A stretch of DNA of 64,000 nucleotides, from assembly GCF_001905345.1 (NCBI RefSeq), contig NZ_LFBV01000001.1, positions 631,321-695,320 of the forward strand, read 5' to 3'. Made by a program: the position numbers and the translations under genes. The notes below the pieces were generated by a model. It saw only the letters and a list, made by a program, of their open reading frames with translations. It had not been told where the DNA came from and searched no databases. Numbering within the stretch: position 1 is the stretch's first letter; each line of letters begins with the position of its first letter. The DNA is from Streptomyces uncialis (GTDB lineage: Bacteria; Actinomycetota; Actinomycetes; Streptomycetales; Streptomycetaceae). This document shows positions 1 through 64,000 of this stretch, in pieces.

Positions 1-336
1 ACGGAGCCGACCGAGCCGACGGAACCCACTGAGCCCACCGAGCCCACGGAACCGACCGAGCCGACGGAGCCGTCCGACTGCACGCCGCTGGACCTCGGTC
101 CGTGGATCGGGCAGTGGCTCACCGAGGAGGTCTGCGTCCCGGGCGTCCCGGAGCCGCCGGCGTACCCGGGTGAGGAGCCCCAGTGGCCGGACTGGGCCGA
201 CCCCGGTGAGTGGACCGACTGGAGCGAGTGGACCGATTGGAGCGACTGGAGCGAGTGGGCCGACCGGGCCGGTTCCGGTCCGGACGCGCCGGGCGCGCTG
301 TCCGGCGCCCCGGCCGGGCCCTCGCGCGGCGCGTAG
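1..336 (+). CDS. C-terminal part of a TEP-repeat, Trp-rich protein (5' truncated by window)
   Basis: The reading frame is open from base 1 to a TAG at 334-336 and encodes 111 residues. It begins with eight Thr-Glu-Pro triplets, then a short segment with two cysteines (SDC and EEVC), then a Trp/Asp/Ser-rich stretch of WTDW/SEW type repeats, and ends in an Ala/Gly/Pro tail. Acidic TEP repeats are typical of wall-spanning linkers of secreted actinobacterial proteins, so a surface or secreted location is inferred. No catalytic domain is visible in this fragment and I do not recognise the family. The opposite-strand and +1 frames over the same bases are compositional shadows. Confidence 0.6.
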   Translation, partial: TEPTEPTEPTEPTEPTEPTEPTEPSDCTPLDLGPWIGQWLTEEVCVPGVPEPPAYPGEEPQWPDWADPGEWTDWSEWTDWSDWSEWADRAGSGPDAPGALSGAPAGPSRGA

Positions 337-379
337 CGCGGGCGCCCGGCGCACCCACCGGACGGCGGTGGCGGACCTC

Positions 380-1771
380 TCAAGGCCCGCCACCGCCGTC
401 CGGCGTGCCACCCGCTTCCCGTACCCCGTCCTGACCCTGACCCTGACCCTGACCCTGACCCTGACCCTGACCCTGACCCTGACCCTTACCCTGACCCGCC
501 CCGTCCTGGGCTGCCGCGGTGTACCCCGTCCCGGTGTGCCGGGTGCCGGTGTCGCGGGCCGGTCCGGAGCCGCCGTTCGTGCCGGGCGGTCCGCCCGCCG
601 CCCGCTCCCGCAGGACGCGCCGCGCGCGGCGCAGCCGCTCCCGCGCCCAGGTGTCCGCGAGGGGTACGGCCAGCAGCGGCGCGGTCGGGCGGCGGGCCAG
701 CAGCAGCCGCTGGTTGACGACGGTCTCGGGGCGCCAGTGGTGCTTGTACGGCTCGTCGCCGCGCAGCATGCTCAGCACCCCGCCCCGGCCCACGCCCCCG
801 TCGGGCGCCGCCGCGCACTTCTCGGTGTCGGAGCGCAGCAGCATCGTCGCCACATCGGCCTTGCGGGAGCGCAGCCCCGGGTGCGCCCCGGCGAGGTAGC
901 CGCCGGTGATCCCGGGTGCCAGCAGGGTCAGGTCGACGGCGACCACCGTGCCGTCCAGGGTGAACTCGGTGACCGCGGCGTGGCCCGAGCGGATCATCGG
1001 GACGACCGCCCGCGCCAGATGCTCCCGGAACCTCGGCCGCAGGTGCTCCGCCGTCACCTTGCGTCCCTGCCACTGGAGACGGTGCAGTTCGAGGAGGTTC
1101 CCGAGCGCGGCCCCCGCCTCGTCGGCGTCCACCACCCGCTGGCGCACCCCGAGGGCGTCGAGCTTGCGGAGCTTGGCGCGGGCCCGCTGGGCGCGGGGGC
1201 GGGGCAGCCGGTCGATCAGTTCCGTGAGCGGCGCGGCCGGGAGTTCCAGGCACACCGAGTCACGGATCAGCCGCTTGGGGCCCGGCCAGACCGCGTACAC
1301 CCGCTCGGCGGCGGCGCCGGGACGGACCTCGCGCAGATCGACCAGGGCCCCCCGGGCGGCGTCCGCGAGGCCCGCCGCGAGCGCGTCGGCGGCGCCCGGG
1401 ACGGCGTCGTCCAGCAGCACGTCCGTGTAGTCGGCGAGGGAACCGCCGAGCGGCACCAGGGCGGGCACCGGCCGCCGGACCAGGGCCAGCGGGGCCGCCG
1501 CCACCAGGTCCGCGCCCGAGCGCACCAGCACCACCCGCAGCCGCCCCCGCCGCCCGTACGAGCGCCACCAGGAGTCCAGCCACGCGTGGTGCTGGAACGG
1601 GGTCGCCGCCGAGCAGCGCGCGAACAGCCGCTGCCACGCGGGGGCCAGTGCGGCGAAGGCGTCCGGGTCCCGGCACACCTCCGCCGACAGCGCGGGCCGG
1701 GGCGCGGCCACGGGCACGGCGTCGGGCAGCGGCGCGGGGGCCGTGGCCCCGGCCGGTCGCGGGGCCGTCAC
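380..1771 (-). CDS. GNAT-fold acyltransferase of the FemAB/CelD (Acetyltransf_6) type, exopolysaccharide operon
   Basis: This encodes 463 aa from a GTG that overlaps the Wzz stop as GTGA. Residues 30 to about 370 have the Acetyltransf_6 pattern: an early segment with PFQHHAWLDSWW, a central helix-rich part, and a late segment reading GGYLAGAHPGLRSRKADVA. Such proteins sit in Gram-positive capsule and exopolysaccharide clusters and are thought to acylate sugars or precursors in the cytoplasm. It is the last gene of the operon. The C-terminal 60 residues are low complexity and end in a (Gly-Gln)n tail encoded by the CTGACC hexamer array at 431-496; this tail lies outside the fold. Substrate unknown. 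Confidence 0.82.
   Translation of the reverse strand: MTAPRPAGATAPAPLPDAVPVAAPRPALSAEVCRDPDAFAALAPAWQRLFARCSAATPFQHHAWLDSWWRSYGRRGRLRVVLVRSGADLVAAAPLALVRRPVPALVPLGGSLADYTDVLLDDAVPGAADALAAGLADAARGALVDLREVRPGAAAERVYAVWPGPKRLIRDSVCLELPAAPLTELIDRLPRPRAQRARAKLRKLDALGVRQRVVDADEAGAALGNLLELHRLQWQGRKVTAEHLRPRFREHLARAVVPMIRSGHAAVTEFTLDGTVVAVDLTLLAPGITGGYLAGAHPGLRSRKADVATMLLRSDTEKCAAAPDGGVGRGGVLSMLRGDEPYKHHWRPETVVNQRLLLARRPTAPLLAVPLADTWARERLRRARRVLRERAAGGPPGTNGGSGPARDTGTRHTGTGYTAAAQDGAGQGKGQGQGQGQGQGQGQGQGQDGVREAGGTPDGGGGP
431..496. repeat. CTGACC hexamer array (11 units, one degenerate)
   Basis: Eleven head-to-tail CTGACC units run from 431 to 496; the tenth (485-490) is CTTACC. Read on the minus strand they are GGTCAG units, which encode Gly-Gln repeats, with GGTAAG giving one Gly-Lys, at the C-terminus of the acyltransferase gene. 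Because the unit is six bases, copy-number change would lengthen or shorten the tail without a frameshift. Confidence 0.95.
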
Positions 1772-2415
1772 CGCTTCAGGTCCGCCGCCGGGGCCGGACC
1801 GGGCACGGACACGGGCGCCCCGTCGGCGGCGGCCGGTACCCGGCGGCGCGGGCGGGCCAGCAGACCGAGCCCGCCGAGCAGACCGCCCGCGCTCGCCCCG
1901 ACCAGCGTGGTCAGCCTCGGGGACGCGGAGCTGGGCGCGGCGGGAGTGGTCGCCCGGGAGAACTGGAGGAGCTGGACATGGGTGTTGTCCTGGGTCCGGT
2001 TGGCGTCGATGGTCAGCGCCCGGGACACGGCGTTGGCGATGGACGCGGCCCGCGCCGCGCGGTGCGAGGTCGCGGAGACCGCGACCATCGGGGCGTCCGG
2101 CGAGGTGGCCGCCCGTACGCTGCGGCGCAGCTCGGCGACCGGCACACCCGCCTGGACCTGGGCGTTCCCGAGGACCGCGAGCTGGGTCGCCACCCGCCCG
2201 TACGCCTGCGCGAAGCCGAGCGCGGTCGCGGGGTCGGCCTTCTCGGTCGGGACGGCGACGACGTAGCTGGTCGCCGTGTACTCGGGCGCCTTCAGCTTCC
2301 CGTACGCGCCGCCGGCCAGCGCTCCGGCCAGCGCGCACAGGGGCAGCGCGGTCCACAGGGGCAGCCACCGCGTACGGGCCTTCGGGCGGCCCAGGGAGCC
2401 GGGGTTGTCGGTCAT
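1768..2415 (-). CDS. Wzz/YveK-type polysaccharide chain-length determinant (membrane)
   Basis: This encodes 215 aa. A first membrane helix lies at about residues 17-39, followed by an extracellular Wzz-like region starting PEYTATSYVV, a Pro/Ala/Ser motif near 155-165, and a second membrane helix at about 170-190, with a basic cytoplasmic tail. This two-helix layout is that of polysaccharide co-polymerases controlling chain length in Wzy-dependent pathways. No tyrosine-kinase domain follows. The ATG is preceded by GGAG nine bases upstream. It overlaps the acyltransferase gene by four bases (GTGA) and lies about 95 bp after the preceding glycosyltransferase gene. Confidence 0.82.
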   Translation of the reverse strand: MTDNPGSLGRPKARTRWLPLWTALPLCALAGALAGGAYGKLKAPEYTATSYVVAVPTEKADPATALGFAQAYGRVATQLAVLGNAQVQAGVPVAELRRSVRAATSPDAPMVAVSATSHRAARAASIANAVSRALTIDANRTQDNTHVQLLQFSRATTPAAPSSASPRLTTLVGASAGGLLGGLGLLARPRRRVPAAADGAPVSVPGPAPAADLKR

Positions 2416-2509
2416 GGGATGTCACTCCAGGTTCGGACTTCGGTGGGTACGGGACGCGGGGCGCGTCCGCCCCGGGACACGGCGTGGCGCGGCCGGGACG
2501 GCGCCGGTC

Positions 2510-3667
2510 TCACGGGCGGTCGAGGACGGACGCGTAGACCCGGGTGAGCTGTTCGGCGCTGCGGGCGATGCCGTAGTGGTGGACGGCGTCCGGGACGGTC
2601 CGCTCCCGGGGCCCCGCGTCCCGCAGCCGCCGTACGGCGTCGGCGAAGGCCGCCGGGCCGGGGGCGACCCGCTCGGCGTCACCGGCCGCGCCGGGCGGCA
2701 GGTCCTCCAGGGCCGGGCAGTCCACGTAGCGCACGGGCAGTCCGGCGGCCAGCGCCTCGACGGCCGCGAGCCCGAACGCCTCCTGCGGGGAGGGGGAGGC
2801 GAGGACGTCCATCGCGGACAGCAGCGCGGACAGGGCGGGGGGCCCGGGGGCGGCCGGGGCGACGGGCGGACCGCCGGGGCCGGCCGGGCGGGGGAGCACG
2901 GGGCGGGTCTCGCCGGTGAGGACCACCCGGTCCATGACCCCGGCGCGCCGGGCCCGCTCGCGCAGCGCGGGCAGTTCGGGACCGCCGCCCACGATCATCA
3001 GCCGTACCCCGGGCGGCAGTTCGGAGAGCGCGTCGACGAGCTGGTCGAAGCGTTTTCCGGGCACCAGCCGTCCGACCGCGCCGACGACATACGCGTCGGC
3101 GGGCACCCCGTACCGCTCCCGGACGGCCCGGCGGGCCCCGGGGTCGAAGCGCAGGGCCCCGGGGTCGATGCCGTTGGGGACGACATGGATACGGCGGCGG
3201 GGCACGCCCCAGCGGCCCAGCCGTTCGGCGACGGTCGGGGACACGGCGACGGTGGCGCGCCCGAGCCGTTCGCCCGCGAGGTACAGCCCGCGTACCCCGG
3301 CGGTGAGCGGACGGCCCTCCATCCGGGACTCGCCCAGGGAGTGTTCGGTGGCGACGACCGCGCGGACCCCGGCGAGCCGCGCGGCGAGCCGCCCGTACAG
3401 ACAGGCCCGGTACAGGTGGGTGTGGACGAGGTCGTAGCCGCCGGAGCGGATCAGCGACACCAGCCGGGGCAGTGCCCGCAGATCCCGGTTGCCGGTCATC
3501 CCGAGGTGGACGACCCGGACCCCGTCGGCGGTGAGCGCCTCGGCGACGGGCCCCGGATTGGTGAGGGTCACCACGTCGCTGTGCACGGGGAGATGCCGGA
3601 TCATCAGCCTGAGCTGCTGTTCGGCGCCGCCGATGCCGAGCCCGGTGATGATGTGCAGGGCCTTCAC
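2510..3667 (-). CDS. Glycosyltransferase family 4 (exopolysaccharide)
   Basis: This encodes 385 aa and has the GT-B layout: N-terminal MKALHIITGLGIGGAEQQL with the Gly-Gly-Ala-Glu motif of GT4 enzymes, a mid-protein AVGRLVPGKRFDQLVDA segment beginning the nucleotide-sugar domain, and the catalytic EX7E-like region around SPSPQEAFGLAAVEALAAG. It should add a sugar from a nucleotide donor to the lipid-linked repeat unit on the cytoplasmic face. The GTG start overlaps the stop of the deacetylase gene (GTGA). There is a Pro/Gly-rich insertion (RPAGPGGPPVAPAAPGPP) just before the catalytic region. Sugar specificity cannot be read from sequence. Confidence 0.88.
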   Translation of the reverse strand: MKALHIITGLGIGGAEQQLRLMIRHLPVHSDVVTLTNPGPVAEALTADGVRVVHLGMTGNRDLRALPRLVSLIRSGGYDLVHTHLYRACLYGRLAARLAGVRAVVATEHSLGESRMEGRPLTAGVRGLYLAGERLGRATVAVSPTVAERLGRWGVPRRRIHVVPNGIDPGALRFDPGARRAVRERYGVPADAYVVGAVGRLVPGKRFDQLVDALSELPPGVRLMIVGGGPELPALRERARRAGVMDRVVLTGETRPVLPRPAGPGGPPVAPAAPGPPALSALLSAMDVLASPSPQEAFGLAAVEALAAGLPVRYVDCPALEDLPPGAAGDAERVAPGPAAFADAVRRLRDAGPRERTVPDAVHHYGIARSAEQLTRVYASVLDRP

Positions 3668-4905
3668 GGGGACTCCGGCCGGGCCGGACCGTCACCGGGG
3701 CGGTGCCCGTTCGTGGAGGGTGCCGGGTGCGTGGGGTGGGCCGGGTGCGCCGGGGGCTGCTGGGCCTGCGGGGCGGGCGGGGCCGCCGTGGGTCTCGTGG
3801 CCCGGTCGGCGGGGCTTCGTCCGGCGCTGCCGCGCTCGGTGGTGTCGCGCCCGGTGGCGCTCCGACCGGTGGTGCTCCGACCGTTGGCGCTCCGCCCGGT
3901 GGTGTCGCGGTCCGCCGGGTTCCCGTTCGCGGGGGCGGGGGGTGCCGCCAGGTCGTGGGGGGTCCGGCCGTAGGGGGGCATCGGGCGGCGCAGCGGGCTG
4001 AGTCTGCGTTTGAGCTCCAGCCGCATCCCGGTGTCCTCCTGGCCGATGTGCACCCGGGGCAGGGCGAGTTCGCCGGCCAGCGGGCCGGGGGCGATGGCGC
4101 AGGCGTAGCGGTACCCGGCGGCCCGGACCGCCGCGACGGCCCGGGGGTCGACGGTGCCGTACGGGTAGCAGAAGCCGGTCACGTCCGCGCCGGTCAGCTC
4201 CCGCAGCCGGGCCCGGCTGTCGGCGGTCTCGGCCCGCAGCATCTCGTCGCCCGCACGGGTCAGGTCGACATGGGTGAGGCCGTGGGAGCCGATCTCGATC
4301 CCGGCGGCGGCGGCCTCCCGTACCCCGTCGGCGGTGAGGAGGGGCTTGCGGGGGCCCAGCGGGTCCCACGCGTTGTCGCCGCCGAGCCGTCCCGCGAGGA
4401 CGAACAGGGTCGCCCCGCAGCCCCGGCGGCGCAGCACCGGCAGCGCGTGGTCGACGAAGTCGGCGTACCCGTCGTCGAAGCTGAGCGCGACCAGTCCGGC
4501 CGCGTCGCCCCGGGCCCGCGCGGCCACCAGGTCCCGCACGCTGACGGCCCGCAGTCCCCGGCGCAGCAGCCGGACGAGCTGGTCGTCGAGCCGCTGCGGG
4601 GAGACGGTGATGCGGTACGGGTCGTCGGTGGGGTCGGCGACGGAGTGGTACATCGCGATCCACTCGGCCGATCCGGACCCGGACCCGCCGGCCCGTACCG
4701 GTGGCGCGGGGCGGGGTCCGGCGGCGCCGCGGGGCGCGGCGGGTGTGCGGTACGCGGCGCCCCGGGGCGCGGCGGAGGGCCGGGCGGCGGGCGGGGCGGC
4801 GCCGCAGACGGGGGTGGTGCGGGGGCGGGAGGAGGCCGGGGCCGGTGCGGGGTTCTCCCGGTCCGGCACGGAGGAAGGACGGATGCGTGGGGTGTCAGCG
4901 GGCAT
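3664..4905 (-). CDS. Polysaccharide deacetylase (NodB domain)
   Basis: This encodes 413 aa. A Pro/Ala-rich N-terminus (1-80) leads into WIAMYHSV, then SFDDGYADF (Asp144, Asp145) and IGSHGLTHVD (His208, His212), the NodB metal and catalytic motifs, followed by FCYPYGTVDPR. The family removes N- or O-acetyl groups from polysaccharide, usually outside the membrane. I see no clear signal peptide, so export or a cytoplasmic role on precursors is open. Residues after about 300 are a degenerate T-G-R-S/A-T/D repeat tail encoded by imperfect repeats around 3840-3930. It overlaps MurJ by 11 bp upstream and the GT4 by 4 bp downstream, implying translational coupling. Confidence 0.88.
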   Translation of the reverse strand: MPADTPRIRPSSVPDRENPAPAPASSRPRTTPVCGAAPPAARPSAAPRGAAYRTPAAPRGAAGPRPAPPVRAGGSGSGSAEWIAMYHSVADPTDDPYRITVSPQRLDDQLVRLLRRGLRAVSVRDLVAARARGDAAGLVALSFDDGYADFVDHALPVLRRRGCGATLFVLAGRLGGDNAWDPLGPRKPLLTADGVREAAAAGIEIGSHGLTHVDLTRAGDEMLRAETADSRARLRELTGADVTGFCYPYGTVDPRAVAAVRAAGYRYACAIAPGPLAGELALPRVHIGQEDTGMRLELKRRLSPLRRPMPPYGRTPHDLAAPPAPANGNPADRDTTGRSANGRSTTGRSATGRDTTERGSAGRSPADRATRPTAAPPAPQAQQPPAHPAHPTHPAPSTNGHRPGDGPARPESP

Positions 4906-6916
4906 CGGTGCGCTTTCGTGTGACGGGACGGGGGGTGCGCGGGGGCCGGGCGGTGCGGCGCCCGCCCTCGCGGGCTCGGTCGGTCCAGGAACGCGGGGAC
5001 GTCACATCGGGCGGGCCGGAGGCGCGGGCGGGCCGCCGGGGCAGCGCGTCGGCCCGCAGCGGCCACAGCGCCAGCGGGAACACCACGGCGACCACCAGCA
5101 CGGCGGCGGCCACGGCCGCCGCCGCGCCCCGGACACCGGGCAGCGCGGCGTCCGCCCAGCGGGCGCACAGCAGCGCCGCGCCGGTCGCGCAGCCCGCCGC
5201 CACCAGGGTCTTGGTGAGTTCGGCGGCGACCCGGCGGCGGTGGATCGGCACGCTGCGCGGGCCGGTGCCGCACAGCAGCAGTACGGCGGCCAGGGTGATG
5301 CCGGTGGCGTTCGCGGCGGCGATCCCGCGCACCCCGAACGGGCCGACGGCCAGCGCGCCGAGGACCGCGGTCGCGGCGATCCCGGCGGACATCGCGGCCA
5401 GCGGGTACCAGGTGGGGCGCCCGGCGGAGAAGTACGTGCGGACCAGCGCGCCGACCAGGGTGTGCCCGAGCAGCCCCAGCGCGTACACCCGCATCACCCC
5501 GGCGGTGGCGGCGGTGTCGGCGGCGGTGAACGCCCCGCGCTGGAAGAGGACGTGGACGAGCTGCGGCGCGCACGCCACGATCGCGGCGGCACCGAGCAGC
5601 ACGACCGCGGCGGCCAGCGTCAGATCCCGTTCGACGCGGCGTCTGGCCTTCTCGGTGTGCCCCTCGGCGAGTGCCCGCGCGACCACCGGGAACGTCACCG
5701 TGCACAGCATCAGCGACAGCACCATCGGCATCTGCGCCACCTTCTGGGCGTAGTTCAGATGCGAGATGGCCCCGGCGGGCAGCGAGGACCCGAGGAACCG
5801 TTCGATGAGCACCTGCGACTGTCGGCACACCCCGAACAGCAGCACGGAGGCGATCAGCGCCCCACCCGCGAGCCGTACCGCCCGGTCGTCCGCCCCGGTC
5901 CCGGTCCCGTCGCCCGCGAGCCGTACCGCCCGGTCGCCGCCGGTCCCGTCGTCCTCGGGGCGCCGCGGCCCGGTCGCCGGAGCCGGGCGTGCCGCCCCCC
6001 GCACCCGTACCCACAGGGCGGGGAGCTGCGCGAGGACCATCAGCAGTCCGCCGATGGCGACCCCGGCGGCGGCGGAGCGCACGCCCCAGCGCCCGCCGAG
6101 GACCAGCATCGTGGTGATGATGCCGACGTTGTACGCGACGTAGATGGTCGCGGGCGCGAGGAAGCTGCGATGGGCGCGCAGGGCCGCGCCGCAGTACCCG
6201 GCGAGCCCGAACGACAGCAGACAGGTCGCGGTCAACCGGGTGCAGTCGACGGCGAGTTCCGGGTCGGGCAGCCCCGGCGCGAGCGCGCCGACCAGCGCGG
6301 GCGCCATGACGACGAGCAGCAGCGCGATCCCGCTCAGCGCCAGTCCGAGCCTCGGCAGGGACGCCCGTACCAGCGCGCGTACGGGGTCGGGCCCGGATCT
6401 GCCCCGGGTCCGCCGCGCCAGCGCGACGCTGAACGCGGGGACGAGGACCAGCGCCATGCCGTCCTCGATGAGCAGCGTGGACGCGAACTCGGGCACGGTC
6501 CACGCCACGAGGAACGCGTCGGTGTCCCGGTCCGCGCCGAAGAGGTGCGCGAGCGTCTGGTCCCGCAGCAGCCCGAGCAGCGCGCCCGCGGCGGTGAGCA
6601 CCCCGGTCAGCAGCGCCGCCCGCGCCAGGAAGCCCCCGCCCTCCCCCCGTTCCGCGTCGTCCGGGTCCGGGTCCGTGGGCCGGGGTGCGGACGCGGTGCC
6701 GGGCGCCTCGGTCCGGGGCGGGGTGTCGTCCGGACCGGTACGGGGTGCGGTGCCGGGGGGACCGGTTCGGGGTGCCTCGGTCCGGGGCAGGGTGGCGGGC
6801 GGGCCGGTACGGGGTGCGGGGGGTGTGACGGGCAGGGGGACGGTGACGGGTGCGGCGCCGGGGCGGGACGGGGGTGCCGTACCGGTGGTGCCGGGGGCGT
6901 CGGATGCCTGGTTCAC
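4895..6916 (-). CDS. MurJ/MviN-type lipid flippase, probable Wzx of the exopolysaccharide operon
   Basis: This encodes 673 aa from a GTG overlapping the stop of the polymerase gene (GTGA). Residues 1-90 are a Pro/Thr/Gly/Arg low-complexity leader; after that come many hydrophobic helices with MviN features, such as LLRDQTLAHLFGADRDTDAFLVAWTVP near the start and SHLNYAQKVAQMPMVL in the middle. The MATE/MOP superfamily flips lipid-linked oligosaccharides. Position beside a Wzy and an initiating phosphoglycosyl transferase makes this the Wzx-like flippase of the cluster rather than the housekeeping lipid II flippase. An insert around residues 290-330 repeats DDRAVRLAG/GDRAVRLAG. Confidence 0.85.
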   Translation of the reverse strand: MNQASDAPGTTGTAPPSRPGAAPVTVPLPVTPPAPRTGPPATLPRTEAPRTGPPGTAPRTGPDDTPPRTEAPGTASAPRPTDPDPDDAERGEGGGFLARAALLTGVLTAAGALLGLLRDQTLAHLFGADRDTDAFLVAWTVPEFASTLLIEDGMALVLVPAFSVALARRTRGRSGPDPVRALVRASLPRLGLALSGIALLLVVMAPALVGALAPGLPDPELAVDCTRLTATCLLSFGLAGYCGAALRAHRSFLAPATIYVAYNVGIITTMLVLGGRWGVRSAAAGVAIGGLLMVLAQLPALWVRVRGAARPAPATGPRRPEDDGTGGDRAVRLAGDGTGTGADDRAVRLAGGALIASVLLFGVCRQSQVLIERFLGSSLPAGAISHLNYAQKVAQMPMVLSLMLCTVTFPVVARALAEGHTEKARRRVERDLTLAAAVVLLGAAAIVACAPQLVHVLFQRGAFTAADTAATAGVMRVYALGLLGHTLVGALVRTYFSAGRPTWYPLAAMSAGIAATAVLGALAVGPFGVRGIAAANATGITLAAVLLLCGTGPRSVPIHRRRVAAELTKTLVAAGCATGAALLCARWADAALPGVRGAAAAVAAAVLVVAVVFPLALWPLRADALPRRPARASGPPDVTSPRSWTDRAREGGRRTARPPRTPRPVTRKRTDAR

Positions 6917-8367
6917 CGGGCGTCGGCCCCCAGTGCCCACCACGCCACGACGCCCAGCGCGACCGCGGTCAGCACGGTGGACGGGCCGCCGATGTCCGCG
7001 TACGCGAAGTCCACCAGCTGCCACACCAGCAGCCCGCAGGCGAGCAGTCCGCAGTCCGCGCCCCGGGCCGAAGGCCCCCCGGGCGCCCGTACGGCGGCCC
7101 CGCGGACGAGCGTGAGACGCCGGACGCCGAGCACCAGCAGCGCGCCCCAGCCCCCGGCGAGGGCGAGCAGCCCGAGGAGCCCCTGTTCGCTGAGGACCAG
7201 CAGATACATGTTGTGCGGGGACAGCAGGGGCTGGCGGACGAACCCGGAACCCGCCCCGGCCGTGTCGCTGCCGGAGGACAGGGCCAGCGAGGCGTGACCG
7301 TCCCGGTGGGCGGGGAAGTTCTTCAGCCCGACCCCGGTGACGGGCCGCTCCCGCCACATACCGACGGCCGCCGCCCACATCGTGTAGCGGTCGAGCACCG
7401 ACTGGTCGGGCGCGTCGGTGACCTTGGTGATGGAGTCCACCCGTTCCTGGAGCATCGCCGTGCCGACCCCGACCCCGCCGACCAGCACCACGAGCACGGC
7501 GGCGAGCACCGCGCCCACCGCCACCGCCCGCCGCACCCCGGCCAGCAGCAGTTGCGCCGCGCACGCCACGGCCGTCGCGATCCACGCGCCCCGGCTGAAC
7601 GACAGCGCGAGCGGCACCAGCAGGAGCAGCGCGCAGACCAGCGCCACGACCCGCTGCCGCACCGCCGCACCCGCACCCGTACCCGTGGCCGAACCGGCGG
7701 GCGTACCCGTACCCGGTGCCGCGCCGAGCGCGAGGCCGACCGCGCAGATCACCCCGTACGAGACGACCGTCGCCATGCCCATCACATCGGTCGGGCCGAA
7801 GGTGCCGACGGCCCGGATGTCGGCGCCCATGTACGAGGCGCCGGTCCCGGTGGCGTACTGGTGCGCCCCGATCCCGCCCTGGACGAGCGCGAGGCCCACG
7901 AACGCCCAGGCCAGCACCCGCAGATCGGCGCGGTCCCGTACCAGCAGCAGCACCGCGGCCGGGACCAGGACGAACACCTGGAGGTAGCGGCCGAGGCCGG
8001 TGAGGCCGGTCGCGGCGTCGGCCGCGCCCGTCGCCGCGACCGCGAACCCGACGACCGGCAGCCCCAGCACCACGAGCGCGGTCCGGCTCAGCGCACGCTC
8101 CGCGCGCCGTACCGCCCCGGCGACGGCCAGCAGCACCAGCACCCCGGACATCACATCGGCGGGGGTGCCGCCCCCGGACCGGGCGGTGTCCCCGGACACG
8201 GGCAGCGCCAGCAGCGCCATCAGCGCGACCACGGGCAGCACCGGCGCGAACCGGCCCGCCGCGGCGAGCAGTCGGGCCGCCGGCGCGGTCCCGGTGGCGG
8301 CCGGTGCCCCGGGCGGGCCACCGGCCGTCCGCGGGGGACGGCCGGTGGCCGGGAGGGAGTCGGGCAC
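6913..8367 (-). CDS. O-antigen ligase/Wzy-type polymerase (polytopic membrane protein)
   Basis: This encodes about 484 aa with roughly ten or more hydrophobic segments and a large loop containing RYTMWAAAVGMWRERPVTGVGLKNFP, the conserved Wzy_C feature of O-antigen ligases and polymerases. It should polymerise lipid-linked repeat units on the outer face of the membrane. The GTG at 8367 is preceded by AGGAAG at a good distance and starts just past the stop of the phosphoglycosyl transferase, so longer upstream extensions of the frame are rejected. Its stop overlaps the MurJ start. Confidence 0.85.
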   Translation of the reverse strand: MPDSLPATGRPPRTAGGPPGAPAATGTAPAARLLAAAGRFAPVLPVVALMALLALPVSGDTARSGGGTPADVMSGVLVLLAVAGAVRRAERALSRTALVVLGLPVVGFAVAATGAADAATGLTGLGRYLQVFVLVPAAVLLLVRDRADLRVLAWAFVGLALVQGGIGAHQYATGTGASYMGADIRAVGTFGPTDVMGMATVVSYGVICAVGLALGAAPGTGTPAGSATGTGAGAAVRQRVVALVCALLLLVPLALSFSRGAWIATAVACAAQLLLAGVRRAVAVGAVLAAVLVVLVGGVGVGTAMLQERVDSITKVTDAPDQSVLDRYTMWAAAVGMWRERPVTGVGLKNFPAHRDGHASLALSSGSDTAGAGSGFVRQPLLSPHNMYLLVLSEQGLLGLLALAGGWGALLVLGVRRLTLVRGAAVRAPGGPSARGADCGLLACGLLVWQLVDFAYADIGGPSTVLTAVALGVVAWWALGADAR

Positions 8368-8371
8368 CGGG

Positions 8372-10072
8372 TCAGCTTCCTGTGGGACGGACGAGGAGGG
8401 CGGCCGTCCGCAGCAGGATGCGGATGTCCTGCCACAGCGACCAGGTGTCGATGTACGCGTTGTCGAAGCGGGCCCGGTCCTCGATGGACGTGTCGCCGCG
8501 CAGCCCCTGGACCTGCGCGAGCCCGGTGATGCCGGTCTCCATCCGGTGCCGTGACCGGTATCCGTCGTACGTCCGGCTGAACTGCGCCACGAAGTACGGG
8601 CGTTCGGGGCGCGGTCCGACCAGCGACATGTCCCCGCGGAAGACGTTCCACAGCTGCGGCAGCTCGTCCAGCGAGGTCCGGCGCAGGAAGCGGCAGAAGG
8701 CGTTGACCCGGCTGTCGTCGGCGACACTCCAGAGGGTGGCCGCCTCCTGGGGGTCGGCGGGGCGCAGGGTACGGAACTTGAGCAGGGTGAACCGGCGTCC
8801 GCCCTTGCCGACGCGTTCCTGGCGGAACACCACCCCGGGTCCGTCGACGATCCGGATCACCGTCGCGCACAGCAGCAGCACCGGGGCGCCGAGCAGCAGC
8901 AAGGCACCCGACACGACCACGTCCAAGGCCCGTTTGCCGGGGTGGGTGCGGCGGGTGCGGGGCGCGAGGAGCGCCGTGTACGCGAAGCCCGCGAGCCGGG
9001 GTGCGCCCGCGCCCGGGAAGCCGTTCGCCGGGCGGAACCCGGCGGTGTCGGGGTCGATCCGCCACAGTCCGCAGCCCAGTTTGCCGAGGGTGCGCAGCAG
9101 CGGGGCCTGTACGCGGCAGGTGTCCGCGCCGACGACGAGCACCTCACGTACGCCGTTCTGCACAAGGGCGCGCCGTACCTCGTCGGTGGTGGTCAGCGTC
9201 GGCAGCACCGGGCCGGGCGGGACGGGGAGGTCCGCGGCCGGGGCCGGGTCGGCGGGGATGTCCGGGTCGGTGACGACGCCGACCGGGCGGACCCCGCAGC
9301 CGGGATGCCGCAGCAGGGCCGCCGCGACCAGCCGGGCCGGGCCCGCCGGTCCGACGACCAGGGTGGCGTGGGGCCGGCGCGTCAGGCGTCCGCGGCGGCG
9401 CGCGTACACGATCCCGCGCCCCGCGCACGAGGTGAGCACCTGCGCCGCGCACCCCAGGGCGAGCGCGCGCGGAGACAGCGCGAAGGCCGGGGAGAGCGCC
9501 CCCAGGACCGCGCCGAGCAGCGCCCACGCCACCATGACCCGCCCGCACAGCGCGGGCAGTTCGTCCAGCGCGTCGGGCGCGGTCACCGTACGGCGGCGCA
9601 GCGCGGCCCGCGCGTGCCAGCCGCCGACGCCGACGGTCAGCACCGCCAGGATCAGCGGATGCCGCTGCGGGGCGCCGAGCGCGAGCACGGCGAGCAGCCC
9701 CGCCGTGCCGTCCACCGCGAGCACCGGCAGGTCCCGGCGCGGACGCGGCGCGGCCGTCCGGCCCGCCGGGGGCGCGCCCGCGCCGGACAGCGGCCGGGGA
9801 GGCAGCGGGGAGAGGGCGCCGGACGGGCGCGCGGTCACCGGCGGGGCGAGCCGGGCGGTGCCGGCGGCCCGGACGGTGGGCGACGGCCGGAGGGTCCCGG
9901 CGCGCGCGGCGCCGCCGGGGCGCGTGGACGTGGCGGTGCGGACCCCGCCCGCGGTGCGCGCCGGTCCGGCCGGCCGGGGGGTGCCGGGCAGCCCGGACCC
10001 GGGAACGGTGGAGCCGCTGCGTCCCGCGCGCGGCTGTCCCACGGGCGGAGGAACGGTGCTTTCCGCGGTCAC
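8372..10072 (-). CDS. Polyprenyl-phosphate phosphoglycosyl transferase (WbaP/WcaJ-like, initiating sugar transferase)
   Basis: This encodes 566 aa. The C-terminal 200 residues are a bacterial sugar transferase domain: KRALDVVVSGALLLLGAPVL membrane hairpin, RQERVGKGGRRFTLLKFRT, SLDELPQLWNVFRGDMSLVGPRPE and the late GLAQVQG. The N-terminal half has membrane helices and a CoA-binding-like fold, as in long WbaP-type enzymes, and residues 1-85 are Pro/Arg/Ala rich. It transfers a sugar-1-phosphate to undecaprenyl phosphate, starting the repeat unit. The GTG start overlaps the stop of the preceding glycosyltransferase. Confidence 0.92.
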   Translation of the reverse strand: MTAESTVPPPVGQPRAGRSGSTVPGSGLPGTPRPAGPARTAGGVRTATSTRPGGAARAGTLRPSPTVRAAGTARLAPPVTARPSGALSPLPPRPLSGAGAPPAGRTAAPRPRRDLPVLAVDGTAGLLAVLALGAPQRHPLILAVLTVGVGGWHARAALRRRTVTAPDALDELPALCGRVMVAWALLGAVLGALSPAFALSPRALALGCAAQVLTSCAGRGIVYARRRGRLTRRPHATLVVGPAGPARLVAAALLRHPGCGVRPVGVVTDPDIPADPAPAADLPVPPGPVLPTLTTTDEVRRALVQNGVREVLVVGADTCRVQAPLLRTLGKLGCGLWRIDPDTAGFRPANGFPGAGAPRLAGFAYTALLAPRTRRTHPGKRALDVVVSGALLLLGAPVLLLCATVIRIVDGPGVVFRQERVGKGGRRFTLLKFRTLRPADPQEAATLWSVADDSRVNAFCRFLRRTSLDELPQLWNVFRGDMSLVGPRPERPYFVAQFSRTYDGYRSRHRMETGITGLAQVQGLRGDTSIEDRARFDNAYIDTWSLWQDIRILLRTAALLVRPTGS

Positions 10073-11343
10073 GAGGTGGTGGACTCCCTGCACTTGGGGC
10101 GCTCCGCGCCGAGGATGTCGCGGTACACGGCCGCGACGGCCCGCGCGGACTGCCGCACATCGTGGGTGGTGAGGACGTGCCGACGGCCCTGTGCGCCGAG
10201 TGCCGCCCGCCGGGGGGCGTCCAGCAGCAGCCCGGCCGCCGCGCGTGCCAGCGCGGCGGGATCCCCGGGAGGCACGAGACAGTACGCGCGATGGCCGGGC
10301 GCGAGGCTCTCGCGCGCCCCGGCGACATCGGTCAGCAGCACGGGCCGCCCGCACGCCATCGCCTCCAGCGGGGCCAGCGCCATCCCCTCCCACCGGGACG
10401 GGAGGACGACGAGGTCGGCGGCCCGGTACCAGGGGGCGGGGTCCTCGGCGGCCCCGGCGAAGATCACCCCTTCGGGTGAGCCGGCGCGCAGCCGTTCCCC
10501 GTCCGGCCCGTCACCCACGAGGGCCAGCCGCGCCCCGGGGACCCGTCGTACGACCTCGGGCCAGGCCCGCAGCAGCACGTCCTGCCCCTTCTGGCGGCAG
10601 AGCCGGGCGACGCATACGACGAGGGGGGCGCGCGGGTCGGTCCCGGCGAGCGCGGGCGGCGCGTCATGGGGGGCGCGGCGCGCGCGGGGCAGTACGTCGT
10701 GCGCGGGGGGCTCCGGCCGGAACCGGTCGGTGTCCACGCCGTTGGGGACGACCGTCCAGTGGCCGCGTACCCCGGCGGCCTCGCCCGTGGCGCGTTCCGC
10801 CTCGCTGACGCACACGATCCGCGAGGCCCAGCGTGCCGCGCCGACCTCCCAGCGGCGGGCGAGCCGGGCGGCGGTCCCCTCGACGGCCTCGAACGACCAG
10901 GCGTGCGGCTGGAACACGGTCGGTACCCGGCCCCGCAGCGCGAGCCGGGCGGCGAGTCCGGCCTTGGCGCTGTGCGCGTGGACGAGTCCGGGACGGGTGC
11001 GGGCGATCAGCCGGGCCAGTGCGCGGATCTCGGAGGGCAGCGCGGTGCCGGGGGAGCGGGTGGCGTCCCAGCGCAGCCAGTCGGCGCCCGCGGCGGTCAC
11101 CCATCCGGCGAGCGGCCCCTGTTCGGGGCAGGCGACGAGGAGGCGCGGCGCGTCGGGGGCCGTGAGGTGCTGCTGGATCAGGTCCAGCACCACCCGGGGC
11201 ACCCCGCCCGTCACGGGCTGCACGACGTGCAGCACCCGGGGCGGCGCGTCGGCCGGGGCGCGGCCGGGCCGTGGCGGCCGCGCGGCCCGCGCCGCTTCGG
11301 CGCGGGTGTCCGGCCGGCCCGTCGGGGACGGGTTACTCGGCAT
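10069..11343 (-). CDS. Glycosyltransferase family 4 (exopolysaccharide)
   Basis: This encodes 424 aa. After a basic low-complexity leader (1-33), the GT-B fold starts with RVLHVVQPVTGGVPRVVLDL; VHAHSAKAGLAARLA, VVPNGVDTDRF and VCVARLCRQKGQDVLLRAW follow, and the catalytic region reads PSRWEGMALAPLEAMACG with the two glutamates of the EX7E motif. This is a typical cytoplasmic retaining glycosyltransferase. It overlaps the upstream secreted-protein gene by 11 bp and the downstream phosphoglycosyl transferase by 4 bp. Confidence 0.9.
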   Translation of the reverse strand: MPSNPSPTGRPDTRAEAARAARPPRPGRAPADAPPRVLHVVQPVTGGVPRVVLDLIQQHLTAPDAPRLLVACPEQGPLAGWVTAAGADWLRWDATRSPGTALPSEIRALARLIARTRPGLVHAHSAKAGLAARLALRGRVPTVFQPHAWSFEAVEGTAARLARRWEVGAARWASRIVCVSEAERATGEAAGVRGHWTVVPNGVDTDRFRPEPPAHDVLPRARRAPHDAPPALAGTDPRAPLVVCVARLCRQKGQDVLLRAWPEVVRRVPGARLALVGDGPDGERLRAGSPEGVIFAGAAEDPAPWYRAADLVVLPSRWEGMALAPLEAMACGRPVLLTDVAGARESLAPGHRAYCLVPPGDPAALARAAAGLLLDAPRRAALGAQGRRHVLTTHDVRQSARAVAAVYRDILGAERPKCRESTTS

Positions 11344-12565
11344 CGGTGTCGGTCTCGACCGCGAGGAACAGGACCCCCGCCCAGGCGGCGTCCCGTTCGG
11401 CGGTCAGCCGCAGATCGAGCCGCCCGCCGCCGTCGGCGACCGCCTCGCCGAGCTCCAGCACGTCGGAGTCGTACCCGAGGGTGCCGGTGTGGGCGGGGTC
11501 GCGGCGCGGCTGCGAGGTGCCGGGCTCGGTGACGGTGGAGTTGAAGAGGTCACCGGCCGGGTTGCCGGGGCCGGACAGGGTGGCCGCGGCGCGCCTGCCG
11601 ACGGAGAGGGTCAGCGCGTCGCCGCTGGTGCCGGTGTCGCCGTTGTAGACGACGAACCCGGCCTGGCCGCGGGCCCCCGCCGGGGCGGCGGCGCCGTCGA
11701 GCCGCAGCGCCGCGTCGTTCGGGCTCTCGCCCAGGTACTGGAAGCCGTCCCACAGGCTGAGCTGCCGCAGCGGCTCGCTCGCCCGCTCGTACGCCACGAC
11801 CAGCGTCCAGCCGCCCCACGCGCCCGCCTGCGAGTGCCCCATGGCCACATTGACCTGGGCGACCGTCCACAGTCCCGTGCCGCCGGAGCGCACCAGGCCG
11901 GTGACGTCCGCGGAGGCCTGGAAGGCGTCCGCGCCGCCCGCGATCCGGTGCCCGACGACACTGTCCGCGAGGACCTCCTTGTACGAGCCGCCCGGCTCGG
12001 CGACGAGCACCCGCCCGTTGTCCCGGGCCGGCTTCTGCTCACCCACCAGCAGATTGCCGCCCCAGTACAGCCGCGCGTACGAGACCTTCGCCCCGGCGGG
12101 CGCGCGCAGTTCGCCGCGGCTGGAGTTGTAGGTGTTCGGGTCGGAGTCGACGTCGGTGTAGAACATGTCGAAGTCGTCGTTGGCCGCGGCACGTCCGTCC
12201 CGCGCGTCGGCGCAGGACACGGCGGACGGGGTGGGCGCGGGTCCGCGGCAGGTGATCGACGTGTTGGCGGCCCGGGTGATGCCGCCGTGCTGCACGGCGT
12301 GGAACCGCTGGGCGAACGGCACGCTCGCCGCCTCCGAGGCGTACGGCGCGATGCGCGGGGGAGCGGCGGGCCGCGCGGCCGGTACCCCGGCGGGGAGCGC
12401 GGGGGCGACGACGCCGCCCGGCCTGCCGTCGTCGGGGTCCGCCCCGTGGACGGGCGGGGCCTGGGCGAACCCGCCCGCCGCCACCGCGCAGAGCGAAAGG
12501 ACACACACCGTGGTACGCGGCGGCAGCAGCAGCCGTCTGAGGACCGGGGCGAGGGAATTGCGCAT
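11333..12565 (-). CDS. Secreted protein of unknown function heading the exopolysaccharide operon (DUF3344-like)
   Basis: This encodes about 410 aa from ATG 12565, with a signal peptide (basic start, hydrophobic TTVCVLSLCAVAAGGFAQA). The mature part is an all-beta-looking surface protein: FAQRFHAVQHGGITRAANTS, TCRG, FDMFYTDVDSDPNTYNSS, ARLYWGGNL and WTLVVAYE. This pattern recalls the DUF3344 domain of actinobacterial secreted proteins; that name is from memory and unverified. An ATG at 12574 is possible, but AAAGG sits too close to it, whereas it is about 12 bases before 12565. As first gene of the operon it may be a matrix protein of the polymer. Confidence 0.75.
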   Translation of the reverse strand: MRNSLAPVLRRLLLPPRTTVCVLSLCAVAAGGFAQAPPVHGADPDDGRPGGVVAPALPAGVPAARPAAPPRIAPYASEAASVPFAQRFHAVQHGGITRAANTSITCRGPAPTPSAVSCADARDGRAAANDDFDMFYTDVDSDPNTYNSSRGELRAPAGAKVSYARLYWGGNLLVGEQKPARDNGRVLVAEPGGSYKEVLADSVVGHRIAGGADAFQASADVTGLVRSGGTGLWTVAQVNVAMGHSQAGAWGGWTLVVAYERASEPLRQLSLWDGFQYLGESPNDAALRLDGAAAPAGARGQAGFVVYNGDTGTSGDALTLSVGRRAAATLSGPGNPAGDLFNSTVTEPGTSQPRRDPAHTGTLGYDSDVLELGEAVADGGGRLDLRLTAERDAAWAGVLFLAVETDTDAE

Positions 12566-12908
12566 GACCGGCATTGCCCTTTCGGGGATGTAAAGATCCT
12601 GAACCCGTCGGAAGGCAGTATGACCATCACACATCGACGAAGCAGGACTCCCCACCGCCGATTCGGCCGTCCGTGGAGAGGGAAGCCACTCTAACCGCCG
12701 AGCTTATTTGCTGCTGATACCGCGGAAGTCTGTGTGTCGGATTAATGGGTATCCGCGATTTCGTTCGGCACTCTCGCGGGTGTTGTTGAGCGGGAGCGCC
12801 GAGAGATCACCCTTTCGGATGCGGAACCCGCCGGAGGGTCGGACGTTGGTCCATGGGCCGGGCATCCTCGCCTGGTGCGTCACCCAACGATCTAGGAGCA
12901 TTACTTCC
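12566..12908. other. Divergent intergenic region between the exopolysaccharide operon and a chaplin gene
   Basis: These 343 bp hold no gene. The central part (about 12690-12780) is AT-richer than its surroundings and is the likely promoter zone for both directions. A GGAG lies 11 bases before the chaplin ATG. I could not identify a convincing sigma-BldN promoter by eye. Confidence 0.6.
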
Positions 12909-13148
12909 ATGTCGCGTACCGCGAAGGCTCTCGTCCTGTCCACCGTCGCCGCCGCCGCTGTCGCGGGCGCCGCGGGCGTCGCCGCCGCCGACGCCGGGGC
13001 CCAGGGCGCGGCCGTGGGCTCCCCCGGTGTGCTCTCGGGCAACGTCGTCCAGGTCCCGGTCCACATCCCCGTGAACGTCTGCGGCAACACCATCGACGTC
13101 ATCGGCATCCTCAACCCCGCGTTCGGCAACGTCTGCGTGAACGACTGA
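12909..13148 (+). CDS. Short chaplin (hydrophobic aerial-hyphae surface protein)
   Basis: This encodes 79 aa: a signal peptide (MSRTAKALVLSTVAAAAVAG, cleavage likely after AAAD/AQG) and one chaplin domain of about 40 residues with GSPGVLSGNVVQVPVHIP, two cysteines (NVCGNTID and GNVCVN) and ILNPAFGN. Short chaplins self-assemble into amyloid fibres that lower water surface tension and coat spores and aerial hyphae; the two cysteines form a disulfide. There is no sortase signal. From memory, S. coelicolor chpF lies near the melC locus, so this may be its counterpart. Confidence 0.95.
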   Translation: MSRTAKALVLSTVAAAAVAGAAGVAAADAGAQGAAVGSPGVLSGNVVQVPVHIPVNVCGNTIDVIGILNPAFGNVCVND

Positions 13149-13553
13149 GGCCCGACCTTTCCGCGAGCCGCCCGCCCCCTTCCGGGGCCGGGCGGCTCGT
13201 TCGTTTGTACGGATGTTCCGCCGACGCAATTGCAGGGCTCCGGAGGTTGTCCGGCGGTGGCCGGTGCGGGCGATTTCCGGGCTCTTCGACGGGCTTCCTG
13301 GTGGAATTCCGTACGGGTGATCGGATTGCGCTCATGTATTCGTGAGAAAAGGTCCTTCTCTCGCTCTATTTTTCATATAAAACCATCGGAACGGGTCCTG
13401 CCCTGCCTCGGGTGAATGGTGGGGAAACACCTTCGGGTGGGGGTTGTGTGCAATTCGCTCTCCGGCGGTTTCCGGCACGGCCGGAGGTCGTTAGTCCACG
13501 CGGTAGGACGCATTCCCACTGGCGGCCCCCGGGCCGCCGAAGAAAGGAACACG
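13149..13553. other. Intergenic region between chaplin and small secreted protein
   Basis: These 405 bp contain the chaplin terminator (13164-13199) and an AT-rich stretch at about 13340-13400 with a short inverted repeat GAGAA/TTCTC (13344-13348 and 13356-13360), probably promoter or leader DNA of the next gene. No coding potential seen. Confidence 0.5.
13164..13199 (+). terminator. Stem-loop terminator after the chaplin gene
   Basis: Perfect 11-bp arms CGAGCCGCCCG (13164-13174) and CGGGCGGCTCG (13189-13199) enclose a C-rich loop and are followed by TTCGTTTG. It lies 16 bp after the chaplin stop. Confidence 0.8.
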
Positions 13554-13835
13554 ATGAAGCCCCTCAAGGCCGCCGCTCTCGTTGCCGGGTCCTTCGCCCT
13601 GGCCGGTGCCGCCGCACCGGCGTTCGCCTCCGACCTCACGCCCACCAGCCTGAACGGCGCGCTGGACACCCTCACCACGCAGCAGACGCTCGACGCGCAG
13701 CCGCTGCACTCCAACGCGATCGACACGGAGCGGAAGGGCTCCCTCCTGTACGGCCTCAACGAGACCACCGACCAGCTGAACGCGGGCGGCGCCCAGACCG
13801 GTCCGCTGCTCGGCGGGCTCCCCGTCGGCAAGTAG
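13554..13835 (+). CDS. Small secreted protein of the chaplin/melanin locus
   Basis: This encodes 93 aa with a strong ribosome site (AGAAAGGA) before the ATG. It has a signal peptide (MKPLKAAALVAGSFALAGAAAPAFA) and a short mature region of about 67 residues, rich in Thr, Leu, Asn and Gln, without cysteine, ending GPLLGGLPVGK. Small secreted proteins with this LLGGLP-type tail occur next to chaplin and rodlin genes in Streptomyces. It is not a rodlin and lacks a chaplin domain. Function unknown; a surface-layer or developmental role is inferred from location only. Confidence 0.8.
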   Translation: MKPLKAAALVAGSFALAGAAAPAFASDLTPTSLNGALDTLTTQQTLDAQPLHSNAIDTERKGSLLYGLNETTDQLNAGGAQTGPLLGGLPVGK

Positions 13836-13991
13836 CCACCGCGGTCCGCGCGCGGCGGTGCGTGAGGGGACCGGCGCGCGGACCCCACCCGCGCTCGTCG
13901 CACGCCACGCGCGCGACCCCCAACGTGTGATCCCCGTACGCGTGTCCCTCGGACGAGTGACACGAATATCCGGGTCATCCTCATATGTCGC

Positions 13992-14009
13992 TACGGTGCC
14001 GGGGTGACC
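13992..14009 (+). promoter_or_regulatory. Minus-10-like TACGGT next to a GTG start, possible leaderless promoter
   Basis: TACGGT at 13992-13997 lies six bases before the GTG at 14004, the geometry of a leaderless mRNA. The same 18-base sequence, from TACGGT through the GTGACC start, recurs at 57539-57556 before an unrelated gene. No convincing minus-35 hexamer is visible. Confidence 0.4.
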
Positions 14010-14507
14010 TCAACCCCCACTGACAAGCGCCCCCTCCACCCCGCTGAGCTGGGCACCCTCGCCGTCATGGCCTGGAGCGGCGAGCACCCCGACGAACGGG
14101 GCGACCTCGCCTTCCTCCTCGCCTACTCCCTCGGTGACGGGCCCGGCGGCGCGGAGGGCACCTCGGCCGCGGTGCGCCGGCTGCTGGAGAACACCGGGCT
14201 GCCCCCCGGCGGGCCCGTCATCGACGCGCGGACCCGGCCCAGTTTTCCGCTGACCCTGCTGGTCGAGGCGGGGCAGGCCGTCGTCAACATGCCTCATCTG
14301 AACGCGCAGTGCGTGGTGCCGCGGGAGTGGCTCGCGGCGGTGGAGGAGCGGGGGCACGCGTACTTCCTCTTCGCGACGGTGCCTTGGCCCGAGGGGACTC
14401 CCGGGGTCGAGATGACGGAGCGGACGCTGTCCGCTTTCGCGGGGGACGAGGGGGTGTTGGCGACTGCCGCGCACTGTCTGCTGCCGGCGCGGAGCCTGCG
14501 GAGCTGA
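14004..14507 (+). CDS. Conserved Streptomyces protein of unknown function (DUF5949-like)
   Basis: This encodes 167 aa from GTG 14004. No signal peptide or membrane helix. It reads like the small soluble Streptomyces family I recall as DUF5949: LGTLAVMAWSGEHPDE near the start, LLAYSLGDGPGG, then VEAGQAVVNMPHLNAQCVVPREWL and a C-terminal FAGDEGVLATAAHCLLPAR. No catalytic motif is evident. There is no Shine-Dalgarno upstream, consistent with the possible leaderless start. Confidence 0.78.
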   Translation: MTSTPTDKRPLHPAELGTLAVMAWSGEHPDERGDLAFLLAYSLGDGPGGAEGTSAAVRRLLENTGLPPGGPVIDARTRPSFPLTLLVEAGQAVVNMPHLNAQCVVPREWLAAVEERGHAYFLFATVPWPEGTPGVEMTERTLSAFAGDEGVLATAAHCLLPARSLRS

Positions 14508-15222
14508 AGCTCCGTTCGGGTGCGCGGTTCTTCCCTGCGGGTCGCCTTCGCTTGCGCTTCCCAGGTCTGTCCGGGTCGGCGCACTCGTTCCTGTGCCGTC
14601 GCTCGGTGGGTGCGCAGTTCCCCGCGCCCCTGGATGCTGCCCCCTCGCTGTCGTTCGTCGGGTGCGGGGCCGCCCTCGTCTTTTGCGCAGTTCCCCGCGC
14701 CCCTATCGGGGCGCCATCTGCTTGTTCTTCGGGTCGGGGCCGGTCGGGATTCTCCGTCCTCGCTCCAACGCGCTCGGTCGGACATCCCCCTTGCCCTGCT
14801 GAAGAGCATCGGAGTCTGCGGGCAGAGATTCCCGCCCACCCCCTCCCGCAGTCATGCGACTGCACGAGGAGGATGGTCCAACCCCGTCCCCGCAGACAGA
14901 GAACAGCCTCAGGAGGGCGCCCCAAAGGGGCGCGGGGAACTGCGCGAAGACGAGGACCGGCCCGCACCCGACGAACAACGGACCGGGGCAGCATCCAGGG
15001 GCGCGGGGAACTGCGCAGCCACGGACGTACCCGTACGGGGACAAGTGCGTTCGGGTGGGGAACCTCGGGGGCGCGAGCGGAGGCGACCCGCACAGGGACA
15101 AGCGCCAGGTACAGGCAACCCGGGGGCGCGGGCGGAGGCGGGGTTTGGGCTGGATGGGGGAGTGGGTGGGGGAGGGTGACCTCTGGGGGGAACGGACGTT
15201 GAGGTAGGGAAAGTACGACCGT
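14508..15222. repeat. Intergenic repeat region 1 (GCGGGGAACTGCGC family)
   Basis: About 700 bp without a gene. Copies of TGCGCAGTTCCCCGCGCCCC lie at 14611-14630 and 14684-14703, and the reverse complement at 14925-14945 and 14997-15016, flanking a longer core repeat (14728-14845) so that the element has inverted ends. Open frames here are artefacts of the repeats. Confidence 0.85.
14728..14845 (+). repeat. Long dispersed intergenic core repeat, copy 1
   Basis: About 118 bp starting TTCGGGTCGG and containing GAAGAGCATCGGAGTCTGCG. It is nearly identical to 32266-32382 and matches the reverse complement of 21194-21308 less closely in the middle. It may be a mobile extragenic repeat or a conserved structured RNA; the sequence alone does not decide. 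Confidence 0.85.
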
Positions 15223-15240
15223 ATGGAAGGGAGGTGCCCG

Positions 15241-15678
15241 GTGCCCGGGACGATCACCGCACACCGCACCCGCAGGACCCTGCTGCGCACCCTGTTCACC
15301 GCGGCCGTGGCGACCACCACCGCCACCGCCCTCGCCCCCCTCCTCGCCGCGACCCGCGAACCCCACCGCCCCCGCGCGCCCCGCGCCCCCGCCGAGCTCC
15401 TGTTCGAGGAGACCTACCGGGGCCGCCGGATCGAGGGGCGGGGCCCCGGGACACCGACCGCCGCCCGGACCCGCCCGGTGGGGCACCACGGGTCCGGCGG
15501 GCCGCGGGTCACCATCGACGGGCGGCCCCTGCCGCTGATGCGCCGGGCCGACGGCAGTTATCTGAGCGTGGTCGACCACTACGTCTCGTACCCGACCCCC
15601 CTCGCCGCGGCCCGCGCCGCCGTGGACGAGCTGGGCCCCGCCCGTCTCGCGCCCGGCACCGGCGCGCGGAACGTCTGA
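15241..15678 (+). CDS. melC1: Tyrosinase cofactor/chaperone MelC1
   Basis: This encodes 145 aa. GGGAGG lies six bases before GTG 15241, preferred to ATG 15223. The N-terminus TRRTLLRTLF followed by a hydrophobic Ala/Thr stretch is a twin-arginine signal, which carries the MelC1-MelC2 complex out. The mature part has PAELLFEETYRGRRIEG and ends with DGSYLSVVDHYVSYPTPL, the conserved block whose tyrosine inserts into the tyrosinase active site. MelC1 delivers copper to apotyrosinase. It is 17 bp upstream of melC2, one transcription unit. Slightly Pro/Arg rich between residues 35 and 60. Confidence 0.94.
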   Translation: MPGTITAHRTRRTLLRTLFTAAVATTTATALAPLLAATREPHRPRAPRAPAELLFEETYRGRRIEGRGPGTPTAARTRPVGHHGSGGPRVTIDGRPLPLMRRADGSYLSVVDHYVSYPTPLAAARAAVDELGPARLAPGTGARNV

Positions 15679-15695
15679 GCCGGGGGAGGGGACCC

Positions 15696-16562
15696 ATGGC
15701 GCACACCCGCAAGAACGTCACCGCGCTCACCCGCGCGGAGCGCAAACGTTTCGTGGACGCCGTCCTCGCGATGAAACGCCGGGGCCGTTACGACGAGTTC
15801 GTCCGGCTGCACATCGAGCACTACGTCGCCGACGGCGAGGGCGACCGCCGGGTCGCGCACATGGCGCCGTCGTTCCTGCCGTGGCACCGCCGGTTCCTGC
15901 TGGAGTTCGAGCGCGCGCTCCAGCGGGAGGTGCCCGGGGTCACCGTCCCGTACTGGGACTGGACGAAGGACCGTTCGCCCCGCGCGCTCCCCTGGACCGA
16001 CGACCTGCTCGGCGGGACCGGGCACGGGCCCGACCGGCGGGTGGAGAGCGGCCCGTTCGCGCGGGCCAACGGCTGGGTGGTGCGGGAGAACACCACGGAC
16101 GACGACCATCTCGCCCGGGACCTGGGCCGCCCCTCGCGGCCGTTCCCGCTGCCGTCGAAGGAGGAGCTCGCGTACGCCATGGAGCAGTCGGCGTACGACG
16201 TGGCGCCGTGGAACTCCACCGTCACGTCCGGGTTCCGCAACACGCTGGAGGGCTGGACCTCGGCGCGTACCGGGGACGACCGCTGGCGCAACCACAACCG
16301 GGTGCACCGCTGGGTCGGCGGGACGATGCTCGGCGGGGCGTCGGTGAACGACCCGGTGTTCTGGCTGCACCACTCGTTCGTGGATCTGCTGTGGTCCCGG
16401 TGGCGGGCGTCCCGGCCGGACGGGGCGTACCAGCCCGCGGAGCCGCCGGGGATCGGGTCGGTCCAGCGGGGCCGGGTGGTCGCCCGGCATGAGCGGATGA
16501 CGCCGTGGGAGGAGACACCCGCGGCCATGGAGGACCACAGCCGGATCTACCGGTACCGGTGA
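15696..16562 (+). CDS. melC2: Tyrosinase MelC2 (melanin synthesis)
   Basis: This encodes 288 aa, close to the usual size of about 275. It hydroxylates monophenols and oxidises diphenols with a type-3 dicopper centre. CuA ligands are His39 (RLHIEHYV), His55 (RVAHMAPSF) and His64 (LPWHRRFLLEFE); CuB ligands are His200 and His204 (RNHNRVHRWVGG) and His226 (DPVFWLHHSFVD). It has no signal peptide of its own, as expected, since it is exported with MelC1. A GGGGGAGGGG ribosome site precedes the ATG. It converges with the ChpG-like gene across a shared terminator. Confidence 0.97.
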   Translation: MAHTRKNVTALTRAERKRFVDAVLAMKRRGRYDEFVRLHIEHYVADGEGDRRVAHMAPSFLPWHRRFLLEFERALQREVPGVTVPYWDWTKDRSPRALPWTDDLLGGTGHGPDRRVESGPFARANGWVVRENTTDDDHLARDLGRPSRPFPLPSKEELAYAMEQSAYDVAPWNSTVTSGFRNTLEGWTSARTGDDRWRNHNRVHRWVGGTMLGGASVNDPVFWLHHSFVDLLWSRWRASRPDGAYQPAEPPGIGSVQRGRVVARHERMTPWEETPAAMEDHSRIYRYR

Positions 16563-16576
16563 GCCGGTACGCGAAA

Positions 16577-16609
16577 CCCCCGTCAGCAGGTGAAGGCCGC
16601 TGACGGGGG
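16577..16609. terminator. Bidirectional terminator between melC2 and the chaplin gene
   Basis: Perfect 11-bp arms CCCCCGTCAGC (16577-16587) and GCTGACGGGGG (16599-16609) with an 11-base loop, lying between two convergent genes. Confidence 0.85.
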
Positions 16610-16643
16610 CGCTCGTACGACCGGGGTGCCGTACGCGGGGGAA

Positions 16644-16916
16644 TCAGGCGCCGTAGCCGGACTGGGCCTGGGGGGCGCTGCCGTTGACGCAGGCGTTGCC
16701 GAACGCGGGGTTCAGGATGCCGACGACGTCGATGGTGTTGCCGCAGACGTTGACCGGGATGTGCACCGGGACCTGGACGATGTTGCCGGACAGGACGCCC
16801 GGCGAGCCGATGGCCGCGGCCTCCGCGCCCGAGCTGGCGGCGGCCATGCCGGCGCCGCCGAGCATGACGGCGCCCGTGCCGACGGCCAGGACGGCTGCCT
16901 TCGCGATGCGAGACAT
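16644..16916 (-). CDS. chpG: Short chaplin, ChpG-like
   Basis: This encodes 90 aa. GAAGGAG lies six bases before the ATG. A signal peptide (MSRIAKAAVLAVGTGAVMLGG) precedes one chaplin domain with GSPGVLSGNIVQVPVHIP and two cysteines (NVCGNTID, GNACVN). The C-terminus extends past the domain with GSAPQAQSGYGA, as in the ChpG type, which has a polar Gly/Tyr tail. Its place just downstream of and convergent with melC2 matches my recollection of S. coelicolor (SCO2699 to SCO2701). It forms amyloid surface layers on aerial hyphae. Confidence 0.92.
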   Translation of the reverse strand: MSRIAKAAVLAVGTGAVMLGGAGMAAASSGAEAAAIGSPGVLSGNIVQVPVHIPVNVCGNTIDVVGILNPAFGNACVNGSAPQAQSGYGA

Positions 16917-17064
16917 CACGTACTCCTTCAGTTGGTTGTGCTGTGGTTCGTGTGCGGCGCCGAGGGACGGCGTCCGCACTCCCCCTTCAACGTCGGGAGG
17001 CGGCCCGGGTCACGGTTTGTGGGCCCTTGGGCAGGGGAAGAGCGCCGAGCGGGTGGCGGGGCCG

Positions 17065-19053
17065 TCAGACGAGGACGAGGACGACCTCGGTGGCCTTGAC
17101 GCTGGTGAAGACCTCCGAGCCCTCGCGCAGCCCGAGATCGGCGGCGGCCCCGGGGGTGATCTCCGCGACCAGGTCGGGGGCGGTGGCGGAGGTGACGAGG
17201 ACCCGCAGTCTGCTTCCCACGGCGGTGAGTTCGCCGACCGTGCCGGACCAGACGTTGCGGGGGCTGCCGGTGGGGCGGTCCCGGTGCAGGGACACCGCCT
17301 CCGGGGCGATCACCGCGAGGGCCCCGGCGCCGGGGGGCAGGGGTTCGGCGGCGATGACGAGGGTGCCGTCCGGGGTGCGCAGCCCGTCGGCGGTGGCCGT
17401 GCCGGCCCAGGCGTTGTGCCCGAGCATCCGGGCCACCCACGGGGAGCGCGGATGGCGGCTCACCTCGGCGGGCGGGGCGTCCTGCACGGTACGGCCGTCC
17501 TCCAGGACGAGGACCCGGTCCGCGAGCGACACGGCCTCCACCGGGTCGTGGGTGACGATCAGACAGACGCCGTCGAAGTCGTCCAGATGGCGGCGCAGGG
17601 TGGTGCGGACCCGGGCGCGGGTCGTCTGGTCGAGGGCGGCGAGGGGTTCGTCGAGCAGCAGCAGCCGGGGGCGGGCGGCGAGCGCGCGGGCCAGCGCCAC
17701 CCGCCCGGCCTGGCCGCCGGAGAGCTGGCCGGGGCGGCGTCCGGCGAGATGGCCCACCTCGAGCCGGTCGAGCCAGTGCTGGGCCGCGGCCCGCGCCTCG
17801 GCGCGCGGGACGCCCTGGGCGCGCGGCCCGTACGCGGTGTTGGCGAGGGCGGTGAGATGCGGGAACAGGGCCGGTGACTGGGGGACCCAGGCGGTGGAGC
17901 GCCGGTGCGGCGGCGCGTCGGTGAGGTCGGTGGCGCCGAGCCGGAGCGCGGCGTGGGAACGGGTGGGCAGCCCGAGCAGGGCGCGCAGCAGGGTCGTCTT
18001 CCCGGCGCCGTTGGGACCGACGACCGCGAGGGTGGTGCCGCCCTCGGCGGTGAGGGCGAGCTCGGTGAATCCGGTGAGCCGGGCGTCGAGGGCGGTGGCC
18101 CGGGGCGCGCGGTCGGCGGGTACGGAGTCGGGTACGGGTGCGGGGTCCTGCGCCGGGTCCGGTGCGGAGGGGCCGGGTTCGGGTGCCGTTCGTGGTTCGG
18201 GGGCCGGGTCACGGTCGGCGCGGGGTGCGGCGGTGGCCGGGGTCGTCGTCCAGCGGCCGCGGAGGGCGATCAGGACGGCCATGGCGATGGCGAGCAGCAG
18301 CAGGGAGACCGAGGTCGCCGCCTCCGGGTCGTCCTGGAGCAGCAGGTACACATGCAGGGGGAGGGTCTGGGTGGTGCCGGGGAGGTTGCCCGCGAAGGTG
18401 ATCGTCGCGCCGAACTCACCCAGCGCGCGGGCCCAGGTCAGGGCGGCGCCCGCGGCGAGTCCGGGGGCGACCATCGGCAGCGTCACCGTACGGAACACCC
18501 GGAACGGGCTCGCGCCGAGGGACGCCGCGGCCTCCTCGTAGCGGGTGCTGAGCGCGGCGAGCGTGCCTTCCAGGCTGATGACCAGGAACGGCATCGAGAC
18601 GAAGGCCGCCGCGACGACGGCGCCCGCGGTGTGGAAGGGGAGGGTGATCCCGAACCAGTCCTCCAGCCAGGGGCCGAGCAGTCCGCGCCGTCCGAAGCCG
18701 AGGAGCAGCGCGACCCCGCCGACGGTCGGCGGCAGGACCATCGGCAGCAGGACCAGGGTCCGCACGAACGCCTTGCCGCGGAACGGGACGCGGGCCAGCA
18801 GCCAGGCCAGCGGCACCCCGAGCAGCAGGGCGAGGGCGAGGGCCCAGCCGGAGACGACCAGCGACAGACGCAGCGCGGTGACCGCCCCGGGCGCGGTCAG
18901 ATGCTCCGCGAGGTCGCCCCACGGGGTGCGGGCGAGGATGCCGAGCAGGGGCAGCATCAGGAACGCGACGGCGAGCGCCGCGGGCAGTGCGAGGGCCAGC
19001 GGGGGGCGGGCCGGCGGGGTGGTGCCGGGTGCGCGGGCCGGGCGGGTCTTCAT
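17065..19053 (-). CDS. modBC: Fused molybdate ABC transporter permease and ATPase (ModB-ModC)
   Basis: This encodes 662 aa. The N-terminal 260 residues are a BPD-type permease with about five membrane helices and the molybdate-type GATITFAGNLPGTTQTLPL. A Pro/Asp-rich linker (about 275-320) joins an ATPase with GPNGAGKTT (Walker A), LSGGQ and LLLLDEPLAALD (Walker B), then a TOBE/Mop-like end. ModB and ModC are usually separate; the fusion is seen in some actinobacteria. The ATG follows GAGG by eight bases. It lies 58 bp downstream of modA. Tungstate cannot be excluded as substrate. Confidence 0.92.
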   Translation of the reverse strand: MKTRPARAPGTTPPARPPLALALPAALAVAFLMLPLLGILARTPWGDLAEHLTAPGAVTALRLSLVVSGWALALALLLGVPLAWLLARVPFRGKAFVRTLVLLPMVLPPTVGGVALLLGFGRRGLLGPWLEDWFGITLPFHTAGAVVAAAFVSMPFLVISLEGTLAALSTRYEEAAASLGASPFRVFRTVTLPMVAPGLAAGAALTWARALGEFGATITFAGNLPGTTQTLPLHVYLLLQDDPEAATSVSLLLLAIAMAVLIALRGRWTTTPATAAPRADRDPAPEPRTAPEPGPSAPDPAQDPAPVPDSVPADRAPRATALDARLTGFTELALTAEGGTTLAVVGPNGAGKTTLLRALLGLPTRSHAALRLGATDLTDAPPHRRSTAWVPQSPALFPHLTALANTAYGPRAQGVPRAEARAAAQHWLDRLEVGHLAGRRPGQLSGGQAGRVALARALAARPRLLLLDEPLAALDQTTRARVRTTLRRHLDDFDGVCLIVTHDPVEAVSLADRVLVLEDGRTVQDAPPAEVSRHPRSPWVARMLGHNAWAGTATADGLRTPDGTLVIAAEPLPPGAGALAVIAPEAVSLHRDRPTGSPRNVWSGTVGELTAVGSRLRVLVTSATAPDLVAEITPGAAADLGLREGSEVFTSVKATEVVLVLV

Positions 19054-19111
19054 GGCGTGATCCTCGGGGACGGCGCGGCGGGGGCGGCGGTGCCCCCGCC
19101 GGTGCGGCGGG

Positions 19112-19894
19112 TCACGGCTTCTGGAAGCCCGCGTCCTGGAGGATCTTCTGGGCGGCGGGCGTGGACAGCCACTCCACGAACGTCTGGGCCGCCGCCACGT
19201 TCTTCCCGCCCTTGATGACGGCCGCCGGGTACTGGGCGATGGCGTTCTGGTCGTCGGGGACGGTGATCGCGTCGACCTTGTCCGTCGCGGTTTCGGCGTC
19301 GGTCTTGTAGACGATTCCGGCGTCCGCCTCGCCGAGTTCGACCTTGCTGAGGACGGCGCGGACGTTGGGCTCCTCGGACACCGGCTCGACATCGATCTTC
19401 TGCGCGTCGAGCACCTGGCGGCTGTAGCGGCCGACGGGGACCTCGGGTGCGGCGAGCACGACCTTCAGCTTCGGGTCGGCGAGGTCCTTCAGCCCGTCGA
19501 CCTTGTCGGGGTTGCCCTCGCGGGTGGCGATGACGAGCCGGTTCCTGGCGATGACCGACGGGGTGCCCGTGTCGGCCTTCAGCCCGTCCATGGTCCTGGT
19601 GTCGGCGGTGACGATCGCGTCGGCGGGGGCGCCCTGGCGGACCTGGGCGGCCAGTTCCTGGGAGCCCGCGAAGGAGAACGTGAGGGTGGTGCCCGGGTGG
19701 GCGTCCTCGTACGCGCTCTTCACCGTGCCGAAGACATCGGTGAGGGACGCGGCGGCGAGGACCGTGAGCTTCGCGGAGTCCTGGGCGCCGGAGTCCTTCT
19801 TCTCCTCGTCGTCGCCGCAGGCGGCGAGCAGCGGTATGAGGAGCGCGGTGGCGGCGAGGGCGGTGGCGGCTGTGCGGGCCGGGGAGCGGGACAT
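19112..19894 (-). CDS. modA: Molybdate-binding lipoprotein ModA
   Basis: This encodes 260 aa. The signal peptide ends in lipobox LLAAC (Cys about 27), so it is a membrane-anchored lipoprotein. The mature part begins [13 protein letters not shown] and includes [20 protein letters not shown], TSDxx-like TADTRTM, and [11 protein letters not shown], the typical ModA anion-binding fold motifs. It captures molybdate and hands it to ModBC. AAGGAG lies six bases before the ATG. It is between the Mop regulator gene and modBC in one likely operon. Confidence 0.94.
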
Positions 19895-19945
19895 CGGGGA
19901 CTCCTTGGAGGACTTCGAGGGTGCGGGACGGACGGGGGAGCCCCG

Positions 19946-20338
19946 TCAGCTCCGGTCGATGTGCACATTGGTGGACTTGACCCGGGCGGTGGCCTGCACA
20001 CCCACCTCCAGGCCGAGTTCCTCCACGGCCTCCCGGGTGAGCAGGGAGACCAGCCGGTGCGGTCCGGCCTGGATCTCCACCTGCGCGGCCACGTCGCCGA
20101 GCTTCACGGCGGTGACGATGCCGGGGAACGCGTTGCGGGCGGAGGTGTAGGAGACGTCGTTCTCGCCCTCGCCCTGGGCGAGTTCGACGGAGAACGCGGC
20201 GAGGTCCACTCCGTCGACGAGTCGGCGCCCGCCCTCGTCGCGGTGCGTGGCGATCCGCCCGGCGTCGGCCCAGCGGCGCGCGGTGTCCGCGCTGACGCCG
20301 AGGAGACGGGCGGCCTGTCCAATGGTGTACGACGGCAT
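19946..20338 (-). CDS. MerR-like HTH plus Mop/TOBE-domain molybdate-responsive regulator
   Basis: This encodes 130 aa from ATG 20338 (a GTG at 20347 would add three residues). Residues 1-50 are an excisionase/MerR-type helix-turn-helix (YTIGQAARLLGVSADTARRW and EGGRRLVDG). Residues 62-130 are a Mop domain (SARNAFPGIVTAVKLGDVAAQVEI, ending ATARVKSTNVHID) that binds molybdate. It most likely senses molybdate and controls the modA-modBC genes 51 bp downstream. No Shine-Dalgarno is visible, so the mRNA may be leaderless. Confidence 0.85.
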   Translation of the reverse strand: MPSYTIGQAARLLGVSADTARRWADAGRIATHRDEGGRRLVDGVDLAAFSVELAQGEGENDVSYTSARNAFPGIVTAVKLGDVAAQVEIQAGPHRLVSLLTREAVEELGLEVGVQATARVKSTNVHIDRS

Positions 20339-20386
20339 GTGCGCCACGATATGGATGAGGGGGCCGCATGTGCAAGCTAATGGAGG

Positions 20387-20401
20387 AATGTGCGTCGCAT
20401 T
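20387..20401. promoter_or_regulatory. Near-palindrome upstream of the molybdate regulator, possible operator
   Basis: AATGTGCGTCGCATT lies 49 bp upstream of the regulator start in an AT-richer stretch. Its arms match imperfectly. A related ATGTGC occurs at 20369. Binding by the adjacent regulator is a guess from position. Confidence 0.3.
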
Positions 20402-20465
20402 TGCGGGCCTCTTCGCTCTGTGCCGCAGGTTCCGCGGGGCGGGGGCGCCGCTACGCTACGTCCTC

Positions 20466-20798
20466 ATGACCCGACCCGTGCCGTACTCGCGCCCGACGCC
20501 CGATCGGCCCGCTCCGGTGTGGGTCATCAGCGCGGCATCGCTCGCGGTCTTCCTGGTCACGTGGACGCTGAGCTGGGTCAAGGCGTATCTGGTGAACGAC
20601 GATCTGCCCAGCTTCTGCTCCGACGTCCGGCGGGGGAGTTTTCCGCCCGAGGTGTCGTGCGTGGCCGGGGACGGGTCGGTGTCGGGCGCCAACGCGTGGT
20701 GGGTGGACCCGTTGTTCTACGCCTCCGGCGGGGTGGGCCTGGCGTTCGGGGCGCTCGCCTTCGCGATTGCGGCGGGTCAGGGACCCGCGCGCCGCTGA
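20466..20798 (+). CDS. Small membrane protein of unknown function
   Basis: This encodes 110 aa with two hydrophobic segments: VWVISAASLAVFLVTWTLSW (about 18-37) and FYASGGVGLAFGALAFAIAA (about 84-103). The loop between them has two cysteines (PSFCSDV and EVSCVAG), probably outside the membrane and possibly disulfide-bonded. No ribosome site is seen; TACGCT at 20451-20456 is a plausible minus-10 for a near-leaderless mRNA. Family not recognised. Confidence 0.75.
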   Translation: MTRPVPYSRPTPDRPAPVWVISAASLAVFLVTWTLSWVKAYLVNDDLPSFCSDVRRGSFPPEVSCVAGDGSVSGANAWWVDPLFYASGGVGLAFGALAFAIAAGQGPARR

Positions 20799-21414
20799 GC
20801 CCTCCGGGGGGGGCCTGGGTTTCCTGTGCGGGTCGCCTTCGCTTGCGCTTCCGAGGTCTGTCCGGCGGGACGCACTTGTTTCCTGTGCGGGTCGAACGGG
20901 GGTGCGCAGTTCCCCGCGCCCCTGGGTTTCCTGTGCTGGACGCACCTGTTCCCGTGCGGGCCGTTCGTGGGTGCGCAGTTCCCCGCAGGGCGCCTTCGCT
21001 TGCGCTTCCTAGGTCTGTCCGGGTGAGCCCACTTGTTCCTGTGCCGTCGTTCGGTGGGTGCGCAGTTCCCCGCGCCCCTGGATGCTGCCCCATTGCGGTA
21101 GCTCTTCGGGTGCGGGTCGGCCCTCGTCTTTGCGCAGTTCCCCGCGCCCCTGAAGGGGCGCCCCTCTCCTCTCGCAGGCGCGCTGCTGCGGGAGGGGGTG
21201 GGCGGGAATCTCTGCTCGCAGACTCCGATGCTCTTCAGTCGGGTACGGGTACGTCGTACCGAGCGTGTCGGATCGAGGACGGAGAATCCCGACCGGCACC
21301 GACCCGAAGAACCGGCCGGATGCGCCCCAAAGGGGCGCGGGGAACTGCGCACCCACGGACGACCTGTACAGGGACAAGTGCGCTCAGCCGGACGGACCTC
21401 CCGGCACGGCCGTG
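20799..21414. repeat. Intergenic repeat region 2
   Basis: About 600 bp of repeats without a gene, between the membrane protein and the convergent histidine kinase. TGCGCAGTTCCCCGCGCCCC occurs at 20903-20922, 21058-21077 and 21131-21150, a clipped copy near 20975, and the reverse complement at 21332-21351, around a minus-strand copy of the long core (21194-21308). GTCGCCTTCGCTTGCGCTTC also recurs, as it does in the other repeat regions. Confidence 0.85.
21194..21308 (-). repeat. Long dispersed intergenic core repeat, copy 2 (inverted)
   Basis: Reverse-complement match to the cores at 14728-14845 and 32266-32382. Both ends are well conserved (GGTGGGCGGGAATCTCTGC and GGACGGAGAATCCCGACCGG), while the middle (about 21238-21265) has diverged. 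Confidence 0.8.
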
Positions 21415-22854
21415 TCAGGGGTCGGGGTCGGACGGGGGGGCCGGGGGTGGGGTCGGGGCGCCGGGGAGGCGTACCGTTACGGATGTACCGCCACCTGGGG
21501 CCGCGCGCAGCGCCACTGTACCGCCGGACTGCTGCACCGTACGGGCCACGATCGCCAGCCCCAGCCCCGACCCGGGCAGACTCCGCGCGGAGGGCGACCG
21601 CCAGAACCGGTCGAAGACATGCGGGAGTTCCTCGGACGGGATACCGGGCCCATGGTCCCGGACGGTCAGCTCACCGCCCCGCAGCGACACCTCGACCCGC
21701 TCACCGGGCGGGCTGAACTTCACCGCGTTGTCGAGGATGTTGACGAGCGCCCGTTCCAGCGCGGGCGCCTCCCCCCGTACGTACCAGGGGGTGAGGTCCG
21801 TGCGGAACGTCAGCTCGGGGCCCCGCAGCCGCGCCCGCCGCAGCGCCGCCTCGGTCAGCTCGTGCAGCGGCAGCACCAGGACCCGGCTGCCGCTGTCGGG
21901 ACGGGACAGCTCCTGGAGGTCACCGATGAGCGCGGCGAGCTCCGTCATCTGCGCGGTGACGGAACTGAGCAGCGCCGCCCGGTCGTCGGCGGGCAGCGCC
22001 CGCCCGGTCTCCTCGCTGCGGACGAGCAGCTCGACATTGGTGCGCAGCGACGTCAGCGGGGTGCGCAGCTCGTGCCCCGCGTCGGCGATGAGCTGCTGCT
22101 GGAGGTCCCGGGAGGAGGCGAGGGCCGCCGTCATCGCATTGAACGAGCGGGAGAGCCGGGCGATCTCGTCGTCCCCGCCGACCGGGATACGCACCGACAG
22201 GTCCTCGGTGAGGGCCACGTGCTCCACCGCCCGGGTGAGCTGGTCGACGGGCCGCAGCCCGGTACGGGCGACCCACGCGCCCGCCGCCCCCGCGCCGACC
22301 GCGCCGAGGCCGGCCGCGAGGACCAGCAGCACGGTCAGATCCGTGAGCGTGTTGTTGACGTCGCTGAACGGGCGCGCCACCGAGACCGCCCAGGGCAGGT
22401 TGTCGACCCGGTAGGTCAGGACCCGGAACTCCTTGCCGTCCACGGACCGCGCGTCGTGGAACACGCTGTGCAGGGTGCCGTCGGCGACCGCCTTGTCGGT
22501 GCCGCTCAGCGCGATCGGGGCATTTCCGATGATCACGCAGCTCTGCCCGGTGGGTTCGATGAGCTGTACGGTCACGCCGAACCACACATTGTCCTTGGCG
22601 GGGATGCGCGGTGCGCACTCCCGGTTCTCGTTGAGGAGCGCCACGACCTGGTTGGAGGTGAGCCGGTTCGCGCTCAGCGACTCGTCCAGGGAGTCCACGA
22701 GCGCGCCCCGCACCACGAACCAGCTCGCCGTGGCGACCGCCGCGACCGCGACCGCCACCACCACGGCCACCAGCAGCGCGAGCCGGGAGCGCAGCGGCAG
22801 GGCCCGCAGCCGGCCCAGGGGCCCGCCGCGGGCCGCCGGGCCGGGAGCGGTCAC
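21415..22854 (-). CDS. Sensor histidine kinase (MprB-like)
   Basis: This encodes 479 aa. Membrane helix 1 is at 24-44, an extracytoplasmic domain spans about 45-170, helix 2 is at 172-196, and then come HAMP, HisKA with His261 ([13 protein letters not shown]) and HATPase_c ([23 protein letters not shown]). It autophosphorylates and passes phosphate to the adjacent regulator. The GTG start overlaps the regulator stop (GTGA). The extracellular part has three cysteines (NRECAPR, GQSCVII), a possible redox or folding feature. The linked HtrA-like protease points to envelope-stress sensing. Confidence 0.93.
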
Positions 22855-23588
22855 GGGGTGCCGTCCGGTCCGCCGGGGCGCAGCACGTAGCCCACGCCCC
22901 GCACGGTGTGCACGAGGCGCGGTTCGCCGCCCGCCTCGGTCTTGCGGCGCAGGTACATCACGTACACGTCGAGGGAGTTGGAGGTGGGTTCGAAGTCGAA
23001 GCCCCACACCGCCTTGAGGATCTGTTCGCGGGTGAGGACCTGGCGGGGGTGCGCGAGGAACATCTCCAGCAGGGTGAATTCGGTGCGCGTCAGCTCCACG
23101 GGCCGGGCGCCCCGGTGCACCTCACGGGTGGCCAGGTCCATCCGGAGGTCCCCGAAGGCGAGGATGTCGCCCTCCTCGGCCTGTCCGGCGGTGGCGGCGT
23201 ACGAGCTGCGCCGCAGCAGCGCCCGCAGCCGCGCGAACAGCTCGTCCAGTTCGAACGGCTTGACGAGGTAGTCGTCGGCGCCCGCGTCGAGGCCGGTGAC
23301 ACGGTCGCCGACGGTGTCCCGGGCGGTCAGCATCAGGATCGGCACCAGGCTGCCGGAGGCGCGGACCCGGCGGGCCGCCGTCAGCCCGTCCATCCGGGGC
23401 ATCTGGATGTCCAGGATGATCAGGTCGGGGCGGGTGGCCGCGGCCTTCTCCAGGGCGTCCGCCCCGTCGACGGCGACCTCGGTGGCGTACCCCTCGAAGG
23501 CGAGTGAGCGACGGAGGGCCTCACGTACCGCGGGCTCGTCGTCGACGATCAGGATGCGCTGCTGGTCGCCGTCGGGGGCGGTGGTCAT
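22851..23588 (-). CDS. OmpR-family response regulator (MprA-like)
   Basis: This encodes 245 aa. The receiver domain has the acidic pair in IVDDEPA, phospho-acceptor Asp60 ([13 protein letters not shown]) and the conserved KPF lysine; the C-terminal winged helix contains [26 protein letters not shown] and [13 protein letters not shown] lies eight bases before the ATG. Operon order is htrA-like, regulator, kinase. In mycobacteria the related MprA controls a nearby pepD/htrA gene, so it likely regulates the upstream protease and itself. Confidence 0.95.
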
Positions 23589-23643
23589 CGGCGGGTCTCC
23601 CGGGATGAGGACGGGTGGCTTCGGGGGTACCGTACGGGCCCGG

Positions 23644-24885
23644 TCAGCCGTCCGCCCCGGCGCGCAGCGCGGAAAGGTCCGCCTTCAGGGTGTTCACCGG
23701 GATGGCGAAGCCGAGGCCCACACTGCCCGCCTCGGCGGAACTCGCGCTGTACATGGCCGAGTTGATGCCGATGACGGCGCCGTTCATGTCGATGAGCGCG
23801 CCGCCGGAGTTGCCCGGGTTCAGTGAGGCGTCGGTCTGGATCGCCTGGTACGTGGTGGTGGACGGGCCGGTGTCGCCGTTGAACTCACGGCCCCCGAACT
23901 CGAAGGGCCAGTCACCGGGCTGCCCCTGCTGGCCCTGGCGGCCCTGCTGTCCCTGCTGGTCCTGTTCGGCGGCGACCGTGACGTCGCGGTCGAGCGCGGA
24001 GACGATCCCGCTGGTCACCGTGCCGGTCAGCCCGCCGGGTGAGCCGATCGCGACGACCTCCTGGCCGACCCGGACCCGCTCCGAGTCGCCGAGCGTCGCC
24101 GCCTTCAGCCCGGACGCGTCGCGCAGCTTGATCAGCGCGAGGTCCTTCTTGCTGTCGGTGCCGATCACATCGGCGGTGTACTTCTTGCGGTCGCTGGTCG
24201 TGACCTGGACCGTGTCCGCGCCGCCGAGCACATGGCTGTTGGTGACGACCTCGCCGTCGGACGTGAGGATCACCCCCGAGCCGGTGGAGGCGCCCGCGCC
24301 GGTCGCCGCCTTGATCTCGACGGTGCTGGGGGTGACCGCCTCGGCGACCCCGGCGACCGTGCCCCGGTTGCCCGCCGACACCGGGCTCACCGCGGCGGGC
24401 GCGCTCGCGGACGCCTCCGCCGTCAGTTCCTGGATGCCGTACGCGGTGCCGCCGCCCACGGCCGCGGCGACGATCGCCACCGCCGCCAGCAGCGCGACGG
24501 GGCGCCTGGTGCGCCTGCGGTGTGCCGTCGGAGGGATCACGGGGGGCGCGGGATGCGCGGGCGGCGCGTACGGGGGCGGCGGGTGGTGCGCGCCCGGCGT
24601 GTGCGCCGCCGGGGGCTGCCCGCCCGGGTCCGCGACCCCGCCTGCCGCGAACTCGGCCCTCGTGAACTCGCCCGCCGGGACCTCGCCCGCCGCGACCCCG
24701 TCTCCTGGGGTGCCGCTCACCGGGGTGCCGCCCGACGGGGTGTCTTCGGCCGGGGCGTGGCCCGCCGGTGCGGCGTACCGGGGAAAGTCGTCGCGGGAGA
24801 AGTCGTCGCGCGGGAGATCGTCCCGCTGGATGTCGTCGCGCTCGGGGTGACCGCCGTCGCGGCGGGGGTTCTCCGTCATGTCCAT
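23644..24885 (-). CDS. HtrA/DegP-like membrane-anchored serine protease without PDZ domain
   Basis: This encodes 413 aa. Residues 1-125 are a cytoplasmic Pro/Asp-rich region with RDDxxRDDF repeats; a membrane anchor lies at about 129-150; a chymotrypsin-like domain follows with His218 (TNSHVLGG), Asp248 (KKDLALIKL) and Ser360 ([10 protein letters not shown]). The chain stops about 50 residues after the active serine, so the usual PDZ domain is missing. A Gln/Gly stretch ([15 protein letters not shown]) interrupts the domain near 308-322. It should degrade or process misfolded exported proteins. It is 55 bp upstream of the regulator gene. An ATG at 24879 is an alternative start. Confidence 0.92.
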
Positions 24886-25061
24886 GAGCGTGTCCGGCCC
24901 GGATGAGAGCGGGCTGAGGAGGAGCTGAGAAGCCCGACAGAACCTCGTATGCCCGATATAAGGGCGCGGCGCAGGGGTGGGTCGGCAGGGCGGGGCGGTC
25001 GGTGTTCGCGCAGGTCAGGTGGGTGTTCCTGGATTCGGCTTGACGAACCGGTCCGCCTTGC

Positions 25062-25097
25062 ACCACCCTTTCACTACTCAATTAGTGAAAGGGTGGT
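25062..25097. promoter_or_regulatory. Perfect 15-bp inverted repeat, likely GntR operator
   Basis: ACCACCCTTTCACTA (25062-25076) and TAGTGAAAGGGTGGT (25083-25097) are exact reverse complements around a six-base spacer. The element ends eight bases before the chosen GTG of the GntR gene, and its right arm supplies the AAAGGGTGG that serves as ribosome site. It is the best operator candidate in the window, and repressor binding could block both transcription and translation. Confidence 0.8.
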
Positions 25098-25105
25098 TGT
25101 CCGAA

Positions 25106-25558
25106 GTGGTCGAGTACCGGATCGACCGGCGCAGCGGCGTCGCCACCTACCTCCAGATCGTCCAGCAGACCAAACAGGCCCTGCGGCTCGGACTGCTCGA
25201 ACCGGGCGACCGGCTGCCCACCGCCCGCGAGGTCGTCCAGGTCACGGCCGTCAACCCGAACACCGTGCTCAAGGCGTACCGGGAACTGGAGCGCGAGGGA
25301 CTGGTCGAGGCCCGCCGTGGCCTCGGCACCTTCGTCCAGCGCACCCTCGGCGCCACGGCCGCCGACTCACCGCTGCGGGCCGAACTCTCCGCCTGGGCGG
25401 ACCGCGCCCGCGCCGCCGGACTCGACCGCGAGGACGCCGCCGCGCTCCTCACCTCGGTCCTGGACGAGCACTGGAACCCCGCCGGCCCCGGGCCGACGGC
25501 ATCACGACCGACCGATCCGTCCGACGAGGGACGGCTTCTCAAGGGGGACACCGCATGA
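25106..25558 (+). CDS. GntR-family repressor (YtrA subfamily) of an ABC exporter
   Basis: This encodes 150 aa. The N-terminal winged helix (about 3-75) reads EYRIDRRSGVATYLQIVQQ, LPTAREVVQVTAVNPNTVLKAYRELEREGLV and RRGLGTFV; the short C-terminal part of about 60 residues has no ligand-binding domain, as in the YtrA subfamily, which controls ABC transporters. GTG 25106 gives the usual family N-terminus; longer frames extend into the operator. The stop overlaps the ATPase start (ATGA). Autoregulation through the inverted repeat just upstream is likely. Confidence 0.9.
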   Translation: MVEYRIDRRSGVATYLQIVQQTKQALRLGLLEPGDRLPTAREVVQVTAVNPNTVLKAYRELEREGLVEARRGLGTFVQRTLGATAADSPLRAELSAWADRARAAGLDREDAAALLTSVLDEHWNPAGPGPTASRPTDPSDEGRLLKGDTA

Positions 25559-26502
25559 CCGACACCGCCATCGAGGCGGCCGGCCTGGGCAAGCGCTACG
25601 GCCGCACCCGCCTGCGTACCCGCTCCCGGGCGGTCGACGGCGGGGACGGCTGGGCGCTGCGCGGCTGCGGCTTCCGGCTGCCCGTGGGCCGGGTCTGCGC
25701 CATGGTCGGCCCGAACGGCGCGGGCAAGAGCACCCTGCTCGCGCTCGCCGCCGGGCTCGCCCACCCCACCGAGGGCTCCCTGTCCGTGCTGGGCGCCGAG
25801 CCGGGGTCGACCCGCCCGCGGATCGCGTACGTCGCCCAGGAGAAGCCGCTGTACCTGGGGCTGACCGTGGGGGAGACCCTGCGCATGGGCGCCGAGCTGA
25901 ACCCCGGCCGCTGGAACGAGTCCCTCGCCCGGCGGATCGTCGGGGACGGCGCCCTGCCCACCGGGGCCCGTGTCGGCAGGCTCTCCGGCGGCCAGCGCAC
26001 CCGGGTCGCCCTGGCCCTCGCCCTCGGCAAGCGGCCCGAGCTGCTGCTCCTGGACGAGCCGATGGCCGACCTCGACCCGCTCGCCCGCCACCAGCTCATG
26101 GGCACCCTCCTCGCGGAGGCCGAGGAGCACGGCACCACCGTCGTGATGTCCTCGCACATCCTCGGCGAGCTGGCCACCTCCTGCGACTTCCTGCTGCTCG
26201 TCAGCGACGGCAGTATCCGGCTCGGCGGCGGCATCGACGACCTGGTCGCCGCCCACACGCATGTCACCGGACGCGGCACCCTCGCGGACCTGGACGCGCA
26301 CACCGTCGTGGAGTCCCGCGCCAGCGGCCGGGGCGTCACCGCGCTGATCCGCCCCGAAGGCCCGGTCGAACCCGGCTGGGAGCTCACCGAACCGAGTCTG
26401 GAGGATGTGTTGCTCGCCCATCTGCGCTCGCCGGGCGCCCCGGCGCTGCTCACCCCGAGCGCGTCCCCGTCCGGCCGCGACCGCACGGAGGTGGCCGCGT
26501 GA
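25555..26502 (+). CDS. ABC transporter ATP-binding protein
   Basis: This encodes 315 aa. GPNGAGKST (52-60) is Walker A, LSGGQ (143-147) the signature, and LLLLDEPMADLDP (about 163-175) Walker B with the D-loop; the switch His is in SSHILGELA. Such ATPases pair with a membrane subunit to export lipids, peptides or antibiotics. It overlaps the GntR gene by four bases and the permease gene by four bases (GTGA), so the three are co-translated. Substrate not evident. Confidence 0.93.
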   Translation: MTDTAIEAAGLGKRYGRTRLRTRSRAVDGGDGWALRGCGFRLPVGRVCAMVGPNGAGKSTLLALAAGLAHPTEGSLSVLGAEPGSTRPRIAYVAQEKPLYLGLTVGETLRMGAELNPGRWNESLARRIVGDGALPTGARVGRLSGGQRTRVALALALGKRPELLLLDEPMADLDPLARHQLMGTLLAEAEEHGTTVVMSSHILGELATSCDFLLLVSDGSIRLGGGIDDLVAAHTHVTGRGTLADLDAHTVVESRASGRGVTALIRPEGPVEPGWELTEPSLEDVLLAHLRSPGAPALLTPSASPSGRDRTEVAA

Positions 26503-27545
26503 GCGCCCCCGTACTGAGCCCCGCCGGGCGCGCCGCCGGTGACGGGACGCCGAACGGCTCCGCAGGCGAGGTCCGCCCCGCCGCCGCGTACCGGACGGTC
26601 CTGCGGCTGCACCGGCGCGGTCTGCGGTTCCTCGCCGCGCTGGTGGCGCTCGCCGCCGCCTTTGTGATCGGTGTGTTCCTGTGGTGGCGGTTCGCCTCCG
26701 ACCGGGACGAATGCCGTGACGCACGTGGCGACATCCGGATCGACATCGAGTGCTTTCGGAACTCCTACGGCTACATCGAGGCCGATTCCTGGTACAGGAT
26801 GCTCGGCAACGAGCCCCGTATGTGGCTGCTCCTGCCCGTGCTGCTGGCCGTGCTCTTCGCGGCCGGACCGCTCGTCGCCCGGGAGCTGGAATCCGGTACG
26901 TACCGGATGGCCTGGACCCAGTCGCAGTCACCGTCGTCCTGGCTGACCGCACGGCTCGTCGTGGGCGGCGCGGTCGCCGCCGGGACGGCCGTCGCCGTCA
27001 CCGCGCTCTACCGGCTGGTCTGGGAGACGCACGGGGACCTGATGATCATGTGGGACCAGGACGGCGTGTTCCGCGCGCTGGGCCCCGCGCTCACGGCGTA
27101 CGCGCTGCTCGCCGTCGCGCTCGGCGCGCTCGCCGGGCTCCTCGTCCGCCGGGTGCTGATGGCGATGTCCCTCGGGCTGCTGGCCACGGGTGCGGTGCTC
27201 GGCGCCACGCAGCAGATGCGGTTCAGCCTCTGGCCGACCGTGTCCCAGGAGTGGCAGGGCAAGCAGGGGGCCACGCTCCCGAACCACTCCAGTGATGTGG
27301 ACTCCGGGCTGCTCACCGCCTCCGGGGACCGCAAGCCGTCCGACTTCTGCATGCCGAGCGGCTACTACCAGGAGGCGGAATACCGGAAGTGCCTCGCCGA
27401 CAACAACGTCACCGGGGGCTGGGTCGAGTACCACCCCCCGACCCACTTCTGGCCTCTCCAGCTGGTGGAGACCGGGTTGGTCCTGGCGCTCACGGCCGTC
27501 GTGGTGTTCGCCGCGTACCGCGTGCTGCGCCGGGTCGCCCCCTGA
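26499..27545 (+). CDS. ABC transporter membrane subunit
   Basis: This encodes 348 aa. Hydrophobic helices lie near 48-67 (FLAALVALAAAFVIGVFLWW), 105-125, 155-175, 195-225 and 325-345, giving about six. A large extracytoplasmic loop at about 68-100 has two cysteines (DECRDA, IECFRNS), and another before the last helix also has two (DFCMPSG, RKCLADN), suggesting disulfides outside. GPLVARELESGTYRMAWTQS is typical of ABC-2 permeases in GntR-controlled YtrA-type operons. Confidence 0.88.
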   Translation: MSAPVLSPAGRAAGDGTPNGSAGEVRPAAAYRTVLRLHRRGLRFLAALVALAAAFVIGVFLWWRFASDRDECRDARGDIRIDIECFRNSYGYIEADSWYRMLGNEPRMWLLLPVLLAVLFAAGPLVARELESGTYRMAWTQSQSPSSWLTARLVVGGAVAAGTAVAVTALYRLVWETHGDLMIMWDQDGVFRALGPALTAYALLAVALGALAGLLVRRVLMAMSLGLLATGAVLGATQQMRFSLWPTVSQEWQGKQGATLPNHSSDVDSGLLTASGDRKPSDFCMPSGYYQEAEYRKCLADNNVTGGWVEYHPPTHFWPLQLVETGLVLALTAVVVFAAYRVLRRVAP

Positions 27546-28092
27546 CGCACCGGGCGGAATCCCGGCGCACCCGGACACCCCCGGCACCCCGGCTGAGAGC
27601 CACTGACCAGGCTCGCGGGGGCCACTGACCAGGCCCACGGGGCTGCGGGGGTGTGCGGGGGGTGCGCCGGGGAGGGTGAAGGCACCGCGGGGGGCGGGGC
27701 GGGACAGCGGTTGTCCCGCCCCGTACGTGTGTCCGGACCCGGACCGGTGCGCCGTACCCGTACCCGTACCCGTGTCCGTACCCGTACCCATGTCCGTACC
27801 GTCCGCGCCGGCGCGCGAGGCGTCGCGGGTAATCCGAACGGGCGTACGTATCGCGGAGGCCGGACCCTCTTGGCGGGTGCCCGCGGGCGCCCGGGACCCC
27901 CGGGGGCCGCCTCGCGCTGTCTCCTGAGCGTCATGTCCCCGTAACCGGTGATTCAGACGGCCTTGCGAGGCTCGCCCCATGCAGCCCCCCGCCCCCGGTC
28001 CGGTGGTGAACGGGACGCCCGGACCCGTACCCGCGCTCCCGCCCGCGCGCTCCGACGCGCCTGTTCGTCCGGTGAGGCGGAAGAATGGGGAC
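27546..28092. other. Intergenic region upstream of ppk with a CGTACC-type repeat
   Basis: These 547 bp hold no credible gene. A run of GTACCC hexamers with two variants spans about 27753-27803. A single GTTCACC half-site reads on the minus strand near 28005-28011, but not the tandem arrangement expected of a PhoP box, so phosphate control is not supported by what I see. Confidence 0.5.
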
Positions 28093-30321
28093 ATGAGTCA
28101 GCCAGACGCCCAGGCCAAGGTCCAGCACGCGCAGCCCTCCGTGGGGTCGATCGCCGCGCACCGCCCGCACACCGTCTCGGCGGTGGTCTCCGATCTGGAA
28201 CCGGACATAGACGCCGACCTCGACGCCTACGAGGACGACACCGAGGGCGCCACACTCCCCCAGGGCCGCTTCCTGGACCGGGAGCGCAGCTGGCTCGCGT
28301 TCAACGAACGGGTGCTCGAACTCGCCGAGGACCCGGCCACGCCCCTGCTGGAGCGGGCCAACTTCCTCGCGATCTTCGCCAGCAACCTGGACGAGTTCTT
28401 CATGGTCCGGGTCGCCGGACTGAAGCGGCGCATCGCCACCGGGGTCGCCACCCGGTCCGCGTCCGGACTCCAGCCCCGCGAGGTGCTGGAGATGATATGG
28501 GCGCGCTCCAGGGAGCTCATGGCCCGGCACGCCGCCTGCTACCAGGAGGACGTGGCCCCGGCCCTCGCCGAACAGGACATCCACCTGGTCCGCTGGGACG
28601 AGCTGACCGACAAGGAGCAGGCCCGCCTGTTCACCCTGTTCCGGCACCAGATCTTCCCCGTGCTGACCCCGCTCGCCGTGGACCCCGCGCACCCCTTCCC
28701 GTACATCTCGGGTCTGTCGCTGAACCTCGCGGTCGTCGTCCGCAACCCGGTCAGCGGGCACCGGCACTTCGCGCGGGTCAAGGTCCCGCCGCTGCTGTCC
28801 CGGTTCCTGGAGGCGTCCCCGTCGCGGTACGTGCCCATCGAGGACGTCATCGCCGCGCATCTGGAGGAGCTGTTCCCGGGCATGGAGGTGCTGGAGCACC
28901 ATATGTTCCGGCTCACCCGCAACGAGGACCTGGAGGTCGAGGAGGACGACGCGGAGAACCTTCTCCAGGCCCTGGAGAAGGAACTCATGCGCCGCCGCTT
29001 CGGTCCCCCGGTGCGGCTGGAGGTCGAGGAGTCCATCGACCGGTACGTCCTCGACCTGCTGGTGCGCGAGCTGAAGATCAGCGAGGCGGAGGTGTACCCG
29101 CTGCCCGGCCCGCTGGACCTGACCGGGCTGTTCGGGATCTCCTCGCTGGACCGCCCGGAGCTCAAGTACCAGAAGTTCATCGCGGGCACCCACCGCGAGC
29201 TGGCCGAGGTCGAGTCCGCGTCCGCGCCGGACATATTCGCCGCGCTGCGGGAACGCGACGTGCTGCTGCACCACCCCTACGACAGCTTCTCCACCTCCGT
29301 CCAGGCGTTCCTGGAACAGGCCGCGGCCGACCCGGGCGTCCTCGCCATCAAGCAGACCCTCTACCGCACCTCCGGTGACTCCCCGATCGTCGACGCCCTC
29401 ATAGACGCGGCCGAGTCCGGCAAACAGGTCCTCGTCCTGGTCGAGATCAAGGCCCGCTTCGACGAGCAGGCCAACATCAAGTGGGCCCGCAAGCTGGAGG
29501 AGTCCGGCTGCCATGTGGTGTACGGGCTCGTCGGGCTGAAGACCCACTGCAAGCTGTCCCTGGTGGTCCGCCAGGAGGGCGACACCCTGCGCCGCTACTC
29601 GCACGTCGGCACCGGCAACTACCACCCCAAGACCGCCCGGCTGTACGAGGACCTGGGACTGCTGACCGCCGACTCCCAGGTCGGCGCGGACCTCTCCGAC
29701 CTCTTCAACCGGCTGTCCGGCTACTCCCGCCGGGAGACGTACCGCAGGCTCCTCGTCGCCCCCAAGTCGCTGCGCGACGGCCTCATCTCCCGGATCAACA
29801 AGGAGGTCCAGCACCACAAGGCCGGCCGCCCCGCCTATGTCCGCATCAAGGTCAACTCCATGGTGGACGAGGCGCTCATCGACTCCCTCTACCGCGCGTC
29901 CCAGGCGGGCGTGCCGGTCGACGTGTGGGTGCGCGGCATATGCGCCGTGCGCCCCGGCGTACCGGGCCTGTCGGAGAACATCCGGGTACGGTCCGTACTC
30001 GGCCGCTTCCTTGAGCACTCCCGGGTCTTCACCTTCGGCAACGGCGGTGAGCCGGAGGTGTGGTTCGGCAGCGCCGACATGATGCACCGCAACCTCGACC
30101 GCCGGATCGAAGCGCTGGTCAGGGTGGTCGACCCGGCCCACCGGGCGTCCCTGAACCGGTTCCTGGAGACCGGGATGTCCGACGCCACCAGCTCGTGGCA
30201 TCTGGGCCCGGACGGTGAATGGACCCGGCACGCCACCGACTCGGACGGCCAGCCCCTGCGCAACGTACAGGAGATGCTCATTGACGCCCGGAGGCGCCGG
30301 CGTGGCAAGAAGAAACCATGA
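28093..30321 (+). CDS. ppk: Polyphosphate kinase 1
   Basis: This encodes 742 aa. It reversibly makes polyphosphate from ATP; in Streptomyces it acts mainly in energy balance and affects antibiotic production. All four PPK1 domains are present: [20 protein letters not shown] and [16 protein letters not shown] at the N-terminus, His485 ([13 protein letters not shown]) as the likely autophosphorylated residue and His504 ([24 protein letters not shown]) in the second active-site motif, and the C-terminal [19 protein letters not shown]. The N-terminal 55 residues are a variable acidic extension. The ATG follows GGGGAC. The CHAD gene starts inside its 3' end. Confidence 0.97.
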
Positions 30322-31516
30322 ACCCACGGGGCCCTGCTCGGCGGGGGACGTGCTCGCGGTCCATCTCCAGGACCGCGCGACCGACTTCCTCCGCTCGCTG
30401 CGGCTGCACCGCGAGGCCGGACCCGCCGGGGGCGGTGCCGCCTCGGCGGACGCGGCGGCCCGGCTGCGGCGGTCCGCCCGCCGGATCAGCGGGACGCTGC
30501 ACACGTTCCGGCCGATGCTCGACCGGGAGTGGTCCGACGCGCTGCGCCCCGAACTGGCGTGGCTGTCGGGCACGCTGGCCCGCGAGCACGCGTACGGTGA
30601 CCGGCTGGAACGGCTCCTGGCGGCGCTGACCCGGCTGTCGGGGACGCCGGTCCCGGTCCCGGTACGGGGCGGGGCTCCGGTACGGGGTGGGGTTCCGGCT
30701 CCGGTACGGGGTGGGGTCCAGGTGCCGGTAGGGGGCGGGGGCCGGGTCCCGGTTCCGCCCGCCCCGCAGGTTCCGGCGACTGTTCCGGCTGCGGCTGCGG
30801 CTGCGGTTCCTGGCCAGGGGCAGGGCCAAGGTCAGGGGTCCGGTGGGCGGGCCGGGTCGGTGGAGCCCGCCGGGGCGCTCGCGCTCGGCGCGGCGAAGGC
30901 CGGGGCGCTGCTCGAACGCCAGCTCAACCTCGCCCGGACGCGGGCGCACTCCGCCGCGCTCCAGGCCCTCGGTTCCGCCCGCTTCCACGCGGTCGCGGAC
31001 AGCGTGGCGCTCCTCGCGAGCGAGGTGCCCCTGGCCGGGGCCGCCGCGGGACCGCCCAGCGGACTGGGTCCGCTCGCCGCCGAGGCCGGCGCCCGGCTCC
31101 TCGACGCGGTCGGGGCGCTGCCGCTGCTGCGGGCCGGGCACCCGTACAACGCGGAGGCCCTCGCGCACGGGCTCACCGCCGATCCCGCGCCGCAGCCGCA
31201 GGACGCGCCCTGGCACCAGGTGCGGTTGCTGCTGCGGCTGCACCGGTACGCGGACGAGGTCCTGCGGTCCGTGCCGGACGCGGTGCCCGACGGGGCGGGG
31301 GAGGGGGCCCGGCTGCTGTCGGCCGGTCATGCCCTCGACCGCCACCGGGACGCCTCCGAGGCCGCGGCGGCGGCGTCCGCGGCGGCGCGGACCCCGAGGA
31401 TCACCCCGGCGACGGCGTACGCGCTCGGGGTGCTGCACGCGGACCAGCGGCACGAGGTGGAGGCCGCGCGGTACGCGTTCCAGCGCGTCTGGGTACGTGA
31501 GGAGGCACGGGTATGA
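30302..31516 (+). CDS. CHAD-domain protein, polyphosphate-associated
   Basis: This encodes 404 aa from GTG 30302, which follows GGAGG by seven bases and overlaps ppk by 20 bp. Conserved CHAD features are [33 protein letters not shown]-type ([18 protein letters not shown]), and [20 protein letters not shown] helical domains bind polyphosphate through conserved His and basic residues. The domain is split by an insertion at about residues 118-188 made of P-V-R-G-G and Gly-Gln repeats. Downstream the NUDIX gene overlaps by four bases. The ppk-CHAD-NUDIX order is common in actinobacteria. Confidence 0.88.
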
Positions 31517-31929
31517 GCGGGAGCGGGACGATCCGGGCGGCCGGGTGCGTGCTGTGGCGGCGGGCGCCGTCCGGCGGGGGGATCGAGGTGTGCGTCGTCC
31601 ACCGGCCCAAGTACGACGACTTCTCGCACCCGAAGGGCAAGCTCAAACGGGGCGAGGACGCGCTCGCGGGGGCGGTCCGGGAGGTCGCGGAGGAGACGGG
31701 GTACGGGTGCGTGCCCGGGGCCGTGCTGCCCACGGTCCGGTACGAGGTGGAGGGGCGGCCCAAGGTCGTGTCCTACTGGGCCGCCGAGGCGGTGGAGGGC
31801 CGCTTCGCCGCGAACGACGAGGTGGACCGGTTGCTGTGGCTCACGCCGGGCGCGGCGAAACGGGTCCTTTCGCAGGGGCGGGACGCGGAACTGGTCGAGG
31901 CGTTGCTCGCCGCGGGGCCTTTCGGGTAG
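31513..31929 (+). CDS. NUDIX hydrolase (MutT1-like)
   Basis: This encodes 138 aa. The Nudix box is complete: Gly42, Glu48, then REVAEETG at 56-63. Preceding YDDFSHPKGK is characteristic of the actinobacterial MutT/diadenosine-polyphosphate type enzymes located beside ppk. It hydrolyses nucleoside diphosphate derivatives, perhaps oxidised nucleotides or Ap-n-A. ATG overlaps the CHAD stop (ATGA). It lacks the C-terminal phosphatase domain found in some MutT1 proteins. Confidence 0.92.
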   Translation: MSGSGTIRAAGCVLWRRAPSGGGIEVCVVHRPKYDDFSHPKGKLKRGEDALAGAVREVAEETGYGCVPGAVLPTVRYEVEGRPKVVSYWAAEAVEGRFAANDEVDRLLWLTPGAAKRVLSQGRDAELVEALLAAGPFG

Positions 31930-32678
31930 GGGGTCTCCCGGGTGGGCGCGCTTGCTCCTGTGCGGTCGTTCGGTGGGTGCGCGGTTCCTCGCGGGTCGCC
32001 TTCGCTTGCGCTTCCGAGGTCTGTCCGGCGGGACGAACTTGTCCCTGTGCGGTCGTTCGGTGGGTGCGCGGTTCCCCGCGGGTCGCCTTCGCTTGCGCTT
32101 CCGAGGTCCGTCCGGCGGGACGAACTTGTCCGGTAGGGGTCGCTCGTGGGGTGCGCGGTTCCTCGCGCCCCTGGGTACTCGGTGCGGGGAGTACTTTGTT
32201 GCTGTGCCGTCGTTCGGTGGTTTTGCGCAGTTCCCCGCGCCCCTTTGGGGCGCACCCTGTGGGTTCTTCGGGTCGGTGCCGGTCGGGATTCTCCGTCCTC
32301 GCTCCGACGCGCTCGGTCGGACATCCCTCTTGCCCTGCTGAAGAGCATCGGAGTCTGCGGGCAGAGATTCCCGCCCACCCCCTTCGGTGGCCGTGCGGCT
32401 GCGCGAGGAGAGGGGTTGAGCCCCAGCCCTGGGTTGATGACGGCCTGCGGCGTCCGGGCGCAGAGCCGCCTTACAGTTGCCCGGCCTTTGCCGGCCGCGC
32501 GCTATCGGTGCGGCAGGAGCAGGGGCACGGGAGCTCAACGAGTGACAACTGAGGCTGAAGTCCCGTGAATCGCAGCCTGGTGACACCGTGACACTCGTGA
32601 CCGAAGGCGGAGTCACCTGTGATGCGGGCCCGTAGGCACCCGGCACAGGGAGCCGTTTGTGCTGAATCCATGGCGTGT
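31930..32678. repeat. Intergenic repeat region 3
   Basis: Two long direct repeats (CCTGTGCGGTCGTTCGGTGG and CGGGTCGCCTTCGCTTGCGC blocks, around 31956-32035 and 32044-32124) precede TGCGCAGTTCCCCGCGCCCC at 32225-32244 and the core repeat at 32266-32382. From about 32420 to 32678 the sequence is non-repetitive and I see no gene in it. Confidence 0.8.
32266..32382 (+). repeat. Long dispersed intergenic core repeat, copy 3
   Basis: About 117 bp, almost identical to 14728-14845, including GAAGAGCATCGGAGTCTGCG and the terminal GATTCCCGCCCACCCCC. Same orientation as copy 1. Confidence 0.85.
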
Positions 32679-33041
32679 TCAGCCAGCCGGTCGCGACATC
32701 TCGCAGTTGCCATCGGGTGGGTCTGGCGGATCGTCGGTGACCGTCAGACGCTGCCCTCGGCTTTGTGCCACACGCAAGGTGTCGGCCAACGCCTCCATGA
32801 GCCGTGTGGCAACGAACCGCAACTCTCGGGGGCTGGCCTTGGGCTCGTTCAGCAACTCGCAAGCATGGTCGAGAAGTGTGCGCGCCATGTCGATTTGCAC
32901 GGCCTCCACGTGGTCGGCGAACCGCGACAGGTACCCGTGGTTGCTGTCTGTGGCGAGATAGCTGGGCTTCCCCTCCGGGGACAGCCAGGGCAGTAGCCGC
33001 AAGCTCACTGACGAAGTCGGCCGTGATCCCGGGTGCGTCAT
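32679..33041 (-). CDS. Small helical protein of an XRE regulator cluster, unknown function
   Basis: This encodes about 120 aa from ATG 33041; upstream in-frame starts exist but read as non-conserved. The pattern LRLLPWLSPEGKPSYLATD, then GYLSRFADHVEAVQIDMARTLLDHACELL and ELRFVATRLMEALADTLRVAESRG-type helix (here VAQSRGQRL) is one I know from small Streptomyces proteins located beside XRE regulators. No catalytic motif. It is divergent from the XRE gene that starts at 33251, so both may share a promoter region. Start codon uncertain. Confidence 0.7.
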   Translation of the reverse strand: MTHPGSRPTSSVSLRLLPWLSPEGKPSYLATDSNHGYLSRFADHVEAVQIDMARTLLDHACELLNEPKASPRELRFVATRLMEALADTLRVAQSRGQRLTVTDDPPDPPDGNCEMSRPAG

Positions 33042-33250
33042 CCGCGCGCCCCGGCCTCGAAGGTGGAGGAATCCAGCTTCAACATAACTCTGTCCCTGTT
33101 CGGTTGGTGTTCCGGCTGCCGGGTGGGGGCCGGGATCTGTTGCCCGGTGATCCTCACGTTCCATGAGGGACGTTGTGTCGTGTCATCGGACGACATACGG
33201 ATTGTTCAGGCGGTATCTTGAAGAACGCCCAAACGTCCGTGGGGGATATC

Positions 33251-34003
33251 TTGAATGTTGACTTGAGGTCTGCTATGCAGTCCGCGCGGTTGTCCCCGCG
33301 TCAGCTGGCATCCAGAGTGGGGGTGTCCAGCAAGACGGTGGAGCGCTGGGTCGCGGACCCGGACCTGATCCCTCATGCCAGGAACCGGGAAGATGCCTCG
33401 CAAGCGTTGGGAGTGGAAGTCACGATGCTGTGGCCCAGAGCAGCCAAGGACCGGGGAAGGTCCGGTGCGGACTCGGAGATGGTGCACAGCTATCCGTACC
33501 GGTCGGCGTGTCCCTCGACGGTGTGGGGGGACCTTGTCGGCGGTGCGGGGCGGGAGTTGTTCTTCGCGGGGTACACGAACTACTTCCTCTGGACGCAGCA
33601 GCCGGCGTTCGGGGTGACGCTCCGGGGCAGGCTGGAGGCCGGTTGTCGTGTGCGGTTCCTGTTGGGTGATCCTGACGGGGAGGTGACGCGGGAGCGGGAG
33701 CGTGTGGAGGGTGCCGCGCTGACCGTGTCCACGAGGATCAGGATCACGTTGGGTGAGCTGGCGAAGCTGGGGCCGGTGGACGGGCTGGAGGTGCGGTTCT
33801 CGGGTGCGGACGATGCCGTGAACCATGTGGGTCTGTCGGTGTTCCGTTTCGACGACGACGTGCTTGTCACGCCTCATCTGGCGCGGACGGTCGGGCACGA
33901 CTCGCCCATGTTCCATCTGCGGCGCGCGGGTGACGGGGGTATGTTCGGCCGGTTCACCGAACACGCCGAGGAACTGTGGGGGCGGGGCGTTCCGAGGGTT
34001 TAG
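33251..34003 (+). CDS. XRE-family regulator with C-terminal PLD-like (DUF5919-type) domain
   Basis: This encodes about 250 aa from TTG 33251, after GGGGGA; TTG 33218 is an alternative. The HTH is at about 15-60 (SARLSPRQLASRVGVSSKTVERWVADPDLIPHARNR in two pieces). The rest is a conserved domain with ELFFAGYTNYFLWTQQP, CRVRFLLGDPDGEVTRERE, and HVGLSVFRFDDDVLVTPHLA, resembling a phospholipase-D-like sensor that I recall as DUF5919. The function of this domain is not established; it may bind a nucleotide or phospho-ligand. A 60-bp repeat follows its stop. Confidence 0.85.
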   Translation: MNVDLRSAMQSARLSPRQLASRVGVSSKTVERWVADPDLIPHARNREDASQALGVEVTMLWPRAAKDRGRSGADSEMVHSYPYRSACPSTVWGDLVGGAGRELFFAGYTNYFLWTQQPAFGVTLRGRLEAGCRVRFLLGDPDGEVTRERERVEGAALTVSTRIRITLGELAKLGPVDGLEVRFSGADDAVNHVGLSVFRFDDDVLVTPHLARTVGHDSPMFHLRRAGDGGMFGRFTEHAEELWGRGVPRV

Positions 34004-34025
34004 CCCACTCCGGCCGGACACTTCG

Positions 34026-34085
34026 GCGGGGGCGTCCGGCGCCCGGTCGCGGTGGGCAGGGAGACGTGAGTGACCACGCACCATC
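34026..34085 (+). repeat. 60-bp direct repeat, copy 1
   Basis: Runs from GCGGGGGCGTCC to CACGCACCATC and matches 37317-37376 with two mismatches. It spans the junction between the first XRE gene and the GNAT gene and contains the GNAT start. Confidence 0.95.
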
Positions 34086-34725
34086 AGCGTTGCCGAACCC
34101 GCCTCGACCCTCGCCTACGCGCCCGCCCTCACCATCGGAGCCCCTCATCAGCGCCAGCCCTGACCCCATTCTGTGGATCACCACCGACACCTGTGCCCTC
34201 GGCCCCTATCGTGCTGATCTCGTCGAGACGTACTGGCGCTGGGAGCAGGACCCGGCCCTCCTCGTCGGATACGGCCGGCAGAGCCCCGAGTCCCTGGAAG
34301 CCCGTACCGAAGGCATGGCCCAGCAGCTCCAGGGCGGCAACCTGCGCTTCACCGTCTACGACCTCACCAGTGGTGACCCTGTACCGGCCGGGGTCACCAC
34401 CCTGCTCCCCGACGACGCGGTACGCACCGCCGAGTACATCGTCATGCTCGCCCCCGAGGCACGCGGGCGCGGCCTGGGCACCGAGGCCACCCGTCTCACC
34501 CTCGACTACGCCTTCCACATCACCAACCTCCGGATGGTGTGGCTCAAGGTCCTCGCCCCCAACAGGGCGGGAATCCGCGCCTACGAGAAGGCCGGCTTCC
34601 GGACCGTCGGCGCCCTGCGCCAGGCCGGATACTGGCTCGGGAAGGTCTGCGACGAGATCGTCATGGACGCCGTCGCCGACGACTTCACGGGGCCCTCAGT
34701 GATCACACCACTGGTGCCCGGCTGA
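34066..34725 (+). CDS. GNAT-family N-acetyltransferase (RimJ/RimL-like)
   Basis: This encodes up to 219 aa from GTG 34066, preceded by GGGAGA. Residues 1-30 are a Pro/Ser-rich stretch unlike the family; the conserved fold starts at WITTDTCALGPYRADLVETYWRWEQDP and contains VMLAPEARGRGLGTEATRLTLDYAF (acetyl-CoA loop R/Q-x2-G-x-G/A) and APNRAGIRAYEKAGFRTVG. The 5' end lies inside the 60-bp repeat, the same sequence that encodes the start of YdcF at 37361 in another frame, so the N-terminus looks like a recombination product. Substrate unknown. Confidence 0.85.
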   Translation: MSDHAPSALPNPPRPSPTRPPSPSEPLISASPDPILWITTDTCALGPYRADLVETYWRWEQDPALLVGYGRQSPESLEARTEGMAQQLQGGNLRFTVYDLTSGDPVPAGVTTLLPDDAVRTAEYIVMLAPEARGRGLGTEATRLTLDYAFHITNLRMVWLKVLAPNRAGIRAYEKAGFRTVGALRQAGYWLGKVCDEIVMDAVADDFTGPSVITPLVPG

Positions 34726-35087
34726 CCCGTTCAGCTTCTCGCCAACCACCCCGGCGGACAAGTCTTCCTGCTGGCCGGACCGCACCGGAGCCACCCCGGC
34801 GAACACTCCGGACGGTGTCGGTACCCGTCGGGCGTCGCATCGCTGCGCGTTCACGATCTCGCCGATCCGGCGGCCGAGAGCGGAGCTCGCCGCGCTCACT
34901 GCGACGCGGATCTCCTCGCGTTGCCGGACGGCGGTCAACCGATCGCACCCAGGTGCTGCGGCTTCCGCACCGGGCAGATCGAGATCGCGCGGCGGATTCA
35001 GCCCGCCCGGATACCGATCTGGAGTGCGGCCGAACGCATCAGTCCTCGCATCCGCAGGGAAACGATGATCCGTCCCTGTCCGGCGGG
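34726..35087. other. Intergenic region between convergent genes
   Basis: These 362 bp have no clear gene. One minus-strand frame (about 34696-34935) includes LTAVRQREEIRVAVSAASSA and looks partly gene-like, perhaps a decayed small gene, but has no credible start. Confidence 0.4.
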
Positions 35088-35432
35088 TCAGAGGGGCGGG
35101 TCGAAGGGGCTGGTGATGGCCCAGGTGCAGGGGCCGGGGTGGGTGTGGAAGAGGAGGCAGGGTGCGTCGTCGTGTTCGTTGGGGCAGGCGGTCGTCTCTT
35201 CGACGTGGACGGGTCCGCCGGTGGGGTTCCATCGGGCCCAGACCTGTACGTGGGGGTCCTCTTCGTGGAGGAGGTACGCGGCGCAGGCGGTCTCGGGTGT
35301 GTGGGTGGCGAGTTCGCAGCTGACCACTTCTTCCTGGAGGGGGTAGCGGTAGCGGTCGTAGCGTTCGGCGCGGGAGCGGGTCTCGTCGGTGATGACGAGG
35401 GGTTCACGGCATCGGGGGTAGGTGACCCTCAT
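35088..35432 (-). CDS. Small Cys/His protein of an XRE/TPR divergon (C-x-LF-x2-HPG-x-C family)
   Basis: This encodes 114 aa. The C-terminal half reads VWARWNPTGG, CPNEHDDAPCLLFHTHPGPC, then TW; the spacing of C, DD-x2-C-x-LF-x2-HPG-x-C matches the protein at 52608-53096, which also has CE-(I/L), A-A-x-LL and VW-x2-W at corresponding places. Conserved Cys and His suggest a metal-binding knuckle. It overlaps the upstream gene by four bases (ATGA). Function unknown. Confidence 0.72.
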   Translation of the reverse strand: MRVTYPRCREPLVITDETRSRAERYDRYRYPLQEEVVSCELATHTPETACAAYLLHEEDPHVQVWARWNPTGGPVHVEETTACPNEHDDAPCLLFHTHPGPCTWAITSPFDPPL

Positions 35433-35626
35433 CGGTCGGCCTCGTTCCGGCGGTCGCAGATCCCGCAGGGAAAGGGGCACTTCGGCGGAGTGGGTACGCC
35501 CGGGAGCCGGACCGCCCCGGTCACCGGGTCGACCGTGCCCCCGTACTCCGACCACCACCCCGCAGGGCCGATCCGGGGCGGAGCCCCCGCGAACCGGTCC
35601 GGTCGCTCCGGAGGCCCGGCGCTCAC
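35429..35626 (-). CDS. Small protein with C-terminal CPFPCGICDRR motif
   Basis: This encodes 65 aa from a GTG overlapping the stop of the preceding small gene (GTGA), and its own stop overlaps the next start. The body is Pro/Gly-rich with WWSEYGGTVDPVTGAVRLPG; the end has three cysteines in CPFPCGICDRRNE, a possible zinc or redox site. Its only strong support is the tight overlap on both sides. Family not recognised. Confidence 0.6.
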   Translation of the reverse strand: MSAGPPERPDRFAGAPPRIGPAGWWSEYGGTVDPVTGAVRLPGVPTPPKCPFPCGICDRRNEADR

Positions 35627-35820
35627 AGTTGGCCTCCGGGTTCACTCGGAGCGGGGACGTGTTCCGGATACTCACTGACTCGGTCCGGGCACTTCGGGTG
35701 GCCACAGGCGCACGACGGCCAGGTGAGTGCGTTTCGGGGAGCAGGGTCAGCGCCACCCGAACCGTTGTCCTGATTCATCGGCCAGTTCAGATCTGCCGAT
35801 CCGGCTGTTCCCGACCTCAT
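35623..35820 (-). CDS. Small protein with CACGHPKCPDR motif, first of the three-gene set
   Basis: This encodes 65 aa from ATG 35820, which follows GGAGG by seven bases. The middle has CACGHPKCPDRVSEYPEHV, three Cys and one His in zinc-finger-like spacing. It begins a three-gene minus-strand unit divergent from the XRE/TPR regulator at 36246. No known function. Confidence 0.6.
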   Translation of the reverse strand: MRSGTAGSADLNWPMNQDNGSGGADPAPRNALTWPSCACGHPKCPDRVSEYPEHVPAPSEPGGQL

Positions 35821-36245
35821 GCCCCAGCCTCCGCTGCCCGTGCGGGGCCACGCCCGCACGGCAAGGACTGAGAGCTGCGATCAGGGCGGCGATCGGCGGA
35901 GAGGCGGTACAGGAGCAGCTCGTGCGGGCGGCAGCACGCGGTGAGCGACACCTTCAGCGCTGTCTCGCGGGCGTGCGCTGTCTTGATCCGCCTCAGCAGG
36001 CCGTAGGGGACAGGACCGCTGACCGGATGGTGCTCGGTGAGGGGTTCCATAAGAGGTGATCCTCCAAGACGTCACCAGAGGAGATGAAGGCCCAAATCCC
36101 ACGGGGAGTCGGGAGGTTCGACCTGTGCGATGAAGTTTCGTCCGTGATGGATCGAGATGAAATGACCTGGTGTGGCACTTCCGTTGCACTTCAGTCCCCC
36201 CGCGATCACCGCACGTGATTGCATGAACTCGGAAGGGAGTGACGT
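35821..36245. other. Divergent control region between small-protein genes and XRE/TPR regulator
   Basis: These 425 bp are less GC-rich than the surroundings and hold no clear gene. A direct repeat GCACTTCCGTTGCACTTC lies about 60 bp before the regulator start (near 36174-36191) and could be a binding site. GGAAGGGAG precedes the regulator GTG. Confidence 0.45.
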
Positions 36246-37346
36246 GTGGCGACCGTGCACCGCTGGACAGGTTCGGAAGCCCGGGCATTACGACTCGCCC
36301 TGCGGATGAGCGTCCGCTGCTTCGCGGACCACCTGGGTGTCGCGATCCGCACGGTCTCGAAATGGGAGAAGCTTCTGGCCTCGACCGAGCCGAGGCCTGA
36401 CACCCAAGCGATCCTGGACACCGCGTTGGCCCGGAGTGGCGCAACTGTGCAGTCGCGGTTCGAGACATTCCTGTCAGCGGCAGAGCAGACGCCGGCAGCG
36501 AAGCGTTCCCGCGTAGGAGCCGCAGGCTCCCGGGCTTCGGAGTACGAGTCGTGGTCCGACGACCTGGAACGGAGCGCTGTCGCGTTGAGCCGACAGAATT
36601 TCGTCTTCGCCGAGCATCTGCTGGGCCGGTGGCTGAACCGGTTCACGAGGGAGGAGCTCGACGACGGGGGTCTGTATCTCTTCGCCCGGTCCACAGCCCT
36701 GCTCGGAGACCTACGACGTGATCGGGGGGCAGTGACAGGGCCGCTATCAGCCCAACACGCTTATACGAGAGCCCGATCAGCCTTCGACAAGCTCGACGTC
36801 CCCCGTCGTGTCGCCCAGCTCGACCTCTCCCTTGCCGTCGTCGCCGAAATGGCCGGTGACCTGGAGATCGCAGCTCGTCGCTATGAACGCCTCGCGGTCG
36901 ATGCCCGTCTCAGCCGCCGCGACCGGGCCCGGGCGAAACTGTGGGTAGGGACCGCGCTGAGCAAGGACGGCGAACACGACTATGCGGCACGGGTGATGAT
37001 GACGGCGACCCGCGATTTCGAAGAGCTGGCAGAGCCTGAGGATTGGACCGTCGCCCACCAGAAGCTCGCCCTCGCCCACCGAGGTGCTGGGAACCTTGTC
37101 CAGGCACTGCGCTTCATCGGCATCGCGCGCGACACCGGCATTGCTGAGTCCCCCCTGCAACGAGTGCGGCTGGACGCCGCCCATGGGCACATCCTGCTGT
37201 CCGACCCCGCGACCGTCGATGATGGGTTCCGGAGACTCGACCAGGCGGCCACGCTGGCCGCCGAATTCGGTCTGAGTCACCAGGTCCGCACTATCGGGAC
37301 CATCCGGACCATGACCGCGGGGGCGTCCGGCGCCCGGTCGCGGTGA
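36246..37346 (+). CDS. XRE-type regulator with TPR-like C-terminus, contains a TTA codon
   Basis: This encodes 366 aa from GTG 36246, with GGAAGGGAG four bases upstream. The HTH is at about 10-45 (LRLALRMSVRCFADHLGVAIRTVSKWEK). Residues 110-350 are helical repeats with the look of tetratricopeptides (ARRYERLAVDARLSRRDRAR, HQKLALAHRGAGNLVQALRF). Codon 15 is TTA (36288-36290), so translation should depend on the bldA tRNA and be tied to development. Last residues (about 10) are encoded by the 60-bp repeat. It is paired with three divergent small Cys/His genes and parallels the gene at 50892-52220. Confidence 0.85.
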   Translation: MATVHRWTGSEARALRLALRMSVRCFADHLGVAIRTVSKWEKLLASTEPRPDTQAILDTALARSGATVQSRFETFLSAAEQTPAAKRSRVGAAGSRASEYESWSDDLERSAVALSRQNFVFAEHLLGRWLNRFTREELDDGGLYLFARSTALLGDLRRDRGAVTGPLSAQHAYTRARSAFDKLDVPRRVAQLDLSLAVVAEMAGDLEIAARRYERLAVDARLSRRDRARAKLWVGTALSKDGEHDYAARVMMTATRDFEELAEPEDWTVAHQKLALAHRGAGNLVQALRFIGIARDTGIAESPLQRVRLDAAHGHILLSDPATVDDGFRRLDQAATLAAEFGLSHQVRTIGTIRTMTAGASGARSR

Positions 37347-37376
37347 GCAGGGAGACGCGAGTGACCACGCACCATC
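37317..37376 (+). repeat. 60-bp direct repeat, copy 2
   Basis: Matches 34026-34085 with two mismatches. Here it covers the 3' end of the XRE/TPR gene and the first codons of the ydcF-like gene, a natural gene junction, which suggests that this is the original context. Confidence 0.95.
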
Positions 37377-38032
37377 CGTACGGCATCACCGGTACCCGCT
37401 ACCGGCAGGCGAAGCTGATCTGGGACCACCACCGGATGCGCCACGAGGTGCGGCCCGTCGACGTGGCGATCGGACTGGGCAGCCATGACCTCGGTGTCGC
37501 GACCCATGCCGCCGGCCTGTACCGGGCCGGGCTGTTCCGGACCCTCGTGTTCACCGGCGGCAACAGCCCCACCACCCGCGCCCGCTTCCCGAGGGGCGAG
37601 GCCGTCCACTACCGCGAGCACGCCCTCGGGCTCGGGGTCCCCGACGAGGCGATCCTGGTCGAGCCGAACGCGGCCAACACCGGTGAGAACATCACCTTCT
37701 CCCGTGATCTCCTGGCCGCCCACGGCATCGCGCCGGCGTCGGTCCTGCTGGTGTCCAAGCCCTACATGGAACGCCGTTCGTACGCCACCGCCCGCAAGCT
37801 GTGGCCCGGGGCCGAAGTGCTCTGCGCCTCGGAACCACTGGAACTGGACGACTACCTCAAGTCCATCGGCGACGGGAAACTCGTCCTGGACATGCTCGTC
37901 GGAGACCTCCAGCGGGTGATCGAGTACCCCGCGCTCGGCTACGCCGTCGCCCAGGACGTCCCCGACGATGTCCGCACGGCCTACGAAGCCCTCATCGCGG
38001 ACGGGTACACCAGCCGACTCATCAAGCCCTGA
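37361..38032 (+). CDS. YdcF/SanA-like (DUF218) protein
   Basis: This encodes 223 aa from GTG 37361, with GGGAGA upstream. DUF218 features are [50 protein letters not shown] and [19 protein letters not shown]. Members have a Rossmann-like fold and may bind nucleotides; the reaction is not known. Unlike SanA it has no membrane anchor, so it should be cytoplasmic. It starts 14 bp after the XRE/TPR gene ends, within the direct repeat, so the two may be co-expressed. Confidence 0.88.
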
Positions 38033-38090
38033 GGCCACCGGCCAGAAAAAGCGGGCGACACCACCGATCCCGGCGCCTAGCGTGGGACGT

Positions 38091-39359
38091 ATGGGTCACG
38101 ATGTGGTGGACGTGCGGGCTGTTGCCTATGGGGAGCTCGCCGACTGGTTGCGGGCGTTGAACACCGGGTTCCTGCGGGAGCCGACGCCCACGGCGCACGA
38201 TGTGGACATCCGGCGCCGGCACACCGAGGCGGCCAGGACCACGGGGGCGTTCGACCGGGGGCGGTGCGTCGCCACGTACCGGTCCTTCGGGCAGGAACTG
38301 ACCGTGCCTGGGGGCGCGGTGGTCACGGCGAACGCGGTCAGCAATGTCACCGTCAGCCCCACCCACCGGCGGCGCGGGCTGCTGACGCGGATGATCGACG
38401 CGGATCTGCGGGCCGCCCGGGAGCGGGGCGACCTGGTCGCGACGCTGATCGCCGCCGAGTACCCGATCTACGGACGCTACGGCTTCGGCCCGGCCACCTC
38501 CGTCACGGAGTGGTCGATCGACGTGTCGCGCAGCGGGCTCGACCCGCGCTGGTCACGGCCGGAGCGGGACGGGGCGCGGATCGAGCTCGTCAATGCCGAG
38601 GACGTACGGGCGTGGGGTCCGGGGTTCTACGACCGGGTGCGCCGCGCGCAGCCGGGGGCCACCTCGCGGGACGCGGTGTGGTGGCAGATGGAGACGGGGG
38701 AGCTCCGGCTGGACGCGAGCCCTTGGAAGGAGGACTTCCAGGTGGCGTACCGGGCGCCGGACGGGCAGGTCACTGGGCTGCTCGCGTACGGCGTGGACGA
38801 CAAGTCGGGGGACGGCACGCAGCCGGAGAACACCGCCCGGGTGAAGCACCTGCTGGCGCTGGACCCGGACGCGGAGCGCGCGCTGTGGCACTACCTGTGC
38901 GCGGTCGACTGGATCACCACGGTCCGTACCGGGATGCGCGCCCCGGACGCCCTCGTGCCGCATCTGCTGCCCGATCCGCGCGCCGCGCGGGTGGTGAAGC
39001 ACGCGGACTGGCTGTGGGTGCGGCTGCTGGACGTCGCCGGTGCGCTGGAGGCGCGGACGTACGGGGGCGCGGGTTCGCTGGTACTGGACGTGGTGGACGA
39101 GCCCGGGGGCGCGGGCGGTGTCTCGGGCGGCCGGTTCCGGCTGGAGGCGTCACCGCAGGGCGCGGTGTGCGCGCGGACGGACGCTCCGGCGGATCTCACG
39201 CTGTCGCTTGGCGACCTGGGGTCGCTGTGGCTCGGGGACGGCTCGGTGGCACGGCTCGTGGCGCTCGGCCGGGTGGTGGAGGAACGGGAGGGCGCCGCCG
39301 CCGTCGCCGACGCCCTGTTCCGTACGCCGAGGCGCCCTTGGTGTCCGGACGTCTTCTGA
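38091..39359 (+). CDS. Eis-like GNAT acetyltransferase (two GNAT domains plus SCP2-like domain)
   Basis: This encodes 422 aa, the usual size for the Eis family. The N-terminal GNAT has [25 protein letters not shown] (acetyl-CoA loop RRRGL) and [13 protein letters not shown]; a second GNAT-like domain follows (about 175-300); the C-terminal part, with [32 protein letters not shown], is the sterol-carrier-like domain. The C-terminal residue is Phe, as in Eis, where the terminal carboxylate acts in catalysis. Eis enzymes acetylate aminoglycosides or lysines at several positions. TAGCGT at 38079-38084 may be the minus-10 of a near-leaderless mRNA. Confidence 0.92.
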
Positions 39360-39367
39360 ACCGGGGC

Positions 39368-39480
39368 CCCGCCTTTTCTGAGCCGGTACCTGTGCTGAGC
39401 CGGGGCCGCGACTTTTCTGAGCCGGTACCTGTGCTGAGCCGGTACCCGTGCTGAATCGGCGCCTCTTCTGAGCCGGTGCG
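39368..39480. repeat. Short tandem repeats after the Eis-like gene
   Basis: Imperfect copies of CTTTTCTGAGCCGGTACC and TGTGCTGAGCCGG alternate. They include partial inverted sequences (GGTACC is itself a palindrome). From 39481 to 39760 I see no gene or strong motif. Confidence 0.7.
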
Positions 39481-39760
39481 TGTGCTGCACCTGTGCGTGT
39501 GCCGCACCGGTCGTGTTCCGGGCGGACGTCCCGGCGCCCGGCGTACGGCGTACGGCTTACGGTCTTCCGCCTCGCTTTCGGGTGTCGGTGGTGGTCGGGT
39601 GTCCGTAGGTGCGTCCGGAGGCCGGTTGTCTCCCGGTGCCGCCCGGTCGCGGGTGGTGCGGCGGTGCGGCTTCGTCGGCGCACCGCGTCCGACGGGCCCC
39701 GGCTCCCCTCCGGAGAAGGACCCGTCGGAAGTCGGTGGGGTCACCGTGCGCGCGGGCCGG

Positions 39761-39949
39761 TCAGCGCGCGGGGGTGGTCATCAGCAGGGCCAGGGTCACT
39801 GCCCCGGCGGAGCTGCACATCGGGCTCCTGGCCTTGATCCCGACGGTGAGGAGCAGCAGTCCGGCGAGCCCCGCCGGACCGTACTTCCACTCGACGAACT
39901 GTTCCAGGCCGATGACGAACGCGGCGGTGAGGAGAGCGGCGGTGGGCAC
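39761..39949 (-). CDS. Small membrane protein divergent from GntR
   Basis: This encodes 62 aa from GTG 39949, with AAGGAGG six bases upstream, one of the best ribosome sites here. Two hydrophobic segments flank EWKYGP: TAALLTAAFVIGLEQFV and AGLAGLLLLTVGIKA, then CSSAGAVTLALLM. It looks like a tiny two- to three-helix membrane protein. It shares the operator-rich region 39950-40097 with the GntR gene, so its expression is likely controlled by that regulator. Confidence 0.75.
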   Translation of the reverse strand: MPTAALLTAAFVIGLEQFVEWKYGPAGLAGLLLLTVGIKARSPMCSSAGAVTLALLMTTPAR

Positions 39950-39983
39950 GGTGATCCTCCTTGCGGTGGGGAGGAGTGATACG

Positions 39984-40074
39984 CCAACTTGGTGATGTTG
40001 GCAACCAACTACACTTAAGTTGTCCCCACTTGGCTGCCTCGTATAAACAACTGTCGAACAACTGCCCATAGTTG
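39984..40074. promoter_or_regulatory. Three CAAC/GTTG inverted repeats in the divergent promoter region
   Basis: CCAAC-N8-GTTGG at 39984-40001, CAACT-N7-AGTTG at 40006-40022, and CAACT-N6-AGTTG at 40059-40074 lie between the small membrane protein and the GntR gene in unusually AT-rich DNA. They are likely binding sites of the GntR regulator. Confidence 0.65.
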
Positions 40075-40097
40075 GGTGCGGGTTGTACCGTTTGGTC

Positions 40098-41138
40098 GTG
40101 ACCCAGGAGAACGCCGCGGTGAACGGCCCCCCTTCCGACGGCCCCCCGTCCGACACCGAGCCCCTCGACGCCGAGCCCTCCGAAGCCGAGCCCCCCGGCG
40201 TCCAGCCCCTCGGCGTCCAGCCCTCCGAAGCCGACACCCCCGACACCCCCGCCCCCGTCCCGTCCGCCCCCGTCCCGCCCAACAGGCGCTCCGCGCAGGA
40301 CATCGCCGACGTCCTGCGCGAACGCATCCGCACCGGCGCGCTCAGGGCCGGTGACCGGCTGCCGACCCAGGCCGGGCTCGCGGCGGAGTTCGGGGTGGAG
40401 CGCGGCACCGTACGGCAGGCGCTCAAGGCGCTCCAGGGCGCCGGGCTGCTCAGCGATGTGAGCAAGGGCAGCCCGCCCCGGGTCGCCCCGCCCCGCGACC
40501 CGCTCGCGCACGGATCGCCCGCCGACCGGCCGCAGCCCACCATGGTCGGTCTCGCCCCCCGGCTGGCCAGGGCGTTCGCCGCGCCGCACGTCACCGTGGA
40601 CGCGGTGTGCCTCACCGCCGAGACCCTGATGCTCGCCGTCGGGGAACCGCTGCGGCAGATCCACGACGGCACCCTGAGGCCCGGTTCGGTCGAGGTGCGG
40701 GTACTGCTGCCCAGCCGCGAGATCCACCTCGCCTTCCCGGTCGCCGCCGACGAGGAGGACGACGACGGCCGGGTCCACGACCGCTGGCTGACCCAGCGCA
40801 ACGCGCAGGGGCAGGTGCTGCGCCACAACCTGGGGGCGCTGCGCTCCTCCCACGGCATCGAGGTGAAGGTCACCTTCCGCGCGCTGCCGTTCACCCCGCC
40901 GGTGAAGCTGTACCTGCTCAACGGCGACGAGGCGCTGATCGCGTACTACACGGTGACGCGCCGCCAGGAGGAGGTGGGCAGCGGTTCGATGGAGCTGTTC
41001 GACACGCTCGGGGCGGCCTCGCTGCTGTTCTCCTTCGACAAGCTCGCCGGGGCCCGGGACACCGCGTTCGTGGAGGAGTCGCAGAAGTGGTTCAACGCCC
41101 TCTGGGAAACCATCGCCACGGACCTGACACTCTCCTAG
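40098..41138 (+). CDS. GntR-family transcriptional regulator
   Basis: This encodes 346 aa from GTG 40098 (a TTG at 40083 is possible). Residues 1-65 are a Pro/Glu/Ser-rich extension with P-S-E/D repeats. The winged helix is at about 65-130: AQDIADVLRERIRTGALRAGDRLPTQAGLAAEFGVERGTVRQALKAL in pieces. The C-terminal 200 residues (VEVRVLLPSREIHLAFPVA, VKVTFRALPFTPPVKLYLLNG) are not a classic FadR or UTRA domain that I can name. It overlaps the HAD gene by one base, and the two are probably co-transcribed. Confidence 0.85.
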   Translation: MTQENAAVNGPPSDGPPSDTEPLDAEPSEAEPPGVQPLGVQPSEADTPDTPAPVPSAPVPPNRRSAQDIADVLRERIRTGALRAGDRLPTQAGLAAEFGVERGTVRQALKALQGAGLLSDVSKGSPPRVAPPRDPLAHGSPADRPQPTMVGLAPRLARAFAAPHVTVDAVCLTAETLMLAVGEPLRQIHDGTLRPGSVEVRVLLPSREIHLAFPVAADEEDDDGRVHDRWLTQRNAQGQVLRHNLGALRSSHGIEVKVTFRALPFTPPVKLYLLNGDEALIAYYTVTRRQEEVGSGSMELFDTLGAASLLFSFDKLAGARDTAFVEESQKWFNALWETIATDLTLS

Positions 41139-41893
41139 TGACCCAAGACACAGCACACACGGGACGGGTGGCCGACGAGACGGTGACACAGGGGACCGAG
41201 CAGCTTCGCGGGACGATCGGCCGGGCGCGGTACGTCCTCTTCGACTTCGACGGCCCCATCTGCCGTCTGTTCGCCGGGCACAAGGCCGAACGGGTGGCCG
41301 CGGACCTGGTCGACTGGCTCGCCGGGCAGGGCCTGCGCGGGCTGCTCAGCGCGACCGAGCGGGCCTCCCTGGACCCGCATGTGGTCCTGCGGGCCGTGGA
41401 CCGGGGGCACCCCGGCAGCGACCTCGTCGCGGAGCTGGAGGAACGCCTCACCCAGGAGGAGTCCCGGGCCGCCGCCTCGGCGCGGCCCACCGCCTGGGCC
41501 GACCCCCTGATCCGTACCTGGAGCGCGGTCGGCGTCCGGCTCGCCGTCACCACCAACAACTCCCCCCGGGTCGTCCGCGAGTACCTGGAGGGCCGGGGCC
41601 TCACCGACTGCTTCGCACCCCATGTGTACGGCCGTACGCGGGAACTGCGGCTGCTGAAGCCCGACCCCCACTGTCTGATCCGGGCGCTGAACGCGATGGG
41701 CGCGGCCCCGTCCGCCGCGCTGATGATCGGCGACACGCCGTCCGACCTGCTGGCCGCCCGGAAGGCGGGCGTCCCCTTCCTCGGCTACGCCCGCAACGAC
41801 CACAAGCGCCAGGTGCTGTCCGAGGCGGGCGCCGACCTGGTGGTCGACTCGCTGGAAGGCGTACTGCGGCTGGTGGGGACGACGAACCGATGA
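41138..41893 (+). CDS. HAD-superfamily hydrolase
   Basis: This encodes 251 aa from GTG 41138, which shares a base with the GntR stop. Motif I is VLFDFDGPICRLF (nucleophile Asp and second Asp), motif II TTNNSPRVV, the lysine motif LLKPDPHCLIRAL, and motif III MIGDTPSDLLAARKAG. It is a phosphoglycolate-phosphatase-like hydrolase with an inserted cap of about 100 residues; substrate unknown. Linked to GntR, so perhaps expressed in response to its ligand. Confidence 0.9.
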   Translation: MTQDTAHTGRVADETVTQGTEQLRGTIGRARYVLFDFDGPICRLFAGHKAERVAADLVDWLAGQGLRGLLSATERASLDPHVVLRAVDRGHPGSDLVAELEERLTQEESRAAASARPTAWADPLIRTWSAVGVRLAVTTNNSPRVVREYLEGRGLTDCFAPHVYGRTRELRLLKPDPHCLIRALNAMGAAPSAALMIGDTPSDLLAARKAGVPFLGYARNDHKRQVLSEAGADLVVDSLEGVLRLVGTTNR

Positions 41894-42146
41894 CGGACCC
41901 GTGACGCCCCGGTGAGGTTCCGGGGAGGTCCCGGACGGACCGGGGGCGGCGGGGGCGGCGGGGATGAGAACCTGCGGCCGCTCCCGGGCGTCCGCGCCGG
42001 GCGCACCTCGCGGTATGACGGTGCGCGCATGAGAGACGACCGGCGGGCGCCGCGCGGTGGTGGCGTACGGGCCCTGGGCCGCCCGTCGCGCCACTAGGGT
42101 GTGCCCATTCTTGTGACACGTGTGCGCGATCCTCCAGGAGTGGCCC

Positions 42147-43337
42147 GTGGGCGGACGCCCGGTGCCCCGGCCCGCGGACCTGGCGGGGAACCGCGCCGGT
42201 CCGCTCCCCGCGGGCGACGGTTCCCGGTACCCCGACTGGCGTCCGGACGGCAGGTTCGGTGAGCACCCCGGCTTCCCGCGTTCCGCCGTGCGCGCCGCGC
42301 TGGACGGGGAGCGCACGGCCCCCGCCGGACGGGTGTTCACCGGGACGTCCCATCTCAACACGGTGGTCGCCGTCCCGGTACCGCACGGCGACGGCCGGAC
42401 CCTGGTCGTCGTACGGCGTGAACGCGGTACCGCCCACCGGCTGGAGCGCAGCTTCCTCAGCGAGCACGCCGTGCTGCGGGCCATCGAGGAGTCCGGCGCG
42501 GCCGTCCGCGCGCCCCGGGTGCTGGCGCTGGGCGTCAGCGGCCCCCGCGACCGGTTCGCCGTCCACGGTCACGAGGGCCCGCGCGACCGGTTCGCCGTCC
42601 ACTCGTACGAGGGGCCCCGCGACGGCGTCCGGCCCCCGGAGCACCCGGTGGACGGGCTGCTGCCCCATGAGGCGGACGACCTGGTCGACCAGCTGGCCGC
42701 GCTCACCGGCGTCGGCCATGCGCGGCTGGACCCCACCGCGGGCGGCGTCGACTTCTTCGCCTGGCTGCGCGGTGAGCTGGTCCGGCTGGTGCGTGAGCTG
42801 CCCCTGCCCTCGCGGCGGCTCGCCCGGGAGGTCGGACTGCCCGGCGGCGACCGGCTGGCGGAACTGCTGGCCCGCCGCGAGGTGCGGGCGCGGCCCCCGG
42901 TGCTCCTGCACGGCGACCTCAACCCGTGGAACCTGGTGCGCGGTCAGGGCCCGGACCGGGGGCTCACCCTCATCGACTGGGAGATGGCCGTGGTCGGCGA
43001 CCCGCTGTACGACCTGGTGCGGCATCTGCATCTGACGCCGACGCGCCCCGAGATCCGCCGCCGGATGCTCGCCCGCTGGTCCGCCCGGCTGCCCGCGCGG
43101 CACACCGCCGGCTGGGAACGGGACTGGAACGCGTACCGGACGATCGAGACCGTCCGTTCCGCGTACGTCGATCTGGACCGGCTCGTCACCGGCGCCGCCC
43201 TCGACGCCCCCAACGTCCGGCGGGCGATGGAGTCCTGTGCGATGACCTTGCGGGCGGCGACCGCCGGGCTGGGGCTCCCGCTCCGGCCCACCGCGGACCC
43301 GTGCCTCGCGCGCGCCTTCCCGCCCGACGGCCGGTGA
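42147..43337 (+). CDS. Aminoglycoside phosphotransferase-family kinase
   Basis: This encodes 396 aa from GTG 42147, six bases after AGGAG. The kinase core shows VVRRERGTAHRLERSFLSEHAVLRAI, the catalytic HGDLNPWNLV, and metal-binding LIDWEMAVVGDPLYDLV. Such proteins phosphorylate small molecules or antibiotics; the substrate cannot be told. Residues 132-155 are two copies of a 12-residue unit (GPRDRFAVHGHE and GPRDRFAVHSYE) inserted in the N-lobe, coded by a 36-bp DNA duplication. Confidence 0.87.
   Translation: MGGRPVPRPADLAGNRAGPLPAGDGSRYPDWRPDGRFGEHPGFPRSAVRAALDGERTAPAGRVFTGTSHLNTVVAVPVPHGDGRTLVVVRRERGTAHRLERSFLSEHAVLRAIEESGAAVRAPRVLALGVSGPRDRFAVHGHEGPRDRFAVHSYEGPRDGVRPPEHPVDGLLPHEADDLVDQLAALTGVGHARLDPTAGGVDFFAWLRGELVRLVRELPLPSRRLAREVGLPGGDRLAELLARREVRARPPVLLHGDLNPWNLVRGQGPDRGLTLIDWEMAVVGDPLYDLVRHLHLTPTRPEIRRRMLARWSARLPARHTAGWERDWNAYRTIETVRSAYVDLDRLVTGAALDAPNVRRAMESCAMTLRAATAGLGLPLRPTADPCLARAFPPDGR
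42540..42623 (+). repeat. 36-bp in-frame tandem duplication within the kinase gene
   Basis: Unit 1 is 42540-42575, unit 2 42576-42611, with a third partial unit (GPRD) to 42623. The coded copies differ at two residues (GH versus SY). Confidence 0.85.
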
Positions 43338-43441
43338 CCCGCCGGGGCATGGGGGCGGGGCGGTCGGTGCCGCGTGACGCGTGCGCCGGGTCACGTCCCG
43401 GCGGGGCGTGACGGCCGTCCGCGCTGCGTACGCTCATCGGC

Positions 43442-44080
43442 ATGAGTGGTGAGATGGGGCTGAGGGAACGCAAGCGGCTGCGGATGTACCGGTCGGTGTC
43501 CGAGACCGCGATCGCGCTGTTCCTGGAGCGGGGCTTCGAGAAGGTGTCCGTCGCGGAGATCGCGGCGGCGGCCGACATCTCCAAGCCGACGCTGTTCCGG
43601 TACTTCCCCGCGAAGGAGGACCTGGTCCTGCACCGGTTCGCCGACCACGAGGACGAGGCCGCCCGGGTCGTCACGGCCGCCCGCGCCGACGGGACCGCCC
43701 CGCTGGCCGCGCTGCACCGGGACTTCCTGGACGGGCTCGCCCGCCACGACCCCGTGACCGGGCTGAACGACGATCCCGGGGTGCTCGCCTTCCACGACCT
43801 GCTGTACGGGACGCCGTCGCTGGTCGCGCGGCTGTACACGTACCTCGAACGCTCCGAGGAGCGGCTGGCGGGGGCGCTGGCCGCCCCCGGTCCGCCCGGC
43901 CTGCCGGACCGGACCGCCGCCGCGCAGATGGTCGCCGTCCGGCGGGTGCTCGCCCAGGAGAACCGGCGCCGGGTCGCCTCCGGCGAACGCGCCGACGCGG
44001 TGCACCCGGACGCCGTCACCCACGCCGACCGCGCCTTCGCCGAACTGCGGGACGGACTTCCCCGGTACGCGGGGGCCTGA
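43442..44080 (+). CDS. TetR-family regulator
   Basis: This encodes 212 aa. The N-terminal HTH reads ETAIALFLERGFEKVSVAEIAAAADISKPTLFRYFPAKEDLV (written here in pieces of the family pattern: SVAEIAAAADISKPTLFRYF). The C-terminal ligand domain has RDFLDGLARHDPVTGLNDDP, which does not point to a ligand. TACGCT at 43429-43434 is a plausible minus-10. The HelD paralogue begins 66 bp downstream on the same strand but has its own promoter. Confidence 0.92.
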   Translation: MSGEMGLRERKRLRMYRSVSETAIALFLERGFEKVSVAEIAAAADISKPTLFRYFPAKEDLVLHRFADHEDEAARVVTAARADGTAPLAALHRDFLDGLARHDPVTGLNDDPGVLAFHDLLYGTPSLVARLYTYLERSEERLAGALAAPGPPGLPDRTAAAQMVAVRRVLAQENRRRVASGERADAVHPDAVTHADRAFAELRDGLPRYAGA

Positions 44081-44088
44081 GCCCCCGC
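44069..44088 (+). terminator. Stem-loop overlapping the TetR stop codon
   Basis: GCGGGGGC (44069-44076) and GCCCCCGC (44081-44088) form a perfect eight-bp stem with loop CTGA, which includes the TGA stop. No T-run follows. Confidence 0.65.
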
Positions 44089-44110
44089 CACATCGCGACC
44101 CGGTAAAGAA

Positions 44111-44140
44111 TGTGACTCGGTAACGCTTTCTCGCTAGGGT
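44111..44140 (+). promoter_or_regulatory. Promoter of the HelD paralogue, probably leaderless
   Basis: TGTGAC (44111-44116), an 18-base spacer and TAGGGT (44135-44140). The ATG starts seven bases after the minus-10, so transcription would begin at or next to the A of the ATG. There is no Shine-Dalgarno, which agrees. Confidence 0.6.
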
Positions 44141-44146
44141 CGGCGT

Positions 44147-46459
44147 ATGGCGCGTCGCGATACCGGAACACGTCCAGCCCCGGACCCCGAGGGGCCACAG
44201 GCCCTCGCGGACGAACGGGCCCACCATGAACGCTGCCGCGCCGCCCTCGCGGCGATGGCGGCGGGAGCACGGGAACACGTCGTCACGGCGGCGGACGTCT
44301 CCGCGTCCGGCGCCGACGCCGAGGTGCTCGGCCGGGCGCTGCGCACCAAGGCCCGCGACCTCGGCGAACTCCCCCCGGGCCCGCTCTTCTTCGGCCGCCT
44401 CGACTTCGCCGCCGCACCTGGTGACGAGGGGTCCGGCGACGAGCGGTCCGGGGCGGGTCCGGTCGCGGGCCGGGACGCCGACGCCGCGCCGCACGCCGGG
44501 CAGAGCTATCACATCGGACGGACCCGGATCACCGAGGAACCCACCGCCCCGCCCCTGGTCGTCGACTGGCGGGCACCCGTCTCAAGGGCCTTCTACCAGG
44601 CGGGCCCGCACGACCCCCGGGGCGTGGCGGTACGCCGCCGCTTCGGCTGGGCACCGGACAGCACGGGCGCGCCGCAGGACCTGACGGGCCTGGAGGACGA
44701 GTACCTGGGCCGGTCGGGTACGGGGGCGGGGCCGGGCGGTACGGAATCGGGTACGGAGTTGGGCCCCGGAACGGCGTCAGGTACAGGTACAGGTACGGGG
44801 TCGGGTACGGGTACGGACGTGGGTGTCGCCGGGGGGTTCCTCGCCGCCGAGATCCGGCGGCCCCGTACCGGACCGATGCGGGACATCGCCGCGACCATCC
44901 AGCCCGAACAGGACGACCTCGTCCGCTCCCCGCTCGGCACCTCCCTGTGCGTACAGGGCGCGCCGGGCACCGGGAAGACGGCGGTCGGGCTGCACCGCGC
45001 CGCGTATCTGCTGTACACCCACCCCCGGCGGATCAGCCGCTCCGGGCTCCTCGTGCTCGGCCCCAACCGGACCTTCCTGCGGTACATCGCGGAGGTGCTG
45101 CCCGCGCTCGGGGAGGGCGGCGTCGGACAGCTCACCGTCGAGGACCTGGTGGCCCGGCACCCGGTGACCGGGCACGACCCGGAGGCGACGGCCCTCGTCA
45201 AGCACGACGCCCGGATGGCCCGGGTGCTGCGCCGCGCCCTGTACGCGCGGGTGCGGCCGGAGGCGGTGGACGGCGCGGGGCTCACCGTCGCGGACGGCTC
45301 GTACCGCTGGCGGGTGCCCGCCGGGGAGCTGACCGCGATCGTGGCGGACGTCCTCGCGGAGGAACTCCCGTACGACACCGGCCGGGAGCGGGTCCGGGCC
45401 CGGGTCGCGGCCCGGGTCAGGGAGCTGGCGGAGCGGCGTTCGGGACCTCGCGGGGACGGCTGGCTGCGGCGGACCGCGCGGGCCCGGCCGATGGCCGCGT
45501 TCCTCGACGCGGTGTGGCCGAGGACGAGCCCGGAGGAGGTCCTCGCCGGACTGCTGTCCGGGCCGCAGGAGCGGGAGCGGGCGGCGGACGGTGTCCTCGG
45601 TCCGGCCGAACGGGCCGCGCTGGGCCGGGCCCGGCCCTTCACGGCCCGGTCGGCCCGCTGGTCCGCCGCGGATCTGGTCCTGCTGGACGAACTGGCCGGG
45701 CTCCTCGAACTCCCCGCCGGGCACGGTCACATCGTGGTGGACGAGGCGCAGGACCTGTCCCCGATGCAGTGCCGCGCGATCGGGCGCCGCGCCCCGCACG
45801 GCTCGCTGACCGTCCTCGGCGACCTCGCGCAGGGCACCACCCCCTGGGCCGCCCGGTCCTGGCCCGAACAGCTCGCGCACCTGGGCCGTCCGGACGCCCG
45901 GACCGTGGCCCTGACCACCGGATTCCGGGTCCCGGCCCAGGTGACGGCCCTCGCCAACCGCCTCCTCGCCCGGCTGGACGTGCCCGTGCCGCCCGGCCGT
46001 TCACTGCGCGAGGACGGTTCGCTGACGGTCCGGCGGGTCCCGGACGTGGTGGCCGCGACGGTCGCGGCGGTACGCGCGGCGCGAAACGGTACGGAGCGGC
46101 TGGGCGCCCCCGCCGGTCCGGCCGGTCCGGACATCCCCGCCGGTCCGGACGCCCCCGCGGGTGCGCTCGGTTCGGTCGGGGTGATCGCCGCGGACGCGGA
46201 CGTCCCCCGGCTGCGCGCGGCCCTGACCGCCGCCGGGCTCGCGCCCGCCGACCCGGCCGGTCCCGCCGCGCCGGGCGCCCCCGTCACCCTGCTGCCCGCG
46301 ACCCTGGCCAAGGGGCTGGAGTACGACCATGTGATCGCGGTGGAACCCGCCGCGATCGAGGAGGCGGAACCCCGGGGCGCCCACCGGCTGTACGTGGTGC
46401 TGACCCGGGCGGTCACCCGCCTGGAGATCCTGCACACGAGACCGCTGCCGTTCGGGTGA
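44147..46459 (+). CDS. HelD-like UvrD/Rep-superfamily ATPase (RNA polymerase-associated)
   Basis: This encodes 770 aa. The N-terminal region has LADERAHHERCRAALAAM, a short helical segment like the HelD secondary-channel arm; YHIGRTRIT and VVDWRAPVSRAFYQA mark the HelD family. Walker A GAPGTGKTA is at about 271-279, VVDEAQD at about 530-536, and late helicase motifs include TTGFRVPAQV and TLAKGLEYDHVIAVEP. HelD removes stalled RNA polymerase from DNA using ATP. A Gly/Thr-rich low-complexity stretch (about 192-226) is inserted before the ATPase. Unlike the gene at 58915 it has no rifamycin element nearby. Confidence 0.9.
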   Translation: MARRDTGTRPAPDPEGPQALADERAHHERCRAALAAMAAGAREHVVTAADVSASGADAEVLGRALRTKARDLGELPPGPLFFGRLDFAAAPGDEGSGDERSGAGPVAGRDADAAPHAGQSYHIGRTRITEEPTAPPLVVDWRAPVSRAFYQAGPHDPRGVAVRRRFGWAPDSTGAPQDLTGLEDEYLGRSGTGAGPGGTESGTELGPGTASGTGTGTGSGTGTDVGVAGGFLAAEIRRPRTGPMRDIAATIQPEQDDLVRSPLGTSLCVQGAPGTGKTAVGLHRAAYLLYTHPRRISRSGLLVLGPNRTFLRYIAEVLPALGEGGVGQLTVEDLVARHPVTGHDPEATALVKHDARMARVLRRALYARVRPEAVDGAGLTVADGSYRWRVPAGELTAIVADVLAEELPYDTGRERVRARVAARVRELAERRSGPRGDGWLRRTARARPMAAFLDAVWPRTSPEEVLAGLLSGPQERERAADGVLGPAERAALGRARPFTARSARWSAADLVLLDELAGLLELPAGHGHIVVDEAQDLSPMQCRAIGRRAPHGSLTVLGDLAQGTTPWAARSWPEQLAHLGRPDARTVALTTGFRVPAQVTALANRLLARLDVPVPPGRSLREDGSLTVRRVPDVVAATVAAVRAARNGTERLGAPAGPAGPDIPAGPDAPAGALGSVGVIAADADVPRLRAALTAAGLAPADPAGPAAPGAPVTLLPATLAKGLEYDHVIAVEPAAIEEAEPRGAHRLYVVLTRAVTRLEILHTRPLPFG

Positions 46460-46590
46460 CCGGTGACCGGTGGCGGGTGGCGGATGACCGGTGGCGGGCG
46501 ACCGTGTGGCGGGCGACCGTGTGGCGGTGCCCGGCACCCGCGCGGACGCGCATACGTCCGGACGGGCACCGGGCACCGGGCACCGGAAGG
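46458..46590. repeat. Short tandem repeats between HelD paralogue and lpdA
   Basis: Imperfect repeats of GACCGGTGGCGGG, GCGACCGTGTGGCG and GGGCACC lie between two convergent genes; the GTGCCCGG and CCGGGCAC arms could form a hairpin and act in termination. Confidence 0.55.
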
Positions 46591-46635
46591 CGACGGAGTG
46601 ACGACGGAATACGGAGTACGGAACGTGCGGCGGGC

Positions 46636-48048
46636 TCAGAAATTGATCATGTGACCCGCGAGGCCGTGCACCGCTTCCTTGACCGCCTCACCGAGCGTCG
46701 GGTGCGCGTGGACGTTCCGCGCGACCTCGTGCACCGTGAGGTCCCACTGCTGGGCCAGGGTCAGCTCGGGCAGCAGCTCCGTGACATCGGGTCCCACGAG
46801 GTGACCGCCCAGCAGCTCCCCGTACTTGGCGTCGCTGATGAGCTTCACGAAACCGACGGTGTCCCCGAGGCCGTGCGACTTCCCGTTCGCGGTGAACGGG
46901 AACTTCGCCACCTTCACGTCGTACCCCAGCTCCCGGGCCTGCGCCTCGGTGTAACCGAAGCTCGCGACCTGCGGCTGGCAGTACGTGGCACGCGGGATCA
47001 TCACATAGTCGAGCTCCATCGTCTCGGCGTCCGCGATGGTCTCGGCGGCGATGACGCCCATCGACTCGGCGGCGTGCGCCAGCATCAGCTTCGCGGTCAC
47101 GTCACCGATGGCGAAGATGTGCGGGACGGAGGTCCGGCAGCGCCCGTCCACATCGATCGCGCCGCGCTCGGTGACCCGTACCCCGGCGGCGTCGAGGCCG
47201 TACCCGGTGACGTTCGGCTGGAAGCCGATCGCCTGGAGCACCTTGTCGGCGGTGAGCACCTGCTGCGCGCCGTCCTTGCCGGTGACCGTGACCCGTACCT
47301 GCGGGCCCGACTCGTCGATGGAGTCGACCCGGGTCGAGGTCAGCACGTCGATACCCAGCTTGCGGTACTGACGGGCCAGTTCGGCGGAGACGTCCGCGTC
47401 CTCCAGCGGGGCGATCCGGTCCAGGAACTCGACGATCGTGACCTTCACGCCGTAGTTGTGCAGGACGTACGCGAACTCCACCCCGATCGCGCCGGCACCG
47501 GCGATCACGATGGACTGCGGTACGTCCTCCGCGAGGATCTGCTCCTCGTACGTGACGACGCGTTCGGTGCGACGGGTGCCGGGCAGCAGCTTCGGGGTGG
47601 CGCCCGTCGCGATGACACAGTTCTCGAAGGTGAGGGTGCGGGTGCCGCCGTCGGCGGTGGCGACCTGGAGGGTGTGCGGGTCGGTGAAGGTGCCGCGTCC
47701 GTCGATCTCGGTGATCGCGTTCTTCTTCATCAGATAGTGGACGCCCTTGACCCGGCCGTCCGCGACCCGCCGGCTGCGCCGGTACGCCTCCCCGTAGTCG
47801 AATGACACCGTGCCGTCGACCTTGATGCCGAAGGTCTTGGACTCATGGGTGAAGATGTGCGCGAGTTCGGCGTTGCGCAGCAGGGCCTTGGTGGGGATGC
47901 AGCCGACGTTCAGACAGACGCCGCCCCAGTACTTCTCCTCGACGACCGCGACCTTCTTGCCGAGCTGGGCGGCCCGGATGGCGGCGACGTACCCGCCCGG
48001 TCCCGCACCCAGGACGACGACATCGAAACGGTCTTCTTCCGTGGCCAT
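46636..48048 (-). CDS. lpdA: Dihydrolipoyl dehydrogenase (E3)
   Basis: This encodes 470 aa from ATG 48048, with AGGAG six bases upstream. FAD-binding [20 protein letters not shown], the redox disulfide Cys45/Cys50 in [15 protein letters not shown], the NAD-binding [26 protein letters not shown] and the C-terminal catalytic His449/Glu454 (HAHPTLGEA) are all present. It reoxidises dihydrolipoamide in pyruvate or 2-oxo acid dehydrogenase complexes with NAD. No E1 or E2 gene is nearby, so it works with partners encoded elsewhere. Confidence 0.96.
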
Positions 48049-48166
48049 GGAGTACTCCTGCCTGGTGATGGCTGTACTCCCCGATGGTCGCACCACAGCG
48101 GCGGTCCGCCGCCCGGGGCCACCCCTTCGGAGCCCCTCTTCCCGCCGACCGGGGAGGAAGGGCCGG

Positions 48167-48724
48167 TCAGCCGGTGATGTCGAGGGCCGTCCCGTACAGC
48201 CGGGAGACGCGGAGCCGGACCACCACCCGGCGGTCCGTCACCGCCTGGGCGAGGAAGGCGGCCTCGTCGGCGGGGTCGGGGAACCCGGGGGTCAACGCCA
48301 GCAGTTCCCGTCCGACGGTGTCCCCGGGTACGGCCGTCGGCTCCGACACCTCGGCAAGCCCCTCGGCCACCGCGAACGACCACACGTCCGGCCCCTGGAC
48401 GTGCAGTGACGCGTGCGGATCACGCCGCAGCTGCCGTGCCTTGAGCCGTTCGGCGGTGGTGGAGACCCGGACGGTCCGCTCAGCGGGGTCCCAGTCGTAC
48501 AGGACCGTCGACAGGTGCGGGTGTCCGGTGGACCGGACCGCGGCGAGGGTCCCGAACCGCCCGGCGGCCAGCAGCGCGGTCGCGTCGGCGTCGGTGAGCG
48601 GCCGGGGCGCGGGCCCGGCGGGGGAGGACCCGGCGGCGTCGCCGGGGCCATCGGCGGTTGCTCCGAGGTTCGTGGCTTCGATGGCGGCGGTGGGACCGGT
48701 GGCGGGGGTGGGCTCGGCGCTCAT
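48167..48724 (-). CDS. Pyridoxamine-5'-phosphate-oxidase-fold, F420/FMN-dependent oxidoreductase
   Basis: This encodes 185 aa. After a variable 40-residue Ala/Pro/Thr leader, the split-barrel fold reads [55 protein letters not shown] and [13 protein letters not shown] (given here as family blocks). This pattern fits PPOX-class enzymes that use F420 or FMN in actinobacteria; the substrate is unknown. GAGGAGACC precedes the ATG on the minus strand. An inverted repeat 137 bp upstream may control it. Confidence 0.87.
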
Positions 48725-48860
48725 GGTCGCTGGTCTCCTCGGTGCGTTCGGGGGACTGGTGACGGGTGACCGGATCAGGTGGCTGTTCGGGGATGCCGTG
48801 GTGACGTCGGCGCGTCCGGGGTGGACGGCGCCGGATACGACGACGAGATCGACCGTAGCA

Positions 48861-48882
48861 GATAGTTCCGTTGCAGACTATC
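48861..48882. promoter_or_regulatory. Inverted repeat GATAGT-N10-ACTATC, possible operator
   Basis: Arms at 48861-48866 and 48877-48882, in AT-rich DNA about 137 bp upstream of the oxidoreductase gene and after the end of the convergent-side phosphatase gene. The regulator is unknown. Confidence 0.5.
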
Positions 48883-48946
48883 GACTGCGGGCGCAGTCCT
48901 CGTTCCGGCTCCGCCCACCCGCCCCGCAGCGGCAACTGGGCCGTCG

Positions 48947-49588
48947 TCACCCGGCCTTGCCGGAGTCGAGATGGCGGATGTCCCCGAGGCTGACGAGCTG
49001 GCGGTTGTGGAAGAAGTCGTCCTCGCGCAGTGTGGTGACGCTGCCGGAGGGCGCCCGGAAGTTCGCGTAACCGGCCGACTCGATCGGCATCTTGATCCAT
49101 GCCGCCACGACGCACGTCAGGGAGCCGCCGTGCGTCACGACGATCTGGTGTTCGCAAGGGCTCCGCAGGATGTCGTCCATGGCCGCGTAGATACGCCGCG
49201 CCCACACCGCCTTGGTCTCCGCGCCCGGTACGCCCTCGTCGTGGTCCATCCGTTCCCCGACGGCCGGCGGAGGGACGAAGCGCTGGTCGAGCCACTCCTG
49301 CGGCCTTCCCTCCGCCTCGCCGTAGGACTTCTCCCGCAGCCTGCGATCCACGACCGGCCGCACACCGAACAACCCGGCCACCTCGTCCGCCGTCCGCAGG
49401 GTGCGCCGCAGATCCGAGGAGAACAGCTCCACGTCGGCGCCGTCCGGCACCTGGGCCCGCAGCGCCCGCGCGATGGAGACCGCCGCCCGGACCCCGCCGG
49501 CCGTCAGCTCCGAGTCATGCCACCCCCCGACGACCCGCTCGACATGGTGCGTCGCTTCCGGATGGGTGACGACGTAGAGAGTGCGCAT
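48947..49588 (-). CDS. Histidine-phosphatase-fold protein with altered RHG motif
   Basis: This encodes 213 aa from ATG 49588, 11 bases after AGGAGG. The fold is that of phosphoglycerate mutases: [13 protein letters not shown] at the N-terminus, [34 protein letters not shown], and [17 protein letters not shown] near the end. The usual RHG catalytic triplet is THP here, so the phosphate-binding arginine is lost at this place while the histidine and the second His (VVTHGG) remain. Activity is therefore uncertain. Confidence 0.87.
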
Positions 49589-49689
49589 GGGTGGGGTGTC
49601 CTCCTGTAGGGGCCGTCCTGCCTGGCCGGTCGCAGTCCGCAACTATGCGGACGAACTTTCAAATCCATCAAGCGAGTTCTTCGCCCCCC

Positions 49690-50240
49690 GCCCAGTACAG
49701 GAAGCCCAGCACAGCAACAAGTGCGCTGAGCACCGCGTACCCGGGGGGCGCGTGGAACTGCGCGAGCGACCAGGACAGACCCGCAGCCGGACGGGGACGG
49801 CGGGAGGCGCAACCTCAGGGGCGCGGGGAACTGCGCACCCCACGAGCGACGGCACAGGAACAAGTCCGCCGAGCACAGGCAACCCAGGGGCGCGGGGAAC
49901 TGCGCAAACCCACGAGCGACCCGCACGGGAACAAGTGCGCCGAGCACAGCGAACCCAGGGCCTGCGGCCGGACGGGGACGGCGGGAGGCGCAACCTCAGG
50001 GGCGCGTGGAACTGCGCACCCCACGAGCGACGGCACAGGAACAAGTCCGCCGAGCACAGCGAACCCAGGGCCCGCAGCCGGACGGGGACGGCGGGAGGCG
50101 CAACCTCAGGGGCGCGGGGAACTGCGCAAACCCACGAGCGACCCGCACGGGAACAAGTGCGCCCAGCACAGCGAACCCAGGGCCCGCAGGCACAGGCGAC
50201 CTGCACGGGGCCAGGCGACCCCGGCACTGAGAAGCCGCCC
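49690..50240. repeat. Intergenic repeat region 4, tandem GCGGGGAACTGCGC units
   Basis: Five copies of a GGGGCGCG(G/T)GGAACTGCGC motif (near 49743, 49818, 49887, 49999 and 50109) lie in longer units starting GCCGGACGGGGACGGCGGGA at about 49786, 49966 and 50077, with CCACGAGCGAC and AACAAGT blocks between. All motifs point the same way, and the long core seen in regions 1-3 is absent. No gene is present in this 659-bp gap. Confidence 0.85.
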
Positions 50241-50247
50241 GCAAGGG

Positions 50248-50736
50248 CTACCGCTTACGCTGCCGGGCACGCCGCACAGGCGCCGGCCCCTCGACGGGCA
50301 CCGCGAGCGGCCCGTCGACCAATCGCAGCAACGCCCGCGTAAGGACTTCGCGTTCCCCCTCGGGAAGCACACCCAGCACGTCACGGTGCACCCGGTCCGC
50401 GATCTCCTGACTGCGCCGGGCCATCGTCGCGCCCTCGTCGGTGACGGCGATGATCCGGGCCCGGCGGTCGGTCCGGGACGGCCGCCGTTCCGCGAGCCCG
50501 GCTTCCTCCAGGGCGTCGACCGTGACGACCATGGTCGTCTTGTCCATGTCGCCGATCTCGGCGAGCTGGATCTGGGTGCGCTCCTCCTCCAGGGCGTGGA
50601 CGAGCACACAGTGCATCCGCGCGGTGAGTCCGATCTCCGAGAGGGCGGCGGCCATCCGGGTCCGCAGGACGTGACTGGTGTGGTCGAGGAGGAAGGAGAG
50701 GTCGGGTTCGACGCGGGTGGGCGCGGTAGCGGTCAT
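50248..50736 (-). CDS. MarR-family regulator
   Basis: This encodes 162 aa from ATG 50736. The winged helix shows LTARMHCVLVHALEEERTQIQLAEIGDMDKTTMVVTVDALEEAGL and the wing RRPSRTDRRARIIAVTDEG (MarR pattern, given as blocks). The C-terminus ends in a basic RRARQRKR. It may regulate itself or distant genes; no obvious target operon is adjacent. Confidence 0.92.
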   Translation of the reverse strand: MTATAPTRVEPDLSFLLDHTSHVLRTRMAAALSEIGLTARMHCVLVHALEEERTQIQLAEIGDMDKTTMVVTVDALEEAGLAERRPSRTDRRARIIAVTDEGATMARRSQEIADRVHRDVLGVLPEGEREVLTRALLRLVDGPLAVPVEGPAPVRRARQRKR

Positions 50737-50891
50737 CCGTCCAGGGTAGCGGTGTTCGTCCCGTGACGGATTATCCGCGAGGCATCGCATTTCGTGTCGC
50801 AGCCCCGGGCCCCGGCCGGGCGTTCACGGTCACCACCGCCCACCGTCAGCCCCGAGCCCCGACCCGTTGCCGCCCGGGGCGCGGGAGCCTT

Positions 50892-52220
50892 TCACACTTG
50901 GCCTCTGGTGGCCTGCAAGGCGCGCTCCCGCACTTCACGCGCTGTCGGGTTGGCGCGATACGGCGAAAGTAGCTGCGCGATTGCGGCGACGTGACGGTCA
51001 ACCCTGCCCGAGTGGATTTTCGGATACTCGTCAAGAACATGCGCCCAGGTGTTGCAGGCCAGCTCCACGTGCCCAAGTTCAAGCTGCCGTTCGGCCAGAA
51101 TGGAACTGAAACGTAAAGCGGACCTACGGGTGTCCGTCGGTGTCCGCAAGCGAAAATGCAGCTTCAGCGAGTCGACGCTTCCGGCAACATCGCCGAGCGC
51201 GTACCGAACCTGTGACACGTGATAGGCCAAAACAGCCGGGTCGTAGTTTCCGAGATTCTGCGAGGTGCTCTCGGCCTGATCCATGGCCCGCTCCGCTTCC
51301 CGCAGGCTCCGCAGTGCGGCACTCCGGTCTCCCGCGACAGCAAGGGAATGCGCCTGCTGCCCGCCCATGAATGCCCGCATGCGCGGTCCCGATTCCGGCG
51401 CGGTGGCAGCAGCGGCGTCCGCGAGACGTACCGCCATGGCGCCGTGGCCGAGGTCCACCGCCTGAACCGAGACCCCCCGGAGCACACGGCAGTACGTCAG
51501 CCGGTCGCCGCTTCCTCCTGCCAACTCCAACCCTTTGACGTAGTAGCGCTGAGCGATCCCATGCATTCCTTCGTCCACGGCCATCCAGCCGGTCAGGAAG
51601 CAGAGGGAAGCGGCAGCGGACATCATGGCTTCGCGTGTCTCCACTGCCCCATCGGTAAGGAGGAGAGGTGCGACGGTTTGGGCTATGAATGTCGCGGCCA
51701 AGGGTCTTGTGTGTCGGCCACCGAACTCGTCGTACGTATCGGAAAGCTGAGCTGTCATGCGCTTGACCAGCTCAACATCGGAGATCCCCACCCGGCGTGC
51801 CGACCCGGTTTGAACCGCTTCCATTCTTCCCATGACGTCGGGCCAACCGGGGATATTGAGCGCAACGGAGAAGATGCCTGCCCCGATAAGGTTGCGTCGC
51901 TCCATGTCCTGTCTCCCTAGGTCAATCAACTCTTCCACGATGGAACAACTGGTTGAAGCGTGGGCAGGGGAAGGGAAGCCCGCTTCGGCGGGTGTGATCG
52001 GACGGCCTAACTTGCGCGAGAGCGCCTCACAGATCCTTGGGCGCACGTCTTCCATGGGGGTTACGCCCTTCCGCCAGTAGTGGACGGTGGACTCCCCGAA
52101 GGTCGTCGGCGTTCCGCGCTCGGTTCCGATCAGGTTGACGGCGCGGGCGAACTGCCCCTGAGTCCAACCGGCTTCCTTGTGCAATCGATTCAGGTGGATG
52201 TTGGGCTTCCGTGTCCCCAC
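50892..52220 (-). CDS. XRE-type regulator with TPR-like domain, contains a TTA codon (WhiJ-like cluster)
   Basis: This encodes 442 aa from GTG 52220, with GAGGAG four bases upstream. The HTH is at about 8-60 (HLNRLHKEAGWTQGQFARAV, FGESTVHYWRKGVTP). The long C-terminal region has tetratricopeptide character (MMSAAASLCFLTGWMAVDEG, ALRSLREAERAMDQAE, ELGHVELACNTWAHVL). Codon 71 is TTA (52008-52010), so it should be bldA-dependent. Divergent from four small genes, one with a DUF397 domain, an arrangement like S. coelicolor whiJ and its relatives, which act in development. Confidence 0.87.
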   Translation of the reverse strand: MGTRKPNIHLNRLHKEAGWTQGQFARAVNLIGTERGTPTTFGESTVHYWRKGVTPMEDVRPRICEALSRKLGRPITPAEAGFPSPAHASTSCSIVEELIDLGRQDMERRNLIGAGIFSVALNIPGWPDVMGRMEAVQTGSARRVGISDVELVKRMTAQLSDTYDEFGGRHTRPLAATFIAQTVAPLLLTDGAVETREAMMSAAASLCFLTGWMAVDEGMHGIAQRYYVKGLELAGGSGDRLTYCRVLRGVSVQAVDLGHGAMAVRLADAAAATAPESGPRMRAFMGGQQAHSLAVAGDRSAALRSLREAERAMDQAESTSQNLGNYDPAVLAYHVSQVRYALGDVAGSVDSLKLHFRLRTPTDTRRSALRFSSILAERQLELGHVELACNTWAHVLDEYPKIHSGRVDRHVAAIAQLLSPYRANPTAREVRERALQATRGQV

Positions 52221-52365
52221 AGGTCTCCTCGGGCGGGCTGAAGTCCCGTTCAAGCCTTTCAAGTTTTGCTGCCGTCTCCACGGTACCGCTGTACGTAGTC
52301 AAGGAGTTGCCTAGAGCGAGCGCAGAGCAGTGTGCGGACGCGAGCGAAGGGAAGAGACGGCAGCC

Positions 52366-52617
52366 ATGCCCGATGACTCTGAACGCCAGGTCAACCTGGG
52401 TGACCTGGCGTACGACGCCCGCAAGGGCCGCCTTGGGGTGGTCATGGATCTGGACACGGGAACAGGCGCGGGGCGCTGCTGCCTCCGTCCGCCCCGGGGC
52501 GGTGTCGAGTGGAGCGCGTCGTATGCGGACGTGCGTCCGGCCACCGTGGCGGACCAGCTCCGCCCCGCTCTCACCGAAGTGAATGCGCGTAGTCGAGGGG
52601 GTCAGGCATGGGGTTGA
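52366..52617 (+). CDS. Small protein of the WhiJ-like cluster
   Basis: This encodes 83 aa. It begins the plus-strand set facing the XRE/TPR gene, 145 bp away. The middle reads VNLGDLAYDARKGRLGVVMD and CCLRPPRGGVEWSASYADVRP; no known domain. GAAGGGAAGAGA lies upstream of the ATG. Its stop overlaps the start of the next gene by about 10 bp, which supports both. Confidence 0.75.
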   Translation: MPDDSERQVNLGDLAYDARKGRLGVVMDLDTGTGAGRCCLRPPRGGVEWSASYADVRPATVADQLRPALTEVNARSRGGQAWG

Positions 52618-53096
52618 CCGGGTTGCTCCGCCAAGGCTCGCGGCCACTGATATGCGGAGCCGTTCAGCTGCTGCCCCCGGCCCTGGTTCTCGACGCATTG
52701 ACCGCGGCTCTCGTTGACGACGATGAGATCGAAGTGACGACGGATCTCCACTGCGAGATTGAACAAGACCACGTGGGCCTGCACGCCGCAGCCGTCCGGC
52801 TGCTCAACAACTCCCCGCCCAGGACCGTATGGACCCAGTGGGTGGACTGGCGCGACCCGGAAGTCGTCGTCGTCCTGCCGGATTGCCCAGAAGTAAACGG
52901 CGGGCCACCCGGCAAGGACGACCGCTGCACCCTGTTCGCCAGCCACCCGGGAACATGCTCCTTCGACCTGGTCGACCCGGAGCACGAGGAGTTCCTGGCA
53001 GCCAATCCCGCGTACCGGCATTTGTTCGAACGGGAGCGGCCACAGGGAGCCGTCACGGACCTGCGCCCTCGCCCCGAGGACTCCCCGGCCGACTGA
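52608..53096 (+). CDS. Small Cys/His protein of the WhiJ-like cluster (C-x-LF-x2-HPG-x-C family)
   Basis: This encodes 162 aa. The middle contains CEIEQDHVGLHAAAVRLL, VWTQWVDW and a DCPEVNGGPPGKDDRCTLF-x2-HPGTCSF block that lines up with the 114-aa protein at 35088-35432, so the two are homologues in two separate regulator clusters. Cys/His spacing suggests metal binding. It overlaps the preceding gene. Function unknown. Confidence 0.78.
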   Translation: MGLTGLLRQGSRPLICGAVQLLPPALVLDALTAALVDDDEIEVTTDLHCEIEQDHVGLHAAAVRLLNNSPPRTVWTQWVDWRDPEVVVVLPDCPEVNGGPPGKDDRCTLFASHPGTCSFDLVDPEHEEFLAANPAYRHLFERERPQGAVTDLRPRPEDSPAD

Positions 53097-53177
53097 TCCC
53101 GCATACGGACAGCCCGCCGGGGTGGCAACACCGCTGCGGGGAACGACTCCCCGCATCACATGGAAAGGATCAGCATT

Positions 53178-53387
53178 GTGACCGCAGTTCCCGAATTCGA
53201 GTTCCGCACCGCAACCGCGTGCACCCTCCAGAACAGCGACCCACGCTGTGTCGAGGTGGCGACCAACGTCCCGGGCCGTGTGATCGTACGCAACTCCGTC
53301 ACCGGCGCCACGGTCGAGTTCACCGCCGGGGAATGGACCGCCTTCCTGGCGAGTGCGAAGCTGGGGGAGTTCGACCTCTCAGCCTAG
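53178..53387 (+). CDS. DUF397-domain protein
   Basis: This encodes 69 aa from GTG 53178, with AAAGGA upstream. The single DUF397 domain reads CVEVATNVPGRVIVRNSVTG and FTAGEWTAFLASAKLGEFDL. DUF397 proteins are small partners of XRE regulators in Streptomyces (the whiJ, bldB/abaA type loci) and modulate them by a mechanism that is only partly known. Here it lies in the divergent gene set of the XRE/TPR gene at 50892. Confidence 0.88.
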   Translation: MTAVPEFEFRTATACTLQNSDPRCVEVATNVPGRVIVRNSVTGATVEFTAGEWTAFLASAKLGEFDLSA

Positions 53388-53396
53388 GGAGTGCCC

Positions 53397-53579
53397 ATGC
53401 AGGAGTGCCCGCGCTGTGGCGGTACGGCCGAGGCCGACCCTGAACACCCCAACGCACGCTGGTGCCTGTCCTGCTGGCACGCATGGACGTATCCCCAGGA
53501 ACCGTCCTGCGGCGGATCGCTGCCACGGCTCGCGTCCGGACTCCGGGTACTGCGGGAGTCGCGACATCTGAACCGCTGA
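53397..53579 (+). CDS. Small zinc-ribbon-like protein
   Basis: This encodes 60 aa from ATG 53397, five bases after GGGAG, nine bases beyond the DUF397 stop. MQECPRCGGTAEADPEHPNA and RWCLSCWHAW provide two CxxC knuckles, the layout of a zinc ribbon; a basic C-terminus follows. Probably nucleic-acid or protein binding; function unknown. Confidence 0.72.
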   Translation: MQECPRCGGTAEADPEHPNARWCLSCWHAWTYPQEPSCGGSLPRLASGLRVLRESRHLNR

Positions 53580-53631
53580 CGGCACAGCGCAACGCCCCGC
53601 CCGTCCGCCGGGCTCTGGCGTACGGACGGGG

Positions 53632-53877
53632 CTACTCGCCGTCGCGCTGACCCTCGGCTGCCCGGACGAACGTCCCCATGTTCGGCACGGTCGTGATCAA
53701 GCCGGAGTCGCGGAGGGCCTTCGTCGCCTTGCGCATCGTGTCCCTGTTCACGCCGAACTCGGCGGCCAGCCGGACCTCCGAGAGCTGGAAGCGCTCCGGA
53801 TAGTCCCCGCGCTCGATACGGCGGGTGATCTCGTCTGCGATCTGCTGCCACTTCGGGCGCGTGGGGTCGAACTCCAC
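53632..53877 (-). CDS. Minimal GntR-type winged-helix protein
   Basis: This encodes 81 aa from GTG. Almost the whole chain is the DNA-binding domain: KWQQIADEITRRIERGDYPE, LSEVRLAAEFGVNRDTMRKA, TKALRDSGLITTVPNMGTFV. It has no effector domain. Similar short GntR proteins sit in Streptomyces accessory islands and in integrative elements. It is divergent from the small genes at 54047 and 54394, 169 bp away, which it may control. Confidence 0.85.
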   Translation of the reverse strand: MEFDPTRPKWQQIADEITRRIERGDYPERFQLSEVRLAAEFGVNRDTMRKATKALRDSGLITTVPNMGTFVRAAEGQRDGE

Positions 53878-54046
53878 ACCTCGACGCTACCGAGGGGACC
53901 ACCGTGGCGCACATTCGCCCCACGCCACCCCTCGGGGTGGACAGGGGTCTACTGGTTACTACCGTCACCAACAAAAGCGCCCCGGCAGACCGCGCCAACG
54001 GTCCACCGGGGCTCGCCGCAACAGCTTCAGAGGAGCTGAACGACGT

Positions 54047-54397
54047 ATGCGTGATGCTATCTCCCGTGCCCTCGTACGGGTGCTGGACGTCCTTCCGTGG
54101 ACCCGTCGCACCAGCCCGGGGCGCCACACCGTCCAGTACCTGGCCGACCGGCCCGAGCCCGGTCCGCTGGTCATCTGCGCGGCCCGGACCCCCGTCCCCG
54201 TACACGTCCTCGCGCGGTCCGTGCCGTCGCCGTGGGGGCACCGGGTTCCGCCGTACCTCCGCGACTGGATCGGGGAGCAGGAGGAACGCGAGCGGCAGCA
54301 CGAGCGGCGGGCGGCGGTCGCCGCGGCCACCCTCGGGCTGGACCTCCCGTTCACGTTCGACGGGTCCGATGTGGCGCGGGTCGGGGTGTCCGCATGA
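54047..54397 (+). CDS. Hypothetical protein next to the minimal GntR gene
   Basis: This encodes 116 aa from ATG 54047, with GAGGAG 11 bases upstream. Basic N-terminus MRDAISRALVRVLDVLPWTRR, a Pro-rich middle (RTPVPVHVLARSVPSPWGHR) and a Glu/Arg-rich helix (EEREREQHERR-like: GEQEERERQHERRAAVAAAT). No signal peptide or known domain. Overlaps the next gene (ATGA). Confidence 0.7.
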   Translation: MRDAISRALVRVLDVLPWTRRTSPGRHTVQYLADRPEPGPLVICAARTPVPVHVLARSVPSPWGHRVPPYLRDWIGEQEERERQHERRAAVAAATLGLDLPFTFDGSDVARVGVSA

Positions 54398-54597
54398 CCC
54401 TCGACCACCTGTTCCCCCAGGTGCCCCCGGTGCACGGTGAGCACTGCTGCCTGTGCGGACGCTGGACCATCGCCCCGGTGACCGTCGGCTACGGCAGCAT
54501 GAGCGGGGGCATCGGCGTCACCCACCACGTGTGCGCGGAACACGTCCACACCCGGGGCCCGTGCACCGCCGACCACAGTGAGTCCGGCCGGAGTTGA
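54394..54597 (+). CDS. Small Cys/His protein
   Basis: This encodes 67 aa from ATG overlapping the previous stop. EHCCLCGRWT and HHVCAEHVHTRGPC hold five cysteines and several histidines in a zinc-binding-like pattern. Tight coupling to the preceding gene supports expression; function unknown. It converges with the hydrolase gene at 54631. Confidence 0.7.
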   Translation: MTLDHLFPQVPPVHGEHCCLCGRWTIAPVTVGYGSMSGGIGVTHHVCAEHVHTRGPCTADHSESGRS

Positions 54598-54630
54598 CCG
54601 TTCGGGGAACCGCACCCACGAGGCATCGCG

Positions 54631-55911
54631 TCAGCGGGCACCGGCGTCCGTACCGGCGCACAGGGTGCGGTCCACGAGACCGCGTACCGCCCGCTCGCCC
54701 GCGAGCAACTGCTCGTGGCCGCCGCCCGTTCCGCTGGCGACGACGACGACCGAGCGGCGTCCGCTTTCGACGAAGCCGGTGCTCACGGCGCCCCCCTCAT
54801 GACTCCCCGCGTGACCCCAGGTGTGGTCGTCGCAGGTCAGCGGCTGGCGCATCAGCCCCAGGCCGTACCGCATACCGGGAAAGCCCTCGTCGTGGCGCTC
54901 GCTGACGGGCACCGTCCCGCGCATCTCCGCGAGCTGGGCGGTAGGCAGCAGGCGTCCGTCGAGAAGGGCGGTGAAGAAGCGGTCCACGTCGCGTTCGGTG
55001 CCGACCAGGGCGGCGGACGCGTCCGCCGCGGAGATGTTCCTGGTCGTGGTGTCCGTCCGGGTGACCGAGCCGGGGAAGAGGTGGTAGGTGTGCGCGTGCG
55101 GCCGCTTCAGGTGGGGGTTGTCGCCGGGGGCGTAGGTGCCGGTCAGACCCAGCGGGCGGATGACGCGGTCGCGCACCTCCTCGGCCCAGGTCCGCCCGGT
55201 GACCTTCTTGATGATCATCCCGGCGAGGACGTAACCGGGGTTGGAGTAGTTCCAGGCGGGCCTGGGTCCTTCGGGCGGTACCGGAACGGGATCGGGGACG
55301 GGAAAGAAGTCCGGCGCCCGGCGCATCGCCCCGGCCACCAGCTGCTCGGGGTCCCAGTGGTCGAACCTGGTCCGTTCGAAATCGGCGGCGGTGCTCCCGG
55401 TGTCGTCCTCGGGGCTGTAGTTGTGGACGCCGCTGGTGTGCTGGAGCAGATGTCTGACGGTGATGCGGCTGCCGTCGTTGCCGTTGCCGCTCACCACACC
55501 TGGCAGCCAGCGCTCGACGGTGTCGTCCAGGGACAGCCGGCCCTCGGCGACGAGTTGCAGCACCACGGTCGCCACGAACGGCTTGGTGACGCTGGCCATC
55601 CTGAACTCCGCCCCGCGCGGCACGGGACGGCCGGTGCCCAGCTCGGCCTCGCCCGCCTGGGCGTGCAGGGTGCGGGCGCCGTCGCGCACCCGCACCGAGA
55701 CGCCGACGAACCCGCCTTCCGCGAGGACGCGGGCCGTCTCGCGCTGGAGCTGCCGTGAGGTGGGACGGCCGTCCGCGGAGGTCACGGCGTCCATGGGTAA
55801 CGCACGGGGAGCGGCCACCGCGGCGGGCACGAGGGCCGTGGCCGCGAAGGTGGAGGCGAGCGCGACGGCGGTGATGAGCCGGGCCCGGGAGGTCTTCACT
55901 GTTGCCTTCAT
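54631..55911 (-). CDS. Secreted serine hydrolase, beta-lactamase/D-Ala-D-Ala carboxypeptidase family
   Basis: This encodes 426 aa from ATG 55911, with a signal peptide (RLITAVALASTFAATALVPAAVAA). Class C penicillin-binding motifs are Ser107-V-T-Lys110 (MASVTKPF), Tyr222-Ser-Asn (WNYSNPGYVLAG) and a late HAGSHEGG in place of KTG. It may act on cell-wall peptides or as an esterase; specificity cannot be told. No strong ribosome site; longer upstream frames lack a signal peptide. Confidence 0.9.
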   Translation of the reverse strand: MKATVKTSRARLITAVALASTFAATALVPAAVAAPRALPMDAVTSADGRPTSRQLQRETARVLAEGGFVGVSVRVRDGARTLHAQAGEAELGTGRPVPRGAEFRMASVTKPFVATVVLQLVAEGRLSLDDTVERWLPGVVSGNGNDGSRITVRHLLQHTSGVHNYSPEDDTGSTAADFERTRFDHWDPEQLVAGAMRRAPDFFPVPDPVPVPPEGPRPAWNYSNPGYVLAGMIIKKVTGRTWAEEVRDRVIRPLGLTGTYAPGDNPHLKRPHAHTYHLFPGSVTRTDTTTRNISAADASAALVGTERDVDRFFTALLDGRLLPTAQLAEMRGTVPVSERHDEGFPGMRYGLGLMRQPLTCDDHTWGHAGSHEGGAVSTGFVESGRRSVVVVASGTGGGHEQLLAGERAVRGLVDRTLCAGTDAGAR

Positions 55912-56113
55912 GCCCCCACACCCTGCCGGGGCGGACCGGCCGCGCCCATGGCGACAGCCTCCGGAACGGAGGTGGGGATACCTCCAGGGTCCTGGTCCGG
56001 CTGGTCGGTAGGGGGATGTCAGGGATGTCAGGGGCGTCAGGTCCGCCAGAGGCGGCTCCGGTGCGGATTCCCGTGCGGGCCTCGGACGGGACATGGGTCA
56101 CAAAGGCGCCCCC

Positions 56114-56683
56114 TCACCGCCCGGTCTCCGTGTTCGTGTCCGCGTCTGTCCCCGTCCCCGTCCCCTCCGTCGTCCACAGACAGAACGGGTGTCCGGCCGG
56201 GTCGAAGAGGACCCGGGTGTCGTCCGCCGCCTGGTGGGTGGCGAGTGCGGCGCCCGACGCGACGGCGTACGCGGTCGCCGCGGTCAAGTCGGCCACCTCG
56301 AAGTCGAGATGGGCCATCATCTGCTGGGCGCCGGGCACCCCGGGCCAGACGGGCGGTACGTAGGTGTCGTCCGACTGCAAGGCGATCCCCGTACCCCCGG
56401 AGCCGTCCCCCCGCCCGGGTGCCCGCAGCTTCACCCAGTCAGGTTCCTGCCGCTCGACCTCCCAGCCGAGCAGCCGCTGGTAGAACGCGGCCAGCTCATC
56501 GGCGTCGGAACACTCCAGGACGACCGTGGACAGGGCCACGCGCGGGCGCGTGGCCCCGGGCGCCGAGGAGGACACGGGGGCCGTCACCCCGTCGGGGCTC
56601 GCGGAACCCACCTGGTGGGCGGGGCCGACGGGGTTGCCGGGGTTGCTGGGATCCACAGAGTTCACGGGGTTCACGGGGCTCAT
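56114..56683 (-). CDS. VOC-family (glyoxalase/bleomycin-resistance-like) protein
   Basis: This encodes 189 aa from ATG 56683, eight bases after AGGAGG. Residues 1-50 are a Pro/Asn/Ser leader with MSPVNPVNSVDPSNPGNP repeats. The VOC fold follows: VVLECSDADELAAFYQRLLGWEV, WVKLRAP, QQMMAHLDFEVADLTAATAYAV, and FDPAGHPFCLW. Ends in a G-T-D-x repeat. Could be a binding protein or lyase; substrate unknown. A paralogue lies at 61401. Confidence 0.88.
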   Translation of the reverse strand: MSPVNPVNSVDPSNPGNPVGPAHQVGSASPDGVTAPVSSSAPGATRPRVALSTVVLECSDADELAAFYQRLLGWEVERQEPDWVKLRAPGRGDGSGGTGIALQSDDTYVPPVWPGVPGAQQMMAHLDFEVADLTAATAYAVASGAALATHQAADDTRVLFDPAGHPFCLWTTEGTGTGTDADTNTETGR

Positions 56684-56891
56684 GAGGGCATCCTCCTGTT
56701 CCGGGTACCGGGCGGACGTGCGGGCACGCCCGCTCTGCGCGTACCCGGGCCCACGGCCCTCCCATGCCACCCGTTCCGGCGTTCCGTTCCATCGCCGCCG
56801 GTGGACGACCGCTGTCCGGCGGTGATCTCTGCCGGTCACACTCCGCCGGTCGGCCGCCCTCACGGCTGACCGGCCCCGGTCCCGGCGTCCT

Positions 56892-57110
56892 TCAGGACGC
56901 CGATTCATCCGACTCGGAAGACTTACGGCCGCGGGCACGTCGCAGAAGGTGTCTCGCCAGCAACACCACCCAGGCCACCAGCATCAGCGTCGCGGCGACC
57001 CTCACCCAGGGCGCGGTGCCGCTACTGGCCGCCGTCCACCCGAAGACGAGGATGCTCAAGCACATCCAAGCCGGGCCATCAAGGAAGTCGCCCCTCGGGT
57101 CTCGTGACAC
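56892..57110 (-). CDS. Small membrane protein, hypothetical
   Basis: This encodes 72 aa from GTG 57110 (or a shorter form from an internal ATG). Two hydrophobic helices (MCLSILVFGWTAASSG and VAATLMLVAWVVLLARHLL) are followed by a basic tail RRARGRKSSESDESAS. No clear ribosome site. Family not known. Confidence 0.5.
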   Translation of the reverse strand: MSRDPRGDFLDGPAWMCLSILVFGWTAASSGTAPWVRVAATLMLVAWVVLLARHLLRRARGRKSSESDESAS

Positions 57111-57550
57111 CCCAACCCCGTCCTGCCCGATGTCGCGGCTTGTTCGCCACGGCAGAAGGATATGGCAGCGGATCGAGCAGTCCCCCGATCACGGCCGAGC
57201 AACCCTGTCGGCCACCACGCGCTCCGGCAGTGACGTCCATTTCTCGTGAACATCCACGAGCCTCAAGATCGCCAACTGCTGCTCGAAATGAGGGCAGCGT
57301 ACTTTTGGCCGAAGAGCTGAGAGTCGCAGCCTGAGCTGCGGCTGGCACTGTCGGGTCTGGACGACCGAGCTCTGACCTCGAAGGTGCCGACCAGCAGGCA
57401 CTGAACCGTCCGGCTGCCCTACCAGTGAACGTTCGCCGTCCCTTACAGGACGGTCCGCCCGTCCCGCCGTCGAACGGTCCGCCGTCCTGGCGCTGAGCCT
57501 CCGCCCGTCCCGGCACCGCCGCACCCCACGCCGTCCCGTACGGTGCCGGG
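57111..57550. other. Region without clear gene, lower GC
   Basis: These 440 bp have lower GC than the surroundings. A minus-strand frame near 57189-57310 includes HFEQQLAILRLVDVHEKWTS, which looks protein-like but has no credible start or N-terminus, so a decayed gene end is possible. Confidence 0.4.
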
Positions 57551-57556
57551 GTGACC
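57539..57556 (+). promoter_or_regulatory. Minus-10-like TACGGT next to a GTG start, second copy
   Basis: TACGGT at 57539-57544 lies six bases before GTG 57551, and the 18-base context is identical to 13992-14009. A leaderless mRNA is likely for the HAD gene. Confidence 0.4.
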
Positions 57557-58132
57557 GCCCCCGGACCCCTCCCCCTGCTGTTCCTCGATGTCGACGGCCC
57601 GCTGATCCCGTTCGGCGGGTCACCGGAGCGGTTTCCGGACGGGTACCCGACGTATCGGACCGGTCATGGGGCCGGGGCGGCTGCCTCGAATCCGCTGCTG
57701 GCCAGGATCGACCCCTGGCACGGGCCACGGCTGCTGGCCCTGCCCTGCGAGCTGGTGTGGGCCACTACCTGGATGGACGAGGCGAACGAATGCGTCGCGC
57801 CGCTGATCGGGCTGCCGCAGCTGCCAGTGGTGGCCTGGCCGGAGCCGTCCGGCGCCGATGCCGAGTGGGACACCGCCGATGACCGGGCCGCGCGGGCCGG
57901 GGTGCACTGGAAGACCCGGGCTCTCGTGGAGTGGTCGGCGGGGCGTTCGTTCGTCTGGGTGGACGATGAGATCACCGACGCCGATCGGGCCTGGGCGTCC
58001 GCCCACCACTCAGGGCAAGCCTTGCTCCACCGCGTCGACCCCACGCGCGGACTCACCGACGCCGACTACGGCACTCTCGGTGAGTGGCTGCACGAGGTTT
58101 CCGGCACCCCGGTACCCCGGAGTGCGCCGTGA
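57551..58132 (+). CDS. HAD-domain protein (RNA-repair HAD-like type)
   Basis: This encodes 193 aa. LLFLDVDGPLIPF is a HAD motif I with the DxD nucleophile; ELVWATTWMDEANECVAPLIGLP and SFVWVDDEITDADRAWAS are the later blocks of the small HAD family often annotated as HAD domain of Swiss-Army-knife RNA repair proteins (memory). Phosphatase activity is plausible. No Shine-Dalgarno, consistent with a leaderless start. Confidence 0.85.
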   Translation: MTAPGPLPLLFLDVDGPLIPFGGSPERFPDGYPTYRTGHGAGAAASNPLLARIDPWHGPRLLALPCELVWATTWMDEANECVAPLIGLPQLPVVAWPEPSGADAEWDTADDRAARAGVHWKTRALVEWSAGRSFVWVDDEITDADRAWASAHHSGQALLHRVDPTRGLTDADYGTLGEWLHEVSGTPVPRSAP

Positions 58133-58357
58133 GCCGGGCCGGGGAAGCCGTACGCCTCGGTGTGCCGGGGGCCGGGCCGGGGAGGTCCTTCGGGGACGGC
58201 TGTGGCTCGTCCGGCCCGCTCTGTGTGCCCGGAACGCCATGCGCAGCGCGGCGCGGCTTCGCGGGGGAGGGGCCCGTCGACGGCGGACGGGAGCGGGGGA
58301 GGGAGAATGGGGAAAGCGGAGTACCCACGCCTTTCCATGCTCAACGTATAGCGCATG

Positions 58358-58380
58358 GGGGGCCTTGCGGCAAGGCCCCC
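58358..58380. promoter_or_regulatory. Rifamycin-associated element (RAE)-like palindrome
   Basis: A perfect 23-bp palindrome: GGGGGCCTTGC (58358-58368), a central G, and GCAAGGCCCCC (58370-58380). Its core CTTGCGGCAAG is that of the RAE found upstream of rifamycin-inactivation genes (rgt, rph, rox) and helR in actinomycetes, from published work recalled from memory. The GTATAG at 58345-58350 just upstream could be a minus-10. It stands 57 bp before the glycosyltransferase remnant and about 535 bp before helR. Confidence 0.85.
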
Positions 58381-58437
58381 GTCGTGACGCAGAATCACCG
58401 ACCGAAGCCGGGAACAACGGACATCGGGGGTCACGGA

Positions 58438-58623
58438 ATGCGAGTGCTGTTGTCGACGTTCGGGTCGTGCGGGGGCGTCGAACCACTGGTCGCCCTCGCG
58501 CTCGCGGTGCGGTCGCGGGAGGTGGGCGAGCAGGCGCGGATGGGCATGCCGCCGGACGAGACCGGCACGGTTCGGCCTGCCGTCGCCCCACCACCGGCCG
58601 ACCCGAACCGGCCACGACCGTGA
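58438..58623 (+). pseudogene. Remnant of a rifamycin-glycosyltransferase-like (MGT/GT1) gene
   Basis: An open frame of 61 codons starts MRVLLSTFGSCGGVEPLVAL and goes on to MGMPPDE, the N-terminal strand-loop of GT1 macrolide/rifamycin glycosyltransferases (usual form MRVLLSTYGSRGDVEPLV, then APPDF). Arg and Asp of the GSRGD loop are changed to Cys and Gly, and after PPDE the family pattern ends in Pro-rich noise and a stop; about 350 residues are missing. Its position right after an RAE supports an origin as the rgt gene. It may still be transcribed as leader to helR. Confidence 0.7.
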
Positions 58624-58914
58624 CCGTGACCGGAGGCGATGACCGGGGGCGTAGCCGGGTCCACGACCAGGGGGCCGCGACCGAGGCCACGGCCATGGCC
58701 GCGACGGAGGCCATGAGCACGACCACGGACACGGTCACCGTCACGGGGTCACCCCCGGCCGGAACACCGACCGGCGTGACCACGACGAGCAGCGAACCGG
58801 TCACCCGGACCCACCGCAAGCCGCACCGGACCCACCGCGCACCGGACCCGTCACCGGTCCGGACCCCCTCCCCCGCACAACGGTCGTACGCGACCACAGA
58901 ACGGAGCCGATGAA
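58624..58914 (+). other. Probable 5' leader between the RAE/remnant and helR
   Basis: No gene is seen; the sequence is rich in ACCACGG and GTCACCG repeats. A GGAG lies eight bases before the helR GTG. No second RAE is visible, so rifamycin control would have to act through a long transcript. The stretch 58133-58357, upstream of the RAE, also holds no gene. Confidence 0.5.
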
Positions 58915-61224
58915 GTGAACCCCCGGACCACCAGCGCGTTCGACCTGCCCGACCGCCTCTCCCAGAAGGCCGACCCGGCGCTGATCGCGAGCGACGAGCG
59001 GCACTTCGCGGCCATCTCGGAGAGCCTCGCGGAGTCGATCGCGGAACTGTCCGGCCGTCTCGCGGTCGAGCGCAAGGCGCCCGGCGGCATCGGCCGGGAG
59101 GCGATGGACCGGGACGCGGAGATCCACCGGCTGACCGCCCGGCTGCGCACCCTGCGCCGCTTCGGCCTGGACCTGTGCCTCGGACACTTCGTCCCCGCCG
59201 GCACCCCCGACAGCCCCGACAACACCGGCACCCCCGACAGCCCCGGCACCCACGGCAACCCCGAAAGCGCCGACACCCCCGGCAGCCCAGGCAGCGCCGA
59301 CAACCCCGGTACACCCCACGCCCCCGGCAGCCCCGACAACCCCGGCACCCCCGGCACCCCCGGCACCCCCGAGCCCGTGTACATCGGTCGCCTCGGCCTC
59401 ACCGACAGCACGGGACGGCGGCTGCTGCTCGACTGGCGGTCCCCCGCGGCGGAGCCGTTCTTCGCGGCGACGCACGCCAATCCGATGGGGCTGGCGAGCC
59501 GCCGCCGGTACCGCTGGACCCGTGGCCGGATCAGCGACTACTGGGACGAGGTGTTCACCGCCGACGGGCTCGAAGGGCACGCCGCGCTCGACGACCAGTC
59601 CGCGTTCATCGCCAGCCTGGGCGGCAACCGCTCGGCCCGGATGCGTGACGTGCTCGCCACCATCCAGGCCGACCAGGACGCCATCATCCGGGCGGGGTCC
59701 CGCGGCACCCTCGTCGTGGACGGCGGCCCGGGAACCGGCAAGACCGTCGTCGCCCTGCACCGTGCCGCCCACCTCCTCTACTCCGATCCGCGCCTGGGCC
59801 ACCGTCGCGGCGGTGTGCTGTTCGTCGGCCCCCACCAGCCGTATCTGGCCTACGTCGCCGATGTCCTGCCCAGCCTCGGCGAGGAGGGCGTGCAGACCTG
59901 CACCCTGCGCGACCTCGTGATCGAGGGAGCCGGGGCGGGGACCGAGCCCGACCCGGCGGTCGCCCTGCTGAAGTCGTCGGCGGCCCTGGTGAAGGCGATC
60001 GAACCCGCCGTCGGGATGTACGAGGAGCCGCCCACCCAGGCGCTGACCGTCACGACCCACTGGGCCGAGGTCCGGCTGAGCGTCGAGGACTGGGCGGCGG
60101 CGTTCGACGCGGTGGAACCGGGCACCCCGCACAACGAGGCACGCGACCAGGTCCGGGACGAGCTCTTCTCGATCCTGGCGGACAAGCACGACGACGACGT
60201 CCCGCCCGTACTGCTCCGGAGGTCGCTGCTCCAGAACCGGGAGCTGATGCGGACCCTCAACCGCGCGTGGCCGATGCTCGAAGCGTCCGACCTGGTCGGG
60301 GACCTGTGGACGGTCCCCGCCTATCTGCGCAGATGCGCGCCCTGGCTCGACATCGCCGACATCCGCAGGCTGCAACGCGCGGACCCCCAGGCCTGGACGG
60401 TGTCCGATCTGCCGTTCCTCGACGCGGCACGGCAGCGGCTCGGTGACGCGGGGGCGTCCGTACGCAAACGTCGGCACGAGGCCTCCGTCGCCGCCGAACG
60501 CGCCCGCAGGGCCGATGTCATCGACAGCCTGCTGAGGGCCGACGACGACGGTGAGGGCGCGCTGACGATGCTGCACGGCAAGGACCTCCAGGACAGCCTC
60601 ATCGACCACAGCGTGATGCCCACCGCCGACCCGGAACCCCTGGCCGGACCGTTCGCGCACATCATCGTGGACGAGGCCCAGGAGCTGACCGACGCCGAGT
60701 GGCAGATGCTGCTGCTGCGCTGCCCGTCCCGGAGCTTCACCGTGGTCGGTGACCGCGCCCAGGCCAGGCACGGGTTCACGCAGTCGTGGCAGGAGAGGCT
60801 CGCCCGGGTCGGTCTCGACCGGATCGACGTGGCCTCCCTCAGCATCAACTACCGCACCCCGGAGGAGGTCATGGCGGAGGCCGAGCAGGTCATCCGCGCG
60901 GTGCTCCCGGACGCCAATGTGCCGACCTCCGTCCGCAGCAGCGGTATCCCCGTCGTCCACGGCTCGGTCACGGATCTGGACAAGATCCTCGGCTCCTGGC
61001 TCGCCGACAACGAGGACGGGATCGCCTGCGTCATCGGCGACCCCACGTTCCGGGCGACGCCCCGCGTGCGGTCACTGACACCGGAGCTGTCGAAGGGACT
61101 CGAATTCGACCTGGTCGTCGTCATCGACCCGGAGGCGTTCGGCACGGGCATCGAGGGCGCGGTCGACCGCTATGTCGCGATGACCCGCCCGACCCAGCAA
61201 CTCGTCGTCCTGACGAGCGCCTGA
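58915..61224 (+). CDS. helR: HelR, HelD-type ATPase giving rifamycin tolerance
   Basis: This encodes 769 aa from GTG 58915. HelR displaces rifamycin from RNA polymerase and recycles stalled enzyme. N-terminal FDLPDRLSQKADPALIASDE and APGGIGREAMDRDAEIHRL are typical of the HelR subgroup; YIGRLGLTDSTGRRLLLDWRSPAAEPFF marks HelD proteins. Walker A GGPGTGKTVV lies at about 271, IIVDEAQELTD at about 583, and SKGLEFDLVVVIDPE near the end. A P-D-S-P-G/N-T low-complexity insert (about 95-155) interrupts the region that in HelR reaches the rifamycin pocket. The RAE upstream supports the assignment. Confidence 0.9.
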   Translation: MNPRTTSAFDLPDRLSQKADPALIASDERHFAAISESLAESIAELSGRLAVERKAPGGIGREAMDRDAEIHRLTARLRTLRRFGLDLCLGHFVPAGTPDSPDNTGTPDSPGTHGNPESADTPGSPGSADNPGTPHAPGSPDNPGTPGTPGTPEPVYIGRLGLTDSTGRRLLLDWRSPAAEPFFAATHANPMGLASRRRYRWTRGRISDYWDEVFTADGLEGHAALDDQSAFIASLGGNRSARMRDVLATIQADQDAIIRAGSRGTLVVDGGPGTGKTVVALHRAAHLLYSDPRLGHRRGGVLFVGPHQPYLAYVADVLPSLGEEGVQTCTLRDLVIEGAGAGTEPDPAVALLKSSAALVKAIEPAVGMYEEPPTQALTVTTHWAEVRLSVEDWAAAFDAVEPGTPHNEARDQVRDELFSILADKHDDDVPPVLLRRSLLQNRELMRTLNRAWPMLEASDLVGDLWTVPAYLRRCAPWLDIADIRRLQRADPQAWTVSDLPFLDAARQRLGDAGASVRKRRHEASVAAERARRADVIDSLLRADDDGEGALTMLHGKDLQDSLIDHSVMPTADPEPLAGPFAHIIVDEAQELTDAEWQMLLLRCPSRSFTVVGDRAQARHGFTQSWQERLARVGLDRIDVASLSINYRTPEEVMAEAEQVIRAVLPDANVPTSVRSSGIPVVHGSVTDLDKILGSWLADNEDGIACVIGDPTFRATPRVRSLTPELSKGLEFDLVVVIDPEAFGTGIEGAVDRYVAMTRPTQQLVVLTSA

Positions 61225-61400
61225 CGAGCGATTGACGAGCGGCTGACCTGCGAGGTTCGTGGCGGGGGCGGGAGCAGGGATGGGAGCGGGTGCCCGGGGC
61301 GGAGCGGTCGCGGGCGCCGGCCCACCCCACGCGGATCGGCCCGCGACCGGGCACGCCTAGGGTGGTGCGGCGTGAGTCCACCGAACGTCCCGGAGGTGCC

Positions 61401-61808
61401 ATGTCCCCGAAGATGAGGTTGAGCGCGGTCACCCTCGACTGCCCCGACCCTCTGGCCCTGATGGCGTTCTACCAGGGGGCCACCGGCCTCGAACCGCACG
61501 CGGAGTCCGGTGCGGAGTTCGCCGGTCTGCGCGGTGAGCACGGACTCCTCATCGGCTTCCAGCGGGTCGACGGCCACCGGGCCCCGACCTGGCCCGACCC
61601 GCTCGTCCCCCAGCAGCTCCACCTCTGCTTCGACGTCGAGGACGTGGACGAGGCCGAGGCCCGGCTGCTGGAGCTGGGCGCGAGCAGGCCGGAGCACCAG
61701 CCGAACGAGAAGCGGTGGCGCGTCCTCATCGACCCGGCCGGGCACCCCTTCTGCGTGATCAAGGCCCGGCCGAGGACGGACCAGGAGCGGCCCGCGGACC
61801 GGCCGTGA
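61401..61808 (+). CDS. VOC-family protein
   Basis: This encodes 135 aa from ATG 61401, four bases after GGAGG. MRLSAVTLDCPDPLALMAFYQGATGLE, LHLCFDVEDVDEAEARLLELGA and LIDPAGHPFCVIKA (as family blocks) show one VOC domain; it is closer to the glyoxalase-like DUF type than to known resistance proteins. TAGGGT at 61358-61363 may be its minus-10. No substrate evident. Confidence 0.9.
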   Translation: MSPKMRLSAVTLDCPDPLALMAFYQGATGLEPHAESGAEFAGLRGEHGLLIGFQRVDGHRAPTWPDPLVPQQLHLCFDVEDVDEAEARLLELGASRPEHQPNEKRWRVLIDPAGHPFCVIKARPRTDQERPADRP

Positions 61809-61956
61809 CGGACCACGACCGGCCGTGACTGACCACGACCGGCCGGGTGCGGACCGGGACCCGCCGGGTACCGCCGGGGTGCGGATCGGGACCCGCCGAG
61901 TGCGGACGGTACGGATCGGGACCCACCGAACACGGGCTGGGAAAGCCGTCCGGCGC

Positions 61957-62865
61957 TCAGCGCGTGGCGGCGTCGGTGAGGATCGACCGGAGCCGGGCCC
62001 GGCACTCGGCGACGAAGGCGGGGTAGGTGTGCCAGTAGTAGGCGATCCCGCTGACGCCGACCACGACCGCCCAGGCGCGGGCGCGGACCCAGGCCGACTC
62101 GTCGAGGCGCAGAGCGTTCCAGTAGGTCTCCCGGGCGAGGGAGGGCAGGTCCCAGACGGTGGAGTGCTCGGCGTCGGGCAGGCCGACCGAGAGGCACCCG
62201 AAGTCGATGACCGCGTGGAGCGCGCCGTTCCGGGCCAGCAGGTTGGTGGGTTTGAGGTCGCCGTGGAGCCACACCTCGGGACCGGAGGAGTCGGGCAGCG
62301 CGAGTGCCGCGTGCCACAACCGCTCCAGGGCATCGACGTCGAGTTCCGTGCCCACCACGGCCCGGCAGCCGTCGAAGTACTCGCGGGCCGTCCCGTCGTA
62401 CGCCCGCAGACCGCCGCCGCGGTACCAGCTGAGGTCGCCCGTACGGGTCGCGCCCATGAGGCCGAGGCCGTGGAGCTCCCGTACGAACGCGGCCAGGTCG
62501 GTGCCGAAGGCGGCCCAGTCCCGGACGGTGTCCGGGCCGGCCACGTCCCCCTCGATCCACTGGTGGACCGACCAGACGAGCGGGAAGTCCTCGGTGGGCG
62601 TCCCGGCGTGGACGGGCGCGGGGACCGGGCGGCCGAGCAGGGGCGCCAGACGCGGCAGCCACCGCTGTTCCTTCCGGACGGCCCGCGCGTTGTCGGGGGT
62701 CCGGGGAAGCCGTACGAGCAGGTCGTCGCCCAGCCGGTACATGGTGTTGTCCGTACCGGCTCCGGCGGCCGACAACGGCAGGTCGGCCCACTGCGGACAC
62801 TGGGCCGTGAGCAGCGACCGGACCACCGATCCGTCGGCCGGGACCTCGTTCTCGTGCAGCGTCAT
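61957..62865 (-). CDS. Aminoglycoside phosphotransferase-family kinase
   Basis: This encodes 302 aa. N-lobe with GAGTDNTMYRLGDDLLVRLPR and an ATP-binding lysine region, central SVHQWIEGD, catalytic WLHGDLKPTNLLARNG and metal-binding VIDFGCLSVGLPDAEHSTVWD. It resembles the macrolide-phosphotransferase-like members of the family. Substrate unknown. It converges with the VOC gene and is the second kinase of this family in the window. Confidence 0.9.
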   Translation of the reverse strand: MTLHENEVPADGSVVRSLLTAQCPQWADLPLSAAGAGTDNTMYRLGDDLLVRLPRTPDNARAVRKEQRWLPRLAPLLGRPVPAPVHAGTPTEDFPLVWSVHQWIEGDVAGPDTVRDWAAFGTDLAAFVRELHGLGLMGATRTGDLSWYRGGGLRAYDGTAREYFDGCRAVVGTELDVDALERLWHAALALPDSSGPEVWLHGDLKPTNLLARNGALHAVIDFGCLSVGLPDAEHSTVWDLPSLARETYWNALRLDESAWVRARAWAVVVGVSGIAYYWHTYPAFVAECRARLRSILTDAATR

Positions 62866-62886
62866 GGGTCGAGTCTCACCGCTGAA

Positions 62887-62975
62887 CGGAACGGGGCGCC
62901 AACGGGTTTCTCCGTCCCCGCCGACCGGAACGGGGCGCCAACGGGTTTCTCCGTCCTCGCTGGCCGGAACGGGCC
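62887..62975. repeat. 39-bp tandem repeat upstream of the kinase gene
   Basis: Units start at 62887, 62926 and (partial) 62965 with CGGAACGGGGCGCCAACGGG and end CTCCGTCC. They lie 22 bp upstream of the minus-strand kinase start, so they may affect its promoter. Confidence 0.85.
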
Positions 62976-63057
62976 CCCGGCCGGCATGAGGTAGTGACCG
63001 CAGGCGGCGCGGCGGGGTGGAGACCGAAGAGTGTCCGGGCAGCGGGCGTCACCCCGC

Positions 63058-63645
63058 CTACGGCCGGGGCCGCAGGCCGAGCAGGACGTCCTGGACGAGA
63101 TCGGCGCTGCCCCTGACCGCGTCGTCGCCGAAACCCAGGAAGTGCCGGTAGTGGATCGGCGCGTAGAAGAGGTCGACCATCACATCGGTGGGCAGGTCGG
63201 AGCGGAGCTGCCCGGCGGCGACGGCGGATTCCAGCCGGGCCCGGCACTGCGCGATGCTGGGTTCGAGGATCGTCCGGCGGAACGCCTTCATCAGCTCGGG
63301 GTCGTTCTGGGCCTCGCCCAGGACGCCCCTGAACGCCTCGCTCATCCGCCCGGTGATCAGCCGCCGGCTCACCGCGGTGATCTGGGTCGTGAGGTCGGCG
63401 GCGATGTCACCGGTGTCGGGGTAGGCGAAGTCGTCGCCTAGTTCCTCGTTCATCGCCTCCAGCACCACCGCGCCCTTGGAGCGCCACCAGCGGTAGATGG
63501 TGGGCTTGCCCACGCCTGCCTGGGCGGCGATGGCCTCGATGGTCAGCTTCGCGAAGCCCTTACGGCTCACCAGGTCGAACGCCGCGTCGAGGATCGCCCG
63601 GCGGGCGCGCTCGCTGCGCCGGTCACTGTTCGGATCGGGGGTCAT
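63058..63645 (-). CDS. TetR-family regulator
   Basis: This encodes 195 aa. HTH blocks are AILDAAFDLVSRKGFAKLTI, EAIAAQAGVGKPTIYRWWRS and KGAVVLEAM; the C-terminal domain includes MSEAFRGVLGEAQNDPELM and IHYRHFLGFGDD, the TetR_C type seen in many Streptomyces. It is divergent from the RidA gene, with a 22-bp palindrome between them, so it likely represses that gene and itself. Confidence 0.93.
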   Translation of the reverse strand: MTPDPNSDRRSERARRAILDAAFDLVSRKGFAKLTIEAIAAQAGVGKPTIYRWWRSKGAVVLEAMNEELGDDFAYPDTGDIAADLTTQITAVSRRLITGRMSEAFRGVLGEAQNDPELMKAFRRTILEPSIAQCRARLESAVAAGQLRSDLPTDVMVDLFYAPIHYRHFLGFGDDAVRGSADLVQDVLLGLRPRP

Positions 63646-63683
63646 GGGCCCACCCTACCGTTCGCGTGACGTTACGTTTCGTT

Positions 63684-63713
63684 TTGACAATCCGGCTCGG
63701 AGTGGCCTAACTT
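63684..63713 (+). promoter_or_regulatory. Sigma-70-type promoter of the ridA-like gene
   Basis: TTGACA (63684-63689), 18-base spacer, TAACTT (63708-63713). The likely start lies at about 63720, at the edge of the operator palindrome. Confidence 0.75.
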
Positions 63714-63720
63714 CAGGCCA

Positions 63721-63742
63721 CGTTACGGAACGTTTCGTAACG
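63721..63742. promoter_or_regulatory. 22-bp near-perfect palindrome, likely TetR operator
   Basis: CGTTACGGAAC (63721-63731) and GTTTCGTAACG (63732-63742) are reverse complements except for one position. A second half-site GTTACGTTTCG lies at 63671-63681. Repressor bound here would cover the start site. Confidence 0.8.
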
Positions 63743-63790
63743 CGACCGTGCGGGGGCCGGTTCCGGTCCCCGCCGAGACAGGGGAGAGTC

Positions 63791-64000
63791 ATGTCCAGCA
63801 ACGAGAGCGTGGCCACCATGGAGCGCGTGCGCGTCGAGAAGATCGCGACCACGCCGGACTGGTACGCGCCGTACCGGATATCGCAGGCCGTCCGGGCCGG
63901 GGGCCTGGTGTACGTGTCCGGGCAGGCGGGGTTCGAGGAGGACGGGACGACCGTCGAGGGCGGGTTCCTGGCGCAGGGGCGGCAGGCGTTCAGGAACGTC
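63791..64000 (+). CDS. RidA/YjgF-family protein (3' truncated by window)
   Basis: Seventy codons are visible from ATG 63791, after GGGGAGAG. ISQAVRAGGLVYVSGQAGF followed by GGFLAQGRQAFRNV is the RidA family start. RidA proteins hydrolyse reactive enamine/imine intermediates or related amides. An N-terminal extension of about 20 residues precedes the fold. It is controlled, by inference, by the divergent TetR. Confidence 0.88.
   Translation, partial: MSSNESVATMERVRVEKIATTPDWYAPYRISQAVRAGGLVYVSGQAGFEEDGTTVEGGFLAQGRQAFRNV

Follow-up and report, generated by a model that had tools for sequence, protein, structure and literature searches.

Among the closest described systems to the loci discussed here are the whiJ/abaA/bldB clusters of Streptomyces. 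As described in the portions of PMC4255298 and PMC10294661 drawn on here, these clusters share several properties with what we call HPG loci: many diverged copies per genome, a DUF397 partner, TTA codons in some copies and a variable third gene. In the published clusters, according to the same portions, that third gene encodes either AbaA, an antisigma-like protein of HATPase type, or IosA, where the loci below have P5, HPG and c18-C67. A useful comparison is iosA-whiJ9-bldB9 of S. venezuelae, which like the WhiJ-DUF397 loci facing P5-HPG combines an HTH regulator and a DUF397 (BldB) partner with a divergent small-protein gene (PMC10294661). Loss of BldB activates the divergent iosA, and this activation requires WhiJ9, which binds the DNA between iosA and whiJ9 (PMC10294661). 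IosA is a small cytoplasmic protein of unknown fold, 15-kDa with a pI of 10.3 (PMC10294661). We liken it to the cargo of HPG loci by description and not by sequence, and the regulator of the locus that concerns us most is of the NsdA family, not WhiJ. The XRE-DUF397 pair Scr1-Scr2 of S. coelicolor has the same regulator and DUF397 families as WhiJ-type HPG loci, but the sections of PMC6262351 and PMC10364602 considered here treat it as a stand-alone pair, without P5 or HPG. NsdAsr is reported, in the part of PMC12243394 used here, to bind DNA and to lower antibiotic yield. WhiJ-BldB loci and NsdA have each been reported to influence development or antibiotic output, and the cited literature handles WhiJ-DUF397 pairs and NsdA-family proteins separately. 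Apart from AbaA and IosA, the products of these loci are little known.

The window analysed is a stretch of 64,000 nucleotides from Streptomyces uncialis. An earlier note on it described two copies of one module, clusters A and B, each with an XRE regulator bearing TPR-like repeats and facing small cysteine/histidine proteins. Of the two, cluster B is genuinely a switch locus. Opposite its NsdA-family regulator lies an operon of P5, HPG, DUF397 and CxxC genes, followed by a small GntR gene and then the c18-C67 pair:

50892 to 52220, minus strand: NsdA-family regulator, 442 aa from the GTG at 52220 (NCBIfam NF053720)
52221 to 52365, between the divergent genes: intergenic region, candidate operator and promoters (motifs picked post hoc, a lead only)
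52366 to 52617, plus strand: P5, first cargo gene, about 83 aa (P5 profile 1.8e-14), overlapping the HPG start
52608 to 53096, plus strand: HPG-B, 162 aa (predicted ligands C16 C49 H55 H59 / C93 C107 H113 C117)
53160 to 53387, plus strand: DUF397 (BldB-like) protein, a divergent member, 75 aa (PF04149, 36.8 bits, cut-off 24)
53391 to 53579, plus strand: small CxxC protein resembling a zinc ribbon, 62 aa (weak Pfam/NCBIfam matches)
53632 to 53877, minus strand: short GntR-type winged-helix protein, 81 aa (PF00392, 48.7 bits)
54047 to 54397, plus strand: c18 cargo protein, about 116 aa, recurring in its own genome
54394 to 54597, plus strand: C67, a 67-aa Cys/His protein, overlapping the c18 stop

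The regulator matches NF053720 at 397.8 bits (cut-off 75) over profile positions 3-432 of 432. It shares this common family with NsdA and NsdB (NF050130, NF050135), but it falls far under their equivalog cut-offs (65.1 bits where NsdA requires 830, 67.6 where NsdB requires 700) and differs from them in being linked to a divergent cargo operon. The TPR-like repeats claimed for it are right as far as the NCBIfam name goes; Pfam gives a weak HTH and no TPR. It is not of the WhiJ type (XRE HTH plus DUF5753), and PF19054 (DUF5753) has no match in the window. The locus does count as DUF397-adjacent, the DUF397 gene itself adjoining HPG on its downstream side and not the regulator. An alternative upstream TTG start of the regulator at 52262 is less likely, and GTG 52330 is a possible start for P5.

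The DUF397 protein listed in the earlier note is confirmed by its PF04149 score. The zinc ribbon stands as a small CxxC protein that resembles one, though the matches behind the name are weak, and tblastn (E <= 0.05) finds nothing like it in the other 73 sequences searched. P5 and the c18-C67 pair (54047-54597) did not appear in that list; c18-C67 recurs in sister loci. The profile that matches P5 was built without this protein. There are seven P5 copies in the genome, six of them facing WhiJ-DUF397 or NsdA, and seven of c18, which we found in 2 of 41 genomes (this one and G010). Several c18 copies adjoin P5 and WhiJ, and C67 lies beside c18 in L263-L266, L271, L272 and L032. BLAST clustering had also suggested c18 in L088, L089 and L116, which phmmer did not reproduce. 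Neither P5, HPG nor c18-C67 belongs to a Pfam family above its cut-off, and an AbaA-like HATPase finds no match in six cluster B proteins, c18 or C67. NsdA, DUF397 and P5 occur together at cluster B only, one of 75 loci.

The 114-aa protein of cluster A (HPG-A) and the 162-aa protein of cluster B (HPG-B), which the earlier note said share motifs in the same order, are true homologues (BLASTP E = 8e-07 in a single comparison). They recover each other in profile searches, one profile of 16 rows, HPG-A and HPG-B among them, matching both. HPG forms a family that neither Pfam nor NCBIfam models. Its profile matches 63 of 295 same-genus genomes, and we count 96 HPG ORFs in 74 sequences. Eight Cys/His positions are near-invariant, with C or H at seven of the eight in every one of 126 domains or in all but at most one of 127, and both window proteins have all eight together with the two Trp of the family. 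One position is missing in each of the L027 and L113 proteins, and the spacing of the first His of site 1 varies. We read these positions as two predicted zinc sites, and it is their conservation that argues for them. We built AlphaFold models of two HPG proteins from alignments holding the two window proteins and 33 of the 50 listed HPG sequences, and both came out poor (pLDDT 63 and 61). A Foldseek search of the PDB with one of the models gave no match at E <= 0.001, and a profile search of PDB sequences gave a best E of 0.31. We also considered a phage or plasmid origin and rejected it. For the LPPP-type HPG subgroup, 21 pattern matches in viral contigs included none confirmed by tblastn; in PHROGs two families are matched, by 2 and 1 of 34 HPG members (best E 0.0026); and plasmid records number one for HPG-A, five for P5 and none for HPG-B, LPPP-type HPG or c18.

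What ties the family to regulators is the neighbourhood. Of the 75 HPG loci of the genus, 65 have a regulator resembling WhiJ or NsdA no more than 3 kb away, or 63 (41 WhiJ, 22 NsdA) under a strict cut-off of E <= 1e-20, where chance would give roughly 5% as judged from counts in the genome of the window. At 54/75 the nearest regulator is upstream on the opposite strand. Removing redundancy (HPGs over about 62% identical) leaves 33 of 41 loci regulator-linked, and in the genome of the window three of five HPG and six of seven P5 genes adjoin such a regulator. The NsdA-like count of 25 is an upper figure, since the profile cross-matches other HTH proteins (NCBIfam does not class L114 as NsdA, and WhiJ proteins score weakly); it is 22 at E <= 1e-20 and 18 by BLAST clustering. 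HPG homologues without these neighbours, which the earlier note would have taken against its proposal, do exist: 10 of the 75 genus loci, cluster A included. The locus at C14:402969 of the same genome is likewise without one. Regulator profiles trained on Streptomyces found none at 6 of the 27 loci fetched from the remainder of the family, nor at 12 of the 13 fetched from other families of the class. The association is therefore strong in Streptomycetaceae and, beyond it, absent or undetected. The description of a modular, poorly described, WhiJ-related system is right when applied to the entire HPG family, because a WhiJ-like regulator is within 3 kb at 42/75 loci and a DUF397 gene at 39/75. 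It holds only loosely for cluster B, where an NsdA-family regulator occupies WhiJ's usual place, and it does not apply to cluster A, where the regulator is conserved together with YdcF. The stress role that the earlier note also suggested finds no support in these results.

Cluster A resembles a switch only through a chance neighbour, an unrelated regulator. Its genes are these:

35088 to 35432, minus strand: HPG-A, 114 aa (predicted ligands C8 C39 H44 C50 / C83 C92 H98 C102)
35429 to 35626, minus strand: CPFPCGIC protein, 65 aa, overlapping HPG-A (58% identity, E 2e-17, at the paralogous locus)
35623 to 35859, minus strand: CACGHPKC protein, up to 78 aa (44% identity, E 3e-10, at the paralogous locus)
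36246 to 37346, plus strand: XRE-A regulator with a YdcF partner, judged outside the HPG system
37343 to 38032, plus strand: YdcF-like (DUF218) protein, outside the HPG system (PF02698, 64.8 bits), overlapping the XRE-A stop

The two regulators are unrelated (best BLASTP E = 3), so clusters A and B do not represent a single module present twice. Pfam gives XRE-A an HTH only, not the TPR repeats once assigned to it. Nor does it appear tied to the small Cys/His genes: among full-length XRE-A homologues YdcF is next in 5/5, and HPG or P5 is within about 1.5 kb in 0/5, so we judge it not to be part of the HPG system. Within about 17 kb of HPG-A nothing matches PF19054 or PF04149, and linkage to WhiJ and DUF397 is found at the paralogous locus L026. 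HPG-A is 66% identical to a paralogue at C2:488756 of the same genome, and from these comparisons we take the cluster A trio to be an orphan copy of the related three-gene cargo that is linked to WhiJ-DUF397 at C2:487-489 kb. The CACGHPKC and CPFPCGIC proteins that the earlier note listed are probably real, given their conservation at this second locus and an excess of changes at third codon positions (21/18/36 by position in the CACGHPKC gene). GC by codon position is flat in the CACGHPKC gene, which counts against coding, and we had suspected a spurious ORF; that suspicion is largely withdrawn.

One chromosomal site bears on whether the two regulator families do similar work. L087 and L077 have both flanks in common (93%, 91%) as well as a P5-HPG-HPG cargo (90%), but the regulator position holds WhiJ-DUF397 in L077 and NsdA in L087. 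Four further genomes having one of these flanks also have WhiJ-DUF397. It appears from these alignments that an NsdA gene replaced a WhiJ-DUF397 pair here and the cargo was retained. The N-terminal part of P5 changed along with the regulator, the junction lying near P5 codon 24. In the HPG tree L087 falls inside an otherwise WhiJ-linked group (SH-aLRT 98), and L029 (WhiJ) and L030 (NsdA) are sisters (SH-aLRT 99). One cargo under both regulator types, together with this apparent replacement, offers a direct test of whether the regulator families share a job, and it names four small-protein families (HPG, P5, c18 and C67) as candidate outputs.

Our best reading, by analogy with whiJ9-bldB9-iosA, is that WhiJ-DUF397 and NsdA may stand in for one another as input modules controlling a common cargo of small, zinc-binding effectors. 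We believe, on balance and with some reserve, that cluster B is a self-contained regulatory switch of a type found in many diverged copies in streptomycetes, with predicted zinc-protein cargo. The family, its eight Cys/His positions, the divergent gene order, the association and one apparent replacement are what the sequences supply. A putative DNA-binding regulator, NsdA-family in cluster B and WhiJ/DUF5753 plus DUF397 elsewhere, is transcribed away from a small-protein operon of P5 and one or two HPG proteins, to which some loci add c18-C67. The regulator would most likely bind the common intergenic region, activate the cargo and limit its own transcription, and the DUF397 protein, or NsdA's own TPR-like domain, would restrain it until a signal comes. 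The HPG product would most likely be a small protein that holds structural zinc at two Cys/His sites and acts through protein contacts, as an effector or regulator partner, on development or antibiotic production. More tentatively, and at rather less than even chances, WhiJ-DUF397 and NsdA could be exchangeable input cassettes of one switch architecture whose output, unrecognised before, is an exchangeable set of small zinc proteins, HPG and C67, with P5 and c18 as their partners; the several diverged copies in a genome would then make up a network that can be tuned to take developmental or chemical decisions.

HPG, P5 and c18-C67 could instead bind their own regulator as co-regulators and signal the zinc or redox state, the targets lying elsewhere in the genome. 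Adjacency of cargo and regulator, mostly divergent (54/75), suits this idea, the HPG Cys/His sites could sense metal or thiol stress, and the change in P5 at the replacement site is expected if P5 contacts the regulator. However, the HPG genes were kept there though an unrelated regulator came in, which is harder to fit with a dedicated contact, and we consider this explanation unlikely. A toxin-antitoxin or conflict module, with HPG, P5 or the DUF397 protein as toxin and the HTH regulator as antitoxin and autorepressor, seems to us quite improbable. XRE-DUF397 pairs have been predicted as type II systems and conflict-type loci contain DUF397 genes, according to the parts of PMC2701414 and PMC7159879 used here, HPG loci are patchy (63/295 genomes), and the cluster B regulator gene is low in GC. 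Yet Scr1/Scr2, the pair that was tested, did not act as such a system in the portion of PMC6262351 considered, no HPG protein (0/34 members) matches a PADLOC model of anti-phage defence at E <= 0.01, and HPG is retained without a linked regulator in cluster A and others. A third alternative, that these regulators control a small enzyme system (NUDIX hydrolase, radical SAM maturase, perhaps peptide natural products) which HPG serves as an accessory domain, is very improbable: a NUDIX-box ORF does lie within 3 kb at 11/75 loci versus 4/75 at 3-6 kb, L028 contains a fusion of an HPG and a NUDIX domain, a radical SAM gene is present in one NsdA-linked subgroup, and the sections used of PMC13097080 and PMC8939145 report DUF397-DUF5753 pairs near some graspetide clusters and further DUF5753 regulators respectively, but the box is missing within 3 kb at most loci, eight of the eleven (L082, L086, L092, L098, L102, L103, L104, L107) are not independent since all fall in one NsdA-linked group of the tree, and cluster B HPG has no NUDIX box within 6 kb, the only one near cluster A being a 138-aa ORF 3.2 kb off.

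For the regulatory switch that we favour, the intergenic DNA of cluster B offers a lead. A direct repeat TTCAAGCCTTTCAA lies at 52249-52262, and the block GGTACCGCT...CCTAGAG at 52282-52316 is like that of L091 and more loosely like L087. The pattern YTYAA-N4-YTYAA is found no more than about 50 bp from the start of NsdA in window B, L087 and L091, and TTNCCTRG occurs in 6 of 24 NsdA upstream regions versus 0.30 expected and in 0 of 45 WhiJ regions, both motifs having been picked after reading the very sequences scored. In a three-way DNA alignment the motifs are not cleanly aligned, and the L091 stretch supplied misses the motif, so they are candidate operators as a lead only. The cluster B regulator has two in-frame TTA codons (71 and 369). 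Such codons occur in 42 of 69 regulators versus 21 of 402 other long ORFs, an excess that may partly reflect low GC and is counted from ORFs taken from the first start codon. The regulator gene has 62.6% GC at 51001-52000, most nearby kilobases being above 70%; a simple codon-usage gene caller missed such low-GC regulator genes and was replaced. Finally, a GntR gene similar to that of cluster B adjoins c18, HPG or P5 in L265, L266, L268, L271, L032 and L028.

The ORFs of the two small-gene clusters in the window, cluster A (35088-37346) and cluster B (50892-53579), were listed and translated, with ten proteins searched against Pfam and NCBIfam. The window lies at C1:631321-695320 of an 8.88 Mb genome, and the features needed here are these:

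35088-35432, minus strand: HPG-A, 114 aa, a small Cys/His protein of cluster A named for its HPG motif
36246-37346: the regulator XRE-A, its end overlapping the start of the next gene
37343-38032: DUF218/YdcF-like gene (Pfam)
52608-53096, plus strand: HPG-B, 162 aa, the HPG protein of cluster B
54047-54597: the c18-C67 pair of small genes, beyond a convergent GntR-type gene

The earlier note proposed that the 114-aa and 162-aa proteins are related, and their pairwise alignment agrees (E = 8e-07). Searching 100 genomes with each protein singly gives 11 that have the 162-aa type and 2 that have the 114-aa type, this one included. A profile of 16 members (A1) has matches in at least 63 of 295 genomes of the genus, a lower bound since 14 candidates per genome were scored. 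A wider profile of 34 members (A2) was run on 150 genomes sampled across the family, matching 37, and on 296 sampled across the class, matching 22; both samples include genomes of the same genus. Among these 34 members one matched Pfam, at E 0.044, and none matched NCBIfam (E <= 0.1) or PADLOC (E <= 0.01). PHROGs returned two families with a best E of 0.0026, and PDB sequences nothing under E 0.31.

Ligand-type positions were counted over 127 different HPG domains that span the larger part of the model, 89 in the genus set and 38 in the wider one; shorter matches and duplicates were dropped. The first two positions are Cys in 126/126 and 126/127, and the third is an early His whose spacing varies. 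The positions after it are His or Cys (127/127), Cys (126/127), Cys (127/127), His (126/127) and His or Cys (127/127). One Trp is present in every domain and a second in 122. A test of ligand spacing is passed by 119 of the 127. Of the eight that fail, L027 and L113 are short of one ligand apiece, and the other six seem to differ only in spacing. We read these positions as two putative metal sites because Cys and His swap at two of them; predicted structures were no help for this reading. Loci from other families of the class (L236-L243) carry a sister HPG group that has both Cys/His sites, and neither WhiJ nor NsdA was detected beside it. The domain may predate its role in switch loci.

The earlier note placed the XRE regulator of cluster A with the small genes beside it, and conservation speaks against this. 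A search of 41 genomes with XRE-A gave five full-length homologues besides itself, in four genomes. The YdcF gene is directly downstream in 5/5, and HPG or P5 (another of the small cargo genes) is near 0/5 in fetched flanks of about 1.5 kb. By conservation, then, XRE-A is the partner of YdcF and its nearness to an HPG gene is incidental. The conserved pair with overlapping ends spans 36246-38032, and XRE-A has one TTA codon. The order of the CACGHPKC, CPFPCGIC and HPG-A genes is repeated elsewhere in the S. uncialis genome, at C2:488 kb (identity 44, 58 and 66%), facing a WhiJ-type protein (DUF5753 plus HTH) with DUF397 matches on both sides, so on gene order and sequence the small genes of cluster A are an orphan copy of that cargo. 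Changes between the two copies by codon position are 21/18/36, 14/12/20 and 24/22/50 in that gene order, the third position being commonest.

How regularly does an HPG gene sit beside a regulator? The sample is 75 loci, the window plus 73 regions, with neighboring matches merged, E down to about 9e-19 and weaker matches left out. Within 3 kb of HPG there is a WhiJ-like regulator (HTH plus DUF5753) at 42 loci, an NsdA-like one at 25, either at 65 and neither type at 10; the NsdA profile cross-matches other HTH proteins, and BLAST clustering puts NsdA at 18 loci. At a strict cut-off of E <= 1e-20 the counts are 41, 22 and 63 of 75. The same distance holds DUF397 at 39 loci and P5 at 36, and the nearest regulator is upstream on the opposite strand at 54. 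With HPGs more than about 62% identical removed, a regulator is found at 33/41 loci and the divergent layout at 25/41, where roughly 5% would be expected from 39 DUF5753 and 22 NsdA matches over the cut-off in the S. uncialis genome. Loci thinned in this way are still not independent, so the tail probability calculated for this excess is not to be read literally. In S. uncialis itself a regulator lies within 3 kb of 3/5 HPG genes, cluster A and C14:402969 being the two without.

Outside the genus, using regulator profiles trained on Streptomyces, a regulator was found at 21 of 27 family loci (from the 26 of 30 other-genus genomes with a match) but at only 1 of 13 class-level loci beyond the family (13 of 19 matches). 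The neighborhood association that the earlier note expected thus stands within genus and family and is absent or undetected at most of the class-level loci. Its suggested relation to WhiJ-type loci fits the frequency of WhiJ-like and DUF397 genes, but the cluster B regulator belongs to the NsdA family.

That regulator has two TTA codons. The genes divergent from it encode P5, which a profile made from other members recovers at 1.8e-14, then HPG-B, a DUF397 protein of divergent sequence (the earlier note also has a DUF397 protein in cluster B), and a small CxxC protein for which tblastn gives no match among the other 73 sequences. The start of NsdA has a direct repeat YTYAA-N4-YTYAA some 30-45 bp away in the window (52221-52365), L087 (near 4921) and L091 (near 1619-1633), and the three intergenic regions have a GGTACCGC...TTNCCTRGAG block in common. 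Both are candidate operator or promoter elements, chosen after the fact.

One regulator type appears to have replaced the other beside conserved cargo. Locus L087 has an NsdA regulator (NF053720, 423.6 bits) and L077 a WhiJ-DUF397 pair (PF19054 plus PF04149). Their flanks match over 2.46 kb at 93% and, on the opposite side, over 0.69 kb at 91%, and the 1.5-kb cargo matches at 90%, while their regulator halves are unalignable except for 83 bp that include the final 22 bp of duf397. On the cargo side the junction is near P5 codon 24, and tblastn at E <= 1e-4 finds no WhiJ or DUF397 in L087. Four further loci (L076, L078, L080, L125) have WhiJ and DUF397 plus the L087 flank with its 486-aa gene (9847-11304). 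Given the common flanks and cargo, and WhiJ-DUF397 at the loci that share the flank, NsdA most likely replaced the WhiJ-DUF397 pair in the L087 lineage and the cargo was kept. Directly after NsdA comes a further coding ORF (L087 2437-3534, minus strand; 366 aa at most) that may have arrived with it. A tree of the 127 HPG domains implies 15 switches of neighbor between WhiJ and NsdA, and its starred branches require the NsdA label to change 7 times or more; it comes from a short search on few columns and has many open forks, long branches and three doubtful labels. A second pair, L029 (WhiJ) and L030 (NsdA, 388.2 bits), are sisters at SH-aLRT 99, with no common flanks in the fetched stretches.

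The other cargo genes also occur in several settings. P5 has seven copies in the S. uncialis genome: the cluster B copy faces NsdA, those at L263, L264, L265, L267 and L269 face WhiJ-DUF397, and the L268 copy has neither. The gene c18 also has seven copies there, two at only 41-42% identity, and among 41 genomes searched it occurs elsewhere only in G010. Its neighborhoods were read from fetched regions, leaving out the C15:269585 copy. C67-c18-P5 face WhiJ-DUF397 at L263 and L264; at L265, DUF397-WhiJ face P5, followed by GntR, c18-C67 and an NsdA gene. The c18-C67 pair faces GntR alone at L266 and adjoins WhiJ at L272, and G010 has WhiJ, P5, HPG, GntR and c18-C67 all together twice (L271, L032). 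On a Streptomyces goshikiensis plasmid (L275 2512-4461) P5 and an HTH regulator point away from each other, with a NUDIX gene after the regulator and integrase genes on both sides.

The S. venezuelae whiJ9-iosA locus has the same layout as the HPG loci, a regulator divergent from a small-protein gene, so the HPG-locus regulators would be expected to act at the promoter of the divergent cargo. According to PMC10294661, WhiJ9 binds to direct repeats in the whiJ9-iosA intergenic DNA, strong iosA activation in a bldB mutant requires WhiJ9, BldB (DUF397) hetero-oligomerises with BldB9, and overexpressing iosA together with abaA6 gives the same phenotype as loss of bldB. That NsdA could stand in for WhiJ-DUF397 suggests its TPR-like domain would do for NsdA what DUF397 does for WhiJ.

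TTA codons are linked to developmental control through a rare leucine tRNA. With ORFs read from the first start codon, they occur in 25/45 WhiJ-like and 17/24 NsdA-like regulators, and are rarer in DUF397 (1/56), P5 (8/38), HPG (14/96) and other long ORFs (21/402). This fits developmental control, but low GC would also raise TTA. Some whiJ-type clusters have TTA codons and most S. coelicolor whiJ-like genes are without them, according to PMC4255298.

Among the literature matches listed for whiJ, nsdA/nsdB and DUF5753/DUF397, titles and abstract openings gave no description of HPG cargo or of WhiJ/NsdA exchange, most subscription literature being outside this scope. The HPG cargo is set apart from IosA and the abaA-locus products by their descriptions, not by sequence. 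Two papers, by their titles transcriptome studies, contain whiJ as well as nsdA; one of them, PMC3897704, lists the two separately in the portions consulted. PMC12243394 describes the NsdA-family regulator NsdAsr, and PMC6262351, PMC10364602, PMC7159879, PMC2701414, PMC13097080 and PMC8939145 give background on related regulators and DUF397.

Some HPG loci are linked to enzymes. A NUDIX-box ORF lies within 3 kb of HPG at 11/75 loci versus 4/75 at 3-6 kb, and at L028 (10226-11344, minus strand) HPG is fused to a NUDIX domain, with what we read as a short HTH-like stretch between. A radical SAM gene follows the HPG gene, mostly beside NsdA, at L034, L082, L093, L098, L103, L104 and L113, identified by Pfam for L104 and grouped by BLAST for the other six. 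Some of these also encode a small protein that weakly resembles the DnaJ CxxCxGxG region, with a NUDIX gene on NsdA's other side; they are possibly a peptide-modification system. On a Streptomyces xanthophaeus plasmid (L273 4815-7410) an HPG-like stretch (5001-5207) forms part of a 396-aa protein whose neighbors are a TPR protein on one side and an NsdA-family regulator (218.8 bits) on the other.
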